A stretch of DNA of 64,000 bases, from the NCBI GenBank assembly GCA_004020875.1, contig SAPZ01000001.1, positions 434,001 to 498,000 of the forward strand, given 5' to 3'. A program made the position numbers and the translations under genes. Below are positions 1 through 64,000 of this stretch, piece by piece; positions within the stretch are counted from its first letter, which is position 1, and every line of letters starts with the position of its first letter. The stretch comes from Mesorhizobium sp. GTDB taxonomy: Bacteria; Pseudomonadota; Alphaproteobacteria; Rhizobiales; Rhizobiaceae. Under the pieces are notes generated by a model. The model was not told where the DNA came from and did not search any database. It saw only the letters and a program-made list of their open reading frames with translations.

Positions 1-985
1 CGCGGGGCGCGCGAAAGGCAGGTCGAGCCTGATGCGCTCGCCGCAATTCTCCTCCTTCGTCATCCTTATCGTGCTTCTTGTGGTGTTCGCGGTCGCCGAC
101 GGCAATTTCCTGTCGCCACTCAACATCTCCAACATGATGGCGTTCCTGCCAGAGCTCGGCATCATCGCGCTCGGCATGACGCTGCTTCTGACCGCCGGCG
201 AATTCGACCTGTCGGTCGGCGCGGTGTTCGGGCTGGCGCCGGTGGTGGTGATGCTCCTGGTGCAGAATGCTGGGGTCGATATCGGTGTGGCGCTGCTGGC
301 CGGGCTTTTGCTGTGCATCGCGATCGGCGCCATCAACGGCGTCATCGTCACCAAGATCGGCATCTCGTCCTTTCTGGTGACGCTGTCGATGCTGCTCATC
401 GTGCGCGGTGCCGCTCTCTACATCACGCAGGGGTTTCCCCTGAAGTCCTGGGACCAGCCGGGCTTCTTTGTCACGCTGCTCGCCGGCAGCTTCAACGTCG
501 GCGCTTTCCGCTTCTACACCTCGCTCTGGTGGTTTATCGGGCTCTCGCTTTTCGCGGTCTATGTGCTGCGCTACGCCAAGCTCGGCAACTGGATCAGCGC
601 CATCGGCTCCAACCGCAATGCGGCGGTAGCGCGCGGCGTGCCGGCCGACGCGGTCAAGGTCTGGCTATTCATCCTGACCTCGGTGCTCGCCGGGCTTGCC
701 GGCATGATCAGCGCCTTCCGCATCTCGGCGGCCTCGCCAGTCGCGGGAACCGGCTATGAACTCGAGGTGATCGCCATGGTGGTGGTTGGCGGCACGGCAC
801 TGACGGGCGGCCGCGGCACGATCTTAGGCACCATCGTCGGCGCGCTGATGCTGCGCGCGATCCGCAACGGCATCGTGCTCGTCGGCGTGCCGGGGCTTGC
901 CTACAACATCTTCGTCGGCGTCATCATCCTCGCCATGCTCATCCTGCACGCTCTGCTGCAGAAAAGCGCCGCAAGGAGCTGGTAA
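1..985 (+). CDS. Sugar ABC transporter permease (RbsC/FrcC type), 5' end outside window
   Basis: Inner-membrane permease of a carbohydrate-uptake ABC transporter (BPD_transp_2 family). The frame is open from base 2, so the true start lies upstream; the ATG at 32 is probably internal. The protein is almost entirely hydrophobic with about eight membrane segments. It contains the family signatures ALGMTLLLTAGEFDLSVG near the front and GTGYELEVIAMVVVGGTAL before the last helices. It ends two bases before the ATPase gene, so the two are co-transcribed and a binding-protein gene is expected upstream of the window. The substrate is unknown; family members import ribose, xylose, fructose or inositol. 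Confidence 0.93.
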   Translation, partial: AGRAKGRSSLMRSPQFSSFVILIVLLVVFAVADGNFLSPLNISNMMAFLPELGIIALGMTLLLTAGEFDLSVGAVFGLAPVVVMLLVQNAGVDIGVALLAGLLLCIAIGAINGVIVTKIGISSFLVTLSMLLIVRGAALYITQGFPLKSWDQPGFFVTLLAGSFNVGAFRFYTSLWWFIGLSLFAVYVLRYAKLGNWISAIGSNRNAAVARGVPADAVKVWLFILTSVLAGLAGMISAFRISAASPVAGTGYELEVIAMVVVGGTALTGGRGTILGTIVGALMLRAIRNGIVLVGVPGLAYNIFVGVIILAMLILHALLQKSAARSW

Positions 986-987
986 CG

Positions 988-1761
988 ATGCAGGAAGTGC
1001 TCCGGCTGCAGAATCTGCAAAAATCCTTTGGCAGCGTGCGCGCGCTGAAGAATGCGTCGCTGACGCTCAGGGAGGGCGAGGTGGTGGCGCTGCTTGGCGA
1101 CAACGGCGCCGGCAAATCGACGCTGATCAAGGCGATCTCGGGCGTCTTCCCGATCGACCGCGGCGACATCTATGTGCGCGGCGAGAAGGTTTCGATCCGC
1201 ACCACGCGCGAGGCCATGGACCTCGGCATCGAGACCATTCACCAGGACACCTCGCTTGCGCCCGACCTCAGCATCGCACGCAACCTGTTCCTCGGCCGCG
1301 AGCCGGTGAACCTCAAATGGCTCGGCGTGTTCGCGCCGCTCGACCTCGCCAAATTGCGCGATGCTGCCTCGGCGCTTCTGAAGCGTGTCGGCATCTCCAA
1401 GAAGCTTGACGCCGATGCGTTGGTCTCGACGCTGTCCGGCGGCGAGCGCCAGTCGATTGCGATCTCGCGCGCCATGCAGTTCGCCGCCAAGGTGATCATC
1501 CTCGACGAGCCGACCAACAATCTCGGCGTAGAGGAGACGCATGGCGTACTGCGCTTCGTCAAGGAGATGCGGGCGGCGGGGCATTCGGTGCTCTTGATCA
1601 CCCACAATATCCACCACGTCTTCGAGGTCGCCGACCGCATCATCGTCATGCGCCGCGGCGAGATCGTCGCCGAGCAGACCGTCGCCGATACCGACCTCCT
1701 GAGCGTGGAAAGCCTGATAACCGGGGCCGACCTGTCGGCCCTGATGAAAAGGGCCCAGTGA
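988..1761 (+). CDS. Sugar ABC transporter ATP-binding protein, single domain (FrcA type)
   Basis: Cytoplasmic ATPase that powers the preceding permease, 257 aa. Walker A GDNGAGKST is at about residues 37-45, the signature LSGGERQ at 149-155, Walker B VIILDEP at 169-175 and the H-loop LITHN near 205. It has one nucleotide-binding domain, unlike the two-domain RbsA type encoded at 58265 in this window, and so resembles the rhizobial FrcA arrangement. It starts 2 nt after the permease stop and ends 4 nt before the DUF4432 gene, which indicates one transcript. The substrate cannot be told from the ATPase. Confidence 0.93.
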   Translation: MQEVLRLQNLQKSFGSVRALKNASLTLREGEVVALLGDNGAGKSTLIKAISGVFPIDRGDIYVRGEKVSIRTTREAMDLGIETIHQDTSLAPDLSIARNLFLGREPVNLKWLGVFAPLDLAKLRDAASALLKRVGISKKLDADALVSTLSGGERQSIAISRAMQFAAKVIILDEPTNNLGVEETHGVLRFVKEMRAAGHSVLLITHNIHHVFEVADRIIVMRRGEIVAEQTVADTDLLSVESLITGADLSALMKRAQ

Positions 1762-1765
1762 CGGC

Positions 1766-3007
1766 ATGGTGAAGCTCTACGGACAGACGCTTTCGCGCCG
1801 GCAGGTCGCCGAACGCTCCGGCATGCTGTCGCAATTCGCCGGCGTGCGGCTGATGACGCTCGGCGACGGCGTCGAGCGCGGCATCCGCATGCTCGAATTC
1901 CGCACAGGCTCGGGCCTGCGTTTCACGGCGCTGGTCGACCGGGCGCTCGACATCGCCGATTGCGAGTACAAGGGCCAGGCGATCGGCTGGCACTCGCCGA
2001 CAGGTTTTCGCAACCCTGGCCTGCACGACTATGAAGGCGAGGACGGCTTTGCATGGGGCCGGTCCTTTTCCGGGCTGCTGGTCACCTGCGGCCTCGACCA
2101 CATTCTCGGCCGCAACGAGGTGCCGGCCGAGAACTACAATTATCCGGGACGCAAGACGGTGACGCATTCGCTGCACGGGCGCGTCGGCACCATCCCCGCC
2201 CGGCTGACCGGCTATGGCGAAAGCTGGGACGGCGACCGATGCATTTTGTGGGCGGAAGGCGTCGTCCAACAGGCCAGCGTTTTCGGCGAGGATCTGCATC
2301 TCATCCGCCGCATCGAGGCCAATGTCGGCGGCAGCGAGATCCGGCTCTCGGATCGCGTCGTCAACCATGGCTTCCATCGAACGCCGCATATGTATTTCTA
2401 CCACGTCAATGTCGGGCATCCGCTGCTCGACGACGGCGCGCGCTACCTGGCGCCGATTCGCGACGTGGTCTGGGTCTCGCATGCCGGCGAGCGTTATGAG
2501 GCGCAGAAGGTCGGCTACCGCACCGTGCCAGCACCGCAATTGGGCTTCAGCGAGCAGGTCTGGCAGCATGAGCTTGGCGCCGACGTCAAGGGCGAGGTGC
2601 CGGTCGCTGTCGTCAATGACCGTCTTGGACTCGGCTTCGAAGTTGTCACCCGCAAGGACCAACTGCCTTGTTGCTATGAGTGGCAGAATTTCCAGGCCGG
2701 GCGGTATACGCTTGGCATCGAGCCCTCGACCCACCATGTGCTCGGCAATCTTGCCGCGCGCGAGCGCGGCGAGATGATCTGGCTGGAGCACGGCGAGACC
2801 CGTGCCTATGACGCGGTGTTCCGCGTCCTCGACGGCAAGGATGCGATTGCCGATGCGGAACAAAGGATCGCGGCCATCGCCCGTCAGCCGGAGCAGGATT
2901 ACCCCCAACCCTCCGGCAATTTCCCAAGACTGGCGGCATGGCATGAGCGGGACAGACATCCACAGCAAGCTCTCCGGCCGGCGGACCGGATTGCCAGCGC
3001 TCAGTGA
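1766..3007 (+). CDS. DUF4432 / aldose-1-epimerase-like protein
   Basis: A 413-aa cytoplasmic protein of the DUF4432 family, which has the galactose-mutarotase fold. Recognisable stretches are FTALVDRALDIADCEYKG near residue 50, GLLVTCGLDHILGRNE near 110 and LGIEPSTHHVLG near 320. Members sit beside sugar ABC transporters and are presumed to equilibrate anomers or isomers of the imported sugar; no specific reaction is established for this one. It lies 4 nt after the ATPase and about 20 nt before the desaturase-like gene, consistent with one catabolic operon. Confidence 0.8.
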   Translation: MVKLYGQTLSRRQVAERSGMLSQFAGVRLMTLGDGVERGIRMLEFRTGSGLRFTALVDRALDIADCEYKGQAIGWHSPTGFRNPGLHDYEGEDGFAWGRSFSGLLVTCGLDHILGRNEVPAENYNYPGRKTVTHSLHGRVGTIPARLTGYGESWDGDRCILWAEGVVQQASVFGEDLHLIRRIEANVGGSEIRLSDRVVNHGFHRTPHMYFYHVNVGHPLLDDGARYLAPIRDVVWVSHAGERYEAQKVGYRTVPAPQLGFSEQVWQHELGADVKGEVPVAVVNDRLGLGFEVVTRKDQLPCCYEWQNFQAGRYTLGIEPSTHHVLGNLAARERGEMIWLEHGETRAYDAVFRVLDGKDAIADAEQRIAAIARQPEQDYPQPSGNFPRLAAWHERDRHPQQALRPADRIASAQ

Positions 3008-3028
3008 AAATTGGAGGCCAATGTGACG

Positions 3029-4114
3029 ATGGCAAAGAAGCGCGATTACAGCCTTGTCGGCGAAAGCACGCGCATGGCGATCGAGACCGGACTGGCCTCG
3101 GCCGAGTGGTACCACACCGATGCGGCGCGCAAGACCATGAAGGAATTGATGCAGCGCTCGGATGGACCAGCGATCCGCGATACACTCGTCTGGATTGTCG
3201 CGATCCTCGGCTCGGCGGCGGGCATCGTCTGGTTTTGGGGCACATGGTGGGTGGTGCCGTTCCTGTTCGTCTATGGCGTGCTTTACGGCTCGTCGAGCGA
3301 CTCGCGCTGGCACGAATGCGGCCATGGCACGGCCTTCCGCACGCGTTGGATGAACGACGTCGTCTATCACATCGCCTCCTTCATGCTGATGCGCAATCCG
3401 GTGCAGTGGCGCTGGAGCCATGCGCGCCATCACACCGACACCATCATCGTCGGCCGCGATGCCGAGATCGCGGTGATGCGGCCGCCGGATCTGCTCAAGG
3501 CGGCTTTGGCCTTCACCGGCATCCTCGACTTCCGCTATTCGCTGCCGACGCTGGTGCGCCAGGCGTTCGGCACATTGTCGGACGACGAAAGGAGCTACAT
3601 CCCGCAGATGGAGCAGCACAAGGCGGTGACCGCGGCGCGCTGGCACATGGCCGTCTATGCCGCGACGATCACTGTCGCGATCGCGCTTGGATCATGGATA
3701 CCGCTGGTGCTGATCGGCCTGCCGCGCCTCTACGGCACCTGGCACATGGTGCTGACCGGGCTTTTGCAACATATCGGGCTGGCCGACAACGTCACGGACC
3801 ATCGGCTGAACACGCGCACCGTCTATATGAACCCGGTCAGCCGCTTCATCTACTGGAACATGAACTATCATGTGGAGCACCACATGTTTCCGATGGTACC
3901 CTATCACGCGCTGCCGAAGCTGCATGAGCTGATCAAGCACGATCTGCCGGTGGCCAACCCATCGATGTGGCACGCCTATCGCGAGGTCTGGCCGGTTCTG
4001 CTCAGACAGCTGAAATACGAGGACTATTATCTCAAGCGCGAATTGCCGCCGACGGCCAAGCCGTATCGCGGCGAGTTCCATGATCTCGACATAACGGCCG
4101 CGGCGGCCGAATAG
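3029..4114 (+). CDS. Membrane fatty-acid-desaturase/hydroxylase family protein, MocD-like
   Basis: Predicted integral-membrane di-iron oxygenase, 361 aa. Three histidine clusters are visible: HECGH at about residues 95-99, HARHH at 131-135 and HVEHH at 281-285, separated by hydrophobic segments as in the FA_desaturase fold. The ATG at 3029 follows a GGAGG at 3013-3017 by 11 nt; a GTG at 3023 with 5-nt spacing is an equally possible start. The next gene is a Rieske ferredoxin, the electron-donor partner expected for this class. The pairing matches mocD/mocE of rhizopine catabolism in Sinorhizobium, where an oxygenase of this kind is proposed to remove an O-methyl group. The substrate here is unknown. 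Confidence 0.85.
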   Translation: MAKKRDYSLVGESTRMAIETGLASAEWYHTDAARKTMKELMQRSDGPAIRDTLVWIVAILGSAAGIVWFWGTWWVVPFLFVYGVLYGSSSDSRWHECGHGTAFRTRWMNDVVYHIASFMLMRNPVQWRWSHARHHTDTIIVGRDAEIAVMRPPDLLKAALAFTGILDFRYSLPTLVRQAFGTLSDDERSYIPQMEQHKAVTAARWHMAVYAATITVAIALGSWIPLVLIGLPRLYGTWHMVLTGLLQHIGLADNVTDHRLNTRTVYMNPVSRFIYWNMNYHVEHHMFPMVPYHALPKLHELIKHDLPVANPSMWHAYREVWPVLLRQLKYEDYYLKRELPPTAKPYRGEFHDLDITAAAAE

Positions 4115-4155
4115 GCAGCCTCGCTGCAAATCCGAAGAAAGACAGCCGGAGAAAG

Positions 4156-4473
4156 ATGATGGCTCAATGGGTTGAAGCGTGCGCGGTCGACGACGTTGAC
4201 GAGGAGGACGTCATCCGCTTCGACCATGGCGGCCGCAGCTTCGCGATCTACCGGTCGCCGGAGAACACCTTCTTTGCCACCGATGGTTTCTGCACGCATG
4301 AAAGGGCGCATCTCGCCGACGGGCTGGTGATGGACGACATCATCGAATGCCCCAAGCACAACGGCCGCTTCAACTACAAGACCGGCCAGGCCAAGGGCGC
4401 GCCGGTCTGCGTCAACCTCAAAACCTATCCGATCCGGGTCGAGGCCGGTAAGGTGATGATCGATATCGGCTGA
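4156..4473 (+). CDS. Rieske [2Fe-2S] ferredoxin, MocE-like
   Basis: A 105-aa soluble Rieske-type ferredoxin. The cluster ligands are Cys46-x-His48 (CTH) and Cys65-x2-His68 (CPKH), followed by GRFNYKTGQ typical of the fold. It presumably delivers electrons to the di-iron oxygenase encoded 42 nt upstream. No ferredoxin reductase (mocF-like) follows, so a reductase encoded elsewhere must recycle it. The double ATG at 4156/4159 leaves a one-codon ambiguity; the sequence GGAGAAAG just upstream can serve as ribosome binding site. Confidence 0.9.
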   Translation: MMAQWVEACAVDDVDEEDVIRFDHGGRSFAIYRSPENTFFATDGFCTHERAHLADGLVMDDIIECPKHNGRFNYKTGQAKGAPVCVNLKTYPIRVEAGKVMIDIG

Positions 4474-4511
4474 CAGCAACTCGCCGCAACACATAGAGGG
4501 AACGAAGTCCG

Positions 4512-5312
4512 ATGAGCCGAAAGAGACCGACCGTCGCCGATCTGCGCGCCATGAAGGGCAAGCGGCAATTGACCATGCTGCGCGTGCTGACGCTGGAAGA
4601 GGCGGAGGCCGCCGAGCGGGCAGGGGTGGACATCGTCTCGGTGCCGCCGGAACTGGTGCTCAATCCGCAGTACCGCGACGCGGCGCCCAGCCTCTTCACC
4701 ATGCCGGGCGAGAATTTCTTCGAGATCGGCACGGCTGACGATTTCGTGCGGTGGTCGTTCCGACTCTACAAGGCCAGCGCCGACGCGGTCTATTGCAGCG
4801 CCGGCTACGCTACGATCAAGCGGATGGCCGACGACGCCATACCTGTGATTGGCCACGTCGGTCTCATTCCCTCCCGCGCGACCTGGACCGGCGGTTTCAA
4901 GGCGGTCGGCAAGACCGCGGATACCGCCATGCAAGTGTTCGAAGCGGTCAAGCAACTGGAAGCCGCCGGCGCGATCGGCGCCGAGATCGAGGTCGTGCCG
5001 GTGGAAGTGGCGAAGGCGATCTCCGAGCGGACCCCGCTGATCATGCTGTCGATGGGCGCAGGCACGGGCTGCGACGCGCAGTATCTGTTCGCCGAGGATA
5101 TTCTCGGCACCAATCGCGGTCACATGCCGCGCCATTCGAAAGTCTACCGCAACTTCGCCGCCGAATATGACCGGCTGCAGCAGGAGCGCATCGCGGCATT
5201 CTCGGAATATGTCGCCGACGTCAACAGCGGCGCCTATCCGGAAGACAGGCATATCGTGCATATGGACCCGGACGAGCTCACCCTCTTCATGAAGAAGGTG
5301 GAGAAGGCGTGA
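4512..5312 (+). CDS. PanB-like (ketopantoate hydroxymethyltransferase family) protein, divergent
   Basis: A 266-aa TIM-barrel protein recognisable as PanB-like from GHVGLIPSRATWTGGFKAVG near residue 120, VVPVEVAKAI near 165 and GHMPRHSKVYRNF near 210. PanB transfers a hydroxymethyl group from 5,10-methylene-THF to a 2-oxoacid. The metal-binding GDS motif of true PanB is replaced by PPEL near residue 40, and the KIEGG segment is not evident, while the E of VPVE is kept. Ketopantoate synthesis is therefore doubtful; a related aldol or C1-transfer reaction on the pathway substrate is more likely. It is the last gene of the operon-like run, 38 nt after the ferredoxin. Confidence 0.75.
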   Translation: MSRKRPTVADLRAMKGKRQLTMLRVLTLEEAEAAERAGVDIVSVPPELVLNPQYRDAAPSLFTMPGENFFEIGTADDFVRWSFRLYKASADAVYCSAGYATIKRMADDAIPVIGHVGLIPSRATWTGGFKAVGKTADTAMQVFEAVKQLEAAGAIGAEIEVVPVEVAKAISERTPLIMLSMGAGTGCDAQYLFAEDILGTNRGHMPRHSKVYRNFAAEYDRLQQERIAAFSEYVADVNSGAYPEDRHIVHMDPDELTLFMKKVEKA

Positions 5313-5722
5313 AAGCTCAAGGCCAATTGTTCAACGGGCGAGGCGGCATCCGTTCTGTTTTGGCCGTGAGGCGATAGCTGTTGTCGCCATCAGTTGCCCG
5401 CAGTACCGGCTGGGAGTTCACGGCGGTCATGTTTTATGCGGCACACTTTCGATACCCAGTCCCGACTGCGTTCGCGGTGCCCTATAACGGCTTGGGCCGG
5501 ACAGGCTTGGCGTAGGCATTTTGCCTGAGCCTCTTGTTCGGGCCAGGAGAGCTTCCAACGACATGGGGCAGAGATCTGTCCCGTAGTGCCCGCGGACCGA
5601 AGGGGAGGGTCGGGGGCGCGCGGAACCTCGAGGTGGACGGAGCGCTTCGAGCAATTGCATCTTCACGTCGCCGGGTATTTTTGCGCCCTGAAATTGCGGG
5701 CTTTCGATCCCTTCTTGAATTG
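5313..5722. other. Intergenic stretch, no gene supported
   Basis: About 410 bases between the end of the PanB-like gene and the convergent debranching-enzyme gene. I see no convincing coding sequence, hairpin followed by a T-run, or repeat. The open frames here are antisense continuations with arginine- and histidine-rich translations. Confidence 0.5.
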
Positions 5723-7882
5723 TCATGCCAACCGAGGGCCGGTCGCGCAAGTTCGCGCCGCCACTGTCGTGGGGTCGCCGGCGACGACTTTCCAAAAAGT
5801 CCTCTCCTTCTCGCGCCAGAACTGGATGTCCATCCGCTTCCTGCCGACGCGCATGTCCTTCAACATCAGTTCCGGCATCCAATCCGGGAGTTCGGGATCA
5901 AGGTAGAGTTTTCCGTTCGGAGCGTCGGGCTGGAAGCCGATAATGGCTTGCAGCAAAGCAAAGCAGGACCCGGCTGCCCAAGCTTGAGGCACATTGGCCC
6001 TCTTGTATTGCACGGGAAAGGTGGTGGGCGTTCGGGAGGACCCGGCGTAGAGTTCGGGCATTCTATGCTGCATGAAATAGCTTGCCGCGCCGCTGACGTC
6101 GCCGGCCAGGCGAGCAGCCTCCTCAAAGAAGCCGTAGCGTCTAAAGCCTAACGCGATCAGGCCATTATCATGGGGCCAGACAGAGCCGTTCTGATAGGAG
6201 TTCGGATTGTAGGCGGGGTGATCGGCCGACAAGGTCCGGATGCCCCAGCCGCTCCACATATCCGGCTTCATTAGCCGTTGGACTACCTTTGCCGCGCGTT
6301 CCTGCGGAACAATGCCCGACCAGAGACAATGACCGGGATTGGAGGCTATGCTCAGAACTGGCCTCTTGTTTCCGTCCAGGGCAAAAGCATAGAACCCGGA
6401 AGCTTCATCCCAAAATACGTCATTGAATCGGTCGAACAGCGTCCTGGCCTTGCCCCTAAGCTGCTCGGCGCGAGGTTTGTTGCCTCTGGCGTCATAGATC
6501 TCTGCCATGCGCTGCCAAGCGTCATAGACATAGCCTTGCAACTCGCAAAGCGCCTTCGGTCCCCTCACCACTGAGCCATCAGGGTACACGATTGCGTCAG
6601 ACGCATCTTTCCAACTTTGGTTCTCGTAGCCGAGCGTCGAACGGGTTTCATATTCCTGGAAACCATCGCCGTCGCGATCGCCGTGGCGGTCGATCCAGTC
6701 CAGGCATCTCTCAGCGGTTTCGATGTGCCGATCTATTAATCGGCCGTCGCCTGTGCACCGCCAGGCGTTGTGGAGGACGATCAGATACAGGGGCGTTGCG
6801 TCGGCAGTGCCGTAATAAGGCGTATGCGGAACGAGATGAAAATGAGCAAGCTCGCCGGTGCGGAGCTCGTGCATGATCTTTCCAGGCTCGGCATCCCGAA
6901 AGTCGTCCCGCGAGGTAGCCTGAAACCGACCGAGGACATCTAAGGCACCTCGGGCGAAGTCGGGATAGATCAAGGCGTTCTGAAGGGAGACGATTAAGCT
7001 GTCACGGCCAAACAGCCCTACAAACCAGGGCAATCCCGCGGCTGGAACGTACTCCATTTCGTCCGTGCCTTCGATAGGAAGACGAAGCGCTGCCATGTCT
7101 TCGATCGCCTGATTGTAGAGCTGGCGGAATTGCTCGTTCGAGGTGCTCAATTTGCACCCGGTGCGGCGCCACCCCGCTACTCGTTTGGCCGCTTTCGAGC
7201 TTAGGCATCTGTCGACACAGGCGCGTGGGGCCCGCCGGGTCGTATGATCCTGGCCAAAGTCATAGAGCAGGCACGTGTGCCAGGTGGCGCCAGGCTCAAG
7301 CTTGATATCGAAGCTGATCCGCCCATTGGCGTAGACAGGCCGGGTCAGCGTCCGACGGACCGTGATTGTGATAGCCCGGCGAAAATCCTGATTGGCGTAG
7401 GTGGTCCTGAGACGTGAGCTTCTCTGGTCCCAATCGGTGATGATGCGACCCCGACGGACGATGTCGTCGGCTTTTACCTCAAACAGATCGGCAAAATCGC
7501 TGCGAATTCCGACTTCCAGATTGAACTGGATGGTGTCGCGACCGTGGTTGACCAGATCCAGGTCTTCATGCAGCCCTCCCTGATCCAACGCGCGTCCGAT
7601 CAGAAGCCCTAAATCGCCAGACCTCACCGGACCGGCCTCGGTGCCGAAAGCACGGTTCACGAGATAGATTTTGGCAGCGAAGTGAGCAATGTTGCCCGAG
7701 TTGAGAAGATCCCAGGGCTCCCCATTGGCGTATATCTGCCAACTGGATACGAGACGGGTGTCCGAAGCGTAGAGGCCTTGATGCGTGGGCCAAGTGATTT
7801 GGCCATCTTGCTGCGTCACCAAAAAGTTGAGGCCCTGATTGATCGCCAAGCGCGGCGGGCCGATCGCAATTTCCAGGGCCAT
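5723..7882 (-). CDS. Glycogen-debranching-type amylo-alpha-1,6-glucosidase family protein
   Basis: A 719-aa protein with an N-terminal glycogen-debranching beta domain (about residues 1-225, starting with FLVTQQDGQITWPTHQGLY) and an (alpha/alpha)6 barrel of the amylo-alpha-1,6-glucosidase family. PWFVGLFGRDSLIVS is at 285-299, and the acidic/aromatic strings YPDGSVVRGP and VWPHDNGLIA lie further on. It probably acts on alpha-1,6 branches of glycogen or a related glucan. The extreme C-terminus (GDPTTVAARTCATG) differs from the usual family ending, so a late frameshift cannot be excluded. It is transcribed alone and no FixK-type box was found upstream. Confidence 0.85.
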   Translation of the reverse strand: MALEIAIGPPRLAINQGLNFLVTQQDGQITWPTHQGLYASDTRLVSSWQIYANGEPWDLLNSGNIAHFAAKIYLVNRAFGTEAGPVRSGDLGLLIGRALDQGGLHEDLDLVNHGRDTIQFNLEVGIRSDFADLFEVKADDIVRRGRIITDWDQRSSRLRTTYANQDFRRAITITVRRTLTRPVYANGRISFDIKLEPGATWHTCLLYDFGQDHTTRRAPRACVDRCLSSKAAKRVAGWRRTGCKLSTSNEQFRQLYNQAIEDMAALRLPIEGTDEMEYVPAAGLPWFVGLFGRDSLIVSLQNALIYPDFARGALDVLGRFQATSRDDFRDAEPGKIMHELRTGELAHFHLVPHTPYYGTADATPLYLIVLHNAWRCTGDGRLIDRHIETAERCLDWIDRHGDRDGDGFQEYETRSTLGYENQSWKDASDAIVYPDGSVVRGPKALCELQGYVYDAWQRMAEIYDARGNKPRAEQLRGKARTLFDRFNDVFWDEASGFYAFALDGNKRPVLSIASNPGHCLWSGIVPQERAAKVVQRLMKPDMWSGWGIRTLSADHPAYNPNSYQNGSVWPHDNGLIALGFRRYGFFEEAARLAGDVSGAASYFMQHRMPELYAGSSRTPTTFPVQYKRANVPQAWAAGSCFALLQAIIGFQPDAPNGKLYLDPELPDWMPELMLKDMRVGRKRMDIQFWREKERTFWKVVAGDPTTVAARTCATGPRLA

Positions 7883-8131
7883 GGGGTATGTGGCTCAGAT
7901 ATCCAACAAGATCCTTACCTATCTGGCGCTCAATCAACGAGTGGGCAAGCGGCGTTCCTGGCATACCGAATGAAGGGACATGCTCGAGCGAGTCGCCTGA
8001 CAGCGCGCCGGCTAGCATGATCGATGCGATTTAAGCCGGTTCAGCGAAGATAGCCTAATTGAACTCGGGCCAGGAGTCTTGCTGAGATCTTCCAGTGGGG
8101 AGCGCTTCGGCTCTCCCACTGGAAATTGCCG

Positions 8132-8431
8132 TCAGTCGAGCACCTTGACGACTGTATGCGTTTCTGGATCGACGACCACGGTGCGGTTGTCGATCACCGT
8201 ATACTCGTACTTCACATTTGGGATTTTGTGCAGTTCGACCTTCTCAGGCACGGTCGAACCCACCTTAAGTTCGACGCCAGGCAACTTGATCGAAGCAAGA
8301 GGCTCCTTCTTCACATATTCGCGTATGGTGGTTTCCTGCTCCGGTGCCAGGACCACGGTATCCGCGATTGCCACGCTGACGCCTGACAAGAGCAGCAGGC
8401 CAGCCACGGTATTGGCGATTAGCGATTTCAT
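8132..8431 (-). CDS. DUF1236 small exported protein
   Basis: A 99-aa protein with a cleavable signal peptide (MKSLIANTVAGLLLLSGVSVAIA, cleavage after about residue 23). A DUF1236-type domain follows, recognised by EQETTIREYVKKEP and ending VVDPETHTVVKVLD. The family is common and uncharacterised in Rhizobiales and is presumed periplasmic. The ATG is preceded by GAGGAGTGAAGA, a good ribosome binding site. It is monocistronic, between the debranching enzyme and an EF-hand protein on the same strand. Confidence 0.85.
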   Translation of the reverse strand: MKSLIANTVAGLLLLSGVSVAIADTVVLAPEQETTIREYVKKEPLASIKLPGVELKVGSTVPEKVELHKIPNVKYEYTVIDNRTVVVDPETHTVVKVLD

Positions 8432-8645
8432 TCTTCACTCCTCGGTATGTGTCCCGCCCATATGCTGGCACATGGCCGGCGGAACGCAGATGGGGACTGT
8501 CTTCAGCGTTCCATGTATCCAATGGTCACGGGGGATCGATGTTTCGCCGAAACTTCGGTGTGCGACCAATTCGTTGTCGGAGTGCGACTTAAGCCCTAGT
8601 GCGCTCGCCACCCTTTTAGCTTCATACGATTGCGCTCAATCGCCA

Positions 8646-9170
8646 TCATGGCATCTCGTCGGTGCTCGAGCCGTGCAAGAATGCCTGGATTTCGTCCAGG
8701 TCTATCTTCCCATCGCCGTTCTGGTCGATGGTATTGAAGATTCTGCCGACCGTGTCTTGCACCTCGTTTTCGGACAGGGCTCCGTCTCCATCGGTATCCA
8801 GGAGAGCGAACATCAGTCGCATCCCGGCACCACGCATCATCCGTGCGCCTGGGTGCCCCGCCATTCTTCGACCCTGGTCAGAGCTGCGGTCACCGTGCTT
8901 CTGCCAGCGATCGCCCTGACTGTCGTGGCGGCCAACTGCGTCGGAACCGCGCTCCTGTTGCATCCTCTCTTGCACGGCTTGCTCTATCATCTGGCGGATC
9001 ATTTCACGCGATGGACCGCTTGCTGGTCCGTTGGCGTCCGGCAACGGCCCCGCCGGGGAGGGCTCGGTCGTCGGGCTGGGCGCCGGCGTTCCGGTTGTCT
9101 GCGCGAGCGCGGGAAAGGCGGCGATCATCAAGGCGGCGGCAGCGGCCGTCGTTCGTCGTACGTATCGCAT
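8646..9170 (-). CDS. Exported EF-hand protein
   Basis: A 174-aa protein with a signal peptide ending near ALA-Q24, a Pro/Thr-rich linker, a charged helical part around residues 55-105 and two canonical EF-hand loops. Loop 1 is DTDGDGALSENE (125-136) and loop 2 is DQNGDGKIDLDE (149-160). Both have acidic residues at positions 1, 3, 5 and 12, so calcium binding is expected. Location is probably periplasmic. The partner is unknown; such proteins are frequent in rhizobia without an assigned role. Confidence 0.88.
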   Translation of the reverse strand: MRYVRRTTAAAAALMIAAFPALAQTTGTPAPSPTTEPSPAGPLPDANGPASGPSREMIRQMIEQAVQERMQQERGSDAVGRHDSQGDRWQKHGDRSSDQGRRMAGHPGARMMRGAGMRLMFALLDTDGDGALSENEVQDTVGRIFNTIDQNGDGKIDLDEIQAFLHGSSTDEMP

Positions 9171-9542
9171 TGCATCACTCCCTTGGTCAGTGTGTTTGGC
9201 TCAGGCCTTTGAGCCGGATCCGAACCGGTGCTCGATCCGATTGTTCCCCTGGCCAGACCCGGGTCGCGATAACGTTACTCAAGCCGAACGACCGATCCGG
9301 CAGGGTTGACCATTCAAAGCCTCGGGCCAACAACTTGGGAAAGACCACAATGCAGAGAGGCCCGGACGATATGTGTGTAGCGAATGTACCGTCCAGGAGT
9401 GATGCACCGCCTACTGCTGCGGAACACACGGCGGAAACCGAGCGGAGCCAGCGCGCCGCTGGCGCCTGGAGCCTCGTGGAACATTTTGTCGCTCGCCTGA
9501 TTCTTGTGGCAGCCGCTTCGGCATCTCGACGCCCATTCACCT
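9171..9542. other. Divergent intergenic region, nothing specific seen
   Basis: About 370 bases between the EF-hand gene and the divergently transcribed HEIVEKA protein gene. It should hold both promoters, but I recognise no operator, repeat or small gene. An in-frame extension of the downstream gene back to 9504 exists; the later ATG was preferred. Confidence 0.45.
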
Positions 9543-10043
9543 ATGGAGAAACGATTGCTCGCTGACAGTGAAATTCATCATAAGTCAGAAGGTGTTGATG
9601 CCCGCGTGTTGTCTGATGTTGTGGCTGCCCTCAACCGCAGAGTCACCATCTCTCACGAGTTCGACATCCCCTACATCGCTGGTTACAGCGTCGACGCCAA
9701 GACGGTCTACATCGACCGACATCTACCCCGCACACTAAAGGTGAGGAACAAAGATGTTCGGATCGAGCCTTTCTTAGTGGTTCATGAGATAGTCGAGAAA
9801 GCGCTCTTGGATGAGTTACGACTGCATTACCTTCACGCGCACCAGATTGCCTCACGCATCGAGCGGGATTCCGTTAGAACGAGCGGGATAAGGTGGATAG
9901 ACTATCAACGTTTCATGAAGCGTCACGAAAAGGCAATTGACGAGGAAGCATTGAAGAAGGTCCCTGCCGACCTGGACCTCACACCATACAAGGACCTTGA
10001 CGATTACGCCCTGCTTCGGCGGCTCACGAACGTCCGTTCCTGA
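9543..10043 (+). CDS. Hypothetical protein with HEIVEKALLDE motif
   Basis: A 166-aa soluble protein that I cannot name. It contains HEIVEKALLDE at residues 81-91 followed by HAH (98-100), a helical His/Glu pattern like a zincin-type or toxin-associated peptidase helix but without the canonical HExxH. The upstream stretch SVDAKTVYIDRHLP resembles the strand before such a helix. The start at 9543 was chosen over an in-frame ATG at 9504 because the extra N-terminus is atypical. It lies beside the nuclease-like remnant at 10098, and the two could be debris of one accessory element. Confidence 0.6.
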   Translation: MEKRLLADSEIHHKSEGVDARVLSDVVAALNRRVTISHEFDIPYIAGYSVDAKTVYIDRHLPRTLKVRNKDVRIEPFLVVHEIVEKALLDELRLHYLHAHQIASRIERDSVRTSGIRWIDYQRFMKRHEKAIDEEALKKVPADLDLTPYKDLDDYALLRRLTNVRS

Positions 10044-10097
10044 GCCGACCTGCCTCTGCACAGGGAACTCACAGCCGGACATGGTCGGCCATGTCCC

Positions 10098-10539
10098 GTG
10101 CTCCGAACAATCGGCGCGGCATCCACGTACATTTCGGTCCACCCGACCATCTCGAGTGCAGATGCTGAACCCGAATACCCCATCCAGGGATCCCGGCAGG
10201 ATTTCGATTTCCTGATCGTGTTCGACCAAACCATCGTCACGATCGAAGCGAAGGCGACCGGCAGCTGGGATCGCCGGCAGTATGAAAGCAAATGCAAGCG
10301 GCTCAGTGCGTTGCAGACCCGGTCTTCGCAACGCATGATCTCAGCCTGTTCTTCATCCTCCTGTCGCCCGGCTCGCCGCCTCGAAAATTGGATGGGCTTT
10401 TGCCGGACTGCGTCCGGCAAAGCACGTGGGACTCTGGTTCGACGATCCGACGCTCCACTTCATCTCAATTGGGCGCAGCTCACTCACGGTCAAGGAACGG
10501 TGGGTTGCGACACGCAGCAAGTCGTCATTGCGCTGTTAG
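10098..10539 (+). pseudogene. Remnant of a nuclease-like gene, broken in three frames
   Basis: Coding-like sequence runs through all three forward frames. Frame a gives QDFDFLIVFDQTIVTIEAKA followed by TGSWDRRQYESKCKRL. Frame b, from about 10310, gives DLSLFFILLSPGSPP. Frame c, from about 10381, gives a third segment with HVGLWFDDPTLHFISIG before a stop at 10537. The first segment has the D-x(n)-ExK look of the PD-(D/E)xK nuclease core (IEAKA). At least two frameshifts break the gene, so it is almost certainly dead. The family assignment rests on that short motif only. Confidence 0.45.
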
Positions 10540-10640
10540 CAGCACGGCCTTAGCCGGAATTCGCGCCAGCATGTGAAGGTCTTCGCCAGACGGCGGCAGA
10601 CCCACCGCCGCCTGGCTAACTTCTTGTGCCTCGCGACCGC

Positions 10641-11390
10641 CTACTGAGCGGACTGAGCCGCCTTGGCAATCACGTCGGCAACCTTGTCCGGCTGAGAAGC
10701 AAACACCGCGTGGCTCGCCTCGATCTCGATCGTCTCGCTGCCGGCGCGCTTTGCCATGTCGCGCTCAAGGTCGGGGTTGATCGAGCGATCTTGCGTCGCA
10801 ACGATTGCCCAGCTCTTCTTGGTCTGCCACGCCGGTTCGGTGACCTTGCTCGTGAACGCTTCCTTGGAAGCAAAGACCTGTGATCTCGACAGGAAGGCCG
10901 CATCCTCGTTCGGTAGATCGGCTGCGAAGTCGGCCGCGAAATTGGCCGGGTCAAGATAGAGGTAGTTGCCGTCCTTGGTTTCGCGAATGTGCGTGCCGGC
11001 CGCCGGCTTTGAGGATGCCAGGCTGACCAGGCTCTCACCCTTGTCGGGCTCGAACGCCGCGACATAAACCAGTCCGGCAACGTTGGCATGATTACCGGCC
11101 TCGGTGATCACCATGCCGCCATAGCTGTGACCAATCAGGAGCGACGGCCCGTCCTGCAGATCGAGCACGCGATTGGTGGCCGCGACATCATCCTTGAGCG
11201 AGGTGATAGGCTCCTGGACGACCGTCACGTTGAAGCCCCGCTGCTGGAGGATCTCGGCGACCTTGCGCCATCCGGATCCGTCCGCCAACGCGCCGTGGAC
11301 GATCACCATGTTCTTGATCTCGGCCGCCTGCGCGGCAAATGCGATGGCGCTTGTGGTCAATGCGACTGCGAAAATGAAGGCACGATGCAT
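10641..11390 (-). CDS. Exported alpha/beta hydrolase (EstC-like esterase)
   Basis: A 249-aa alpha/beta hydrolase with a signal peptide (cleavage near AQA-AE, residues 20-24). The oxyanion strand is IVHGALADGSGW (30-41), the nucleophile elbow GHSYGG puts Ser at 89, the acid is probably the Asp of ATQDRSI and the catalytic His is in ASHAVF near 227. This matches the small secreted esterase/salicylate-esterase-like subfamily (Abhydrolase_6). The natural substrate is not evident. The next genes on this strand are the remains of dipZ. Confidence 0.87.
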   Translation of the reverse strand: MHRAFIFAVALTTSAIAFAAQAAEIKNMVIVHGALADGSGWRKVAEILQQRGFNVTVVQEPITSLKDDVAATNRVLDLQDGPSLLIGHSYGGMVITEAGNHANVAGLVYVAAFEPDKGESLVSLASSKPAAGTHIRETKDGNYLYLDPANFAADFAADLPNEDAAFLSRSQVFASKEAFTSKVTEPAWQTKKSWAIVATQDRSINPDLERDMAKRAGSETIEIEASHAVFASQPDKVADVIAKAAQSAQ

Positions 11391-11446
11391 GATAGAGCTC
11401 TCCTTTGCTTGAGCTGGTTGCGGTAAAAGACTTTTGCAAAAAGACT

Positions 11447-12005
11447 GTGTAAGCCGAAGGTGACGGCGAAGGCTTGGACGCCGGGATCCGGTAAGCGGAT
11501 CTCGAAGGTTCTGGCCCTGACGTCGCCAGCCTGCCTGACGAGCTGGTAAAGCCTGGCCGCGGCGACGGTGCCGTTGCCATACGCATCAATGTCGACGCCG
11601 TGATTTTCTCCCGGCGCCTTGCCGTCCAGGGTCATCTCGAAGCGGATTGGCTTGTCGTCTAGTCCGGTCCAGGCACGAGATGCAGGTCAACGAGCGCTGA
11701 AGCGGTGGGCGATGGCGCCGTTCGCCTGATCGAGCGTGGCCTGCTCCCCGCCCACGATCCAGTTTCCAGAAAGACTCCAGCGGTTTAAGCGAGGCTCCAC
11801 TAGGGAATATTTTTGCGCGATATCGGGCAGCACGGTCTCGTTCGAAGCAAAGGCCGTTGCCTGCTTCTAGCCGATATAGCATCGCCAACGTGCTGCGCAC
11901 GAAGCTGTGCCAGGCACGGACAAACACGAAGGGCAGGATGGGAAGCATGCAGGGACTGACGACAGTCAGCACTCCTCCCAGATAGGGTATAGCGATAAGC
12001 GGCAT
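11447..12005 (-). pseudogene. dipZ-type gene remnant with large internal deletion
   Basis: The reverse strand starts at an ATG (12005) after AAAGGAAA and encodes IPYLGGVLTVVSPCMLPILP, the N-terminal CcdA-type cysteine segment of DipZ. About 35 codons later the frame runs into the C-terminal carbohydrate-binding-like part (LNRWSLSGNWIVGGEQ, then HRFSAR). Two further frameshifts near 11690-11660 separate this from the final block (NHGVDIDAYGNGTVAAARLY, then FEIRLPDPGVQAFAVTFG). The remaining membrane helices and the thioredoxin domain are gone. The intact protein would carry electrons across the membrane to periplasmic thiols. Confidence 0.75.
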
Positions 12006-12312
12006 CGTCGTTTCCTTTGGTGGAGTCCTGGCAAGGTGCAGAGGCGCCAGCCACGCAGCCGAAAAGATCGCGATGACGTATCCGGGATATGTCCAAATGC
12101 GCTGCAAACTGTATTGAAGTGTACAGACTGGCCCTGGCGCTACATCGCGACACAAATCTGATCGTCGCCAGGGCGCGCGACCTGGCTTTGTAACAGACTG
12201 TACCTTGCACGCCCCAGGCTACATCCGCATTCAATTGCGGCCGCCGTCGGACACACCGGGGATACATCGCGCCGGCTTTTTTGCCGTCCTTCACGCAACC
12301 CGGAGACAACCC

Positions 12313-13353
12313 ATGTCCAACGAAATCGATCATACCCGCCGACGCTTCCTCGGCGTCGCCGCGCTTGCTGTCGCGACCGCCGAGCTTGGCCTCGCGACCC
12401 TGGCCAATGCACAGTCGGGCTCCGCGATAACGACGGCGAAGAGCGGCGCGTCAGAGTCTTTCGATGCGATCAAGCAAGTCAAGGCAGGCGTGCTCGAGAT
12501 CGGTTATGCCGAGATCGGGCCCGCCAATGGAACCGCCGTCCTCCTGCTGCACGGCTGGCCTTACGACATCAACAGTTTCGTCGACGTCGCCCCGATCCTG
12601 GCGACGGCCGGCTTCCGCGTGATCGTTCCACATCTGCGCGGCTACGGAACCACCCACTTCCTGTCGGCCAAGACCCCGCGCAATGGACAGCAGTCGGCGC
12701 TCGCCGCCGATATGATCAACCTGATGGATGTCCTCAAGATCGAAAAGGCGATTGTGGCGGGCTATGACTGGGGCGCGCGCACCGCCAACATCATGGCTGT
12801 ACTCTGGCCGGAGCGCTGCAAGGCGATGGTTTCCGTCAGCGGCTATCTGATCGGGAATCCAGAGGTCAACAAGAAGCCGCTGCCCCCCAAGGCCGAGCTT
12901 GACTGGTGGTACCAGTTCTACTTCGCCACAGAGCGTGGCCGGCTCGGATACGCGGCCCACACGCATGATTTCGCCAGGCTGATCTGGGAGACGGCTTCTC
13001 CGACCTGGAAGTTCGATGACGCCACCTTCAACCGTTCGGCGGCCTCGCTCGACAACGCAGATCATGTCGCCATCACCATCCACAATTATCGCTGGCGGCT
13101 GGGCCTTGCCGAAGGCGAGGCAAAATACAAAGCATTCGAAAAGAAGCTCGCCATGGCGCCGGCGATCACGATCCCGACGATCACCATGGAAGGCGACGCC
13201 AACGGCGCGCCGCATCCCCATCCGTCGGCCTATGCCGACAAGTTCTCGGGAAAATACGAGCATCGCAACATCAGCGGCGGCATCGGCCATAATCTGCCGC
13301 AAGAGGCCCCGCAGGCTTTCGCCCAGGCAGTGATGGATGTCGCGAAATTCTAG
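12313..13353 (+). CDS. Tat-exported alpha/beta hydrolase (epoxide-hydrolase/dehalogenase type)
   Basis: A 346-aa protein with a twin-arginine signal (TRRRFLGVAALAVA, residues 8-21; cleavage near ANA-QSG). The alpha/beta hydrolase domain has HGWP at 80-83, nucleophile elbow GYDWGA with Asp at 152, and a terminal GIGHNLPQEAP with His near 326. An aspartate nucleophile points to the epoxide-hydrolase/haloalkane-dehalogenase branch rather than esterases. Tat export implies that it folds in the cytoplasm and acts in the periplasm. It is followed by a two-component system about 100 nt downstream, which may control it. Confidence 0.88.
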   Translation: MSNEIDHTRRRFLGVAALAVATAELGLATLANAQSGSAITTAKSGASESFDAIKQVKAGVLEIGYAEIGPANGTAVLLLHGWPYDINSFVDVAPILATAGFRVIVPHLRGYGTTHFLSAKTPRNGQQSALAADMINLMDVLKIEKAIVAGYDWGARTANIMAVLWPERCKAMVSVSGYLIGNPEVNKKPLPPKAELDWWYQFYFATERGRLGYAAHTHDFARLIWETASPTWKFDDATFNRSAASLDNADHVAITIHNYRWRLGLAEGEAKYKAFEKKLAMAPAITIPTITMEGDANGAPHPHPSAYADKFSGKYEHRNISGGIGHNLPQEAPQAFAQAVMDVAKF

Positions 13354-13455
13354 GCGACATGACCGTCTGCCGCGAAGATACCGGCTTCGCGGCAGACCAT
13401 GCTGGGGCTAATGATGATCCGCATGGCCGCATGCCACGGAGGTCTGGAAGCGAGA

Positions 13456-14196
13456 ATGGACCATGTCGATCACATCCTGATCGTCGATGACGACCGCGAA
13501 ATCCGGGAGCTGGTGTCGAGCTATCTGGCGAAAAACGGGCTTCGCACCACCGTTTGCGCCGATGGCCGCCAAATGCGCAGCTTTCTGGACGCAAACACGG
13601 TCGATCTGATCGTGCTCGACGTCATGATGCCGGGCGATGATGGCATCGTGCTTTGTCGCGAATTGCGCTCGGGCAAGCACAAAGCCACGCCTGTGATGAT
13701 GCTGACGGCGCGCAACGACGAGGTAGACCGGATCCTTGGACTGGAAATCGGCGCCGACGATTATCTGTCAAAGCCTTTCGCCGCGCGCGAACTCCTGGCC
13801 CGCATCAAGGCGGTCCTGCGTCGCACCAGGATGCTCCCGCCCAATCTCCAGATCAGCGAAGCAGGGCAGATCGTGTCGTTCGGCGATTGGCGGCTCGATA
13901 CCGTCGGTCGCCAGCTATTGAACAAGGAAGGCGTGGCGATCGCGCTTAGCGGTGCCGAGTACCGGCTGCTGCGCGTCTTTGTCGATCACCCGCAACGCGT
14001 CCTGAGCCGGGACCAATTGCTCAATCTTACTCAAGGCCGCGATGCCGAGCTTTTCGACCGGTCGATCGACCTTCTCGTCAGCAGGGTAAGACAGCGGCTG
14101 GGGGATGATGCCCGAGAGCCTGTCTACATCAAGACCGTGCGGGCGGAAGGTTATGTTTTCTCGGTGCCGGTCGAGATCACGGAGCCGCGCACGTGA
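13456..14196 (+). CDS. OmpR-family response regulator
   Basis: A 246-aa DNA-binding response regulator. The receiver domain has the acidic pocket DDD at 11-13, phosphoacceptor Asp55 in LIVLDVMMPGDDG and Lys in YLSKPF near 105. The C-terminal winged helix contains LSGAEYRLLRVFVDHP and RVRQRLGDD. The ATG at 13456 gives the normal family N-terminus (DHILIVDDD); an in-frame ATG at 13399 adds 19 atypical residues. The stop overlaps the kinase start by 4 nt, so the two are translated together. Confidence 0.93.
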   Translation: MDHVDHILIVDDDREIRELVSSYLAKNGLRTTVCADGRQMRSFLDANTVDLIVLDVMMPGDDGIVLCRELRSGKHKATPVMMLTARNDEVDRILGLEIGADDYLSKPFAARELLARIKAVLRRTRMLPPNLQISEAGQIVSFGDWRLDTVGRQLLNKEGVAIALSGAEYRLLRVFVDHPQRVLSRDQLLNLTQGRDAELFDRSIDLLVSRVRQRLGDDAREPVYIKTVRAEGYVFSVPVEITEPRT

Positions 14197-15533
14197 CCTG
14201 GCGGGCATGGTGGCCGGGCACGTTGCGCGCGCGCCTGTTTGTGATCATGTTCACGGGCCTCACGCTTGCATATGGTCTTTCCTTCGGCCTGCTTTATGCC
14301 GAACGCTACATGTCTGCCAGAGCCATCATGCTCGGCACACTGGAAAGCGACTTGGCGACCTCGATAGCCGTCCTGGATCGTCTGCCTGCCACGGAGCGGT
14401 CGATCTGGCTCGACCGTCTGAGCCGCGGCAACTACCGGCTCGTGCTTGGCCCGGGCCAGAACGGCATACCCGATACATCGCAGCGCGGCGCGGAAATCGC
14501 CAAGCGGATCGAGGATGCGGCCGGTCACAAATACCCGCTGCGCATCGAATCCATCCCCTCGGGCGGCAACAGGCTCCAGGGCCACCTGACCCTTTCGGAC
14601 GGCTCGCCGCTCACCATCGATGTCACTCCCACCGGCATCATGCCGGTCGCCCATTGGCTTCCCTACGTCTTCATGGTGCAGATGGCGCTTTTGTTGCTGT
14701 GTTCCTGGTTAGCCATGCGCCAGGCCGTGCGCCCGCTCGCTGAACTCACTGCCGCGGCTGATGGGTTGGATCCTACCAGCAAGCGCATTCTGATGAGCGA
14801 AAGCGGCCCACGCGAGGTCACCCACGCGGCTCGTGCATTCAACGCCATGCGCGACCGGATCGACCACTACCTCGAAGAGCGCGTCCAGATCCTTGCCGCC
14901 ATTTCGCACGACCTCCAGACTCCGATTACGCGTATGCGGCTGCGCGCCGATATGGCCGAGGACTCTCCGGACAAGGACAAGCTCGTCAGTGACCTGCAAG
15001 AGATCGGGCGCCTGGTGCAGGATGGCATAGCCTATGCCCGCAGTTCGCACAGCAGCGGCGAGAGCTTGTCGCGGATAGATCTTGCCTCCTTCATCGACAG
15101 CATTGCCTATGACTATCAGGACACAGGTAGTGCCGTCTCCGTCGTTGGAACCGTGCACGGCACGGCCACCACGAAGCCGCATGCGCTGCGCCGGATCCTG
15201 ACCAACTTCATAGACAACGCGATCAAATTCGCCGGGGCGGCCGAGATCAGCGTGGAGCAGAAATCCAACAGCATTGCCATCACAGTGGCCGATCGCGGCC
15301 CGGGCATTCCCGAAGCGATGCTGGAGGTCGCGATGCAGCCCTTCTTCAGGCTTGAGCAATCGCGTAACCGCGAAACCGGAGGCAGCGGGCTCGGCTTGGC
15401 GATAGCCCAGCAACTGGCGGGGGCGATCGGCGGATCGGTCAGGCTCTATAACCGGGCCGGTGGCGGGCTGGCGGCGGAGGTCAGCATCCATGAGCCCGCC
15501 ATGGCAGGTCGTGGAGCGATGGCTACGCTTTGA
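14193..15533 (+). CDS. Sensor histidine kinase, EnvZ-like
   Basis: A 446-aa inner-membrane kinase starting at a GTG overlapping the regulator stop. TM1 is about residues 12-34, a periplasmic domain of roughly 120 residues follows, and TM2 is about 155-175. HAMP is 176-230, the phosphorylated histidine is in LAAISHDLQTPITRMR (His239), and the N, G1 and G2 boxes include NFIDNAIKF, DRGPGIP and GSGLGLAIAQQLAG. It partners the upstream OmpR-type regulator. The signal is unknown; the neighbourhood (exported hydrolases, dipZ and ohr remnants) hints at envelope or peroxide stress, but that is inference. Confidence 0.92.
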   Translation: MTWRAWWPGTLRARLFVIMFTGLTLAYGLSFGLLYAERYMSARAIMLGTLESDLATSIAVLDRLPATERSIWLDRLSRGNYRLVLGPGQNGIPDTSQRGAEIAKRIEDAAGHKYPLRIESIPSGGNRLQGHLTLSDGSPLTIDVTPTGIMPVAHWLPYVFMVQMALLLLCSWLAMRQAVRPLAELTAAADGLDPTSKRILMSESGPREVTHAARAFNAMRDRIDHYLEERVQILAAISHDLQTPITRMRLRADMAEDSPDKDKLVSDLQEIGRLVQDGIAYARSSHSSGESLSRIDLASFIDSIAYDYQDTGSAVSVVGTVHGTATTKPHALRRILTNFIDNAIKFAGAAEISVEQKSNSIAITVADRGPGIPEAMLEVAMQPFFRLEQSRNRETGGSGLGLAIAQQLAGAIGGSVRLYNRAGGGLAAEVSIHEPAMAGRGAMATL

Positions 15534-15636
15534 TACATTTCGGCCCGTTCCCGGAAACATCCGCGATATATTGATGAAGGATATTGCGAATTATCCGCCA
15601 CGGGCGCGGTCGATATTGCAACATCGGGACAGTAAC

Positions 15637-15725
15637 ATGAAGAAGCTAGACAATGTCGTCTACACCAGCAAGACACATACCACTGGCAGGCGCGAAGGTT
15701 TCGCGCGCAGCGACGATGCGTCTAT
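15637..15725 (+). pseudogene. Fragment of an ohr (organic hydroperoxide resistance) gene
   Basis: From an ATG at 15637 the sequence encodes an N-terminus containing VVYTSKTHTTGRREGFARSD. This is the beginning of Ohr/OsmC-family peroxidases, whose homologues continue with a GTNPEQLFAAG segment and two catalytic cysteines. Neither follows: similarity stops after about 28 codons and the frame closes at 15790. The rest of the gene is missing. Together with the dipZ remnant this suggests a decayed thiol/peroxide-defence cluster around the hydrolase and two-component genes. Confidence 0.5.
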
Positions 15726-15986
15726 CACCGCGCTGGCCAGGGTATCTCGCTCTGCGATGCCCAGCGGTATGCTGCGCATACGTTTCCAATGACCATGGCC
15801 ATCTCTTCTCGAAGACTAAGGAAGATCGAACTATTGACAAGAATTTCTGCCATCGGCTGGTTCAGCGATATTTGACCGAGTTCAAAATTTTCCAACCAAG
15901 ATGATGGCATGTCTGCCGAACCGCATATATTCGCTGCCACCGCCACGTATTGGGCGCAGCCGTGTTGCGCCGCTGTTTCTGTCGAT

Positions 15987-16000
15987 TTGATCTTGGACAA
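15987..16000 (+). promoter_or_regulatory. Weak FixK/FNR-type box
   Basis: TTGAT-CTTG-GACAA, one mismatch to TTGAY-N4-RTCAA, 66 bp before the start of the small lipoprotein at 16067. It is listed because the paralogous lipoprotein at 31321 also has such a site at similar distance. Confidence 0.35.
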
Positions 16001-16066
16001 ATCCATTGCCTTGGCGGAATGCCATAGTATCTCCGTCTATTGTCAATCCGTCAGGAGTAAAAGCAG

Positions 16067-16270
16067 ATGAAAGTGCTTATCGTCGCTTCGCTAGGCTTGG
16101 TGCTTGCCGGCTGCGTCAATGAGAGTCGCTATGTCTCCGTTCCGGGTCATGCCTACAAGACCGAACCTGGCTGTAAGCGCCATGAAACCCCTTCGAAGTT
16201 CGATCCCGACTGCGATTGTCCGAAGAAAGGCTACAAGGGTTTCAAACAACCGATTCCATGTCCGCTATGA
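16067..16270 (+). CDS. Small lipoprotein with FDPDCD motif
   Basis: A 67-aa predicted outer- or inner-membrane lipoprotein. The signal peptide MKVLIVASLGLVLAGC has a perfect lipobox (LAGC, Cys16). The mature part contains KFDPDCDCPKKGYKGF and five cysteines in all. A related motif (EFDPNCDEPRVGFKNF) occurs in the lipoprotein at 31043-31321, so the two are paralogues. A good ribosome binding site (CAGGAG) lies 11 nt before the ATG. The PRPP synthetase gene follows on the same strand after about 145 nt. The function is unknown. Confidence 0.8.
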   Translation: MKVLIVASLGLVLAGCVNESRYVSVPGHAYKTEPGCKRHETPSKFDPDCDCPKKGYKGFKQPIPCPL

Positions 16271-16414
16271 TGTGCGGCGGGAGTCGGGCTAATAGATGTC
16301 CGAGACTTCCTCGCAGCGGTCTCCTCTTAGATCAGGCAGATCGGCTCCTGGGAAGTGGAGGGCGGCGTGTCGCGGAGGACGACGTCCCATGGCAACCGCA
16401 TTGGTGAGATAACT

Positions 16415-17392
16415 ATGCGCTTTTTCGCCTTGAAAGGGACTGATCAACTGGGCGGAGGTGTCGCGCAAGCCTTGGGCGTTGACCTCGGCTCGCATGAAGA
16501 ACGCGAATTCGAGGATGGCGAGCACAAGGCTCGGCCCCTTGTGAGTGTGCGCGGTGAAGACGTCTATATACTCCATAGCCTCGCAGGCGAGCCTGGGGCG
16601 TCCCCTAACGATAAGCTCCTCAGGCTTCTCTTCTTCATCGCGACCTGTCGGGAAAACGGCGCTGCGCGCGTCACGGCGATCGCGCCCTATCTTGCCTATG
16701 CGCGCAAGGAGCGGCAGACCAAAGCGCGTGACCCCGTAAGCACGCGCTACGTGGCGCAGCTGTTCGAGGCGGTTGGTACCGAGTGCCTCATCACCCTCGA
16801 CGTTCACAATTTCTCGGCGTTTCAAAATGCCTTCCGTTGTCGAACGCTTCAACTCGATACGGGCGCCCTCTTTGTGCCAGCGCTACGCGAGCTCGCCGGC
16901 GCCGGGCCTATTGTGGTGTTTTCTCCTGACGGCGGCGGCGTGAAGCGCGCGCAGTTGGTGAAGGAAAGGTGCGAGACGGCAATGGGCAATGAAGTCGGGT
17001 TCGGTTTCATGGAGAAGCGCCGGAGCCGAGGGGTCGTCTCGGGCGACCTGTTTGCCGGCGATGTGAGCGGGAAGACCGTCTTTCTTGTCGACGATATGAT
17101 CAGCACTGGCGGTACGATGCTGAGGGCCGCGCGCGCCTGCCGGGAACGCGGCGCCAAGCAAGTCCACGCCATCGCCACCCACGGTCTGTTGGGCAAGGGT
17201 TCGGAAGCCCTGTTCATGGACCCGGCCATTGGGCGCATTGTCGTTACCGACAGCGTGGCGTCGGCATCGAAGGCTGGAGCCGGCCACGAAGCAAAGCTGC
17301 AGGTCCTGTCAACCGCGCCGCTGATTGCCCAGGCGATCAAGCGCCTGCATGCGAATGGCTCAATTTCCGAACTGGCCGGGATGGAGAGCTGA
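16415..17392 (+). CDS. Ribose-phosphate pyrophosphokinase family (PRPP synthetase), divergent copy
   Basis: A 325-aa protein with two phosphoribosyltransferase-fold halves. The flexible basic loop ARKERQTKARDPVSTRYVAQ near residue 105 and the PRPP-binding loop VFLVDDMISTGGTML near 225 are typical of ribose-phosphate diphosphokinase, which makes PRPP from ribose 5-phosphate and ATP. The sequence is more divergent than housekeeping Prs, so this is probably an accessory copy. The ATG at 16415 gives the family N-terminus (MRFFALKGTDQLGGG). The 3' end overlaps the convergent kinase-like gene by 56 bp. Confidence 0.85.
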   Translation: MRFFALKGTDQLGGGVAQALGVDLGSHEEREFEDGEHKARPLVSVRGEDVYILHSLAGEPGASPNDKLLRLLFFIATCRENGAARVTAIAPYLAYARKERQTKARDPVSTRYVAQLFEAVGTECLITLDVHNFSAFQNAFRCRTLQLDTGALFVPALRELAGAGPIVVFSPDGGGVKRAQLVKERCETAMGNEVGFGFMEKRRSRGVVSGDLFAGDVSGKTVFLVDDMISTGGTMLRAARACRERGAKQVHAIATHGLLGKGSEALFMDPAIGRIVVTDSVASASKAGAGHEAKLQVLSTAPLIAQAIKRLHANGSISELAGMES

Positions 17393-18377
17393 GTTCTTCC
17401 TTCGCGGCGGCGATGTAGGAGCGCGCCAGAGGCGGCCACCGGCAGGGCTCACGCACGATCGGGTCGAGCAGATGCGCCAAGCAAAGCCGTGCACGCACCA
17501 GCATCCGGAACGCACCATAGAAAGCCATGACTTCATCGTCGGGACGTCCGCCGAGGCGAAGCTCGAGCAAATCGACCAGGAGAGGGCGGACCCAGCCTGC
17601 GCCCAGCATCGTGCATTCCAGGCCCAGATAATTGATCTCGTCGTAGGGATCGATGATGCGCAGGGACCGATCGAATTCGAGACAGTCTATGACCTGGATG
17701 GGCGTGCCGATGTACACGTGCTCAGGCCGTAGGTCGCCATGTCCTTCGACAATGCGACCCGCATCGATGCGAGCCTTGATGCTCGGGATTAGCTGCCTGA
17801 GGCGCGTGTCGGCGACGTCAAGTACGGGCAGGGCGGCATCCGAGACGCCGAGCGTCGGCTGACCCAGGATGGCTCGATTCACAGTCTGCTCTTTGATGAC
17901 GCTTTCCAGATACAGATTGCCGTCGTCGATCTCTGGCGGAGCGGCGGAGTAGAAGCCAGCTATCAGTTCGGCCATATTGTGAATGTCTCCTTCGGTCACA
18001 ACGCCTTCGCGAAGCCTGACGTCCAGCAAGTCGGCCCGAGGCAGCCGTTTCATCTCGACCAGCCAATCTACGGTCCGCCCTTGTCCGCCAAGATTGAGCC
18101 TCCCCTCACGGGTGCATCGTAGTGGAACAACGGAGCAATAAGTATCGGCCGCAAGCCGCTTGTTCAGTCGCAGTTCCTCCTCACAGAAGAACCTGCGCCG
18201 GCCGAGCGTGCTGAAGTCGAGGAAGGGATATCGGACCGGCTTCTTCAGCTTGTAGACGCGGTCCTCAGTCAGGAAGACCCAGGACATATGCGTTTCCCGG
18301 GCCTCAACAAAGGATGCGGCGTGAGTATACGACCTCGCATCGCTCAGGAAGCGTACCTTTGTCGCCAGATCGATCAT
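17337..18377 (-). CDS. Aminoglycoside-phosphotransferase-like kinase (COG2187 type)
   Basis: A 346-aa protein-kinase-like fold enzyme. VYKLKKPVRYPFLDFST near residue 45 carries the nucleotide-binding lysine, VEGHGDLRPEHVYI near 215 holds the catalytic HGDLxxxH and VIDCLEFDRSLR near 232 the metal-binding Asp. It corresponds to the stand-alone N-terminal domain of COG2187 proteins, which often carry a second P-loop kinase domain that is absent here. The substrate is unknown and antibiotic resistance should not be assumed. The ATG at 18377 was preferred to a TTG two codons upstream. Confidence 0.8.
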   Translation of the reverse strand: MIDLATKVRFLSDARSYTHAASFVEARETHMSWVFLTEDRVYKLKKPVRYPFLDFSTLGRRRFFCEEELRLNKRLAADTYCSVVPLRCTREGRLNLGGQGRTVDWLVEMKRLPRADLLDVRLREGVVTEGDIHNMAELIAGFYSAAPPEIDDGNLYLESVIKEQTVNRAILGQPTLGVSDAALPVLDVADTRLRQLIPSIKARIDAGRIVEGHGDLRPEHVYIGTPIQVIDCLEFDRSLRIIDPYDEINYLGLECTMLGAGWVRPLLVDLLELRLGGRPDDEVMAFYGAFRMLVRARLCLAHLLDPIVREPCRWPPLARSYIAAAKEELSSPSRPVRKLSHSHAGA

Positions 18378-18519
18378 CGACAATCACTCTTGCAATCGCT
18401 TACGCAATACATCGAAACAGATCGACCAAACGGCGTGCCGCGCCTTGATGCGTGTCAACGAAGCCGGCGCTCCTTCGCGTATTGTGCCCTGTCGGACCGA
18501 TCCGACGAGGTGCTTCAGG

Positions 18520-19435
18520 ATGACCATTCAGACCGGCGTTCAGACTGTTCCCGCGCCGACTATCGCTTCACAAGATCCGCCGGCCGTCAACTTGTTGATC
18601 GCAGGCAGGCTGCGTGACTACGCCGATCTCCTGACCCAGCAAGGTGAGGATGGCTTTCGAGCCAGAGCCTTTCGGCGCGCCGCCGATGTGATCACGGCTC
18701 TCGACCGGCCGGTTGAGGAGATTCTCTCGCAGCATGGCCGTGAAGGACTGACTGCGCTGCCCGCCGTCGGAACGGGTATCGCCAGCGCGATTGCCGAGAT
18801 GGTCACCACCGGGCGCTGGTCGCAAATGGACAGGCTGCGGGGAGACCTTGCGCCGGAGGTTCTGTTCCGGACGATCCCAGGCATCGGCGCGAAGTTGGCC
18901 GATCTCCTTGCCAAGGATGGCCAGTTGGAGAGCCTGGAAGAGCTAGAACACGCTGTTCGGTTCGGCAAGGTTGCTGTGAGGGGTATCGGGCCGCGACGCC
19001 GGCGGATGATCGCCGCAGCCATCGCGGAACGCCTCGGGCGGCCGTTTTTCGTTACCGAGACCACGGTGGCTCGCCCGCCTGTCGCCATGCTTTTTGCAGG
19101 TGGACCGGATGTATCGCGAGCGCGCGGCGGCGGGACAGCTGCGCAAGATAGCGCCGAAGCGTTTCAATCCCACCGGCGATGCTTGGCTTCCCATCCTGCA
19201 TGCCCGCCACGGCGACTGGCATTTCACGGCCCTGTTCTCGAACACCCAGCTCGCCCACCAACTCAACAAAACGGCTGACTGGGTCGTCATCTACTATCAC
19301 AAGGAAGGCCAGCCCGATGGTCGCTGCACCGTGGTCACCGCCACACGCAGGCCATTGCTCGGGCGACGCGTGGTCCGCGGAAGAGAACCGGAAGACGAAA
19401 AGGAGATATCGAATGAAACGCGGAATTGGAAATGA
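18520..19435 (+). pseudogene. Helix-hairpin-helix (Pol-beta-N-like) DNA-binding protein, frameshifted at a T5 run
   Basis: The first frame (ATG 18520) encodes a DNA-polymerase-beta N-terminal-like domain: AGRLRDYADLLTQQGEDGFR, then two hairpin motifs LPAVGTGIASAIAEMV and IPGIGAKLADLLAKDG. The natural continuation (QVDRMYRERAAAGQLRKIAP, then NPTGDAWLPILHARHGDWHF) lies in the next frame from about 19094. Dropping one T from the T5 run at 19091-19095 joins the two perfectly, giving a protein of about 304 aa. This is either a real +1 frameshift, a sequencing error or, less likely, programmed slippage. Function is presumably DNA binding, perhaps repair. Confidence 0.7.
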
Positions 19436-19835
19436 CACCGAGGCGCCCGAGTTGGCAATTCCCCTCCGGAAAGTCTGCTTCATAATCGCCAAGGCCCGTG
19501 CATTCGACGTCAAGGTTGCCGTGATGGAGCCGGACGCGGGATCCAATCCGACGGACGACAACGAGATTGGGGTGCTGCAGGACCATGCTGACGACCCCGT
19601 GCGCGAAGAGCTTGGCTCACTAATCTCGGAACTTTCCCTCGATGAGCAGATCGACCTCGTGGCTTTGATGTGGCTCGGCAGGGATGACGGTCAGGCAGTC
19701 GATTGGGAAGAGGTCCGCCAGCAGGCCGCCTATGCTCACAACGAACACACGGCTGACTACCTCTGCGGCAATCCGCTTCTTGGCGATCACCTGGAGGCCG
19801 GACTTGATGCTCTCGGCCTGTCTTGCTCCGACTGA
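19413..19835 (+). CDS. DUF3775 family protein
   Basis: A 140-aa acidic cytoplasmic protein of the DUF3775 type. The motifs LGSLISELSLDEQIDLVALMWLGR and HTADYLCGNPLLGDHLEAGLDAL are characteristic. The ATG at 19413 follows AAGGAG with a 7-nt spacer and lies inside the end of the frameshifted helix-hairpin-helix gene (22-nt overlap), so they are probably co-expressed. The family is uncharacterised. The FixK-type box at 19842 lies just after the stop and serves the next gene. Confidence 0.8.
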   Translation: MKRGIGNDTEAPELAIPLRKVCFIIAKARAFDVKVAVMEPDAGSNPTDDNEIGVLQDHADDPVREELGSLISELSLDEQIDLVALMWLGRDDGQAVDWEEVRQQAAYAHNEHTADYLCGNPLLGDHLEAGLDALGLSCSD

Positions 19836-19841
19836 CCGAAC

Positions 19842-19855
19842 TTGATGTGCATCAA
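19842..19855 (+). promoter_or_regulatory. FixK/FNR-type box (perfect palindrome)
   Basis: TTGAT-GTGC-ATCAA, a full consensus match, 52 bp before the universal stress protein start at 19908. Confidence 0.8.
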
Positions 19856-19907
19856 AGCGCGAAGTTCTCGACGGTGCTGATCTACCGGCCTGTCATGGAG
19901 TCCAGGC

Positions 19908-20735
19908 ATGATCTACACGACAATACTGGTTCAGCTCGACATCGATGCACCGGCGACGCCGAGGCTGATTTTCGCGCAGGAGATCGCCAGGAAATTCGAG
20001 GCAGATCTCATCGCTGTGACGGCAGCCGAAGCTTCCATGCTGGTGTCGCCGAGCGAAGCCTCGCTGGCTGCGGCAGAGGTCTTGCGTCAGCGGGCCCTCG
20101 ATATCGAGGATCGTATCAAGCAGCTCAAGGAAGAATTCCTTGCCGTCGTCGGCAACAACGAGCGCGCATCATGGCGCGCCGAGCTTGACGATCCGACGCG
20201 TGCTGTTGCCCTGCACGCTAGAGCGGCCGATCTGGTGATCACCGGCGCGCCCGCGGCGGCTGCCGCCGGCAACTTCCAAAGGACTGTGGATCCGGGCGCG
20301 CTGGTACTTTCGGCAGGCAGGCCGGTGCTGTTCGCGGCCGACGATCTCCGACCCTTTGGCGGCGAGCGGATCGTCGTTGCCTGGAAGGACTGCCGCGAGT
20401 CCCGGCGGGCGGTGGTCGATGCCATGCCCTTCTTGTGCGAGGCCAAGGAGGTGACCGTTTTCAGTGCTACCGAGGAAGGGACAGTCGCTGCTCGGGAAGG
20501 GGCGGCGGACATCGTCCGTTTCTTGATAAAGCACGGTGTGAATGCCCAATCCCAGGTGCTGGAACGCGGAGATTCCTCCGTTGGTGACACCATCATCGCC
20601 ACGGCCGAACAAATCGGAGCGGATCTCGTCGTCGCCGGCGGCTACGGCCATAGCAGGTTTCGCGAATGGGCGTTCGGCGGCGCAACGCGATCGCTGCTCC
20701 ATGCCGGCTCATTGCACAGGCTCCTGTCGAACTGA
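19908..20735 (+). CDS. Universal stress protein (tandem-domain length)
   Basis: A 275-aa protein of the UspA superfamily. The N-terminal half starts MIYTTILVQLDIDAPATP. The C-terminal half contains RIVVAWKDCRESRRAVVDAM and the ATP-binding signature VVAGGYGHSRFREWAFGG near residue 245. The ATP-binding loop is only recognisable in the second half, as usual for tandem Usps. It closely resembles the Usp at 48590 (GAYSHSRFREALFGG), suggesting duplication within this block. Its promoter carries a perfect FixK-type box, so induction at low oxygen is likely. Confidence 0.9.
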   Translation: MIYTTILVQLDIDAPATPRLIFAQEIARKFEADLIAVTAAEASMLVSPSEASLAAAEVLRQRALDIEDRIKQLKEEFLAVVGNNERASWRAELDDPTRAVALHARAADLVITGAPAAAAAGNFQRTVDPGALVLSAGRPVLFAADDLRPFGGERIVVAWKDCRESRRAVVDAMPFLCEAKEVTVFSATEEGTVAAREGAADIVRFLIKHGVNAQSQVLERGDSSVGDTIIATAEQIGADLVVAGGYGHSRFREWAFGGATRSLLHAGSLHRLLSN

Positions 20736-20929
20736 TCAGCTACAACTTGCTCCTGTGCCTGCCGGCGATAGACAATCCTTAGCCGAAGCAGTGCCTGACA
20801 ATATCAAACGAGCCCGAAGAAGGCCGATCTGAGATCAAGAACCGCAACGGCTCCGCTTGCAGCCGGCCGAGTTTCGATCGCAGAGCATCGTCAGATATAG
20901 CTTGGTTGACGCGGATCGGCGCCATTGCC

Positions 20930-20943
20930 TTGACGCAGATCAA
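20930..20943 (+). promoter_or_regulatory. FixK/FNR-type box
   Basis: TTGAC-GCAG-ATCAA, full consensus match, 79 bp before the membrane-fusion protein start at 21023. Its position inside a possible longer reading frame (ATG-equivalent at 20906) supports the downstream start. Confidence 0.75.
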
Positions 20944-21022
20944 CGTTCGCCCGCCACATCCGGATGAGATTAATAGCAAGGCGCTGGCGCCCGTCGTCTT
21001 CTTGGATAGTAGGAATCGACGA

Positions 21023-22144
21023 ATGCCCAACATTGACGTCATCGATGACGGTACTGAGTTGCTCCCTCCGAATGACCGTTCGACGAGCCGAATGCTCGTG
21101 CCGAGCCAGCCTGAACCCAGCCTTCCGGAGACCGTTCCCGCCGCCGTATATCGAGGGCGCCGGCTCTGGCTTGCACTGGCGCTGGTCGCGGTCACTGGTG
21201 CAGCGATAGGCGGATATTGGTGGCTGCATGCCGCTCCTGGGCTGCCCGCTGGTATCGCCTCGGGCAACGGCAGGGTCGAGGCAGACGAGATCGACATCGC
21301 GGCCAAGTTTAGCGGTCGTATCGCTGCGCTCCTCGTTGATGAGGGAGATGTCGTTCACGCCGGCCAGGTGGTCGCGCGGATGGACACTCAAGACCTTGAG
21401 ATGTCGCTCCGCAAAGCCGAGGCACAGGTGCTGGGGGCCAATCGGATGCTCGACGAGGCGCGCGCAGGCGTCGAGCAACAGAGGGCCCAGGCCAAGCTCG
21501 CCGAGCAGCAGCTCACCCGCTCGATTGTCCTCGTCGACAAAGGCTATGCGACAGCCGAGATTCTCGACCAGCGCCAGCAGCAGATGAGCGCTGCCAATGC
21601 CGCGCTCGCCGCAGCCAATGCGCGCGTCGGGCAAGCCGAACAGACGCTTGCGGCCGCCAATCACGATGTCGATCTCTATCGGATCGACATCGCCGACAAT
21701 TCGCTCGTCGCCCCGCGCGACGGCCGCGTTCAATATCGTCTCGCCAATATCGGCGAGGTGATCGGCGCCGGCGGCAAGGTATTGACCATGATCGACACCG
21801 GCTATGTCTATATGGACATTTTCCTGCCCACGGCAGAAGCGGGTCGCACGACGGTAGGCAGCGCCGCGCGCATCGTGCTTGACGCCGCGCCTCAATCGCC
21901 AATCCCGGCTAAGGTCGTCTTTGTCTCCGGAGAGGCGCAGTTCACGCCGAAGACAGTGGAGACCAAGGCGGAACGCGACAAGCTGGTGTTCCGGGTCCGT
22001 GCGCGCGTTGACCCCGACTATCTGCGCGGTCACGCGGCGGAGATGAGTTCGGGCCTTCCCGGGCTCGCTTATGTGCGCCTCGACGGCGGTGCCGAGTGGC
22101 CGCCCTTTCTCGCGTTAGGGCATACGGATGATGCATCCCGCTGA
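21023..22144 (+). CDS. yhiI: HlyD-family periplasmic adaptor (YhiI-like)
   Basis: A 373-aa membrane-fusion protein. A cytoplasmic tail of about 45 residues precedes one TM segment (LWLALALVAVTGAAIGGYW). The lipoyl/barrel half-motifs follow (SGNGRVEADEIDIAAKFSGR and NSLVAPRDGRVQYRLANIGE) around a coiled coil of about 100 residues rich in Ala, Gln and Glu. Gene order matches E. coli yhiI-rbbA-yhhJ, where the adaptor partners an ABC-2 exporter. The stop overlaps the rbbA start by 17 nt, so translation is coupled. The FixK-type box upstream implies low-oxygen expression. Confidence 0.85.
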   Translation: MPNIDVIDDGTELLPPNDRSTSRMLVPSQPEPSLPETVPAAVYRGRRLWLALALVAVTGAAIGGYWWLHAAPGLPAGIASGNGRVEADEIDIAAKFSGRIAALLVDEGDVVHAGQVVARMDTQDLEMSLRKAEAQVLGANRMLDEARAGVEQQRAQAKLAEQQLTRSIVLVDKGYATAEILDQRQQQMSAANAALAAANARVGQAEQTLAAANHDVDLYRIDIADNSLVAPRDGRVQYRLANIGEVIGAGGKVLTMIDTGYVYMDIFLPTAEAGRTTVGSAARIVLDAAPQSPIPAKVVFVSGEAQFTPKTVETKAERDKLVFRVRARVDPDYLRGHAAEMSSGLPGLAYVRLDGGAEWPPFLALGHTDDASR

Positions 22145-24860
22145 AGTCATCGCCGTCGATGGGCTCTCTCACTCCTACGGTCGCACGCTCGCGCTCCACG
22201 GCGTAACGCTCAGGGTCCCAACCGGCGCACTCGTTGGATTGATCGGCCCCGACGGGGTTGGCAAATCGACCTTGCTCAGCCTGATCGCTGGGGCCAAACG
22301 CATTCAGACCGGCCGCGTGGAGGTTTTCGGCCGTGATATGGCCGACCAACGCCATCGTTCCGCCGTGTGTCCGCGCATCGCCTTTCTGCCGCAGGGGCTC
22401 GGCAAGAACCTTTATCCCGATCTCAGCGTCCGAGAGAATATCGATTTCTTCGGACGCCTCTTCGGCGAGCCGGCTGGCGAGCGCGCCCGGCGCATTGACG
22501 CCCTGCTCGAGGCGACCGGCCTGGCGCCCTTTCCCGACCGCCCGGCCAAGAAACTCTCAGGCGGCATGCGGCAAAAGCTCGGCCTCTGTTGCGCGCTCGT
22601 TCACGACCCCGACCTACTCATTCTTGACGAACCGACCACAGGCGTCGACCCTTTGTCGCGCCGGCAATTCTGGGAACTGATCGAACGCATGCGGGCGAGG
22701 CGGGCCGGCATGAGTGTGGTCGTAGCCACTGCCTACATGGAGGAGGCGGAACGCTTCGACGAGCTCATCGCGATGAACGCCGGACGGATCCTCGCTTCGG
22801 CCCCGCCGGCTGGACTAAAGCGGCTGACAGGGATGGGGAGCTTGGAGGAAAGCTTCATTGCGCTTTTGCCCGAGGCGGTTCGCGCCGGGCGTCGCGCGCT
22901 CTCCATTCCGCCGCGGCCGGCTGGTGAACACGAGGCAGTCATCATAGCTGATGGGCTCACTCGGCGCTTCGGCGAATTCGTAGCGGTTGATGGTGTGAGC
23001 TTTGCTATCGAACGCGGCGAGATCTTCGGCTTCCTCGGCTCGAACGGCTGCGGCAAGACCACCACGATGAAGATGCTGACCGGGCTGCTGCCGGCCTCAG
23101 AGGGCAAGGCCTGGCTGTTGGGGCAGCCGATCGATGCCACCAACATGCGCCTGCGCAGGCGTGTCGGCTACATGTCCCAGTCTTTCTCGCTCTACACCGA
23201 ACTCACCGTCAGGCAGAATCTCGATCTGCATGCCCGTCTCTTCCATATCGCCGCCGACAAAGGGAAAGTGCGCATCGCCGCGCTCATCGAGCGGTTCGGG
23301 TTCGGCCCCTATGTGGACCAGCGGGCATCGCAGCTGCCCCTGGGCATTCGTCAGCGGCTCTCGCTCGCTGTTGCAGTGGTGCACGAGCCGGAGCTCCTTA
23401 TCCTCGACGAGCCCACTTCGGGAGTTGATCCACTTGCTCGCGACAGCTTCTGGGAGCTTCTCGTCGAGCTTTCACGGCGGCAAGGGGTTACCATCTTCGT
23501 TTCGACCCATTTCATGAACGAGGCTGCGCGTTGCGATCGCGTTGCGCTCATGCATGGCGGCAGGGTGGTTGCCGCCGGCACGCCGACCGAATTGTGCGAA
23601 GCCAAGGGGGCAGCCGATCTAGAAGATGCCTTCATTGCCTATCTGCAGTCAGCAGGGGGCGAAAGCTCGAGCCCGGTCAGCAGCCCACCTGAGCCGGAGC
23701 GCGCCGCGACCTCTCCGTACGCGCGCGTGGTACCCAGGGCCGGCTTCAGCCCAGGACGGCTTTTCGCCTATTCCTGGCGTGAGGCGCTGGAGCTTTGGCG
23801 CGATCCGGTGCGGCTCGGCTTCGCACTTCTCGGTACGGCATTTCTCATGGTCGTCTTCGGACTAGGCATCAATACCGACGTAAATCAGGTGACTTTCGCC
23901 GCACTGGACCGCGATAACACGCCGGAAAGTCGAGCCTATCTGCAGGAGTTTCGCGGATCGCCCTATTTTGCAGAACGGGAAACACTGGCCGGCTATGACG
24001 ACCTTGATCGGGCGCTGCGCAGCGCCGCCTTCGCGCTGGCCATCGAGGTGCCGCCGGGCTTCGGCCGGGACATCCGACGCGGGGCGGCACCCGAGATTGG
24101 CGCCTGGGTCGACGGCGCCATGCCTTTCCGTGCCGAAACGGTCCGCGGATACCTCACCGGCCTGCATCAGCAATACGTCGCCGGTCTCTCGGCCAAGGCG
24201 GGCGATCGCTCAGCGTCGCCGGTTATTGAGACTCGATTCGTCTACAATCAGGACTTCAAGAGCATCTTCGCCATGGTGCCCGGGACGATCGCCATGCTGC
24301 TCGCATTCATGCCAGCAATGCTGATGGCTGTTGGCGTCGTCAGGGAGAAGGAACTGGGTTCGATCGTCAATCTCTATGTCACTCCCGTCACGCGGCTCGA
24401 GTTTCTACTGGGCAAGCAACTGCCCTACGTCATCCTTTGCCTGATCGCCTTCCTTGTCCTCTTCGTAATGGCTGTCTTGCTATTCGAAGTGACGCTCAAA
24501 GGAAGCTTCTGGGTGCTTCTTCTCGGCGCGCTGCTTTACCTGACGGCGATGACCGGCTATGGCTTGGTGATATCGGCATTCACGCGGACCCAGATTGCCG
24601 CGCTCTTCGTTGCGGGGATCATGACCTCGCTGCCCGCCGTGCAGTTTTCCGGCATGTTGGCGCCCGTCTCCTCGCTGGTGGGTTTTCCGGCGTTCATGGC
24701 GCATACTTTCCCGGCCATGTATTTCCTGCGCATCTCGGTCGGCACCTTCACCAAGGCGCTCGGCTTCCAGGAGCTTGCCGGAAGCCTGTTGGCGCTCGCG
24801 GTCTTCATCCCGATCCTCATCTTGATCAGCCTGGCGTTCCTGCGCCGCCAGGAGCTATGA
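22128..24860 (+). CDS. rbbA: RbbA-like fused ABC protein: two ATPase domains plus ABC-2 permease
   Basis: A 910-aa protein, the length of E. coli RbbA (911). Domain order: ATPase 1 (Walker A GPDGVGKST at 40-48, signature LSGGMRQKL, Walker B LLILDEP), ATPase 2 (Walker A GSNGCGKTT near 304-312, Walker B LLILDEP; its signature LPLGIRQRL is degenerate), then a membrane domain from about 540 with six predicted helices. RbbA is known as a ribosome-associated ATPase, although this architecture also looks like an exporter. The adaptor upstream and YhhJ-like permease downstream favour a membrane complex. The gene is in the FixK-box block together with the HPF-like factor. Confidence 0.88.
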   Translation: MMHPAEVIAVDGLSHSYGRTLALHGVTLRVPTGALVGLIGPDGVGKSTLLSLIAGAKRIQTGRVEVFGRDMADQRHRSAVCPRIAFLPQGLGKNLYPDLSVRENIDFFGRLFGEPAGERARRIDALLEATGLAPFPDRPAKKLSGGMRQKLGLCCALVHDPDLLILDEPTTGVDPLSRRQFWELIERMRARRAGMSVVVATAYMEEAERFDELIAMNAGRILASAPPAGLKRLTGMGSLEESFIALLPEAVRAGRRALSIPPRPAGEHEAVIIADGLTRRFGEFVAVDGVSFAIERGEIFGFLGSNGCGKTTTMKMLTGLLPASEGKAWLLGQPIDATNMRLRRRVGYMSQSFSLYTELTVRQNLDLHARLFHIAADKGKVRIAALIERFGFGPYVDQRASQLPLGIRQRLSLAVAVVHEPELLILDEPTSGVDPLARDSFWELLVELSRRQGVTIFVSTHFMNEAARCDRVALMHGGRVVAAGTPTELCEAKGAADLEDAFIAYLQSAGGESSSPVSSPPEPERAATSPYARVVPRAGFSPGRLFAYSWREALELWRDPVRLGFALLGTAFLMVVFGLGINTDVNQVTFAALDRDNTPESRAYLQEFRGSPYFAERETLAGYDDLDRALRSAAFALAIEVPPGFGRDIRRGAAPEIGAWVDGAMPFRAETVRGYLTGLHQQYVAGLSAKAGDRSASPVIETRFVYNQDFKSIFAMVPGTIAMLLAFMPAMLMAVGVVREKELGSIVNLYVTPVTRLEFLLGKQLPYVILCLIAFLVLFVMAVLLFEVTLKGSFWVLLLGALLYLTAMTGYGLVISAFTRTQIAALFVAGIMTSLPAVQFSGMLAPVSSLVGFPAFMAHTFPAMYFLRISVGTFTKALGFQELAGSLLALAVFIPILILISLAFLRRQEL

Positions 24861-24864
24861 CGCC

Positions 24865-25989
24865 ATGGAGCATCTGGCGAACATCTTCTGGCTCGGCACC
24901 AAGGAACTGCGCAGCTTCTCGCGCGATTTCGTGCTCTTCGGCTTCGTCGTCTACTCCTTCACGCTGGCGGTCTATGCGCAGGCGGAGAGTCCGGCGCAGG
25001 AGGCCCACAACTCCTCCGTCGCGATCGTCGATGAGGACCATTCGGCGCTCTCGCGCGCAATCGCCGCGGCATTGCTGCCGCCCTATTTCAGCGCCCCGAC
25101 CGAGATCGTCGCCGGTCAGGTTGACGAACAGATGGACACCGCCCGCAGCACGTTTGTCCTTGATATTCCACCGCATTATGAACGCGACATCATGGCAGGC
25201 CGACGACCGGCTATCCAGGTCAATGTCGACGCCACCGCCATGATGCAAGCCGGCATCGGCGCCGGCTATCTGCAGCAGATCATTGCTCGCGAAATCGCTC
25301 GCTCTGCCACGGATGCCGAGCCTTCACAGGCGGAGCCTGCGAAACTCGCTGTCCGCGTCGCCTTCAATCCCAATCTCACCACGCAACTCTTCAACGCGGT
25401 CATGGCCATCATCGGTAACGTCAACATGCTGGCCATCATACTTGCAGGCGCGGCAATCATCCGCGAACGGGAGCACGGCACGATGGATCATCTGCTGATC
25501 ATGCCGCTCACGCCTTTTGAGATCGCGGCTGCCAAGGTGTGGGCGAACGGCCTGGTGATCACCGTCGCGGTCGGCCTGTCGCTCTGGCTGGTGATAGAGA
25601 CGCTGCTCGGAATTCGGATCGTCGGCTCCATTCCGCTCTTCATGGCGGGCGTCACGATCTATTTGTTCTTCGCAACCGCCATCGGCATCTTCCTGGGCAC
25701 GGTGGCTCGCTCGATGCCGCAGCTTGGGCTCCTGTTCGTCCTTGTCGCCCTGCCAATGAACATCCTGTCCGGCGGCAACACGCCGCTCGACAGCATGCCG
25801 GCATTCTTACGAGCGGTGATGCAGTTGTCACCCTCGACCCATTTCGTAAGCTTTGCGCAGGCCATTCTTTATCGAGGCGCTGGCATTGACGTGGTCTGGC
25901 CGCAGTTTGCTGTCGTCGGGATCGTCGGCGGCGTATTCTTCGCCCTCTCCATCATGCGTTTCCGCAGGATCAGCGCCGCTATGATGTGA
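24865..25989 (+). CDS. yhhJ: ABC-2 type permease (YhhJ-like)
   Basis: A 374-aa membrane protein, the same length as E. coli YhhJ. One TM segment near the N-terminus (about residues 15-36) is followed by a large periplasmic domain (about 40-170) and five helices towards the C-terminus, including GNVNMLAIILAGAAIIRERE and the ABC-2 motif IREREHGTMDHLLIMPLTP. It begins 4 nt after rbbA and is the last gene of the operon. It probably forms the second half of the export channel with the membrane domain of RbbA. The substrate is unknown. Confidence 0.88.
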   Translation: MEHLANIFWLGTKELRSFSRDFVLFGFVVYSFTLAVYAQAESPAQEAHNSSVAIVDEDHSALSRAIAAALLPPYFSAPTEIVAGQVDEQMDTARSTFVLDIPPHYERDIMAGRRPAIQVNVDATAMMQAGIGAGYLQQIIAREIARSATDAEPSQAEPAKLAVRVAFNPNLTTQLFNAVMAIIGNVNMLAIILAGAAIIREREHGTMDHLLIMPLTPFEIAAAKVWANGLVITVAVGLSLWLVIETLLGIRIVGSIPLFMAGVTIYLFFATAIGIFLGTVARSMPQLGLLFVLVALPMNILSGGNTPLDSMPAFLRAVMQLSPSTHFVSFAQAILYRGAGIDVVWPQFAVVGIVGGVFFALSIMRFRRISAAMM

Positions 25990-26070
25990 CGTCGGCGCAG
26001 CTGCGCTCAGTCCTCATCGCGTTTAAGCCGGTCGCTACACGGGCGTAGTCCGCACCGCTTTCGATCCACT

Positions 26071-26499
26071 TCAGCCGCTCACGTAGCGAACAAGCTGATC
26101 GATGTTGAATTCCCGATCGGCGATCATGCTCTTCATCAGGTCACCGATGGAAATCACTCCCTCCAGGCGCCCTTCGCGTATGACGGGCAAGTGCCGGATT
26201 CGTTTCTCAGTCATCAGCGCCATACAGTATTCAGCTGTCTGGTACGGTTCCACGAAGACGACGTGCTTTTCCATGACCTCGCGAACCAATGTCTTCGGCG
26301 ACGATCTACCCCTTAAGAAGACGTTCCTAGCGTAGTGCCGCTCGGTGAAGATGCCCACGAGGCGGTCTCCGTCCTTGATCAGCACCGCGCCCACGTTCTT
26401 TGCTTCCATGAGCTGTAACGCGTGAAGCACCGTATCTTCAGGGCGGACGGAATAGACGTCGTGACCCTTGGCGTCGAGGATTTGCTGAACGGTGGTCAT
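26071..26499 (-). CDS. CBS-domain-pair protein
   Basis: A 142-aa stand-alone Bateman module: CBS1 (QILDAKGHDVYSVRPEDTVL ... IFTERHYARNVFL) and CBS2 (MEKHVVFVEPYQTAEYCMAL ... GVISIGDLMKSMI). Such proteins bind adenine nucleotides and act as energy sensors; the mycobacterial dormancy protein Hrp1 is an example. The ATG at 26499 has an ideal GGAGG seven nt upstream; an open extension to 26604 runs through the regulatory box and is rejected. It is divergent from ppsA, each with its own box. Confidence 0.9.
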   Translation of the reverse strand: MTTVQQILDAKGHDVYSVRPEDTVLHALQLMEAKNVGAVLIKDGDRLVGIFTERHYARNVFLRGRSSPKTLVREVMEKHVVFVEPYQTAEYCMALMTEKRIRHLPVIREGRLEGVISIGDLMKSMIADREFNIDQLVRYVSG

Positions 26500-26590
26500 C
26501 AAAACCTCCGTGATATCTGCCGGCGTCGATAGCGACGCGGCCAAGTAATTTTCTGTGAAGATTTTCCTGCACGAACCGCGCGTCGATGCA

Positions 26591-26604
26591 TTGACGATGA
26601 TCAA
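26591..26604 (-). promoter_or_regulatory. FixK/FNR-type box
   Basis: TTGAC-GATG-ATCAA, full match, 91 bp upstream of the CBS protein start at 26499 on the reverse strand. Confidence 0.75.
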
Positions 26605-26726
26605 ATTGGCTCATGGCAGCACCGAGACCGGTTCAGTTTCCTTTCACGCAGGCCTGGCAGCGTCCCCCTTTTGTTGCCCTGTCGAGCCCGACGCCGACTG
26701 AAGGTTCCTGTGTCTGGCGGCTCATC

Positions 26727-26740
26727 TTGACGGAGATCAA
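26727..26740 (+). promoter_or_regulatory. FixK/FNR-type box
   Basis: TTGAC-GGAG-ATCAA, full match, 53 bp upstream of the ppsA start at 26794. The two boxes in this divergent region each lie at a distance that suits one of the genes. Confidence 0.78.
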
Positions 26741-26793
26741 AGTCGCCAAAACCGAGAACCGGCACAGTGAACTTCGGTTTCGGAGGTGACGTG

Positions 26794-29190
26794 ATGGCTA
26801 CGCAACCCAATCCAGGGATCCTCTGGTTCGAAGACATCGGACGAGATGATGTTGCCCATGTTGGCGGCAAGAATGCGTCATTGGGCGAGTTGGTCCGGGC
26901 ATTGAGTTCGGAGGGCATTCGCGTTCCCCCTGGCTTTGCGACTACAGCCGAGGTCTATTGGACGTTCGTCCAGGCCAATGGCCTCGAGGAGCGAATGCAG
27001 CGCCTTCTTGCCGATCTGGACGGGGGCAAGATTTCCCTTGATGAGGCGGGCAGGGGCATTCGAGAGCTGTTCTTGCACGGTGACTGGCCCGAGCAAATAG
27101 CGGATGAAATTGCTGCTGCCTATCGGCGGCTTTGCGAACGCGCCGGCAAGCCGGAAGTCGACGTCGCCGTCCGTTCCAGCGCGACAGCCGAAGATCTGCC
27201 GGGCGCCAGTTTTGCCGGTCAGCAGGAAACATTCCTGAACATTCGCGGCGAGAGGGCATTGCTCGCTGCCTGCCGCCGCTGCTACGCCTCGCTCTTCACC
27301 GACCGAGCGATCAGCTATCGCAAGGCGCAGGGCTTCGACCATATGAGCGTCGCCCTCTCGATCGGCGTTCAGCATATGGTCCGATCTGACATCGGCGGAT
27401 CGGGAGTGATGTTCTCGATCGACACGGAGACAGGCTTCAAGGACGTGGTGTTGATCGACGCCAGCTGGGGGCTTGGCGAGAACGTCGTGCAGGGCATCGT
27501 CGACCCCGATGAGTATCAGGTCTTCAAGCCTCTGCTGGCGGATCCTGCCGTGGTGCCGATCATTGGCAAGAAACGCGGCAGCAAGGAGCAAAAGCTGATC
27601 TACGCCGCCGGCGAAAAGCCGACGCGCAATGTTCCGACCTCCAAGGCGGAGCGCATGAGCTTCGTGCTGACGGATGAGGAAATCCTGACGCTCGCCAGAT
27701 GGGCTGCCGCGATTGAAGCCCACTATGCCTGCCCGATGGACATGGAATGGGCCAAGGACGGGCAGACGGGCGAGATATTCATAGTCCAGGCCAGGCCGGA
27801 GACGGTCCAGTCGCGCCGTCAGGCGGCGGCATTCAAATCCTACAGGATCGTCAAGGCAGGGCGGAGGATTCTGAGCGGACTTGCCGTTGGCGACGCGGTC
27901 GTAGCGGGCCGTGTTTGCCTGATTGAAGACCCCCGCGATATCGGCGACTTCGTTGACGGTGCGATACTCGTCACCCGCACAACGGACCCGGATTGGGTGC
28001 CGGTGATGAAGAGGGCGGCCGCGATCGTCACCGATCATGGTGGGCGCACGTCGCATGCGGCAATTGTCAGCCGTGAATTGGGGCTGCCGGCGATCGTCGG
28101 CGCCGGTAACGCCACTGCATTGCTCCACGGCGAGCAGGAAGTGACGGTATCCTGCGCGGAGGGTGATCAGGGCTTTGTCTATGAAGGGACGGCGACGTTC
28201 GAAGCCGAAACCATCGAGGTGGGCAATCTCCCGCTGACCCACACAAAGCTGATGTTGAATCTCGGGAATCCCGCGGCGGCCATGCATTGGTGGCGCCTGC
28301 CTGCGGACGGTGTCGGCCTCGCCCGCATGGAGTTCGTGGTGAGCAACCACATCCGTGTTCATCCGATGGCGCTCCTGCGCTACGACGAGCTCGAGGACGA
28401 GGCCGCAAGGCGCGAAATTGCCGAGTTGACGGTCGGTTACCCGGACAAGGCCGAGTATTTCGTCGACCGCCTGGCGCGCGGCTTGGCGCGAATTGCCGCC
28501 GCGCTCTACCCCAAACCGGTCATAATTCGCATGAGCGATTTCAAGACGAACGAATATGCCGGGCTGATCGGTGGCGCACAGTTCGAGCCGAAAGAAGAAA
28601 ACCCGATGATCGGCTTCAGGGGGGCCGCCCGCTATTACTCGCCGCGCTATCGGGACGGGTTCGCGCTCGAATGTCGTGCTGTCCGTCGCCTACGCGACGA
28701 CATGGGTTTCCGCAACGTCGTGGTGATGATCCCGTTCTGCCGATCGACGCACGAGGCCGACCGTGTGCTGGAAGTGATGGCCGAGAACGGTTTGCGTCGC
28801 GGAGAGGATGGGCTCGAGGTCTTCGTCATGTGCGAGGTTCCGTCGAATGTGATCCTTGCGGCCGAGTTCGCAACACGCTTCGACGGATTCTCGATCGGCT
28901 CGAACGACCTTACGCAACTTACTCTCGGCGTCGACCGGGATTCGGCTGACCTTGCTGCGTTGTTCGACGAGCAGGACCAGGCGGTGAAGTGGATGATCTC
29001 CAACGTCATCGCCGCGGCACGAAAGGCGGGCGCCAAGATCGGTCTCTGCGGTCAGGCACCTAGCGACCATCCCGAGTTTGCCGCCTTCCTCGTCGAGTGC
29101 GGCATCGATTCGATCTCCGTGAGTCCCGACAGTTTCATCGCCGTAAAACGCCAGATCGCTGCAGCCGAAGCAGTACACAAACCGGAGTAG
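26794..29190 (+). CDS. ppsA: Phosphoenolpyruvate synthase
   Basis: A 798-aa enzyme converting pyruvate, ATP and water to PEP, AMP and phosphate. The N-terminal ATP-grasp part has GGKNASLGELVRAL near residue 23 and VRSSATAEDLPGASFAGQQ near 130. The central phosphohistidine domain has VTDHGGRTSHAAIVSRELG near 412 (swivelling His). The C-terminal PEP/pyruvate barrel ends with KIGLCGQAPSDHPEFA (active-site Cys) and SISVSPDSF. GGAGG lies 7 nt before the ATG. It is 5 nt from the CBS-BON gene and under a FixK-type box. The reversible reaction could instead support pyruvate use or ATP yield in low oxygen; direction is inference. Confidence 0.95.
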   Translation: MATQPNPGILWFEDIGRDDVAHVGGKNASLGELVRALSSEGIRVPPGFATTAEVYWTFVQANGLEERMQRLLADLDGGKISLDEAGRGIRELFLHGDWPEQIADEIAAAYRRLCERAGKPEVDVAVRSSATAEDLPGASFAGQQETFLNIRGERALLAACRRCYASLFTDRAISYRKAQGFDHMSVALSIGVQHMVRSDIGGSGVMFSIDTETGFKDVVLIDASWGLGENVVQGIVDPDEYQVFKPLLADPAVVPIIGKKRGSKEQKLIYAAGEKPTRNVPTSKAERMSFVLTDEEILTLARWAAAIEAHYACPMDMEWAKDGQTGEIFIVQARPETVQSRRQAAAFKSYRIVKAGRRILSGLAVGDAVVAGRVCLIEDPRDIGDFVDGAILVTRTTDPDWVPVMKRAAAIVTDHGGRTSHAAIVSRELGLPAIVGAGNATALLHGEQEVTVSCAEGDQGFVYEGTATFEAETIEVGNLPLTHTKLMLNLGNPAAAMHWWRLPADGVGLARMEFVVSNHIRVHPMALLRYDELEDEAARREIAELTVGYPDKAEYFVDRLARGLARIAAALYPKPVIIRMSDFKTNEYAGLIGGAQFEPKEENPMIGFRGAARYYSPRYRDGFALECRAVRRLRDDMGFRNVVVMIPFCRSTHEADRVLEVMAENGLRRGEDGLEVFVMCEVPSNVILAAEFATRFDGFSIGSNDLTQLTLGVDRDSADLAALFDEQDQAVKWMISNVIAAARKAGAKIGLCGQAPSDHPEFAAFLVECGIDSISVSPDSFIAVKRQIAAAEAVHKPE

Positions 29191-29195
29191 GCACA

Positions 29196-29876
29196 ATGAA
29201 AGCCAGCGACATCATGACGATCGGCGCGATAACAGTGCGCCCAGACAGCACCGTCGCCCATGCGGCGCGCCTGATGGTTGAGCGCGGGATCAGCGGACTG
29301 CCGGTCGTCACTGCGAACGGAAAGCTCGTCGGAATGATGACCGAACATGACCTGCTGCACCGCAAGGAACTCGGTACAGCGGACCATCGCTCGCGTTGGC
29401 TCGGTCTTTGGCTCGATGCGGACAAGCTGGCGCATCACTATGCGCGCGAGCATGGACGCAAAGTGGAAGACGTGATGAGCCGCGACCTAGTGAGCGTTGG
29501 TCCGGATACCCCCGTCAGCGAGATCGTTGAGATCATGGAAACCAGGGGGATCAAACGGGTGCCCGTCGTTCGCGACGGGCAGGTGATCGGTATGGTCAGC
29601 CGCGCCAATCTGTTATCGACCTTGGCTCGGCTGACAGGCGAGCCCTCCCAACCAGTCCTGGACGACCTCACAATTCGCAAGAAGATTGTGGACGAGATTG
29701 CGCGACAGCTGTGGGCACCGGGTGCCACGGTCGACATTGCCGTTCGCGATGGTGTCGTCACGCTGAACGGAACGGCCAGGGCCCACCATGTAAAAGACGC
29801 CGTGCGGGTGGTTGCCGAGAACGCACCCGGTACAGTTCGGGTTTGGGACAATATTCGCGTTGTCGCCGAATCCTGA
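29196..29876 (+). CDS. CBS-CBS-BON domain protein
   Basis: A 226-aa protein. CBS1 spans about residues 1-60 (MTIGAITVRPDSTVAHAARL, GLPVVTANGKLVGMMTE), CBS2 about 90-150 (VMSRDLVSVGPDTPVSEIV, RVPVVRDGQVIGMVSR) and a BON domain about 165-225 (AVRDGVVTLNGTARAHHVKD). Adenylate-sensing CBS domains joined to a BON module, which often contacts membranes or envelopes, are common in rhizobial stress proteins. It starts 5 nt after ppsA and shares its promoter, so it may gauge energy state while PEP synthase is made. Confidence 0.9.
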   Translation: MKASDIMTIGAITVRPDSTVAHAARLMVERGISGLPVVTANGKLVGMMTEHDLLHRKELGTADHRSRWLGLWLDADKLAHHYAREHGRKVEDVMSRDLVSVGPDTPVSEIVEIMETRGIKRVPVVRDGQVIGMVSRANLLSTLARLTGEPSQPVLDDLTIRKKIVDEIARQLWAPGATVDIAVRDGVVTLNGTARAHHVKDAVRVVAENAPGTVRVWDNIRVVAES

Positions 29877-29957
29877 CATGTCGCCGGGGCAAGCGTGAGG
29901 CGACTGCGGTTTTGGTGTTACCGCCGCATGGCTGCCCCCTTGGACTAAGTAGCAGTA

Positions 29958-31046
29958 TCACTGCCCGTTACCATGCTGGGTCGTCTCGACCAGCTCGCTT
30001 CGCATCAGCCAAAGGCCTGGCACCATCGGCAGCCAGAGTGTGAAACCGCGCAGGATCAAGGTGGCGGCAAGACTGCCTTCGATGCCATTTCCCATAACGT
30101 GGAGCAGGCCTGTGCAGGTTCCCTCGAAGGTGCCCAGGCCGAGGGGGATTGGCGAGAGCGTTGCCACCCCTGAAGCCAGGACGAAGCTCAGGAATGCGCT
30201 GATCGGATCAACGGCGAGCCCGATCGAGCGGGCGGCGATCCATAATGTCGCCGCGTCCAGTAGAAAGACGCCAATCTGCAGAAGGAACGCTTCAAGGATG
30301 AGTTTCCCGTCGCGCAGCATGTCTGTGTGCGCGCTGGCGAGGATCGCAGCCATACTTGCCGCCGGCGCCCAGCGAAGCGCGGCCTTCGGGATAATTCGCC
30401 CTTGTCGCCGGATCAAGAGGAAGGTGGCGAGGACCAGCGCCAGTAGAACGATGACAAAAGCGATCGCAAGCGGGAGCCAGGCCGTGCCCAAGTCGCCGCT
30501 GTGCCACAAGACCACGAAGGCCAAAAGACCGACCATCAGGTAACTCGCATAGTACGAGAACCCGTCGACCAGGAGCGCTGTCATGACCAGCGACGGGGCC
30601 ACTCCCCGCCGCGCCAGCCCTTTCGCGACGATCATAGTGCCGCTCAAGCCGCTGGAGGGGAGCGCCTGATTTGCAAAAAGCTGAACGACCGCGAGCTTGA
30701 ACAGGCCAGCAAACGACTGCCGGATTCCGGCACGGGAAAGAATCCTGAACCAGACGGCAGCGGCGCAGGCATAGGTGGACATCTGAAATGCAACCGCTGC
30801 GGCAAGCCAGAGGGGATCGGCGGATTTCAGGGTGGAAAGGAAAACCTGAAGGTCGCCGAAGTGAAGTGCAAAGCTGACAATCACACCCAAGAGAAGCAGG
30901 CCGGACAGCCAGCCGACCGCAATTCCGATGCCCGGAAGCTCGACGTCGGGAAGGCCAGGCACGGACTCGGGATGGATGACCTGTCCTTCTCCTTTGGGAG
31001 GCTGGGCTGCGTCCTGTCGATGCTGGAGGGAAGTTTCCCCGCTCAA
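29958..31046 (-). CDS. UPF0104/YbhN-like integral membrane protein
   Basis: A 362-aa membrane protein with about eight helices, of the lysylphosphatidylglycerol-synthase transmembrane-region family. Recognisable parts are LFANQALPSSGLSGTMIVAKGL near residue 130 and LSPIPLGLGTFEGTC near 300. It lacks the cytoplasmic synthase domain of MprF, so it may flip or handle a lipid rather than aminoacylate it. The most upstream start is a TTG at 31046 that overlaps the lipoprotein stop (TTGA); no ATG lies near the N-terminus, so the start is uncertain. It is co-transcribed with the lipoprotein from a site with a FixK-like box. Confidence 0.82.
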   Translation of the reverse strand: MSGETSLQHRQDAAQPPKGEGQVIHPESVPGLPDVELPGIGIAVGWLSGLLLLGVIVSFALHFGDLQVFLSTLKSADPLWLAAAVAFQMSTYACAAAVWFRILSRAGIRQSFAGLFKLAVVQLFANQALPSSGLSGTMIVAKGLARRGVAPSLVMTALLVDGFSYYASYLMVGLLAFVVLWHSGDLGTAWLPLAIAFVIVLLALVLATFLLIRRQGRIIPKAALRWAPAASMAAILASAHTDMLRDGKLILEAFLLQIGVFLLDAATLWIAARSIGLAVDPISAFLSFVLASGVATLSPIPLGLGTFEGTCTGLLHVMGNGIEGSLAATLILRGFTLWLPMVPGLWLMRSELVETTQHGNGQ

Positions 31047-31321
31047 GGGCGCCCAGCCCTAGAGGGCGAGGCATAGGTTTGCATCTGAAAGCCGGTGACG
31101 ATCGGAGGCGGCGAGAAGTTCTTGAACCCAACTCGCGGCTCGTCGCAGTTTGGGTCGAATTCGCCCAGTGGAACCGAGCGATGACATTGAGGTACGCCTG
31201 TGTGCGAGTTGCTGGAGGTTCCAATAGAGCCCGTGGTCTGCGAACACCCGGCAACCGTCACGAGCAAAACGAGCGAGGCAACCAATTTCCCGCCCATGGG
31301 GACAAGACTTACACTTGACAT
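31043..31321 (-). CDS. Small lipoprotein, paralogue of the 16067 protein
   Basis: A 92-aa predicted lipoprotein. A hydrophobic leader ends in the lipobox VAGC (Cys26) and the mature part carries EFDPNCDEPRVGFKNF. This aligns with KFDPDCDCPKKGYKGF of the lipoprotein at 16067. The rest of the two mature sequences differs. The stop overlaps the TTG start of the YbhN-like gene, so the two are translationally coupled. No function is known for the motif. Confidence 0.75.
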   Translation of the reverse strand: MSSVSLVPMGGKLVASLVLLVTVAGCSQTTGSIGTSSNSHTGVPQCHRSVPLGEFDPNCDEPRVGFKNFSPPPIVTGFQMQTYASPSRAGRP

Positions 31322-31391
31322 GGCTACGCCCTTCCCAATTTACAAAAAAGCAGCTTAATCAATCATTTACCATAAGTTGCCCAGGGTTTCT

Positions 31392-31405
31392 TTGTCCAAG
31401 ATCAA
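31392..31405 (-). promoter_or_regulatory. FixK/FNR-type box, one mismatch
   Basis: TTGTC-CAAG-ATCAA, with one core difference (T for A at position 4), 70 bp upstream of the lipoprotein start at 31321. Confidence 0.55.
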
Positions 31406-31573
31406 AACCGCGATACGGATTTGGAACACGGGAAACGGACGCACCGAGCGTCGCATTTTCACGCGGTCCTACACCCCCTCGGCTCTGCTTTCCGGAGCGG
31501 CCCCATGATCAGCGGCGGCTTGCCGAATGCGTGGAGCATTCGCCAATGCTGCAGTCTGCCGTTCGGTGGTGTG

Positions 31574-32182
31574 TCACAGGGCGGTGAGATCCTCCGCTCC
31601 ATGCAGGAGCGACAAGGATGGCCGCAGCAGATCCTCCAGACATCTTGCAAAGCCATTCTGTACCTCGGCTGGTGGAGCCGTGTAGATTTTGTAGGAAAAG
31701 TTGGTGCTTTGCGGCCCCGCGGTCGCCAATGTCAGCTCGAAGTCGCCGCCGATGAACGCTTGCAGGAAGTTGCTGGCTGCGACCCGGTCGAGTGTCGCTG
31801 CCATGATCCCGCCGTCCTTGTGGACTTCGTAGTCCATATCGTTCACGGACCGGAAAGTGGGGGATGTGAATGTTGCAGCCGAGAGATCCAAGAGCTGTAG
31901 CTCTTCCGACAGTGGTTGGTGCGCGGCCATCGTTATGAAGCCGATTGCGACGGACTCGTTCGACTTGTCGTAGCCGGCGAATGCGGTGAACTCGACCAAT
32001 TCCGGCGTCGCGGGATTTTGCATGTCGAGTATGATTTCGCAGATCTTTGCGTCATCGGTCTCGTCAAGATTGTAGGTGTAGCCGATGGCATCAGGCACGA
32101 TGGTCCCAGCGACAGCTACCGGCATATTCATCCCGGCCAAGCCAGCGATAAGTGCCGCGCGGGCGAACAGGGACCTCATCAT
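31574..32182 (-). CDS. Hypothetical exported protein
   Basis: A 202-aa protein with a signal peptide (RSLFARAALIAGLAG, cleavage near AVA-GT, about residue 25). The remainder is soluble and acidic with no domain I recognise. It contains DETDDAKICEIILDMQNPAT and a central ELQLLDLSAATFTSPTFRS. Start at 32182 (tandem ATG) after GGGAAGG; an extension to 32233 is open but lacks a ribosome binding site and would approach the box. A full FixK-type box 56 bp upstream suggests low-oxygen induction. Probably periplasmic, of unknown role. Confidence 0.75.
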   Translation of the reverse strand: MMRSLFARAALIAGLAGMNMPVAVAGTIVPDAIGYTYNLDETDDAKICEIILDMQNPATPELVEFTAFAGYDKSNESVAIGFITMAAHQPLSEELQLLDLSAATFTSPTFRSVNDMDYEVHKDGGIMAATLDRVAASNFLQAFIGGDFELTLATAGPQSTNFSYKIYTAPPAEVQNGFARCLEDLLRPSLSLLHGAEDLTAL

Positions 32183-32238
32183 GCCTTCCCTTTCGTAAAA
32201 TAGGCTGAAAAGGATATCCGCACTCGTCGCCATCTTGA

Positions 32239-32252
32239 TTGATGCGCGTCAA
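32239..32252 (-). promoter_or_regulatory. FixK/FNR-type box
   Basis: TTGAT-GCGC-GTCAA, full match to TTGAY-N4-RTCAA, 56 bp upstream of the exported protein start at 32182. Confidence 0.72.
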
Positions 32253-32384
32253 GAAAGGCAGAAATCAAACCTGCGGTGCTCAGTGTGCGTGACGGAGGCC
32301 AAGGCACGCGTTAGCCCTGCACTCATGTCATGCCTCAGCCGGTCGGTTGCGCTTCGGCAATGAAGATCACCGGCCATCTGCGAC

Positions 32385-32398
32385 TTGATGCTTATCAA
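32385..32398 (+). promoter_or_regulatory. FixK/FNR-type box (perfect half-sites)
   Basis: TTGAT-GCTT-ATCAA, 97 bp upstream of the universal stress protein start at 32496. Confidence 0.8.
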
Positions 32399-32495
32399 TG
32401 CCGGATCGGCAATTTCCCGGAAAATGCGGCGTTGACCAAAGGAATGGACGCCGACCAGCGGCAATGCTGATCGGGCGCAGGTCGGAGGACGATCG

Positions 32496-32921
32496 ATGCA
32501 GCATATTCTGCTTGCGACGGATGGTTCGAAGAGCGCGGGCCGGGCAACGAGCGTGGCCGCGAATCTGTCGCGAGCCATGGGGAGCAGGCTGTCCATTCTC
32601 ACGGTTGGCGAATCCCTATCCGAAGACGTGAAGCAGTTCGCACGAGCGGAAGGAAACGTCGCCGACGCGATCGAAGGATTTTCTGATTGGCTGCTGCGGC
32701 AGGCAAGGACTGTCGCCGCAAAGGCGGGCGTTTCGGTCATTCACACCCAATCAGGCTGGGGTGATCCCGCCGAGGTGATCATTGAATTCGCACAGCGGGA
32801 GAAGGTGCATGCGATCGTGGTTGGTCGGCGCGGCCGCGGCAGACTGACCGGATTGCTTATGGGGAGCGTCTCGCAAAAATTGGTGAGCTTGGCGCCTTGC
32901 ACTGTCGTTGTCGTGCCATGA
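32496..32921 (+). CDS. Universal stress protein, single domain
   Basis: A 141-aa UspA-fold protein. It starts MQHILLATDGSKSAGRATS and ends with the nucleotide-binding signature VVGRRGRGRLTGLLMGSVSQKLV, a complete G-2x-G-9x-G(S) pattern, so ATP binding is expected. This differs from the two longer Usps at 19908 and 48590, which carry the GHSRFRE variant. It is monocistronic, followed by convergent stress genes, with a perfect FixK-type box upstream. Confidence 0.93.
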   Translation: MQHILLATDGSKSAGRATSVAANLSRAMGSRLSILTVGESLSEDVKQFARAEGNVADAIEGFSDWLLRQARTVAAKAGVSVIHTQSGWGDPAEVIIEFAQREKVHAIVVGRRGRGRLTGLLMGSVSQKLVSLAPCTVVVVP

Positions 32922-33088
32922 TGCCGCCCTCGCTGTCTGTGCTGCCGATCAAGGAGCGGTGACGAGCAGCAACTTGGGCATGCTCAGCGACTGGCCCCGA
33001 GAACGCGCTGAACAATTTGGACACCAGCCAAGGCGTCGATGCTGAGCGATGCTCCGATAACGAAGATCCGACCCTTCGCGGTGCCGCG

Positions 33089-33553
33089 CTATGCTGCGGG
33101 ACCAGCGACGCCGAGATCGACGATCGCCCTGCGCAACCCTGCGGGGGACAGCTTTGTCCAATCCTTTGAAACTTCCTTGATGACCGCAACGCTGAGCTTC
33201 GGAGAGAGCTTCTGACGGAGCAGCCCTAGCATTCGCGGCTCTGCCACGATCGCCAATCTGTCGAACTCATGGGCGGCATGGCGGTGCTCCAGTTGTTCGA
33301 TCAACATGTCGGCAAAGGCCGACTCCTGCTCACGAACAGGATTTGAATGATATTCCATGGCGGAACGGCGCGACCCTTCGGAGGCGAAGCTGCGACCCGG
33401 TCGGTCAGCCATGATCTCGCGCAATTGCTTCTGATCGGCATCGAAAGTCAGATCATGCAACCGATCTGCAGCGTCGCCAGCTACCTCCAGATCGCGCACG
33501 ATGCGACCGCGAGCGCCATCAGCGATCAGTACCCAGGTAATCGTTGGTTTCAT
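33089..33553 (-). CDS. Host attachment protein family (AtsE-like)
   Basis: A 154-aa soluble protein of the host-attachment family (eRF1-like fold). Motifs are TWVLIADGARGRIVRD at the N-terminus, AFADMLIEQLEHRHAAHEFDRL near residue 80 and LSPKLSVAVIKEVSKDWTKL near 115. The name comes from Agrobacterium plant-attachment mutants, but members are widespread and probably RNA- or ribosome-related. It lies 31 nt after the HPF-like gene and shares its promoter, which supports a role with dormant ribosomes; that link is inference. Confidence 0.85.
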   Translation of the reverse strand: MKPTITWVLIADGARGRIVRDLEVAGDAADRLHDLTFDADQKQLREIMADRPGRSFASEGSRRSAMEYHSNPVREQESAFADMLIEQLEHRHAAHEFDRLAIVAEPRMLGLLRQKLSPKLSVAVIKEVSKDWTKLSPAGLRRAIVDLGVAGPAA

Positions 33554-33584
33554 CGTTCAACTCCCCTGTCCGGCAGGCTCGGCT

Positions 33585-34139
33585 TTACGATACAATGGTC
33601 ACAGCCGACACGTGGGGACCCTGTGCGCCGGCGTGCTCCGAAAAACGAACTTCCACTCCCTTGGTCAACGCAGACCATTGCTTTTCCGACGCCACGCTCT
33701 CGCGCCGAAAGAAGAACTCCCGTCCATCCTGTGCCGCAATGAATCCATAGCCTTCTTCGGGCACCAGCCGGGCAATCGTGCCGCGTAGCGTTTCGGGATG
33801 GAACTTGACCCGATAGCCACTGCTTTTGCGGACGTGATCTTCCAATTGGCGTTGTGCCGCGTTGAAGCTGTCCCTGATCGCGACGTAGACATCTTCGTGA
33901 GCGCGTTTCTCCTCGTGTTCCCTCCCGGTCACGATTTCCAGTCCCGGAACAGTGACGTCGACCTGCACGCGGTAGATGCGCCCCTTATGGCCGTGCCTGT
34001 GCGGAGCCTCTACCAGGACCGCACACGACGTTATCCGATCATGGAAGCGGGTCAGCCGGCCAATCCGTTCGCGAACTACCTCTTCTATCGAAGCTGAAGG
34101 TTCCATCCCGCGGAACCGTATCTGCGGCTCAATCTGCAT
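33585..34139 (-). CDS. Ribosome hibernation factor (HPF/RaiA) fused to a cold-shock domain
   Basis: A 184-aa protein. Residues about 1-108 are an HPF/RaiA beta-alpha fold (IRFRGMEPSASIEEVVRERI, KGRIYRVQVDVTVPG, DVYVAIRDSFNAAQRQLEDH). Residues about 118-184 are a cold-shock domain (LRGTIARLVPEEGYGFIAAQ, an RNP1-like EGYGFI and RNP2-like EFFFRR). Long HPFs normally carry a dimerisation domain at the C-terminus, so this replaces 100S-dimer formation with an RNA-binding module. It is first gene of a pair with the host-attachment protein and has a FixK-type box 59 bp upstream. Confidence 0.9.
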   Translation of the reverse strand: MQIEPQIRFRGMEPSASIEEVVRERIGRLTRFHDRITSCAVLVEAPHRHGHKGRIYRVQVDVTVPGLEIVTGREHEEKRAHEDVYVAIRDSFNAAQRQLEDHVRKSSGYRVKFHPETLRGTIARLVPEEGYGFIAAQDGREFFFRRESVASEKQWSALTKGVEVRFSEHAGAQGPHVSAVTIVS

Positions 34140-34198
34140 GGCAATTACACACCTGATGAATTGACCCGGAACTTTCTCACGATCTGGGTGCCCGGCAA

Positions 34199-34212
34199 TT
34201 GACCGGGATCAA
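34199..34212 (-). promoter_or_regulatory. FixK/FNR-type box
   Basis: TTGAC-CGGG-ATCAA, full match, 59 bp upstream of the HPF-cold-shock gene start at 34139. Confidence 0.75.
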
Positions 34213-34309
34213 AACCATAGCGACAGTGCGAGAGGCGTCGATGAGCTGCGGTCCGACAAATCGCATCATGCAAGATCCTCCAGCAAAAGGCAGAATTGGA
34301 TTATTTTGA

Positions 34310-34589
34310 ATGAGCGAGCAGCGCGCACGCTCGAAGGCCGTAGCATTCCTGAAAGGCGATCCATACGGCCGAACCAGCGCGCAGGTCGCACGCGCCATCA
34401 AGGACATTCAGCTCAGGCCGCAGCCCGGTGAAGGCTTGCCAGGACCTGGCCACGCCGGCGTGGGAATTCCAAGTCGTGATGACGACCGCGGACAAAGACC
34501 AGTTCGACCACGGCGTTATTGATGGCTACCTCGCGCTGGATGCGAGAAGTGGCGAATTCTTCCGCGGAAATTTGCCGTTGTTGGATTGA
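34310..34589 (+). pseudogene. Small hypothetical gene split by a frameshift
   Basis: The ATG frame (SEQRARSKAVAFLKGDPYGR, then TSAQVARAIKDIQ) loses its coding look near 34415. A second frame then continues with KACQDLATPAWEFQVVMTTA and DKDQFDHGVIDGYLALDARS to a stop at 34587. Joined, the two give a protein of about 90 residues with a plausible globular composition. I do not recognise the family, and no good ribosome binding site precedes 34310. It may be a degraded member of the same low-oxygen block. Confidence 0.45.
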
Positions 34590-34654
34590 GGGCGCGGCCC
34601 AAGGACAATTCGCATGTGCTGCCCATTCGCGCCAGAAGCTTATCTCGAGAGTAT

Positions 34655-34668
34655 TTGCTTCAAATCAA
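34655..34668 (+). promoter_or_regulatory. FixK/FNR-type box, one mismatch
   Basis: TTGCT-TCAA-ATCAA, 69 bp upstream of the small protein start at 34738. Confidence 0.55.
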
Positions 34669-34737
34669 TAACGGACCCTCGGCAGTTCGCTATCAGTCGA
34701 TCAGTTTTCGGTTCGGTGAGCGACTAGGGATAATCCC

Positions 34738-35055
34738 ATGACCAGCTATCGCGTGACGTTCTTCAAGAACCTCGTCAATTCCAATGGCCATCAATTCAAG
34801 TGCCCGCAAGGCACAGTGGAAATTCGGCGGGCGCGCAATCTGGACCGCGCATTCCAGGCCGCTGAGCGACGGTACGAACGCGCAAAAAAAATCTGCAACT
34901 GGACCCTATATGCCGATGTTGCCGAGCTGGAGACAGCGGAGGACAGCGGCAACTCGCTGCGCTTGGTTGAGCCTTCGTCACACGAGCACTTTACGCCGAA
35001 CCCCTGCGGGCGGCGTGGCTCGGCCCACATTGGTCATGCGATCTCCCACAATTGA
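34738..35055 (+). CDS. Small conserved hypothetical protein
   Basis: A 105-aa basic protein without signal peptide. The conserved-looking core is YRVTFFKNLVNSNGHQFKCP followed by ARNLDRAFQAAERRYERAKK and NWTLYADVAELE, resembling small rhizobial proteins of unknown function. The last about 30 residues look like unstructured read-through. The start is at an ATG with only a weak GGGATAATCCC upstream. The FixK-like box puts it in the same putative regulon. Confidence 0.65.
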   Translation: MTSYRVTFFKNLVNSNGHQFKCPQGTVEIRRARNLDRAFQAAERRYERAKKICNWTLYADVAELETAEDSGNSLRLVEPSSHEHFTPNPCGRRGSAHIGHAISHN

Positions 35056-35661
35056 ACCAGTGCCTATCAGTCCTGCGGGGCGGCCCTCCTACCCGGCTGC
35101 GGACTGTCCAAGCCGCAAAACCGGCCCCCGGAAACGCTCCCGTCCGCCGAAGCGCGGCCCGCAACCCATACCTCGGCACTGCCATGCCGATATCTTCTCC
35201 AGTGCGTGGGATTACTTAGGAGAATTGCCTAGGGGAGAAACCGGATTGTTTGAAAGCCCTCTTTGCGTCGAGACTTGAGACCTGCCGATATCGAAATCGA
35301 GCGTCGGCAACGGTCATCGCAACGGCATACTTAAGGAGAGGGTTGATGATCCTCTACTTGCATTCCGCGTCACGAGGCATGGTAACGACAATCGGCACGA
35401 GCATATCCTGCGGTCGCGAGCGTGCTTCATCTGCTCTGCGCAAGCTCGTGAGAGACCTGTTCGATCCCTACCGGCCCGAGCTTCACTATATGCGCGGCCC
35501 CGGGCCGAGGTGGCGCGAGAAGAACGGCAATCTGCGCGTGGGGTAGATAGGCGAAACGCGCGCATGTACCGCCGTGCTCGGTGCGATTCATCGCTCCGCC
35601 TTCGCACGCCATCCCGTCCGGCAGTCGCCGAGCAATGTCCCTCGCGGCGGCTGTCGCCAAT
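35056..35661. other. Long region without a supported gene
   Basis: About 600 bases between the small hypothetical gene and the sugar-transporter promoter. Short open frames exist on both strands (for example 35346-35546 forward), but none has a convincing ribosome binding site, motif or composition. No repeat or terminator was recognised. Confidence 0.4.
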
Positions 35662-35675
35662 CTGATTCAAATCAA
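35662..35675 (+). promoter_or_regulatory. FixK/FNR-type box, one mismatch
   Basis: CTGAT-TCAA-ATCAA, 55 bp upstream of the glucose-type binding protein start at 35731. Confidence 0.55.
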
Positions 35676-35730
35676 AGCGACACGTACCTGAGAAGGGCAA
35701 TGTAAAGGCTCCAATTGAAGGGAGGTATAA

Positions 35731-36994
35731 ATGCGTCTTCTCAAACAGACCAGGGCGATCACGCTTGGGATCGGCCTCTTGATGACAACTGCGGCCGCGT
35801 ATGCGGGGGGCACCGTCGAGGTGCTTCACTGGTGGACGTCCGGCGGCGAGGCGAAGGCCGTCGGCGAACTGAAGAAATCGTTCGAGAGCCAAGGCGGAAC
35901 CTGGATCGACTCGCCGATTGCCGGCGGCGGCGGCGATGCCGCGATGACAGCGCTGCGCGCCCGCGTGGTCGCCGGCAATCCGCCTGCAGCCGTCCAGCTG
36001 AAGGGGCCAGGCATTCAGGAATGGGCACGGCAGGATGTGCTCAACGACGTTGACGAGGTCGCGCAAAAGGAGCAGTGGGACAAGGTCCTGCCGCCAGTTC
36101 TGGCGGCCATCATGAAATATGACGGCAAGTATGTCGCCGCGCCCGTGAATATCCATCGGGTCGATTGGTTCTGGGCCAACCCGGCGGTGCTGGCCAAGGT
36201 CGGCATCAGCGAGATGCCCAAGACATGGGACGAATTCAACGCCGACGCTGACAAGTTGAAGGCTGCCGGTATCACACCTCTGGCCCACGGTGGCCAGCCT
36301 TGGCAAGACGCCACTATCTTCGAGAACGTAGTGCTCGGCGTCGGCGGCGCCGACTTCTACCGCAAGGCAATGGTCGAACTCGATCCCAACGCGCTGACGA
36401 GCGATACCATGGTCAAGTCGTTCGACCAACTGCGCAAGCTGCGCGGCTATGTCGACGCGAACTTCTCGGGCCGCGACTGGAATCTCGCCACTGCCATGGT
36501 CATGCGAGGCGAGGCTGCGTTCCAGATCATGGGCGATTGGGCCAAAGGCGAGTTCCTGGCGGCGGGCAAGAAGCCGGGCGTCGATTTCGTCTGCGCTCCC
36601 ACCCCTGGTGGCGCATTCAACCTGAATGCCGACAGCTTCACCTTCTTCAAGGTGCACGGCGCAGACCGGTTGGAGGGTCAAAAGGTGCTGGCGAGCCTGA
36701 TTATGTCGCCCGGCTTTCCAAGAGACGTTCAATCTCGCGAAGGGCTCCATCCCGGCTCGCACGGACGTGAGCCTCGACAAGTTCGATGCTTGCGCCGTGA
36801 AGTCGCATGAGGACCTGCTTGCGGCCATCAAGAACAACACGCTTGTTCCGTCGATGGCGCATGAAATGGCGGTGCCGCGCAGCGTACGCGGCGAGTTCCT
36901 CGATCTCGTGACGAAATTCTTCAACTCGGACATGAGCTCGGCGGATGCGGTCAAGGAACTGGCGGCGGCCGTCAAGCGGGCACAGACCGAGTAA
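35731..36994 (+). pseudogene. Glucose-type ABC substrate-binding protein (GtsA-like), frameshifted near its C-terminus
   Basis: Periplasmic sugar-binding protein of the family-1 type. A signal peptide ends at AYAG and the body has [40 protein letters not shown] and [20 protein letters not shown], closest to glucose/mannose binding proteins. After IMSPGF the frame is lost: the correct continuation ([20 protein letters not shown]) lies one base further on. Removing one T or C from 36715-36719 restores about 420 residues ending VKELAAAVKRAQTE. The last 75 residues would be wrong if the shift is real, probably abolishing function. The transporter genes downstream are intact. Confidence 0.8.
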
Positions 36995-37008
36995 TGACAG
37001 GCAGGGCT

Positions 37009-37026
37009 GGGCCGCGGACGCGGCCC
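37009..37026 (+). other. Hairpin between binding-protein and permease genes
   Basis: Perfect 7-bp stem GGGCCGC/GCGGCCC with a 4-nt loop, 15 nt after the binding-protein stop, without a T-run. Such intercistronic hairpins often stabilise the abundant binding-protein message and lower expression of the permease genes. Confidence 0.5.
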
Positions 37027-37120
37027 GGTCCTCATGGGCTGCGGTACGATATCGAAACAACACCGCCGGCGATCCCGCAAAATCGCCGATCATAAAGCTA
37101 CCGAGCGGGGAATTTGAGGA

Positions 37121-38023
37121 ATGTCACAGGCAGCCAAGCGGGGATTGGCCGCGCGTCGTCTCTTCGAGCGCCTGTTGCCGAGGATCGTCGTCTCGCCGCT
37201 CTTCGCGGCAAGCCTGTTCTTCGTGTACGGCTTCATCGCGTGGACCGTCTACATCTCCTTCACCCGCTCCGGCGTGCTGCCCAGCTACACGCTTGACGGG
37301 CTCAGCCAATACATTCGCCTTTGGGCCACGCCGCGCTGGCAAGTGGCGCTCGGCAACCTCTTCATCTTCTGCACCTTGTTCATCGCGCTCTGCACCGCCA
37401 TCGGGGTGCTGCTCGCGATCCTGCTTGACCAACGCATCCGGATCGAGGGGGCCATCCGGACGGTCTACCTCTACCCCATGGCGCTCTCCTTCATCGTCAC
37501 AGGCACTGCGTGGAAATGGATACTCAATCCCGGATTGGGCATCGAGCGGCTGATGCACAGCATGGGATTTGCCGGTTTCCGTTTCGATTGGCTGGTCAAT
37601 CCGAAAATGGCGATCTACACGGTCGTCATCGCCGGCGTCTGGCAGTCATCGGGCTACGTGATGGCGCTGTTTCTGGCCGGCCTTCGCTCGGTCGACGACG
37701 AGATCATCAAGGCCGCGGCAATCGACGGGGCCGGACCTTTGCGCACCTATGCCAGCGTCGTGCTGCCGATCATGCGGCCGGTATTCCTGTCATCCTTCAT
37801 CATCCTGGCCCATCTGGCGATCAAGAGCTTCGACCTTGTCGTCGCCCTAACCGGCGGCGGACCAGGATACGCCACCGACATGCCGGCCACCTTCATGTAC
37901 TCCTTTGCGTTTCAGCGCAGCGAGCTCGGCACCGCCGCGGCGAGCGCCGTCATGATGCTGGCGACGATTCTCGCGGTCATTGTCCCCTACCTCTATTCCG
38001 AATTGCGGGGAGCCAACAAATGA
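37121..38023 (+). CDS. Carbohydrate ABC transporter permease (MalF/GtsB type)
   Basis: A 300-aa inner-membrane protein with six predicted helices. It has the EAA-loop segment VDDEIIKAAAIDGAGPLRTYASVVLP near residue 200 that contacts the ATPase. It belongs to the MalF-like family and matches the first permease of glucose/mannose transporters. The stop overlaps the next permease start (ATGA), so the pair is made stoichiometrically. It should form the channel with the 38020 protein and be driven by the 38917 ATPase. Confidence 0.92.
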   Translation: MSQAAKRGLAARRLFERLLPRIVVSPLFAASLFFVYGFIAWTVYISFTRSGVLPSYTLDGLSQYIRLWATPRWQVALGNLFIFCTLFIALCTAIGVLLAILLDQRIRIEGAIRTVYLYPMALSFIVTGTAWKWILNPGLGIERLMHSMGFAGFRFDWLVNPKMAIYTVVIAGVWQSSGYVMALFLAGLRSVDDEIIKAAAIDGAGPLRTYASVVLPIMRPVFLSSFIILAHLAIKSFDLVVALTGGGPGYATDMPATFMYSFAFQRSELGTAAASAVMMLATILAVIVPYLYSELRGANK

Positions 38024-38913
38024 CCCAGACAGCGCCTGCTGGAATCGTGAGGCGGAAGGGATTGCGTCACCGCTTGATGCGAATCCTTCTGTTCGCGGTG
38101 CTCGGCGTCTTCTGCCTCTATTATCTGCTGCCGCTGTTCATCATGATGGCCACCTCACTGAAGTCGCTCGACGAAATTCGAACCGGAACACTTGTGAGCT
38201 TGCCCAGGCAAATCACCTTCGACGCCTGGCTGAAGGCCTGGGGCTCGGCCTGCGTCGGTGTGCGGTGCGACGGGCTAAAGCCCTATATCTGGAACTCCGT
38301 CCTGATGGTGGTTCCCGCGGTAGCGATTTCGACCGCGCTAGGCGCCGTCAACGGATACGCGCTGACCAAATGGCGCTTCCCAGGCGCCAACACGATCTTT
38401 GCGCTGATGCTGTTCGGAGCCTTCATCCCGTTCCAGGTGGTGCTGCTGCCGATGGCCCGCACGCTGGGCGTGCTGGGGCTTGCCGGCTCGGTCTCTGGGC
38501 TCATTCTCGTTCACACCGTCTACGGCTTGGCGTTCACGACACTGTTCTTCCGCAACTTCTTCATGGGGGTATCGGACGGCATCGTGCAGGCCGCCAAGAT
38601 CGACGGCGCCGGGTTCTTCGGTATTTTTTCCCAAATCGTTCTGCCCATGGCCCTGCCGGCGATCGTTGTCACGGTCATCTGGCAGTTCACCCAGATATGG
38701 AACGACTTTCTTTTCGGCGTGGCCTTCACCGTCGGAGACAGCAATCCGGTGACTGTCGCGCTCAACAACGTCGTCAATACCTCAACGGGCGTGAAGGAAT
38801 ACAACGTGGACATGGCGGCCGCGATCATCACTGCGTTGCCGACCTTGCTCGTTTACGTATTGGCCGGGAAGTACTTCGTTCGCGGATTGGCGGCGGGAGC
38901 CGTCAAAGGATAG
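38020..38913 (+). CDS. Carbohydrate ABC transporter permease (MalG/GtsC type)
   Basis: A 297-aa membrane protein with six helices and the EAA loop GIVQAAKIDGAGFFGIFSQI near residue 195. It starts within the stop of the previous permease and ends 3 nt before the ATPase gene. A segment with two cysteines (WGSACVGVRCDGLKPYIWNS) near residue 75 occurs in the glucose/mannose subgroup and supports the substrate assignment. Complete and undisturbed. Confidence 0.92.
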   Translation: MTQTAPAGIVRRKGLRHRLMRILLFAVLGVFCLYYLLPLFIMMATSLKSLDEIRTGTLVSLPRQITFDAWLKAWGSACVGVRCDGLKPYIWNSVLMVVPAVAISTALGAVNGYALTKWRFPGANTIFALMLFGAFIPFQVVLLPMARTLGVLGLAGSVSGLILVHTVYGLAFTTLFFRNFFMGVSDGIVQAAKIDGAGFFGIFSQIVLPMALPAIVVTVIWQFTQIWNDFLFGVAFTVGDSNPVTVALNNVVNTSTGVKEYNVDMAAAIITALPTLLVYVLAGKYFVRGLAAGAVKG

Positions 38914-38916
38914 ATC

Positions 38917-40023
38917 ATGGCCAGCATCCGGCTCGACAAGGTGTGGAAGAAATTCGGCACGACCGAGGTGATCAAGGGCATCGACATGTCGATCCGCGAA
39001 GGCGAGTTCATCGTGTTGGTGGGCCCCTCGGGATGTGGGAAGTCCACGTTGCTCAACCTGATCGCTGGCCTCGAAACCCTGAGCGGCGGCGGGATATTCA
39101 TCGGCGGCGACCTGGTCAACGACATTCCGCCCAAGGACAGGGACATAGCGATGGTGTTCCAATCCTATGCGCTCTATCCGACCAAGTCCGTGCGCGACAA
39201 CATGAGCTTCGGCATGGTGACACGCCATGTGCCGCAAGGCGAGCAAGCAGCCGCGCTGGCTGAGGTTGCGGAGTTGCTCCACATCGAAACCTTGCTCGAC
39301 CGCAAGCCGGGCCAGCTTTCCGGCGGCCAGCGCCAGCGGGTTGCGATGGGCCGTGCCCTTGTGCGTAAGCCGGCGGTCTTTTTGTTCGACGAGCCGTTGT
39401 CGAACCTGGATGCCAAGCTGCGCATCGAAATGCGCACCGAGATCAAGCGGCTCCACCAGCGCCTCGGCAAGACGATCGTCTATGTGACCCATGACCAGAT
39501 CGAGGCGATGACGCTGGCCTCACGCATCGCCGTGATGGACAACGGCCATGTCCGCCAGTTCGGGTCGCCCGAGGATATCTATGAGAGGCCCGTCGATCTT
39601 TTCGTCGCCGGCTTCATCGGATCTCCTTCGATGAATCTGTTCAAAGGACGCGTGACCGAACAGAGCGGCCTCCGACTGCAAGTGGAAGATCCGGCGGGAG
39701 TAGTCCACTTTCCGATCCCGAAGAACCTGCAGGATGCGGCATCGCCTTTTCTCGGCCGCGAGCTTATACTCGGCCTAAGGCCGGAGGCCATGGTTCGAGA
39801 GGGCGCGCACCGACCTGGATCGGAAACATTCTCGTTCGACCGGATGATCGACGTCGTCGAACCGACCGGTCCAGACACTATGCTGGTGTTCACGCTGGGC
39901 GGGATCGAGGCGATCGGACGGGTCGACCCGCAGGACAAGGTGTCAGTGGGAACCAAATTCCGTTTCGAAGTCGATATGAGCCGGGCCAAGATGTTCGATC
40001 CGGCGACAGGTCTTCATCTGTAG
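38917..40023 (+). CDS. Sugar ABC transporter ATPase (MalK/UgpC type)
   Basis: A 368-aa ATPase. The nucleotide-binding domain has Walker [10 protein letters not shown] near residue 37, signature LSGGQRQRV near 135, Walker [16 protein letters not shown] near 155 and the H-loop TH near 190. A C-terminal regulatory beta domain (about 240-368) includes [10 protein letters not shown]. It is the last gene of the glucose-type transporter operon. The same ATPase type often serves several sugar transporters in rhizobia. Confidence 0.93.
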
Positions 40024-40195
40024 CAATAGTCCGTCGATTGTCCATTCCGGCGACCCGCGATGGTCCCAGCAGGCAAGTATGGCGTAGCTGGCGAGCCATT
40101 TATCCAGGGATGCATTCGCTGGCTCTTGAGAACACAGGAATCTCGACGCTGCGCGGTCGGTGACGCTGAGCGATTCCTTGCGCAAGGATGCCGGT

Positions 40196-40209
40196 TTGAT
40201 CGGCGTCAA
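40196..40209 (+). promoter_or_regulatory. FixK/FNR-type box
   Basis: TTGAT-CGGC-GTCAA, full match, 46 bp upstream of the 73-codon gene at 40256 that leads the acetyl-CoA operon. Confidence 0.72.
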
Positions 40210-40255
40210 ACCCCCCTTCGGCGCGGAACGGTATTTTTATCATGATGGGGGTGTC

Positions 40256-40477
40256 ATGGAAATCCGGATGGAAGTCGACGTTCACGTGACCAACGTTTCG
40301 CTAGCATTTCCTGCGACCGCGGTGCGCGGGCAAATGCACTTCCACCGGAGCGGCATCTCTGGATCGGCAGTCGGTCGACCTCAGGCGGGTACTCAAGTCT
40401 TCTTCGTTGAGGTGCAACCCGAAAGGGCAATTTGGGCCAGCACGGCCTTGCTAATGGGAAAGCCTGGCACACGATGA
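40256..40477 (+). CDS. Small hypothetical protein leading the acs-pdh operon
   Basis: A 73-aa protein with no domain I recognise, starting [20 protein letters not shown]. It is supported by context: an ATG after GATGGGGGTGTC, a FixK-type box 46 bp upstream and an exact ATGA overlap with the acetyl-CoA synthetase gene. A longer in-frame start at 40160 would run through the box. It could be a regulatory leader or an accessory subunit. Confidence 0.55.
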
Positions 40478-42261
40478 ACCGAAACGCTGCATCCGAGATG
40501 TCCGAGCAACGTATCGCAAAGGATCTCCTTGCCTTTTCTCCTCGCCCTAACCTGTTCGACTATGAGGCGGAAAGATCGCACTTCGAGTGGGCCAACGCCT
40601 GGAAGCTGCTCGACGGCTTGCCCGCCGGCAAGGGTTACAACATCGCCCATGAAGCCGTCGACCGCCACGCCACGGGCTCTCGCGCCGGGAAAGTGGCGAT
40701 CCGGTGGATCGGCAAGACGGGTGAGCGGCGCGAGTTCACCTACGGAGACCTCCGTCACGAGACGAGCCGCTTTGCCAACGTGCTGGCCAGCCTCGGCATC
40801 AAGCCCGGCGAGCGGGTCTTCATCCTCATGGGGAGGCTCCCCGAGCTCTATACGGCCGTGCTGGGCACGCTGAAGGCGCGCTGCGTGGCCTCGCCGCTCT
40901 TTTCCGCCTTCGGACCCGAGCCGATCGCGACCCGGATCAATATCGGCGAGGGGCGCGTCCTCGTCACGACGCCAGAGCTTTATCGTCGGAAGGTCGAGCC
41001 AGTCCGCGACCGGATGCCGACCCTGTCGGACGTCATCCTGGTCGGCGACGGCGAGGTCGACGGTCCTGGGTTGCATCGCTGGTCCTTGCTCATGAACGCG
41101 GTTTCGCCGGATTACCGGATCGGCCCAACCGATCCCGAGGATATGGCGCTGTTGCATTTCACCAGCGGCACGACGGGACGGCCGAAGGGGGCAATCCATG
41201 TGCACGCCGCTGTGGTGGCGCATCATGTGACGGGACTCTACGCGCTCGACCTGCACGACGACGACATATACTGGTGTACCGCCGATCCGGGCTGGGTGAC
41301 GGGCACGAGCTACGGCATCCTGGCGCCGCTGACCAACGGCGTGACCAGCATCGTCGTCGAAGCCGAGTTCGACGCTCAGACATGGTACTCGACGCTTGAG
41401 CGCGAGCGGATCTCCGTCTGGTACAGCGCGCCGACCGCTATCCGCATGATGATGCGCCTCGGCGCGGAAGCCGCCAAAAAGTATGATCTGTCCGCCCTTC
41501 GCTTCGCAGCAAGCGTTGGCGAACCGCTCAATCCGGAGGCCGTCGTGTGGGGAGTGGAAGCCTTCGGTCTGCCCTTTCACGATAATTGGTGGCAGACCGA
41601 GACCGGTGGCATCATGATCGCCAATCTGGCCGCGCTCGACATCAAACCTGGTTCCATGGGCGTCCCATTGCCGGGCATAGAGGCCGCTATCCTGCGTCAT
41701 GAGAAAGGGCGCAACGTCGAGGTTATCATGGAGCCGATGGTCGAGGGCGAGCTGGCGCTGAGGAAGGGTTGGCCCTCAATGATGCGCGGTTATCTCAACG
41801 AGGAGGAACGCTATCAAAAATGCTTCGTCGGGGACTGGTACCTGACGGGCGATCTCGCCAAGCGCGACGCCGACGGCTACTACTGGTTCGTCGGGCGCGC
41901 CGACGACGTCATCAAGTCGGCTGGGCACCTGATCGGCCCATTCGAGGTCGAAAGTGCGCTGATGGAGCACCCGGCTGTCGCCGAAGCAGGCGTGATCGGC
42001 AAACCCGACCCCACTGTCGGCGAAATCGTCAAGGCATTTGTGGCGCTGAAGCCCGGTTACGAGCCTTCCGAAAGCCTGCGCAAGGAACTCCTGGGTCATG
42101 GCCGCAAGCGGCTTGGTCCCGCCGTCGCACCGAAGGAGCTCGACTTCAGCGCCAACCTGCCTAAGACCCGTTCCGGCAAGATCATGCGGCGGCTCTTGAG
42201 GTCGCGCGAACTCGGTCTGCCCGAGGGGGACCTGTCGACGCTCGAAAGCGACGAGAAATGA
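40474..42261 (+). CDS. AMP-forming acetate--CoA ligase
   Basis: A 595-aa adenylate-forming enzyme (acetate, ATP and CoA to acetyl-CoA). Motifs: P-loop [20 protein letters not shown] near 230, [13 protein letters not shown] near 273, [13 protein letters not shown] near 375, [20 protein letters not shown] near 455 and the hinge/acetylation-site region [15 protein letters not shown] near 560 with the catalytic Lys. The length matches the AcsA type rather than the 650-residue Acs. ATGA overlaps on both sides place it in one coupled operon with pyruvate dehydrogenase genes, feeding the same acetyl-CoA pool. Confidence 0.92.
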
Positions 42262-43244
42262 GCCAGAAGCCTCACATCGACCGCGAGTCCGGCCGGCACT
42301 TGTTCAAACAGATGCTGCGGATCAGGCGGTTCGAGGCCAAGTGCGCCGAACTCTATCAGGCCCAGAAAATCCGCGGCTTCCTGCATCTTTATGACGGCGA
42401 GGAGGCGGTTGCCCTCGGCGTCATGCAGGCGCTGGAGGATCGCGATGCGGTCGTGGCCACCTATCGGGATCACGGCCACGCGATCGCTCGAGGCCTGCCC
42501 ATGGCCACGCTCATGGCGGAGATGTACGGCAAGATGGAAGGGTGCTCGCGCGGACGTGGCGGCTCGATGCACTTCTTTGATCGCGCCCGACGCTTCTATG
42601 GCGGTAACGCGATCGTCGGCGGCGGCCTGCCGCTCGCCATCGGCATTGCCATGGCCGACAAACAGCTTCGCCCTGGAGCCGTGACAGCCTGTTTCTTTGG
42701 CGAAGGTGCCGCCGGTGAGGGCGCGTTTCACGAAAGCATCAACCTCGCGGAGCTGTGGGATTTGCCCGTGCTCTTCGTCTGCGAGAATAATCTCTATGCC
42801 ATGGGTATGCCGCTCGAATTGGCGGAAGCCGAAACGAATATTTCGCGCAAGGCTGCTGCCTATCGCACCCCGAACGAGGCGGTCGACGGCATGAACCCAA
42901 TCGCCGTGGAGGCTGCTGCCAGGAGGGCGGTCGATTCGATTCGGGGCGGCAACGGTCCCTACTTCCTGGAATGCCGCACCTATCGTTTCCGTGCTCACTC
43001 CATGTTCGATGCGCAGCTCTACCGCACCCGCGAGGAGATCGAGCTGTGGAAGGAACGCGACCCCCTTCCGCGCATGCAGAAGTGGCTGGAGGAAACCCAT
43101 ATGCTCTCGCCGCAGGAACTGCGCGGGATCGAGGCGGACGTTGAGGCCGAGATCGGCAAGGCGGTGGCCTTCGCGGAACAGGGGCAATGGGAAAAGATCG
43201 AGGAGCTAGAACGCTTCGTGCTGGTCGACGAGGTGCCCGAATGA
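42258..43244 (+). CDS. pdhA: Pyruvate dehydrogenase E1 component, alpha subunit
   Basis: A 328-aa thiamine-diphosphate enzyme subunit. [11 protein letters not shown] near residue 73, [10 protein letters not shown] near 97 and the ThDP/Mg motif [20 protein letters not shown] near 145 ending in CENN are typical of PDH-type E1 alpha. The motif has GEG where GDG is usual. Start and stop overlap the neighbours by ATGA. It should form a heterotetramer with the next gene product. Acetoin dehydrogenase is the nearest alternative, but the E1 signatures favour pyruvate. Confidence 0.88.
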
Positions 43245-44248
43245 AAGAGTTAGCCGCGAATGCGAGCACGAACCGGATGACCTATCGGGAGGCCTGCCGT
43301 CAGGCCATCCGCGAAGCTCTCATAGACGACCCCCGCACCCTTCTGATGGGCGAGGATGTCGGGCTCTATGGCGGCTGCTATGCCGTCTCCAAAGGTCTGC
43401 TCGCCGAGTTCGGGCCCCAGCGTATCCGCGACACGCCGCTTGCCGAGGCGACCTTCGTTGGAGCGGGCATAGGCGCCGCGATGGCGGGCCTGCGGCCGAT
43501 CGTGGAGATCATGACCTGCAACTTCAGCCTGCTCGCGCTCGACCAGATCATGAACAACGCCGCCACGATCCCCCACATGTCGGGCGGTCAGTTCGCTGTT
43601 CCGTTGGTGATCCGTATGGCTACGGGCGCCGGACGGCAGCTTGCCGCCCAGCACTCTCACAGCCTGGAAGGCTGGTTCGCCCATATCCCCGGCCTGAAGG
43701 TCCTGGCACCCGGCACGATCGAGGACGCACGCTTCATGCTGAAGGCAGCATTGGCCGATCCGAACCCAGTCATCATCTTCGAGCACATCGTCCTCTACAA
43801 CGCCGAGGGTGACTTGGATCCCGACGTGACCAGTGTCGACATCGCCAAGGCGAGGATTCGAAGACATGGCCGCGACATAAGCATCCTGACCTATGGCAAC
43901 AGCCTGCCGAAGTCCTTGGCGGCTGCAGAGGTGCTCGCCGCTGAAGGTATCGAGGCTGAGGTTGTCGACCTGCGCGTGCTGCGCCCTCTGGACAACGCGA
44001 CCCTTTTCGAATCCGTCGCCCGCACGCGGCGCTGCATCGTCGTCGACGAGGGATGGAAGAGCGGGTCGATCTCCGCCGAGATCGCGGCGCGACTTTCAGA
44101 AGATCAGTTCTTCGAACTCGACGCTCCGATCCGGCGCATCTGCAGCCGCGAGATCCCGGTCCCATATGCGGCGCATATGGAAGAGGCGGCACTTCCGCAA
44201 ACCCCGCAGATCGTCGATGCTGCGCGCAGTCTGGTGAAGCCGCGATGA
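43241..44248 (+). CDS. pdhB: Pyruvate dehydrogenase E1 component, beta subunit
   Basis: A 335-aa transketolase-like subunit. Conserved segments are [20 protein letters not shown] near residue 30, [20 protein letters not shown] near 65 and [18 protein letters not shown] near 130, followed by a C-terminal swivel domain ([17 protein letters not shown]). It begins inside the stop codon of the alpha gene and ends inside the start of the E2 gene. It supplies the Glu that activates ThDP and contacts E2. Confidence 0.9.
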
Positions 44249-45465
44249 GCGATTTCACGATGCCGTCGCTAGGCGCCGACATGGAGAGCGGCAGGCTCGT
44301 CCAATGGCTCGTCAAGCCCGGCAGCGTGGTCAAGAAGGGCGACGTCGTCGCCGTCGTCGAAACGCACAAGGGCGCGTTCGAAATCGAGATATTCGAGGAA
44401 GGCGTCGTCTCCGAACTATGTGCCAAGGAAGGGGAGGAACTTCCGGTGGGCGCTCCTCTCGCGCGATTGACAAGGCCGGGGGAGCAGTCCGTTCCGAAGG
44501 CTCCCAAAGCTGCGCCTGAAGCCATCCCGGTCTCGGTGCCACTAGCCGTCGAGGTGGGGCGGGCCCCAGGAACACAGGCCGCACCTTTAGCCTCGTTCGT
44601 ACAGCCTTCGTCCCGGCCAAGGGCAAGTCCGGCCGCGCGCCGCAGGGCAGGTGAGCTCGGCATCGACCTGAACACGCTGAAGGGCACAGGTTTCGACGGA
44701 TCCGTAACCCTTGCCGATGTCGAATTGGCGGCAGCAGGAGGTGCGCCGCCGAAGGACCCTTCCTCTGCCGCGGCCCCTGCCACACGCCGCAGAGGGTTCG
44801 ATCCAAACGAGATGCGGCTGGCCATCGCGGCGGCCATGTCGCGCTCGAAGCGGGAAATCCCGCACTACTATCTCGCGAGCACTATAGACATGAGCCGGCC
44901 GCTTGCCTGGCTGGAGTCGTTCAACAGGCAGCGCAAACCCGAGGAGCGGCTGCTGCCTGCCGCGCTGTTGCTCAAGGCAACCGCGCTGGCGCTGCGTGAG
45001 TATCCGCAGCTCAATGGTTTCTGGGAAGATGGCAGGTTCCGGCCCGCGGACGGCGTCCATATCGGCTGGGCGATCTCGCTGCGCGGTGGCGGCCTCATTG
45101 CGCCTGCCATACACGAGGTCGACAAGCATTCATTGCAAAGCCTTATGGGGGCACTGCGCGATCTCGTGGGCCGCGCCCGCAGCGGCGGTATCCGCGGATC
45201 GGAAATGATGGATCCCACCTTCACTGTCACCAGCGTCGGCGATCGTGGGGCAGAGTCGGTGCTGGGTGTCATCTATCCGCCCCAGGTAGCCATAATGGGC
45301 TTCGGGCGAGTGATCGAGCGGCCGTGGATAGTGGATGGGCAAGTCACCGCACGCTCCCTAATCATCGCCTCGCTCGCGGCCGACCACCGAGCAAGCGATG
45401 GCCATCTTGGCGGTCTCTTCCTTTCCGCGGTCGACCGCTTCCTGCAGGAGCCTGAAGGCCTATGA
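44245..45465 (+). CDS. pdhC: Dihydrolipoamide acyltransferase E2, single lipoyl domain
   Basis: A 406-aa core subunit. Lipoyl domain 1-76 with the lipoylated Lys42 in [11 protein letters not shown], an Ala/Pro linker, a peripheral-subunit-binding domain near 125-160 ([20 protein letters not shown]) and a catalytic domain ending in [13 protein letters not shown] with the active-site His and Asp. No E3 (lipoamide dehydrogenase) gene follows, so E3 must be shared from another locus. It is ATGA-coupled to E1 beta and to the acyl carrier protein. Confidence 0.9.
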
Positions 45466-45728
45466 CCGAAGCCGAAGTCCGCCAGCTTGTCTGCGACATT
45501 CTATCCGACATCGCACCGGAAACAGACCCCGCCATGCTGTCCGGCGGCAGGGACATCCGCGAGGGGCTGGACATCGATTCGATGGACTTCCTTAACTTCA
45601 TCATCGCGATGAGCAAGCGCGCCGGCGTTGCGATTCCCGAGGAAGACTATCCCAAGCTGTTCACCATCGACGGGGTCGTCGCCTATCTCACCAGCAGCGT
45701 GCAGCCGCAGGGGACAAGAAGCTCATGA
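45462..45728 (+). CDS. Acyl carrier protein within the pdh operon
   Basis: An 88-aa acidic four-helix carrier. The phosphopantetheine attachment site is Ser40 in LDIDSMDFLNF, followed by the usual helix III region (AGVAIPEEDYPKLFTIDG). It overlaps the E2 stop (ATGA) and its own stop overlaps the pfkB start (ATGA). A dedicated ACP locked between E2 and a sugar kinase is unexpected; possible roles are acceptance of the acetyl group or a lipoyl/octanoyl precursor. It is clearly not the housekeeping fab-cluster ACP by position. Confidence 0.88.
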   Translation: MTEAEVRQLVCDILSDIAPETDPAMLSGGRDIREGLDIDSMDFLNFIIAMSKRAGVAIPEEDYPKLFTIDGVVAYLTSSVQPQGTRSS

Positions 45729-46687
45729 GCATTGCACGTCCTGCTCCAATTCTGACCATAACGCTCAACCCTGCGGTCGATGTCTCGAGCGAGACGGAGA
45801 CGGTGCGCCCGGTCCGCAAGGTCAGAACCTCCAATGTCAGGTATGACCCCGGCGGCGGCGGCATCAACGTCGCGCGCGTGATCACAGGTCTGGGAGGAGA
45901 GGCCGAAGCCTATTTTCTGGCGGGAGGAGAAACGGGCTCACTGTTGAACCGCCTGCTTCAAGCCGAAGGAATCGACAGCCACCTCATGCCGATCCAGGGT
46001 CAGACAAGGATCAGCTTCATGGTTCGCGAGCACAGCACCGGCCTCGAATATCGTTTTGTCCCCGAAGGACCTCCCGTGCAGCCTCGGGAACTGGAGCGCT
46101 GTCTGGATATCGTTGCATCCCATAAGGGACAGTACGTCATCGCGAGCGGCAGCCTCCCCACGGACGCGCCTCCCGACATCTACGCGCGAATGGCGAAGCT
46201 GGCATCTGCTCGCGGCGCGAAATTCGTTCTCGACAGTTCCGGCCTGGGGCTTCAAACGACGCTGAAGCAGTCGCGGCTGTACCTTGTGAAACCGAGCCTT
46301 GGGGAATTGGAGCAGTTCGTCGGCCGCAAGCTCGATGAGGCCGGCGTTCGCCAGGCTGCATCCGACATCGTGGCCAGCGGCGCGGCCGAGCTGGTTGCGA
46401 TCACCATGGGGGTTGATGGCGCACTACTCGCGAGCGCACTGGGGGTCCTGCGCGTACCGGCAATTCATGTGCGGATGCGCTCCGCCCTCGGCGCGGGCGA
46501 CAGCTTCTTGGGGGCGATGGTCTGGGCGCTTTCAGAAGGGCGGACTCCGGAGGAGGCATTCCGCTTGGGCATTGCGGCTGGAGCCGCCGCCGTCATGAAA
46601 CCGGGCTTTGAGCTTTGCCGCCGGGAGGAAGTCCTGGCTCTCAACGCGGCCGCCTTATCCGCCGTCGCCAGGAGCCAAACGCACTGA
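45725..46687 (+). CDS. pfkB: PfkB-type 6-phosphofructokinase
   Basis: A 320-aa ribokinase-fold sugar-phosphate kinase. It begins ITLNPAVDVSSETETVRPV and contains YDPGGGGINVARVITGLGG near residue 42, ASGSLPTDAPPDIYARMAKL near 140 and the catalytic GAGDSFLGAMVWAL near 255 (Asp base). It matches the E. coli PfkB (Pfk-2) pattern, so fructose 6-phosphate is the likely substrate; 1-phosphofructokinase or tagatose-6-phosphate kinase are alternatives. Many rhizobia lack phosphofructokinase, so the gene may open the Embden-Meyerhof route. Last gene of the coupled operon; convergent with glk. Confidence 0.85.
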   Translation: MSIARPAPILTITLNPAVDVSSETETVRPVRKVRTSNVRYDPGGGGINVARVITGLGGEAEAYFLAGGETGSLLNRLLQAEGIDSHLMPIQGQTRISFMVREHSTGLEYRFVPEGPPVQPRELERCLDIVASHKGQYVIASGSLPTDAPPDIYARMAKLASARGAKFVLDSSGLGLQTTLKQSRLYLVKPSLGELEQFVGRKLDEAGVRQAASDIVASGAAELVAITMGVDGALLASALGVLRVPAIHVRMRSALGAGDSFLGAMVWALSEGRTPEEAFRLGIAAGAAAVMKPGFELCRREEVLALNAAALSAVARSQTH

Positions 46688-46688
46688 G

Positions 46689-46709
46689 CGGGCGTGCAGA
46701 CGCCGCCCG
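46689..46709. terminator. Possible bidirectional hairpin between pfkB and glk
   Basis: CGGGCG/CGCCCG stem with a 9-nt loop in the 27-bp gap between the convergent pfkB and glk genes. No T-run, so intrinsic termination is uncertain. Confidence 0.3.
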
Positions 46710-46714
46710 GATCT

Positions 46715-47707
46715 TCACGACAAGAATTCTGCCCGGGACAATGCGACGGCTGCCCCACGCAGGCCCGCGTCAAGCGCCTTGATCACATATATCGGTATCG
46801 GTGCCAGGAAGGACGAAAGGCGGCCCTTTGATTGATACTCCCTGTGGAAGAATGCCAGACGGAAAGCCGTAGCTTCCGACGGGTCGAACACTCTTGCGGG
46901 GATGCCACCGCCGAGATAGACGCCGCCGCGCGCGCTATAGGCAAGGGCCATGTCCCCGGCAAAGCGGCCCAGCCATTTCTCGAGGTAGCCAAGGGACTCA
47001 AGCGCGAGACGATCCTCGCCGTGCAGCGCCTGTTCCACGATCTCAGGCGCTGACGTCAGTTCCGCCGCGACACCCCGCATCTCCGCCAATGCCGTGTAAA
47101 TCCTGACAAGTGCCGGACCGGAAATCAGACGTTCCGCCGAGATGTGTGTCTCGTCCTTCGCGATGAGCTTGATGAGCGAAAGTTCATCCGCATCTTCGGC
47201 TGCGAAGGAAATGTGGCCGCCTTCGCTGGGAACGGCGATCCACCCCGATGGAGAGAAGACAAGCCCGGCAACTCCAAGGCCAGTGCCTGGTCCGAGCACC
47301 ACCTTGGGCGCGTGATCAACCGGGTCTTTGCCTCCGATCTTGAGAAGATCGTGTGGGCCCAGGAAGGGCAGGACAAGCGCGAGCGCTTCGAAATCATTGA
47401 CCGCATGGACGTATTTCGCGCCTGTCGCCAGGCACAGATCCTTGCGCGAGAAAGACCAGGGCAGGTTGGTCATCCGAATGGTCTCGCCCGACACAGGGCC
47501 GGCAATCGCGAAGCCGGCAAGGGATGGCCGGTGCGGGATGCAATCCAGATAGGCTTTGATGGCGGCTTGGAGCGAAGGAAACATGTCGCACCGAAAGGCG
47601 GCGAAATGGTCGATCGTGAGTTCGTCGATATCCGCGATCGCAAACCGCGCGTTGGTGCCGCCTATGTCGGCCACAAGGGCAGTGCGGGATTTGATGGTGG
47701 AAGCCAT
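46715..47707 (-). CDS. glk: Glucokinase
   Basis: A 330-aa Glk-family kinase (not ROK). Phosphate-1 motif LVADIGGTNARFAIAD near residue 12, catalytic region VHAVNDFEALALVLPF near 100, VVLGPGTGLGVAGLVF near 137 and VPSEGGHISFAAED near 160, and the C-terminal GGVYLGGGIPARVF. It phosphorylates glucose delivered by the ABC transporter at 35731-40023. A perfect FixK-type box lies 107 bp upstream, so uptake, phosphorylation, PfkB and pyruvate dehydrogenase would share control. Confidence 0.93.
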   Translation of the reverse strand: MASTIKSRTALVADIGGTNARFAIADIDELTIDHFAAFRCDMFPSLQAAIKAYLDCIPHRPSLAGFAIAGPVSGETIRMTNLPWSFSRKDLCLATGAKYVHAVNDFEALALVLPFLGPHDLLKIGGKDPVDHAPKVVLGPGTGLGVAGLVFSPSGWIAVPSEGGHISFAAEDADELSLIKLIAKDETHISAERLISGPALVRIYTALAEMRGVAAELTSAPEIVEQALHGEDRLALESLGYLEKWLGRFAGDMALAYSARGGVYLGGGIPARVFDPSEATAFRLAFFHREYQSKGRLSSFLAPIPIYVIKALDAGLRGAAVALSRAEFLS

Positions 47708-47814
47708 GATTGCCGTGCTCGATCCAAGATTACGGTACGATCATGCTGGCGGGCGCGTTTCGCCAAGACTAGACCATACCGGATGAAACGCTAATACAGG
47801 CACACAGCGCCACC

Positions 47815-47828
47815 TTGATTCATATCAA
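47815..47828 (-). promoter_or_regulatory. FixK/FNR-type box (perfect half-sites)
   Basis: TTGAT-TCAT-ATCAA, 107 bp upstream of the glk start at 47707. Confidence 0.78.
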
Positions 47829-47854
47829 AGGCCATTCGTGCTGTGCATACGCTG

Positions 47855-48280
47855 TCAGCGCCTGATCGTTATCACGGTTGATCTCCGGCCATACGATCTC
47901 ACCAGACCAAACAGGATTCGGGCATTGTCTGGATGAAGCCGGACGCATCCGTGTGAAACCGGGCGGCCCAGTCGTCTGATCTCCCAAGTGCCGTGAATTG
48001 CATACCCGCCGTAAAAGAAGATCGAGTAGGGCATCGGAGCACTGTCGTATTTGCTTGAATACCAGACCCGCTCAAGCCGGATGGGATGGAATCGCCCGAT
48101 CGGGGTCCGATACCCCCGCCGGGCGGTGGACACCAACCATCTGTAGGTAGAGCGACCGTCGACTTTCACGGTCATGGTTTGCTCGGAGAGATCGATCAGG
48201 ATGCCGAGTTGTGCCGCGTGAGCGGCGCGAGGGCACCACACCGCAACCATCAAAACAAGCACGAATGCGGACAGGCGCAC
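47855..48280 (-). CDS. L,D-transpeptidase (YkuD domain)
   Basis: A 141-aa exported peptidoglycan cross-linking enzyme. Signal peptide RLSAFVLVLMVAVWCPRAAHA, then the YkuD fold with ISTDLSEQT-like strand LIDLSEQTMTVKVDG, the His motif YAIHGTW near residue 95 and the catalytic SHGCVRL near 113 (Cys nucleophile). The GTG at 48280 after CGAAGGA is preferred; an open extension to 48364 would place the start on the regulatory box. Forming 3-3 cross-links is typical of stationary or dormant walls, consistent with the stress block. Confidence 0.88.
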   Translation of the reverse strand: MRLSAFVLVLMVAVWCPRAAHAAQLGILIDLSEQTMTVKVDGRSTYRWLVSTARRGYRTPIGRFHPIRLERVWYSSKYDSAPMPYSIFFYGGYAIHGTWEIRRLGRPVSHGCVRLHPDNARILFGLVRSYGRRSTVITIRR

Positions 48281-48355
48281 GATGGCAATCCTTCGGGCCA
48301 GGGAATTCTGAGAGTAGTTTGCCGCAATCGATGACGATCGACGCGGAGTCGCGCC

Positions 48356-48369
48356 TTGATCCAAATCAT
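48356..48369 (-). promoter_or_regulatory. FixK/FNR-type box, one mismatch
   Basis: TTGAT-CCAA-ATCAT on the forward strand, 75 bp upstream of the L,D-transpeptidase start at 48280. Confidence 0.55.
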
Positions 48370-48503
48370 TTTCTTGGTTGCAGTGGCGGATGGGGCGGAA
48401 GCACCGAACCTCCGAATGTGCAAGACGCTATGTCAGTCTGATCGCCGACGGGCTGGTTCAGTACCTACCTGAAGTAGCGCGTCGTATGCACGGATGTGGC
48501 GGT

Positions 48504-48517
48504 TTGATCCAACTCAA
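48504..48517 (+). promoter_or_regulatory. FixK/FNR-type box, one mismatch
   Basis: TTGAT-CCAA-CTCAA, 72 bp upstream of the universal stress protein start at 48590. Confidence 0.6.
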
Positions 48518-48589
48518 AGCGCTCCCGGGAGTCTGGCGGTTCAATGCCGGATGCCTCTGAGACGTCTAAAGGCGGGATGGGAGCTAGTG

Positions 48590-49369
48590 ATGAGCTACAA
48601 GGATATTCTGGTCTTTCTCGACGGTTCCACCGACAACGACGCGCGAATGGAGTTTGCCTTTTCGCTGGCACGAGTTCATGGCGCAAGGCTAACGGGTGTC
48701 GACGTCGATGCGGCTGCTGCCTTTGAGGGTGAGTGGGCCGAGCGCGCGAAATCGCTTGCGGAGACGTTCCATGTCAGCGCCAATCGCTCGGACGTGCGCG
48801 TCCGATACAAGATCGCGGATCGGGATGCGGCGGGATGGAAGGACTTCTACGCGCACTATGCGGATCTGCTGATCGCAACGCAGCCCAACCAGGAGGCTTT
48901 TGGCAGAGTCCTCTCCGGAGTGCCCGAGCAGGTCCTGATGTCGGCGGGGGTGCCGATGATCGTGCTGCCGCAAGGGTGGAAGCCTCGACCCATCGGCAAG
49001 GAAATCGTAATCGCGTGGTCGCCCAGCGCTCAGGCCACGCGCGTGGTGCACGATGCCATGCCGATCCTCGCCAGCGCGCAGAAAGTGACGGCGTTTGCAT
49101 TCGACCCGCCCGCCGACAGGGAGGACGCGGACCTTGAGATGCTTCGTGAGCATCTGCTTGCTCATGGGGTCAAGATCGATATCGACAAGTGGTCTAACGC
49201 TGGCGACCTGTCGCCGATCGAGGCACTGTTTGCCTCTCCTGCATTGGAGGAGGCAGATCTTATCGTGGCTGGGGCCTACAGTCATTCTCGGTTCCGCGAA
49301 GCCTTGTTCGGCGGAATGACCAAATCCTTGCTCCAGCAATTCTCGCTGCCGGTGTTGGTGTCGCACTGA
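48590..49369 (+). CDS. Universal stress protein (tandem-domain length)
   Basis: A 259-aa UspA-superfamily protein. The N-terminal half begins YKDILVFLDGSTDNDARMEF. The second half contains EIVIAWSPSAQATRVVHDAM and the ATP-binding-type motif VAGAYSHSRFREALFGGMTK near residue 235. It is paralogous to the 19908 protein. The ATG at 48590 follows GGGAG; in-frame sequence upstream to 48494 includes the box and is rejected. Third Usp of the block with a FixK-like site. Confidence 0.9.
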   Translation: MSYKDILVFLDGSTDNDARMEFAFSLARVHGARLTGVDVDAAAAFEGEWAERAKSLAETFHVSANRSDVRVRYKIADRDAAGWKDFYAHYADLLIATQPNQEAFGRVLSGVPEQVLMSAGVPMIVLPQGWKPRPIGKEIVIAWSPSAQATRVVHDAMPILASAQKVTAFAFDPPADREDADLEMLREHLLAHGVKIDIDKWSNAGDLSPIEALFASPALEEADLIVAGAYSHSRFREALFGGMTKSLLQQFSLPVLVSH

Positions 49370-49500
49370 ACAGGTGCAAACTGGGAAACGCAGACTTAGC
49401 GACTGCCGCAGGCAATCGGTTGTTGTGCTCGCGCGATCACATCGATCACCAGAAAAGAGAAACGGTCCTACAGCGAAGCGGGGATTGAGAATTCGACGAG

Positions 49501-50127
49501 TCACCCGCGCTCATCGGGCAAATCCATGGCGATCGCCATCCTTATAAGTTCTGGGAGGCTCTTGGCCTGCATCTTCGACATGACGTTGGCGCGATGAATC
49601 TCGACAGTTCGCGGGTTGATGTCGAGATCATAGGCAATGGTCTTGTTCGACAGTCCCCCGACCAGGCCCGACAGGACTTCACGCTCCCGCTCCGACAATT
49701 GCTCGAGTCGGGACAGAAGTGCTGAAGTGTCATCACCGTCCTTGGCAGTTCCGTCGAAACTGCTTGCCGCGCGTTTGATGGCATCGACCAGCACATCGTC
49801 CTCGAACGGTTTTTCGATGAAGTCGATGGCACCTGCTCTCATCGCTGCAACGGCCATCGGTACATCGCCGCGACCTGTCACGACGATTGAGGGCATCATT
49901 GCCCCCATCTCATTAAGCCGCTCCAGGAGTTCAACACCGTTCATGTCGGGCATGCCCAGATCGGTGACGAGACATGCGTTGCCGGCGCTGGGGGCGGCAG
50001 CAAGGAAGCTCGTTGCTGAATCGTGAACACGCACGTTGAAACCCATCACACTCAGCAGGAATCCGAGGGACCTGCGGACCGGCTCCTCATCGTCCACGAT
50101 GTGGACCACATAGGTGTCAGTTTGCAC
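49501..50127 (-). CDS. fixJ: FixJ response regulator
   Basis: A 208-aa transcriptional activator. The receiver domain has the acidic pair DDEE near residue 12, phosphoacceptor Asp56 in [13 protein letters not shown] and Lys in FIEKPFEDD near 107. The LuxR-type helix-turn-helix contains [20 protein letters not shown] and [20 protein letters not shown]. In rhizobia phosphorylated FixJ activates fixK and nifA. The GTG start overlaps the end of fixL by 11 nt. No FixK-type gene is present in the window. Confidence 0.95.
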
Positions 50128-51622
50128 TTGGCGCCTCTTCCGTCGCTATAGGTAGGGACAACCGGAACGTCGCGCCGCCGTTTCCGTTTCTGCGAGCCCC
50201 TATCTCGCCGCCGTGCGCCTCGACGATGCGCTTGGAGATTGAAAGCCCGATTCCCATGCCGCTGGCCTTGCTGGTGACGAAAGGCTGGAACAGATTAGCC
50301 GCGATGTCGTTCGAGATTCCCGGCCCGGTGTCCGCGACTTCGATCAACATATGTCCGTCGTCGCGCGTTGTGCGGACGATCAACTCGCGCTTGGCGCTGT
50401 CGCGCATCGCCTCCATGGCATTGCGCATCAAGTTGATCAAGACCTGTTGGATTTGCACCCGGTCGACCAGAACCTCACCGGTATCAGGAGCGAATTCGAA
50501 CACCGAGCGCACGCCTTGCTCGCGAGATCCGACGAGCGCCAAAGCACCTGCCTCCTCGATCAGCTTGTGCAGATCCTCGGGCGACCTCTCCGTCTCGCCG
50601 CGCGTGACGAATTCGCGCAGGTGGCGGATAATACCTCCGGCTCTAAGCGACTGCTTTGCAATCTCCTCAAGTGCATCCCCTAAAGGCTCGGCCGTCTTGT
50701 CATCTAATGCCTTCAGCAGGCGAACGCAGCCTTGCGAATAGTTGGCGATGGCCGACAGAGGCTGGTTGAGCTCGTGGGCGAGCGTCGAGGCCATTTCGCC
50801 AAGTTCGTTCATGCGGGCGAGGCGGGCCAGTTCGCTTTGGAGTTCCTGCAACCGCGCTTCAGATTCCTCACGTTCAGTGAGGTCTTGAATGAAGCCGGTG
50901 AAGAACCTCCCCGCGGCGGATTTCATCTCGCCGACAGACAGCTTCATCGGAAAAGTCGATCCATCCTTCCTGCGTCCGACGACCACGCGGTCCACACCAA
51001 TAATGCGCTTCTCACCGGTCGTCAGATATCGCTCGATGTAGCCGTCATGCTGGCTGTGATAAGGCTCCGGCATAAGAATGCGGACATTGCGGTTGAGAAC
51101 CTCCGTCTCGGTATAGCCGAACTGTCGAACCGCCGCGGCGCTGAAGGAGGTGATCAGTCCCTTCTCGTCGATCACGACGGTAGCATCGGGAACTGTATCC
51201 AAGATCGATCTGAGATGGGCTTCCCGCGATATTAGCTCTGCTTCGGTCCTATCAAGCGCCCGGCGCGCGTGATGCAACATCTCTCCCATCCAGGCGATCG
51301 TGAGCCCGACTAGTCCGAACACAGCTGCCTGCAACCAACCGACTTGGCCGAAGCCGGTGAAGTAGGCCGCGGAGGCGAAGGAAAGAAGGGCCGCGACGAC
51401 GCCAGGGCCGATGCCGCCCAGGATGGCCGCGATCAGGATAGCAGGAATGAAAAGCACGAAGGCAAGCGTAGTCCCGAGCACACTGCTCAATCCGAGCCGA
51501 ATGGCAAACACGACGGCCACCACAGCCATCGCAAGCAGATATCCGTTCAGGCCTTCAAAGCGACGCGAAAACGCAGCCTGAAGCAAGCGGCCCTGCAGTC
51601 CCGGGATGTCCCTCGCTGGCAC
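50117..51622 (-). CDS. fixL: FixL oxygen-sensing histidine kinase
   Basis: A 501-aa membrane kinase. Four predicted helices (about residues 28-112) are followed by a PAS domain (about 130-255), then the kinase (phospho-His283 in [18 protein letters not shown]1 and G2 boxes [30 protein letters not shown]). The haem signature is intact: His192 in [10 protein letters not shown] and Arg212 in [10 protein letters not shown], spaced exactly as His200 and Arg220 of Bradyrhizobium FixL. It should be inactive when oxygen is bound and phosphorylate FixJ when oxygen falls. GTG start. Confidence 0.95.
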
Positions 51623-51897
51623 CGATCTGCCTTTCCGTTAGCAAGCGCGCCGCCGAAGTAGGCGCTTCAACACCGCTTTCGCCAAAATCGCGCGCACTCT
51701 ATAGGTTGAGAACGTGAGCGTGTTTGTTCGATGGCAAAGATAATCCACCTTGCACTCGCTGCAAGCAATTACTCTGGACTACTAGGAGGAGGGCGGCTTC
51801 TTCCGCTCAAGCCTCATCAAATAGTTGCGGGCAATAGCTACGCCGGCATCGCGTTGCTCAAGACCGGTGTTGACCCCGATCAACGTATTTGTCCACA

Positions 51898-52176
51898 GGA
51901 TCAACTGCAGGCCGGGACTGGCTAAAGGCCTCATGGCCGGCGATGCCAAATCCGCAGAAACGATGCGGGATTTGATTGAAACAGTGGCTGTGTTTCGCGA
52001 TCCCTTGAGGCCAGGGGGGCGAAGTCGAAACCACCGGACGTCTAGCCGCACTCGTGGGCGAAAAAGCCTTCCCCAACGGCATCAGAGCATCGGGGGAAGT
52101 GGTAGCGGGAGACCGCTACACCGCGAGACCCACTATCGAAGATGCGCTCTTTTGCTATCGGCGACGGTCTGCATAG
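51898..52176 (+). pseudogene. Remnant of a site-specific recombinase C-terminus
   Basis: The forward frame gives MAGDAKSAETMRDLIETVAV followed by FRDPLRPGG. It then needs one base removed from the G6 run at 52014-52019 to continue with EVETTGRLAALVGEKAFPNG and EVVAGDRYTARPTIEDAL to a stop at 52174. This pattern resembles the C-terminal part of large serine recombinases. The catalytic N-terminus is absent. Identification is tentative. It marks a decayed mobile element beside mucR. Confidence 0.35.
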
Positions 52177-52284
52177 CACGTAAACGTCGCCGTAGATCGC
52201 CTACAATTAGGGGGCTCGGATACGGCGTCGCTTGGCTAACTGCCTATCACGGCGCGCCCGAGTCTTTAAGCACCGACAGCCGCT

Positions 52285-52743
52285 TCACGAAGCGCTGGGC
52301 TTTCGGTTGGCGGGCCCCTTTCGGGTCGGGGTAGGTTCCGGTTTGCGTCCGAGCCCCGCCGCCTTCGCCAGCGTAGATCTTTGGGCTGCATAGTTCGGCG
52401 CAACCATTGGGTAGTCTGGTTTCAATCCCCACTTCTCACGGTATTCGTCTGGGGTGAGCCCGTAATGCACCGAGAGATGCCTTTTCAACGATTTGAATTT
52501 CTTCCCGTCTTCCAGGCAGACGATGTAGTCCGGCGTTACCGACCTTTTCGGATTGATGGCGGGTTCCTGTCTGGGCGGCTCAGTCACGTTCGGCTGACCA
52601 AGGCCTGTTAGCGACGAATGGACCGACGCAATGAGATCTGGCAACCCAGCGACGGGCAGGGGATTTTGGCTAACATAGGCAGAGACAATGTCTGCCGTCA
52701 GACCGACGAGATCGGCCGTCTCGGCTTCGTTTTGATCGCTCAA
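52285..52743 (-). CDS. MucR/Ros-family transcriptional regulator
   Basis: A 152-aa zinc-finger-like DNA-binding protein. The N-terminal helical region (DLVGLTADIVSAYVSQNPLP) is the MucR oligomerisation segment. The finger region runs VCLEDGKKFKSLKRHLSVHY with Cys87, Asp90 and His residues near 101 and 105, followed by LTPDEYREKWGLKPDYPMVA. The ORF ends in a basic tail (KPEPTPTRKGPANRKPSAS). MucR proteins silence AT-rich promoters and control exopolysaccharide genes in rhizobia. It stands alone between a recombinase remnant and gene debris. Confidence 0.92.
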   Translation of the reverse strand: MSDQNEAETADLVGLTADIVSAYVSQNPLPVAGLPDLIASVHSSLTGLGQPNVTEPPRQEPAINPKRSVTPDYIVCLEDGKKFKSLKRHLSVHYGLTPDEYREKWGLKPDYPMVAPNYAAQRSTLAKAAGLGRKPEPTPTRKGPANRKPSAS

Positions 52744-53770
52744 GTATTCGCTCCTGGTAGGTGGTCAAATTCACTTCGCCCATTTGTCGTATATCGCAAT
52801 TTTGAGCGATGCCGAGACAAATAGCACCGCGGAAGCTGTAAGATTGAGCTCTGGCGGGCGGTCAATCCCTGGCGGGCATCTAATTCGCCTGGGGTTCTTG
52901 GAAGCTTTTCGAACTTTCTGGGTCGCGCCTCAGCCCGAATTGCGGGTGCTTATGGACAAAGCCGCTAGATTCGGTTTTAGGATTGCACCGACTTCTGGGC
53001 ATGAGCGCCAGGTAGTGCGTCAGCACGAACTTCTAAGTGCACTACGTTTTGAATGGCCGCTTAGCGCCCAATGTCAGCCGTTCGGCCGCCTTTCCAGCGG
53101 TCCCGAAAGCAGTCATCTAGCATAAGTCGGCAATCGACATCGTTGGTGGAAAGCGGATCCGGGGTCGGCCGCCGCTAGCAAACGTTTATTCATGCGCCGG
53201 AGCTGACCGTATGGAGGCGCTGATCACGACGCGGATGTCATCGCAGGTGGAGGCTTGTCGAGGTAGGGCCAGTTCGAGACTGTATCGACCCGAAGCGACG
53301 TTGAGGGTAAACGTCCTGACAAGGGCACTTGGCCCGTTCTGTCAGACTTGCGCTTGACCACCGTCGACAAGAACTCGACGCCGTTTGCGAAGCTTGCCTC
53401 ATTCGAAGCAAGGCCTTCTGGACAGAAAAGAGCGTGCCCTTCACGTTTGTGTCTCACGCCGATTGAACGTGGCGTTCAACCTTCTCAAGTAGCGCCGTGG
53501 TAATCAGCGATCCCATCTCAACCCGCTCACTGAGTGTCGCCATAGGCGATCCTCGAGGCGGATTTGGGCGACGCGATGGCGCATCGGCTCGGTGACGATC
53601 GCGCAGCTCGTCACGTCCTTTGTTGCAGGCCTACAGGCCCGCAAAGGAGAACGGAGCGTGCAACGAAGTCTCAGAGCCGAAAAGATATTTGCTGGATGCG
53701 GTGGCACCCTTCTTCCGCTCTTCTGCGCCGCCAAGCAGACCAGCAGTGAGAACGCGGACCTGAGGTTAGG
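52744..53770. other. About 1 kb without a recognisable gene
   Basis: Short frames occur on both strands (for example 52784-53125 forward), but none shows a domain, ribosome binding site or consistent composition. Coding-like patches switch frame often, so this is probably decayed sequence continuous with the remnants on either side. No terminal inverted repeats were recognised. Confidence 0.4.
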
Positions 53771-54514
53771 TCAGCCGTTTAGCGTGCGGCCGCCATCGAC
53801 CACGATCTCCGCACCGACCGTCCAACGAGACTCGTCGGAGGCGAGGTACACCACAGCGTTAGCGACTTCATCCGGCGTGCCGAAGCGGCCGGCGGGAATG
53901 GTCGCTCGGATATCCTCGTTCACCTGCGCGCGGTAGGCATCCGGAATACCGAGCTTGTCGTAAAGCGGCGTTTCGACCGGGCCGGGGCTGACGGCGTTGA
54001 AACGGATTCCGCGTACCAGCAACTCCGTCGAGAGCGTCTTCGCCATATTAAGGAAGGCCGCCTTCGTCGCCGCATAGACCGAGGAGCGCGCCGCTCCGAC
54101 ATGGGCGTTGATCGAGGTGTTAAGGACGACCGAGGCGGGATTGGCGAAGACGGGCAGGAGAGCCTGGATCAGGAAATAAGGCCCCTTGACGTTGATCGCG
54201 AAGGATCGATCGATCATGTCTTCCGTCCAGGCCTCGATGGGCTGCCAGATGGAAATGCCGGCGTTTAAGAAGACGATATCGACCTGGCCGTATTCGGCGG
54301 CGACCGCCTGAGCGAGCTCGCGCTGAGCGGTCACGCTGGCGTAATCGGCTCTAAGGACGGTGACATCCGAACCGAGTTCGGCTCTGGCGCTCGCCAGCGT
54401 ATTTGGATTGATACCGGTGACGATTACACGAGCGCCCTCTGCGAGGAAGCGCTTGGCGGTGGCAAGGCCAATGCCGCTGGTGCCGCCAGTGATCAGGGTG
54501 CGTTTGCCGGTAAG
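53771..54514 (-). pseudogene. SDR-family oxidoreductase lacking a start codon
   Basis: A continuous frame encodes a whole short-chain dehydrogenase of about 247 residues. The Rossmann motif TLITGGTSGIGLATAKRF is at the very start, then VDIVFLNAGISIWQPIEAW, the catalytic Ser region and SVYAATKAAFLNMAKTL (YxxxK), ending GAEIVVDGGRTLNG. A strong AGGAGG (54526-54521) precedes the frame, but six bases later the codon is CTT and no ATG, GTG or TTG is available before a GTG at 54334, which would delete the cofactor fold. The gene appears silenced at its start, or the site contains a sequence error. Confidence 0.65.
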
Positions 54515-54540
54515 TCGGTCCCTCCTGGCTCTTCGATGAA

Positions 54541-54713
54541 GGCCTAAAGACGGGGCGCCTGAAACGGATACTGAAGGACCATGAGGCGCCGCCCGTCCCG
54601 ATCCACATACTCTATGCCGCCAATCGTCTTCTGCCCCGCCGGGCGATTGTCTTCATGATTTTATTGCCGATGCTTTCGGCAAAATCTCGGCTCTGAACGT
54701 CGCCGGCAGGTAA
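54541..54713 (+). pseudogene. LysR-family regulator, C-terminal remnant
   Basis: Forward frame with LKRILKDHEAPPVPIHILYA and ANRLLPRRAIVFM, then after a frameshift near 54655 DFIADAFGKISALNVAGR and a stop at 54711. This is the end of a LysR substrate-binding domain (typically ...PPVPIHxVYPxNRxLSxKVRxFVDFxxE). The rest of the gene has been lost. It lies divergently next to the SDR, the usual LysR/SDR arrangement. Confidence 0.55.
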
Positions 54714-54759
54714 CCCCATGCGACAGCGGAATAGAGACCGCGATCCGAGGCCGAACTTG

Positions 54760-54990
54760 CCAGGGAGGCGGCATTTCACGCTCGGCCTTCTTCAACCGCT
54801 TCGCCCGCAGCGTCGGCGTGCCGGCGATGGAGTATCTCTTGGCCTGGCGCATGGCGCTGGCCAAGGACCTGTTGCGGCATCAGGATGTAGATATGCGCGT
54901 CGGCTACGGCTCGGCCAGCACCCTCAGCACCGCTCCAGCCGCCATGTTGGCCAGTCGCCCGGCCGCTATGCCAAGACAGGAGATGATTGA
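54760..54990 (+). pseudogene. AraC-family regulator, C-terminal remnant
   Basis: The frame reads ISRSAFFNRFARSVGVPAME and YLLAWRMALAKDLLRHQDV, followed by VGYGSAS and, in another frame, RHVGQSPGRYAK. These are the second helix-turn-helix parts of an AraC-type DNA-binding domain with a short internal deletion and at least two frameshifts. No sensor domain is left. Such regulators often sit next to SDR genes, so it may belong with the broken SDR upstream. Confidence 0.6.
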
Positions 54991-55104
54991 AGCTGCAGCG
55001 AACCTGATGCGGCAAACATACCTCACCTGACGAGACACTTTAATGGATCCCTTGGCGCCATCCAATCTCCACGGCGAGCGCGAATCCGTCTAGCCAAGCG
55101 GCAG

Positions 55105-56331
55105 TTAGCGGCCGCTGTAAGACTCTTCGATTTCGGCAAATCGCACTGATCGGCCGACAGGCAGTCCATTTCCGATCTGATCCAGCTCAGGCAGCAGGAA
55201 GATGCTATCTCGCAGAGTCCCCGCGGCTCCGACGGCGACAGTGTCAGCTTCAACGCCGGCGACCTCAATAGGAGGCAACACCAGGCCGTGCAGTAAATTG
55301 GCGCGCAGGACCGTATCGACCCTCGCTTCGATCCTGTTGAACAACACAGCCAGCGGGCCGCCCAGGACGATGCGAGCCGGGTTAAGGACATGGATGAGAT
55401 TGAGCAGCCCCACCGAGATGACCCGCGCCCATCTGTCGAGCACAGCTTCCAGGGGACCGCTGGGACTGCGCATGGCTGCCAGACTTGCCAGCCCTTCGGC
55501 GATCGATTGCCCGGATGGGAGCAGCGGCAGGAATGGGCCGTAGCCGCCGAGAAGGCCAAGGGTCAACGATTTGGCATCTTCGGGACTAGCCGAGAGAACC
55601 ATATGACCAATTTCGCCAGCAAAACCACTGGCGCCCTCGGCAACGCGCCCGTTCCGGATTATCGCAGCGCCGATCCCCTCTGAAAGTAACACGACGAGCA
55701 TGTCCTCGGTCTCATGGGTATCGAGTGCGCCGATGGCCGCGGAAAGCGCGACGGCGTCGTTGCACACCCGGATCGGCCATGGTGCCCCAAGTGAGGAGGC
55801 GACCAATTGTCCGATATCGACGTCCTGCCACTCCAGCAGTTTGGCCGAGACCACGACCCCATCGCGTCCCACGATACCGGGAACTGACACACCAACGCCC
55901 CGCACACGTCTGGTATCGACACCCGCGCCGACGACCAGGCGGCGTGCGAGATCAGCGATGGCCTGCGCAACGGGTTCCGGTTCCCGAAAGTTTTTGCTGT
56001 TGGGAATGGTGATCTTGTTGAGCACAGCCCCACTGAAGTCGACAAGCACGCCGGCCAGCCAGGTGCTAGATACATCGATGCCGACGAAGAAAGCTCCTTT
56101 GGGGTTGAGCGCCACACGTATCCCAGGCCTGCCGACCTTGCCCGCTTCCAGAGGCTCATTGAGCTCTATAGCCAGATCCGCCTCAAGGAGCACTGCGATG
56201 ACGTTACCGGCAGTCGCCCGGGTCAGGCCGAGTTCGCGCGCAATGTCGGCGCGCGAAAGCGGGGAGGCCCTTCGGAGCAGGCGCAGGCACCTCGTCTCAT
56301 TGACGTGGCGGATGAGGTTGGTGGTTTTCAA
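55105..56331 (-). CDS. ROK-family transcriptional repressor
   Basis: A regulator of about 408 residues: N-terminal winged helix (RHVNETRCLRLLRRASPLSR, ADIARELGLTRATAGNVIAV) and an ROK sugar-kinase-like domain (FFVGIDVSSTWLAGVLVDF near 90, VSVPGIVGRDG near 165, GEIGHMVLSASPEDAKSL near 275). The TTG at 56331 gives an N-terminus matching the paralogue at 62027; the frame is open to an ATG at 56472, but the extra residues look non-coding. It is divergent from the FucU-ABC operon and probably represses it until a sugar binds. Confidence 0.85.
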   Translation of the reverse strand: MKTTNLIRHVNETRCLRLLRRASPLSRADIARELGLTRATAGNVIAVLLEADLAIELNEPLEAGKVGRPGIRVALNPKGAFFVGIDVSSTWLAGVLVDFSGAVLNKITIPNSKNFREPEPVAQAIADLARRLVVGAGVDTRRVRGVGVSVPGIVGRDGVVVSAKLLEWQDVDIGQLVASSLGAPWPIRVCNDAVALSAAIGALDTHETEDMLVVLLSEGIGAAIIRNGRVAEGASGFAGEIGHMVLSASPEDAKSLTLGLLGGYGPFLPLLPSGQSIAEGLASLAAMRSPSGPLEAVLDRWARVISVGLLNLIHVLNPARIVLGGPLAVLFNRIEARVDTVLRANLLHGLVLPPIEVAGVEADTVAVGAAGTLRDSIFLLPELDQIGNGLPVGRSVRFAEIEESYSGR

Positions 56332-56614
56332 ACTTCCTGCTCGTCCGTTTCGATCGTCATTTCGCGGCGTCTGCCCTGTTAGCGTCACCCGGCCAGTGCG
56401 TCGAGAGTGATTGCACGTCGCCGCTGGATTGCGCTGGCAAAGCGTACTGAAATCGCCATTGACGGTCACCAAAGCCTATTAGTATAGGTTCGATGCAAAT
56501 ACAAGGTATCTGGATCTGATTGATGCCTTGTTTGCCATCGCTGTCCAAATGCTGAGTGCCGTAACTCCGGACGCTCATTGAACACAACGCAACCTGAACA
56601 AAGGAACGCCTGTC

Positions 56615-57052
56615 ATGCTGAAAGGTATCGATCCAATCCTGTCGCCGGATCTTCTCCACGCTCTGCGGTCCATGGGGCACGGTCACGACATCGCGATCGT
56701 TGACGCCAACTATCCTTGCGATGACGATGCCCACATCATTCGCCTGGACGGCGTCCTGGGCACCCGGATCCTCGAAGCGGTGCTTTCGGTAATGCCTCTC
56801 GAAAGCCGCGATTCTCAGGCAGCATGCCGCATGATCGTTGACGGCAACCCTGCGACAGAGCTGCCTATCTTCGGCGAATTCCGGGATATCGTTATAAGGC
56901 ATTCCGACCGGCCGCTGTCGCTGGCGCCGATTACCCCCGACGAATTTAAGCAGCGCGCAAAATGCGGCTTCGCGATCGTTCTCAGCGGCGATCGGCGGCT
57001 CTACGGAAACATCCTGCTGAAAAAGGGCGTTGTCGCACCGCCGGCTGACTAA
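56615..57052 (+). CDS. RbsD/FucU-family sugar mutarotase
   Basis: A 145-aa protein of the RbsD/FucU family, which interconverts sugar anomers or pyranose/furanose forms. The N-terminal MLKGIDPILSPDLLHALRSM followed by GHGHDIAIVDANYP holds the catalytic His (GHGHD), and the C-terminal KCGFAIVLSGDRRLYGNILL is typical of FucU. It opens the operon-like group of ABC transporter and dehydrogenase genes, 115 nt before the binding protein. The substrate is probably a 6-deoxy- or pentose-type sugar, but this is not shown by the sequence. Confidence 0.9.
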   Translation: MLKGIDPILSPDLLHALRSMGHGHDIAIVDANYPCDDDAHIIRLDGVLGTRILEAVLSVMPLESRDSQAACRMIVDGNPATELPIFGEFRDIVIRHSDRPLSLAPITPDEFKQRAKCGFAIVLSGDRRLYGNILLKKGVVAPPAD

Positions 57053-57089
57053 CCCAGGAGAGGGGCTTGCATTCTCTTTTTTTGCGTAA

Positions 57090-57104
57090 TATGTTTAGAA
57101 CATA
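57090..57104. promoter_or_regulatory. AT-rich inverted repeat, candidate ROK operator
   Basis: TATGTT-TAG-AACATA, a perfect 6-bp inverted repeat in an AT-rich patch 63 bp before the binding-protein start at 57168. AT-rich palindromes are typical targets of NagC/Mlc/ROK repressors, and a ROK gene lies divergently upstream. Confidence 0.45.
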
Positions 57105-57167
57105 AACAAATGAGGTCGTGGGAGGAGAGCATTTGTCCGCGATCCGTGCACAAACCAAGGAGGAGAA

Positions 57168-58130
57168 ATGAAAATGCGCACAAACACCTTCGCGACAACC
57201 CTCGCGGTTCTCGGAACGCTGCTGACGCCGGCTCTGTCGTGGGCCGGCGACAAACCCCTGACGATCATGCTTTCCAGCCCTGATCTGGCCTTTCCATTTT
57301 CGGTCCACATCATGAAAGAGATGCAGGACGAGGCAGCAAAGCTCGGCAACATCAACGTTGTGGTGAGTGATGGTCAGCGCAATTCCAGCAAGCAGAGCGC
57401 CGATATCGAGGCGGCGATCGCCAAGGGTGTCGACGGGATCGTAATCAGCCCCAACGACTCGGCAGCGCTTGCGCCGGCGATCCAGGAAGCGATCGATGCC
57501 AAGATACCGGTCGTCACCGTCGATCGCTCGATCGACAGCGTCAAAGGAATCCTCGCTCACGTCGGTGCCGACAATGTGAAGGGTGGCGAGGTACAGGGCC
57601 AACTCATCATCAAGCTGTTTCCCGACGGCGCCAGAGTGATGAACCTGCAGGGGCAGCCGGGCACCAGCGCCGCGATCGATCGCAACAAGGGCCTCCACAA
57701 CGCGCTGGATCCTCTCGCAGCCAAATACAAGTTCGTGTTCGAGGACACAGCCGGATTTGACCGTGCCAAGGGTCTTTCCATGACGGAGTCTGCGCTCGCA
57801 TCCATGGCGACCCCGCCCGACGCCATCGCCGCGGCAAATGACGATATGGCTCTCGGAGCCCTTGAGGCGCTGAAGGCTCGGGATCTGACCGAGAAGGTGA
57901 AATTGATCGGCTTCGATGCTCTGCCGGAATCCCTCGGCAAGGTACGCGATGGCGGCATGACCGGTACAATCGAGCAAATGCCGGGAAGGCAGGGCAGGCA
58001 GGCAGTCGATATTCTCGTGGCCTTTGTGCGTGACGGCAAGGCGCCGGATAAGAAGATCACGCTGCTCACACCGATCGCTGTGACAAAGGACAACCTCGAC
58101 GCCGGCGAACGTTTGGGAGAGCTGAAGTAG
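57168..58130 (+). CDS. Sugar ABC transporter substrate-binding protein (RbsB type)
   Basis: A 320-aa periplasmic protein. Signal peptide ends at LSWA-GD. The mature type-I binding fold has LTIMLSSPDLAFPFSVHIMK, GVDGIVISPNDSAALAPAIQ and VVTVDRSIDS, and a hinge AANDDMALGALEALK. Family members bind ribose, xylose, fucose or related sugars. The start ATG follows GGAGGAG. It is followed after 135 nt by the two-domain ATPase gene, with a strong hairpin between them. Confidence 0.93.
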   Translation: MKMRTNTFATTLAVLGTLLTPALSWAGDKPLTIMLSSPDLAFPFSVHIMKEMQDEAAKLGNINVVVSDGQRNSSKQSADIEAAIAKGVDGIVISPNDSAALAPAIQEAIDAKIPVVTVDRSIDSVKGILAHVGADNVKGGEVQGQLIIKLFPDGARVMNLQGQPGTSAAIDRNKGLHNALDPLAAKYKFVFEDTAGFDRAKGLSMTESALASMATPPDAIAAANDDMALGALEALKARDLTEKVKLIGFDALPESLGKVRDGGMTGTIEQMPGRQGRQAVDILVAFVRDGKAPDKKITLLTPIAVTKDNLDAGERLGELK

Positions 58131-58178
58131 CTCTTCGTCGCCCGCGCCGCCTGCTATCCTCCAAGGCGATCGCGGGCG

Positions 58179-58209
58179 AGGGTGAGGCCCGAAGATCCGG
58201 CCTCACCCT
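58179..58209 (+). other. Hairpin between binding-protein and ATPase genes
   Basis: Perfect 11-bp stem AGGGTGAGGCC/GGCCTCACCCT with a 9-nt loop, no T-run. Probably a message-stabilising or attenuating element that keeps the binding protein in excess, as at 37009. Confidence 0.6.
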
Positions 58210-58264
58210 CAACGGCGCACGGCACTGCGCCTATTCGAGCTGCTGAATTCGTTTGGATCTCACA

Positions 58265-59791
58265 ATGCGCCAGCCTCTTTTGCAGATGAATGGCATCACC
58301 AAGTCGTTTGGCGGCATTTCCGCGCTGAGAGCGGTGGATCTGCGCGTCGGCGCAGGCGAGGTTCACGCTTTGCTGGGTGAAAACGGTGCGGGCAAATCGA
58401 CCCTGCTCAAGATCCTGTCGGGAGCTCAGTCGCCGGACGCCGGCGAGATATATCTTCTTGGCGCGAAGGCGACGTTCAACTCGCCTCAGGATGCGCAGCG
58501 CAGTGGCATAGCGACAATCTACCAGGAACTCACGCTCGTTCCTGGAATGTCGATTGCGGAGAACATCTTCCTTGGCCGTGAACCTGGCCGGGCAAGCTTC
58601 GTGGATTGGGGACGCTTGGTCGACGAGGCGCAAGGCCTGATGTCGAAGGTTGGTCTCGAGAAGAACCCACGCATACTGGCTCGCGATCTCTCCGTGGCCG
58701 AACAACAATTGGTCGAGATCGCCCGCGCCCTGTCGATGAAATCGAAACTCATCATCATGGATGAGCCGACAGCGGCGCTCTCAAATGCCGAGGTGGATCG
58801 GCTTTTCGACATCGTCAGCGGGTTCCGGGACGAAGGGCTCAGCGTAATATTCGTCACACACCGTCTGGAAGAGGTCATGCGCGTGTGCGACCGCTTCACC
58901 ATCCTGCGCGACGGCGCGTTTGTCTGCGAAGGAGACGTCGCCGATACCTCCATAGATGCCATCATCCGTCACATGGTCGGCCGCGAGATCACCGCGATGC
59001 AACGGCGACCGGCGCCGGCCGCGACCGAGAGGGTCGTCCTTCGTGTCGAGAATCTGTCGCGGCGCAGGGGCGCCGAAGGGCTGAATGCCATGGCCTTGCA
59101 TGACGTCTGTTTCGAGGTTCGACGCGGCGAAATCCTCGGCATCGCCGGGCTGGTCGGCTCCGGTCGCACGGAGACGGCGCGTGCGATCTTTGGCGCGGAT
59201 CCGTTCGAATCTGGGAATATCTTTATCGATGGCGTGTCGTTGCGGCCGACATCGCCGCAAGACGCCATCCGAAGAGGCATCGGCCTAGTGCCAGAAGACA
59301 GGAAGCAGCAAGCCCTGTTTCTGTCGCAGTCGATCCGTGCAAACCTGACGGTCACCGCGCAAGACCGGGTTTCCCGGCTGGGTGTCTTCATCGATTCAGG
59401 TGCCGAAGACACCTTGATCGCGGAGTATCGGAAACTGCTTCGCATCCGGATGCTGGGGCCGGAGCAGATCGTCTCCGACCTCTCGGGTGGCAACCAGCAG
59501 AAGATTGTCCTGGCACGTTGGCTCGCTCTTGGTCCCAAGGTGCTCATCGTGGACGAGCCGACCCGCGGGATCGATGTCGGGGCCAAGGCCGAAGTTCACA
59601 ATCTGCTGTTTCAAATGGCAAGCACTGGCATCGCCATCGTCGTGATCTCTTCGGAGCTGCCCGAGGTGCTGGCCATCAGCGACCGCATCATCACCATGCG
59701 CGAGGGCCGCGTCACCGGCGAGGTGCAGGCCGACGCCGCCAATCCAGAAATGCTGATGGCCCTGATGACCGTGGATGCGGTCGCGGCATGA
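58265..59791 (+). CDS. Sugar ABC transporter ATP-binding protein, two domains (RbsA type)
   Basis: A 508-aa tandem ATPase. Domain 1 has Walker A GENGAGKST near residue 40, LSVAEQQLVEIARAL and Walker B LIIMDEPTAAL. Domain 2 has the characteristic degenerate P-loop GLVGSGRTETARAIFG near 297, signature DLSGGNQQKIVLARWL and LIVDEPTRGIDVGAK. ATG 58265 is preferred over a TTG four codons upstream. It energises the permease encoded 23 nt downstream. Confidence 0.93.
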   Translation: MRQPLLQMNGITKSFGGISALRAVDLRVGAGEVHALLGENGAGKSTLLKILSGAQSPDAGEIYLLGAKATFNSPQDAQRSGIATIYQELTLVPGMSIAENIFLGREPGRASFVDWGRLVDEAQGLMSKVGLEKNPRILARDLSVAEQQLVEIARALSMKSKLIIMDEPTAALSNAEVDRLFDIVSGFRDEGLSVIFVTHRLEEVMRVCDRFTILRDGAFVCEGDVADTSIDAIIRHMVGREITAMQRRPAPAATERVVLRVENLSRRRGAEGLNAMALHDVCFEVRRGEILGIAGLVGSGRTETARAIFGADPFESGNIFIDGVSLRPTSPQDAIRRGIGLVPEDRKQQALFLSQSIRANLTVTAQDRVSRLGVFIDSGAEDTLIAEYRKLLRIRMLGPEQIVSDLSGGNQQKIVLARWLALGPKVLIVDEPTRGIDVGAKAEVHNLLFQMASTGIAIVVISSELPEVLAISDRIITMREGRVTGEVQADAANPEMLMALMTVDAVAA

Positions 59792-59814
59792 GAGATCAAC
59801 CAGGGGAGAACGAC

Positions 59815-60846
59815 ATGGCGCAAGTGGCAGCGGAGGCACCGGTCCCGAAGCGACAGCAAATTCGGCCGTTCAATGTGGTGGCGCGCTTCGCGCCAGTGCT
59901 GTTCCTTATGGTCCTCATGATCGGCTTCTCGATCCTTGAGCCGCGATTTCTCACGCCGCTGAACCTTTTCAACGTTCTCCGCCAGGTCTCGATCTACGGA
60001 TTGCTGGCGATAGGAATGACCTTCGTCATCCTCACGGCCGGAATAGACCTTTCTATAGGCTCGATCCTCGCATTGGCAGGGCTTGTCGCGGCGGTGGTGG
60101 CAAAGGGCGGCCTCGACAATCGTTTCAGTGTTGGCGATGGATCGGCCGCAATGGGTTTCGGTTGGGAGGTCGCAGCGCTGGCAGCGATAGGCGTAGGCGT
60201 CGCGGCAGGATTTGTTCAAGGGCTGGCTATCACCCGGTTCAAGGTGCCGCCTTTCGTGGTGACGCTGGGCGGCATGTCAGCCTTTCGCGGTGCGGCCTTG
60301 CTCTTTTCCGGCGGCGGGCCGGTTAGCGGCTTCGACGAAGCATTTGTCTGGTGGGGCCAAGGTAAGCTGGGGCCAGTCCCGGTTCCGGTTCTGATCTTTG
60401 TCCTGTTCGCGGTCATCGCGCACATAACGTTGAGCTACACGCGCTACGGTCGGCAGATCTATGCAGTTGGCGGAAACCCCGAAGCTGCGCGCCTCGCCGG
60501 CCTCAACGTCCAGAAGATCATCCTCAGTGTCTATGTCATCACCGGCTTCTTCGCAGGCCTCGGTGCTTTCGTCTTGGCGGCAAGACTGAACTCGGCTGAG
60601 GCCGTGGCAGGTACGGGTTTTGAATTGACTGTCATCGCCTCGGTTGTGATCGGTGGGACCAGCCTTTTTGGGGGGACCGGGACAATATTCGGCACGGTCA
60701 TCGGCACCGTACTGATCGGTGTCCTGCTCAACGGCCTCGTTCTTCTGGATGTCTCGGCTTACGTCCAGCAGATCATCATCGGGATGATCATCGTTCTGGC
60801 GGTTGCGTTCGACACCTTCGTGAAATCACGACGCCGGATCTTGTGA
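59815..60846 (+). CDS. Sugar ABC transporter permease (RbsC type)
   Basis: A 343-aa membrane protein with about eight helices. Family signatures are YGLLAIGMTFVILTAGIDLS near residue 60 and GTGFELTVIASVVIGGTSLF near 263. It starts after GGGGAG and completes the transporter with the 57168 binding protein and 58265 ATPase. It is homologous to the partial permease at the left end of the window, so the window holds two transporters of this family with different ATPase architectures. Confidence 0.93.
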   Translation: MAQVAAEAPVPKRQQIRPFNVVARFAPVLFLMVLMIGFSILEPRFLTPLNLFNVLRQVSIYGLLAIGMTFVILTAGIDLSIGSILALAGLVAAVVAKGGLDNRFSVGDGSAAMGFGWEVAALAAIGVGVAAGFVQGLAITRFKVPPFVVTLGGMSAFRGAALLFSGGGPVSGFDEAFVWWGQGKLGPVPVPVLIFVLFAVIAHITLSYTRYGRQIYAVGGNPEAARLAGLNVQKIILSVYVITGFFAGLGAFVLAARLNSAEAVAGTGFELTVIASVVIGGTSLFGGTGTIFGTVIGTVLIGVLLNGLVLLDVSAYVQQIIIGMIIVLAVAFDTFVKSRRRIL

Positions 60847-60948
60847 GGCGATCACGGCTCGCCGTCACAACTCGTGGCGTTTTGCCACCTTGCCAAAGCA
60901 GCATCAGACAACAGGCGCCGGAAGCGGCGCTCATTGGAGTTACCGACG

Positions 60949-61722
60949 ATGACAAAGAGTTCTCTGCCAAGCTTCGGCCTTCACGGGAAGGTCGTGATGG
61001 TGAGCGGCGCCGGGCGCGGTATTGGCCGGGCCTGTGCGTTGGCATGCGCCGAGGCGGGAGCCGACATCGTTGCGATCGTCCGTAACGACAATGCCGGCAA
61101 GGATTTGACCTCGGACATCGAAGCGCTCGGGCGCCGCGCATTGATTGTCCCATTGGACATATCCGAGACCCGACGAATTGAAGACGCCGTGCGCGATGCG
61201 GTAGCCCATTTCGGCCAAATCGACATCCTGGTTAATAATATCGGCATTTCGCGGCGAAGCTTGGCGCAATCCGTCAGTGAGGAGGACTTCGACCTGGTTC
61301 TCGGCACGAACCTCAAAGGCACGTTCTTCCTGACGCAGGCTGTGGCAAGGACAATGATCGAGCGTCGTACTGGCCGCATCCTCAACATCAGTTCCCAGGC
61401 CGGGACCGTCACGCTGCGCGAGGAATCGATCTATTGCATGTCGAAGGCTGCCATCAATCATCTCACCAGGTGCCTGGCTGCTGAGTGGGGTCCGTTGGGA
61501 ATTGCTGTGAACAGCATTTCGCCGACCTTTATCTGGACCGACTCGACGCGTCCCTATCTGAGTGACCCCGAGGCGCATCGAAAGACGCTCGCGCATATTC
61601 CGCTCGGCCGGATTGGCGAGACCGATGATGTAGCCGGCGCGGTGGTGTACCTGGCCTCACCTGCGGGCGCTCTCGTCAACGGGGCGAACCTGATGATCGA
61701 TGGCGGCTGGTCGATCGCATAA
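60949..61722 (+). CDS. SDR-family dehydrogenase in the sugar operon
   Basis: A 257-aa short-chain dehydrogenase. The cofactor motif is MVSGAGRGIGRACALACAEA near residue 17, NNIGISRR near 92 replaces the usual NNAG, the catalytic Ser is in LNISSQAGTV and the active-site pair is YCMSK (YxxxK), with a C-terminal LVNGANLMIDGGWSIA. It is probably the oxidoreductase that starts catabolism of the imported sugar, for example oxidation of an aldose or 6-deoxysugar. The start at 60949 follows GGAG. It ends the operon. Confidence 0.9.
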   Translation: MTKSSLPSFGLHGKVVMVSGAGRGIGRACALACAEAGADIVAIVRNDNAGKDLTSDIEALGRRALIVPLDISETRRIEDAVRDAVAHFGQIDILVNNIGISRRSLAQSVSEEDFDLVLGTNLKGTFFLTQAVARTMIERRTGRILNISSQAGTVTLREESIYCMSKAAINHLTRCLAAEWGPLGIAVNSISPTFIWTDSTRPYLSDPEAHRKTLAHIPLGRIGETDDVAGAVVYLASPAGALVNGANLMIDGGWSIA

Positions 61723-62026
61723 GATCAGTGGACTCCCACGGTGATCATTGCCATGCGGCTCGCGACGATCTTCCAGAGACAGCGAGTCGGTCGAAAACGG
61801 CGGTTCCAGTTTCGCCTCGTTAGACTGGCGCGGACGAACTTGTTGCCGAACTGGCGGGTGGCCGCCGTCGGCGCGCAAGCCCGGCCAACCCAATGGCGGC
61901 TCTGGTTCAGTATTACATCCTTGCCCACGCGATGGCTGTGCCGACTTTGGACGCTTCCCTGAGAAAACGGCTTTGGGACAGCCCCTTCCGATGGTATTTG
62001 CGCTGACGTAACCAAAAGATGCGGCC
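61723..62026. other. Intergenic region with a short coding-like tail
   Basis: About 300 bases between the SDR and the second ROK gene. One forward frame from about 61888 reads NPMAALVQYYILAHAMAVPT and ends WDSPFRWYLR before a stop at 62005. It has no start or ribosome binding site, so it may be the end of a lost gene. I could not identify it. No operator was recognised. Confidence 0.3.
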
Positions 62027-63184
62027 GTGAGCACGACAAGCCTACTGCGCCATATCAACGCTAGGCGTTGTCTGAGACTGCTGCAAAACGGCCGTCAGCT
62101 TTCTCGCGCCGACATGGCTCGGCAGCTCGGCCTGACAAGGGCCACGATCGGCAACGCCATGCGCGTTCTGCTCGATGCCGGCCTAGTCGTCGAGAGTGCC
62201 GAAATGTCCGCCGAATCGCGCAAGGGTCGTCCGGGTGTCGGCGTGACGCTCAACCCTTCGGGCGCCTATTTTGTTGGGGTCGATGTCGGCACGCGCTGCT
62301 TGACCGGAGTGCTGCTCGACCTGCAGATGAATGTCGTCAGCCGGATCGTCGAGCCGACCGGCCCGCGCTACCGCGATGCCGGGCATATATCGGCAAAGCT
62401 GCTCTCGCTGATCGAGAGGCTGCTCAGCGAAAGCCCCACCTTGCAGGATAAGGTGGAGGGCATCGGCATTTCAGTGCCGGGCCTTGTCGGCCGCGACGGC
62501 AGCGTGGTGCATGCGCCATTCCTCGAATGGCGCAACTATCCGCTTCAGGCGGAGCTGACGCGGAAGGCGCCGGCCGACTGGTCGGTCATGGTCTGCAACG
62601 ACGCCTTCGCCTTCGCCAATGCCGAGCTTGCCGCCTCCGCCACGGCTAAGGCCGGCAGTATGCTGGTCGTTCTCCTGGCCGAGGGCATCGGCGGGGCCAT
62701 CATCGATGACGGCCGCGTCGTGATGGGCGGGCATGGCTATTCCGGCGAAATCGGGCACACCATCGTTTCCGCCGGCGGACGCGTCGATACATTCGAGATG
62801 CTGGCCGGGGCCAAGCTTTTCACGCGGCTGTTCGATGAGGGTCAGCCGGTGGCCGACGGCGTTCAGATGCTGCTTGCAGGCATCGGCAACAAGGAAGTGG
62901 ACGCCGCGCTCGACGCCTGGGTCAGCGGCCTTTCAGCCGGCCTCGTCAACGCCATTCACCTGCTCGATCCCGGGCGCATCGTCCTCGGCGGCCCGCTGGC
63001 CGGCCTCTATCCCAAGCTCAGTCGGCGGATTCAGGCCGACATCAAGCGGCGGCTTCTGGCTGGCTTCACCATGCCCGAGATCAGGGTGGCGCAGTTCGGC
63101 GCCGATGGCGCCGCGATCGGCGCGGCGGCCACTATCCGCGACACGCTTTTCGCTCTGCCGGATCTCGAGACCAACACGCTGTAA
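62027..63184 (+). CDS. ROK-family transcriptional repressor (paralogue)
   Basis: A 385-aa regulator starting at GTG: winged helix LLRHINARRCLRLLQNGRQL with the recognition region MARQLGLTRATIGNAMRVLL, and an ROK domain (AYFVGVDVGTRCLTGVLLDL, ISVPGLVGRDGSVVH, GYSGEIGHTIVSAGG). It is clearly paralogous to the repressor at 55105-56331. It is probably the regulator of the downstream Gfo/Idh/MocA operon, whose promoter holds a long perfect inverted repeat. Confidence 0.9.
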   Translation: MSTTSLLRHINARRCLRLLQNGRQLSRADMARQLGLTRATIGNAMRVLLDAGLVVESAEMSAESRKGRPGVGVTLNPSGAYFVGVDVGTRCLTGVLLDLQMNVVSRIVEPTGPRYRDAGHISAKLLSLIERLLSESPTLQDKVEGIGISVPGLVGRDGSVVHAPFLEWRNYPLQAELTRKAPADWSVMVCNDAFAFANAELAASATAKAGSMLVVLLAEGIGGAIIDDGRVVMGGHGYSGEIGHTIVSAGGRVDTFEMLAGAKLFTRLFDEGQPVADGVQMLLAGIGNKEVDAALDAWVSGLSAGLVNAIHLLDPGRIVLGGPLAGLYPKLSRRIQADIKRRLLAGFTMPEIRVAQFGADGAAIGAAATIRDTLFALPDLETNTL

Positions 63185-63203
63185 CGCATTCCACAGCGTT
63201 TTT
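63176..63203 (+). terminator. Rho-independent terminator after the ROK gene
   Basis: Stem ACGCTGT/ACAGCGT with a 10-nt loop, beginning at the last codons of the gene and followed directly by TTTT. Confidence 0.5.
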
Positions 63204-63367
63204 CCGCCACGTTTCGCGCAGCGTCGTATGCGGTCGCGGCCATCGCATTTGCAAGCCACACGAACGAGTTAGCGCGGAGAGGGCTACGTCGAGCCGCGCC
63301 ATCTTCGCGTTTGGAACGACACCGTTGCAGAAATTCTGATTAAGCGCCTTGACGCGAGGCGTTTTGT

Positions 63368-63402
63368 GATATTTGTTTTTGTATAAGACAAAAACAAATA
63401 TC
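63368..63402. promoter_or_regulatory. 15-bp perfect inverted repeat, probable operator
   Basis: Arms GATATTTGTTTTTGT and ACAAAAACAAATATC flank a 5-nt centre (ATAAG), 13 nt before the TTG start of the oxidoreductase gene. The repeat is AT-rich and overlaps where the promoter should be, as expected for an ROK or LacI repressor site. The ROK gene just upstream is the obvious candidate ligand-controlled repressor. Confidence 0.7.
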
Positions 63403-63415
63403 AGGGAGTGAGCCT

Positions 63416-64000
63416 TTGCCCGTCAAGAAAGACGCCCGGTGTCTGCGTGTCGGTATCCTCGGTTGCGGACCGATCTCGCAATTCGCGCATCTGGAATCGG
63501 CGCAGAAAGGCAGGAATGTCGTCCTCCAGGCCGTGTGCGATGCCGATGTCGATCTGGCGCGGCGGTTCGGCTCCTTCTACGACGCGATTAGCATCTACAA
63601 CGACTATGACCGCATGCTCGCCGATCCCGAGATTGAGGCGATCGTCATCGGCATTTCCGACGCCTTCCACGTCCCGGCGGCGATAAGGGCGCTCTCGGCC
63701 GGCAAGCATGTCCTCTGCGAAAAGCCGATCGCCATGTCGGTGGAGGAGGCGGAAGAACTGAAAGGCCATGTGGAGCGCACCGGCCTTGTGCTTCAGATCG
63801 GCCACATGCTGCGCTTCGATCCGGGCATCCAGGCGGCACATGAGTTCGCCACCGGCGAGATGGGCTCGCTGCTGGCGCTGAAAGCCTGGTACTGCGATTC
63901 CACCCACCGCTACACCATGACCGATGCAATTCAGCCCGTGCCGAGAACTGGCGCCAAGGCGCTGAAGCCCGCCGGAGACCAGAAGGCCGATCGCCAGCGC
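63416..64000 (+). CDS. Gfo/Idh/MocA-family oxidoreductase, 3' end outside window
   Basis: At least 195 residues, open at the window end. N-terminal Rossmann motif RVGILGCGPISQFAHLE, IVIGISDAFHVPAAIRAL near residue 80, and the family hallmark HVLCEKPIAMSVEEAEEL near 100 with the conserved Lys of EKP. It starts at a TTG preceded by GGGAG; a GTG in another frame is not used. Members oxidise sugars or inositols with NAD(P). It is presumably the first gene of an operon controlled by the adjacent repeat. Confidence 0.88.
   Translation, partial: MPVKKDARCLRVGILGCGPISQFAHLESAQKGRNVVLQAVCDADVDLARRFGSFYDAISIYNDYDRMLADPEIEAIVIGISDAFHVPAAIRALSAGKHVLCEKPIAMSVEEAEELKGHVERTGLVLQIGHMLRFDPGIQAAHEFATGEMGSLLALKAWYCDSTHRYTMTDAIQPVPRTGAKALKPAGDQKADRQR

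Follow-up and report, generated by a model that had tools for sequence, protein, structure and literature searches.

In Bradyrhizobium diazoefficiens, the cluster bll4634-blr4659 carries genes for universal stress protein (Usp), host-attachment protein, CBS protein, PEP synthase, glucokinase and PfkB, and these six product types are induced at 0.5% O2 (PMC6515984). Deletion of fixK2 lowered expression of the Usp gene bll4644 20.9-fold, the host-attachment gene bll4645 10.6-fold and ppsA (blr4655) 14.2-fold, and all three genes are listed with FixK2 boxes (PMC9104804). The same three genes are reported to be induced at 0.5% O2 (PMC6515984), and in an older list neither they nor blr4658 belong to the 2008 direct FixK2 regulon (PMC6515984, Table 2). 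In Rhizobium leguminosarum, the anaerobox genes fnrN, fixNOQP and fixGHIS have the box TTGAT-N4-ATCAA, and activating boxes are reported at positions -32 to -34 relative to the start site (PMC7888657). In the betaproteobacterium Burkholderia cenocepacia, the lxa locus BCAM0275-BCAM0323 is described as low-oxygen-activated and as containing six Usp genes together with BON, heat-shock and phosphofructokinase genes (PMC6127331, PMC3759415, PMC9733578).

The 64-kb stretch of Mesorhizobium DNA analysed here (the window) contains boxes of the R. leguminosarum type. The R. leguminosarum set consists of respiratory and regulator genes, with hFixL-FxkR in place of the FixLJ of the window. By product name the window shares Usp, host-attachment, CBS, PEP synthase, glucokinase and PfkB genes with the Bradyrhizobium cluster and has in addition RbbA, an HPF-cold-shock fusion, a sugar ABC operon, a ligase-PDH-ACP operon and the fixLJ pair. 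Some product types of lxa recur by name in the window, and named lxa genes such as phbB are absent from it by name. Similar islands were observed on Rhizobiaceae plasmids (six stretches compared, from 25 of 501 records found), whose PEP synthases are 69–71% identical to that of the window: R. leguminosarum pRL22b4, Sinorhizobium fredii pSF45436d, R. lentis p1 and Agrobacterium pAtFPH-AT4a hold 11, 11, 13 and 9 exact boxes, respectively, and none of the reversed pattern. They carry, in varying sets, genes annotated as Usp, BON/CBS, glucokinase, host-attachment, RbbA/HPF, Hsp20 and GroEL, and differ from the window in gene order and gene set; a search for plasmid relatives of the 31574-32182 protein gave no match. 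The literature portrays one of these plasmids, pSF45436d, as stress-gene-rich, in passages that do not refer to oxygen (PMC8552645). A Methylocystis plasmid encodes a PEP synthase of 74.5% identity yet lacks exact boxes throughout 32 kb, indicating that PEP synthase alone is no marker of the regulon. The named products of the locus match those of the FixK2-dependent Bradyrhizobium cluster and of the rhizobial plasmid islands.

Exact TTGAYN4RTCAA boxes numbered 11 in the window and 62 in the whole genome, in which the reversed pattern used as a control occurred 5 times. When one mismatch was allowed, 22 sites were found in the window; 4.36 ± 2.01 were expected, and the maximum among 100 dinucleotide shuffles was 10. 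An earlier note on this DNA had described nine exact boxes and six single-mismatch sites. All fifteen were found at the positions it gave, but the count was understated: two exact boxes (18445 and 51870) had been overlooked, and the six were out of eleven single-mismatch sites in the window. Further single-mismatch sites lie at 15872, 53354 and 56459. Within a 33-kb stretch the same box type heads 16 genes or operons (Table 1). These boxes (10 exact, 6 single-mismatch) stand 46–107 bp upstream of start codons chosen by us, the same range as reported before, and are, like anaeroboxes, placed upstream of genes and found above chance. The claim that boxes settle start-codon choices also held, in that mechanically called frames from 18445, 20906, 26604 (-), 40160 and 48494 begin in or cross boxes. 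Box density was expected to exceed that of the rest of the genome. The outcome was mixed: the genome average was far exceeded, as the window makes up 1% of the genome and holds 11 of the 62 exact boxes (binomial P = 2 × 10^-11, assuming even spread); however, the density is not unique, being equalled on contig C14 with 11 exact boxes within 3,094-31,557. Another contig, C43 (26 kb), has 6. Six of the 62 boxes are intragenic according to our own rough gene calling, which missed some genes.

Table 1. Boxes and genes of the window, and fixK on another contig. Distances are from box to start codon; the last column gives boxes upstream of orthologues (with box/counted).
Feature	Position	Strand	Context	Boxes before orthologues
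Single-mismatch box	15987..16000	+	66 bp before 67-aa lipoprotein-like ORF 16067-16270	
Exact box	18445..18458	+	61 bp before HHH_8-domain gene 18520-19278; also 67 bp from divergent gene starting 18377 (-)	exact 2/2 (HHH_8 gene)
Exact box	19842..19855	+	52 bp before universal stress protein gene 19908-20735	exact 4/4
Exact box	20930..20943	+	79 bp before HlyD / RbbA / ABC-2 permease operon 21023-25989	exact 1/1 (HlyD)
Exact box	26591..26604	-	91 bp before CBS-domain gene 26071-26499 (-)	
Exact box	26727..26740	+	53 bp before PEP synthase 26794-29190, then CBS-BON gene 29196-29876	exact 39/85, no exact box 46/85 (PEP synthase relatives)
Single-mismatch box	31392..31405	-	70 bp before 92-aa lipoprotein-like ORF 31043-31321 (-)	
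Exact box	32239..32252	-	56 bp before gene for 202-aa secreted-looking protein, 31574-32182 (-)	exact 1/1
Exact box	32385..32398	+	97 bp before universal stress protein gene 32496-32921	exact 1/3
Host-attachment/baeRF gene	33089-33553	-	next after S30AE/HPF-cold-shock fusion gene	
Exact box	34199..34212	-	59 bp before S30AE/HPF-cold-shock fusion gene 33585-34139 (-)	exact 2/3
Single-mismatch box	34655..34668	+	69 bp before 105-aa ORF 34738-35055	≤1 mismatch 2/2
Single-mismatch box	35662..35675	+	55 bp before sugar ABC transporter operon 35731-40023	exact 2/2
Exact box	40196..40209	+	46 bp before 73-aa ORF	
Acetate-CoA ligase / PDH E1 alpha / E1 beta / E2 / ACP-like / PfkB genes	40474-46687		downstream of 73-aa ORF	exact 3/8, ≤1 mismatch 5/8 (acetate-CoA ligase)
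Exact box	47815..47828	-	107 bp before glucokinase gene 46715-47707 (-)	exact 3/4
Single-mismatch box	48356..48369	-	75 bp before L,D-transpeptidase-domain gene 47855-48280 (-)	≤1 mismatch 2/2
Single-mismatch box	48504..48517	+	72 bp before universal stress protein gene 48590-49369	≤1 mismatch 2/2
fixJ response regulator gene	49501..50127	-	NCBIfam FixJ equivalog, 293.5 bits (cut-off 255)	none within one mismatch, 12/12
fixL-type gene	50117..51622	-	N-terminal DUF4118-like region, PAS domain, histidine kinase	≤1 mismatch 3/9
Exact box	51870..51883	.	no assigned gene; fixL 247 bp on one side, 133-aa frame without Pfam match 49 bp on the other	
fixK	C10:11791-12432		other contig, outside the window; best PDB match FixK2 4i2o	

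The boxes at 15987 and 31392, each before a small lipoprotein-like ORF, have identical 14 letters on opposite strands.

Promoter geometry was analysed in 42 promoters, picked and oriented by hand, of which 16 were from the window (51870 omitted) and 26 from elsewhere in the genome, with three sites used in both directions. A -10-like hexamer (TANNNT, at least two of three letters) began 22 nt past the box in 23 of the 42. Among 1000 shuffled sets no offset gave more than 15, and the opposite side of the boxes gave no more than 7. The window promoters alone gave 11 of 16 (shuffled, at most 9). In 100 promoters of relatives the hexamer occurred at 22 nt in 51, with no more than 28 in 500 shuffled sets; other offsets gave 28 at 21 nt, 17 at 23 nt and at most 18 further off. 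The second base past the box was G in 71% of the 42 promoters and 73% of the relatives' 100, and the published motif TTGANCNNGATCAANG also has G at this base (PMC4999443). The box-to-(-10) spacing supports a class II activator geometry.

Exact boxes were found upstream of 63 of 126 orthologues of operon-head genes versus 2 of 56 orthologues of operon-internal genes, the head labels having been set in part from the boxes seen in the window. With PEP synthase left out, the heads gave 24 of 41, and the reversed pattern occurred before none of the 126. The count omits two entries (L004 and L005) from contigs already represented by G010 and G028, identical aligned sequences, relatives below 45% identity, matches covering under 60% of the query and rows lacking 300 bp of upstream sequence; as orthologues and genomes share ancestry, the counts and P values do not represent independent events. 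Since relatives keep the box at many of the same genes, a FixK-run low-oxygen survival regulon is likely, resembling the one demonstrated in the soybean symbiont B. diazoefficiens. Some matches have no target (51870 and the intragenic single-mismatch sites 1117 and 21782), as would be seen if the boxes had arisen by chance or from base composition. Such an origin is contradicted by the shuffles, the reversed pattern, the fixed -10 spacing and the orthologue conservation, which together rule it out as an overall explanation.

The regulators expected for such boxes are encoded. The best PDB match of FixJ is FixJ 5xso. The PAS domain of the fixL-type protein gives a gapless alignment with S. meliloti FixL 1d06 (E = 1.6 × 10^-54), and the kinase region of the protein aligns to FixL constructs. 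The protein's DUF4118 score of 28.3 bits is marginally under the cut-off of 28.4, and its 533 bits against the NCBIfam FixL model are under the cut-off of 850. The PAS protein retains an HDGY stretch, which we take to hold the haem histidine. No fixK is adjacent to the fixLJ pair of the window. Other FixL-type kinase genes lie on contigs C28 and C43. The FixK encoded on contig C10 is a CRP/FNR protein that lacks an N-terminal cysteine cluster and lies behind a FixJ-like site; from the ATG used it has no cysteines, and extending the frame would introduce a CCC run, unlike the FnrN spacing. In the 30 loci fetched from 53 fixK matches, the FixJ SELEX core GTAGTTTCCC was present before fixK exactly in 23, with up to one mismatch in 29 and with up to two in all 30, always beginning 85–87 nt upstream of the start codon; the reversed control with up to one mismatch gave 0 of 30. 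In the window the best matches to this core were weak (4 or 5 mismatches of 16).

Among 61 genomes, FixL and FixK were both present in 44 and both absent from 16; FixL occurred alone in 1 and FixK alone in 0. The median number of boxes was 30.5 in genomes with FixK and 14 in those without (P = 7 × 10^-7, the genomes sharing ancestry), with reversed-pattern medians of 5 and 5. Promoter geometry, orthologue conservation, this co-occurrence, the FixJ-like site at fixK and the published FixK2 dependence support the FixK/FNR reading of the earlier note. We consider it likely that the boxes serve as FixK activator sites, probably shared with FnrN, and that together these boxes would switch on a low-oxygen survival island as oxygen falls.

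Genomes lacking FixK still have a median of 14 boxes, compared with 5 for the reversed pattern, so some of the boxes are used by another regulator. FnrN, an iron-sulphur oxygen sensor, could be the main activator, with FixLJ-FixK minor or acting only at mild oxygen limitation. Two FnrN-type CRP/FNR proteins are encoded, on contigs C43 and C31 (cysteines 16, 19, 27 and 111 or 115); the C43 gene itself has an exact box 58 bp upstream, and a small heat-shock gene of R. leguminosarum UPM791 that carries the same anaerobox is reported to be FnrN-dependent (PMC11784457). This is nevertheless the less likely arrangement, as box number tracks the presence of FixK, the like-named Bradyrhizobium genes are FixK2-dependent (PMC9104804), and the 400 bp upstream of the C31 gene contain no box, even when one mismatch is allowed. 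FNR, FixK and DNR proteins recognise near-identical sites (PMC2908626), and only some of the 15 CRP-like HTH matches above the Pfam cut-off in the genome were classified, so the boxes might instead answer to a nitric-oxide-responsive DNR-type regulator and not to oxygen. We regard this as very improbable: the sensor and regulator that co-vary are FixL and FixK, and the named products are of stress and carbon metabolism and include no denitrification genes.

Under FixK control, with FnrN probably contributing, the sequence predicts the following course. Loss of oxygen from the FixL haem would lead FixL to phosphorylate FixJ, which would bind the conserved site upstream of fixK on C10. FixK would then sit on the boxes, about 41.5 bp before the predicted transcription starts, and aid RNA polymerase at the -10 element, which tends to begin 22 nt past the box. 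The products may protect idle cells through universal stress and CBS proteins, the ribosome hibernation factor (HPF) and RbbA; on the carbon side they would include PEP synthase with glucokinase and PfkB, and the acetate-CoA ligase/pyruvate dehydrogenase operon. Rhizobia face low oxygen in nodules and flooded soil, and the genes of Table 1 form a sequence-tested list of likely low-oxygen genes for the rhizobial genus Mesorhizobium, linked to demonstrated Bradyrhizobium targets and to the plasmid islands. No paper title on the FixK regulon of Mesorhizobium was found in the literature search.

The list also raises a testable question, namely whether an accessory island joins the oxygen network of its host merely through boxed promoters. 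We put it at slightly below even odds that the island is a plug-in hypoxia regulon, with promoter-plus-gene cassettes that each bring an anaerobox and matched -10 element, move among the chromosomes and plasmids of rhizobia, reshuffle freely and would work at once wherever FixK exists, with a spare FixLJ aboard. No mobile low-oxygen island of rhizobia was named in the titles and abstract openings found in a search that covered few subscription papers. No tRNA insertion site was found within the 64-kb window. At the thresholds used, 4 of the 61 genomes have the left-flank gene 5723-7882, and this genome alone has the ROK-type gene of the right flank (55105-56331); these genes are too rare for an empty-site test, and the island ends could therefore not be fixed. 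The island genes themselves are patchily present among the genomes compared, and this patchy, reshuffled distribution suggests, rather than proves, a mobile regulon. One plasmid relative was typed as conjugative.

All nine exact and six single-mismatch FixK/FNR-type boxes (TTGAY-N4-RTCAA) that an earlier note had reported between 15987 and 48517 were present in the window, and re-measurement of 16 boxes gave box-to-start distances of 46-107 bp, as had been claimed. The list of exact boxes was nevertheless incomplete, the sites at 18445 and 51870 having been overlooked. Matches to TTGAYNNNNRTCAA amounted to 11 exact and 11 single-mismatch sites, compared with an expected mean of 4.36 and a maximum of 10 in 100 dinucleotide shuffles of the window. 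Genome-wide, 62 exact boxes were detected versus 5 matches to the reversed pattern; 6 of the 62 were intragenic according to our own rough gene finder, which missed several island genes. The claimed dense cluster was borne out in that 11 of the 62 fell within 1% of the genome (binomial P 2e-11, assuming an even spread), but it is not the only one. Contig C14 carries 11 exact boxes in 28.5 kb (loci L108-L109, C14:1-38000), adjoining GroEL-, Usp-, and FtsH-like genes, and it also holds close relatives of two neighbouring window genes, DUF3775 (19413) and Usp (19908), placed next to each other around a box. Contig C43 carries 6 exact boxes near Hsp20- and Usp-like genes, together with a FixL-type kinase and an FnrN-type gene (GroEL-, Usp-, FtsH-, and Hsp20-like names on both contigs were given by eye from translations). 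The density in the window is therefore real, yet these clusters show that it is not unique.

Promoter geometry was analyzed in 42 hand-picked promoter orientations of this genome, with TANNNT as the -10-like hexamer, two or more of its three fixed letters being required. In 23 of the 42 the hexamer started exactly 22 nt downstream of the box, whereas 1000 shuffled sets gave at most 15 at any offset; on the gene-distal side of the box, the best offset held only 7/42. For window promoters the count at offset 22 was 11/16 (shuffled best, 9). Among 100 distinct promoters from other genomes, 51 had the hexamer at offset 22 (shuffled best in 500 sets, 28), with 28 at offset 21, 17 at offset 23, and no more than 18 at any remaining offset. 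Such spacing would place the box centre approximately 41.5 bp before the inferred transcription start, the class II position. The predicted position agrees with that of activating anaeroboxes in R. leguminosarum, located at -32 to -34 according to PMC7888657.

Boxes were also sought within 300 bp upstream of orthologues in relatives with at least 45% identity. Operon-head orthologues had an exact box in 63/126, rising to 77/126 when one mismatch was allowed, counts to be read with the facts that head status was partly set by the window boxes, that 85 of the 126 rows represent one gene (PEP synthase), and that rows share ancestry. PEP synthase relatives accounted for 39/85, leaving 24/41 for the other heads; the Actinobacteria and Novosphingobium relatives sampled had no exact box upstream of PEP synthase. 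Operon-internal orthologues showed 2/56 exact and 3/56 with at most one mismatch, and the reversed pattern before the 126 heads gave 0 and 1, respectively. The median box-to-start gap in orthologues was 61 bp.

The window FixL-type kinase gave a gap-free alignment with the S. meliloti FixL PAS domain but scored below the NCBIfam FixL cut-off; FixJ exceeded its cut-off. Two more FixL-type kinases (C28, 54%; C43, 58%), a fixK gene on contig C10 whose product best matched FixK2, and two FnrN-type proteins (cysteines 16, 19, 27 and 111 or 115) are encoded elsewhere in the genome. A FixJ-like site began 85-87 nt before the fixK start codon in all 30 fetched loci; the consensus GTAGTTTCCC, taken from PMC4999443, was exact in 23, with one mismatch in 6 and two in 1, and its reversed letters with at most one mismatch occurred in 0/30. 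In five genomes (G006, G009, G042, G051, and G056; loci L192, L193, L197, L198, and L199), fixK follows the window-type fixL by about 1.2-1.3 kb, with fixJ in the same stretch. No fixK match was found at that distance in the window or G004; a universal stress gene occupies this place in the window.

Among 61 genomes of the window's genus as delimited in the search tool, this one included, FixL-type kinases (E 1e-120 or better) occurred in 45 and FixK (E 1e-60 or better) in 44: both in 44, FixL alone in 1, FixK alone in 0, and neither in 16. Median box number was 30.5 with FixK versus 14 without (P 7e-7, ignoring relatedness), and the reversed pattern gave 5 in either group. Window-type FixL (at least 66% identity) was found in 10 genomes, window-type PEP synthase (E 1e-250) in 4, and the acetate-CoA ligase (E 1e-150) in 2. 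Boxes numbered 62, 90, 59, and 47 in the four genomes with this PEP synthase, against a median of 30 in other FixK genomes (P 1e-3, ignoring relatedness). The genome with most boxes (G010, 90) also had most FixK matches (5, four incomplete at contig ends).

The fixed -10 spacing, the orthologue boxes, and box number tracking FixK make the dense FixK regulon proposed earlier likely, and the boxed genes of the window probably form a low-oxygen regulon of FixK type, with FnrN as a possible alternative activator. Putative roles of these genes in surviving low oxygen are deduced from the family names (see table).

Features of the window and the fixK gene, with Pfam and NCBIfam assignments
Feature	Position	Basis
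Ribose-phosphate diphosphokinase		Pfam/NCBIfam
HHH protein		Pfam/NCBIfam
DUF3775 protein	19413	Pfam/NCBIfam
Universal stress proteins (n = 3)	one at 19908	Pfam/NCBIfam
HlyD, RbbA, ABC-2 permease		Pfam/NCBIfam
CBS proteins (n = 2, one with BON)		Pfam/NCBIfam
PEP synthase		Pfam/NCBIfam
LPG-synthase membrane domain		Pfam/NCBIfam
Host-attachment/baeRF protein		Pfam/NCBIfam
S30AE-cold-shock fusion		Pfam/NCBIfam
Sugar ABC operon		Pfam/NCBIfam
Acetate-CoA ligase, pyruvate dehydrogenase E1 alpha, E1 beta, E2, acyl-carrier-like protein, PfkB	40474-46687	Pfam/NCBIfam
Glucokinase		Pfam/NCBIfam
L,D-transpeptidase domain protein		Pfam/NCBIfam
FixJ, FixL-type kinase		Pfam/NCBIfam
Lipoprotein-like small ORF	16067-16270 (+)	no Pfam match
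Lipoprotein-like small ORF	31043-31321 (-)	no Pfam match
Boxed 202-aa secreted-looking protein	31574-32182 (-)	no Pfam or NCBIfam family matched
Boxed 105-aa protein	34738-35055 (+)	no Pfam or NCBIfam family matched
fixK	C10:11791-12432	

Gene sets of this kind are already known. According to PMC6515984, 0.5% O2 induces a set of B. diazoefficiens genes, numbered almost consecutively, for Usp, host-attachment, CBS, PEP synthase, glucokinase, and PfkB products; PMC9104804 lists FixK2 boxes for the Usp, host-attachment, and PEP synthase genes and a 10.6- to 20.9-fold drop in a fixK2 deletion. These three are absent from the direct FixK2 list of 2008 (PMC6515984). The lxa locus of the betaproteobacterium B. 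cenocepacia has a gene set similar by name.

PEP synthase was matched by 501 plasmid records, of which 135 covered 80% or more of the enzyme. Among six plasmid stretches chosen for reading, exact boxes numbered 11 in R. leguminosarum pRL22b4, 11 in S. fredii pSF45436d (typed conjugative), 13 in R. lentis, 9 in Agrobacterium, 6 in B. savannae, and 0 in Methylocystis, with no reversed pattern in any. The four Rhizobiaceae stretches have many annotated product types in common with the window but differ from it in gene order. The closest named relative was a Mesorhizobium MAG, whose PEP synthase shares 94% identity over residues 5-807; Pseudaminobacter and other Mesorhizobium ranked next in this search, which may omit near-identical records. 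The regulon likely sits on an accessory, often reshuffled island. That it is a plug-in hypoxia regulon of boxed promoter-plus-gene cassettes, mobile between chromosomes and plasmids, is a tentative reading to which we give slightly less than an even chance. The 2008 list and the putative status of transfer genes slightly lower the weight of the FixK regulon and mobile-cassette readings.

The pyruvate dehydrogenase operon includes the acyl-carrier-like gene, and the named genes of its row, from ligase to PfkB, include no E3. Ligase and pyruvate dehydrogenase genes again lie next to PEP synthase in six loci (L003, L013, L026, L039, L052, and L058). The two lipoprotein-like small ORFs look related by eye, and an identical imperfect 14-letter box is located upstream of both.
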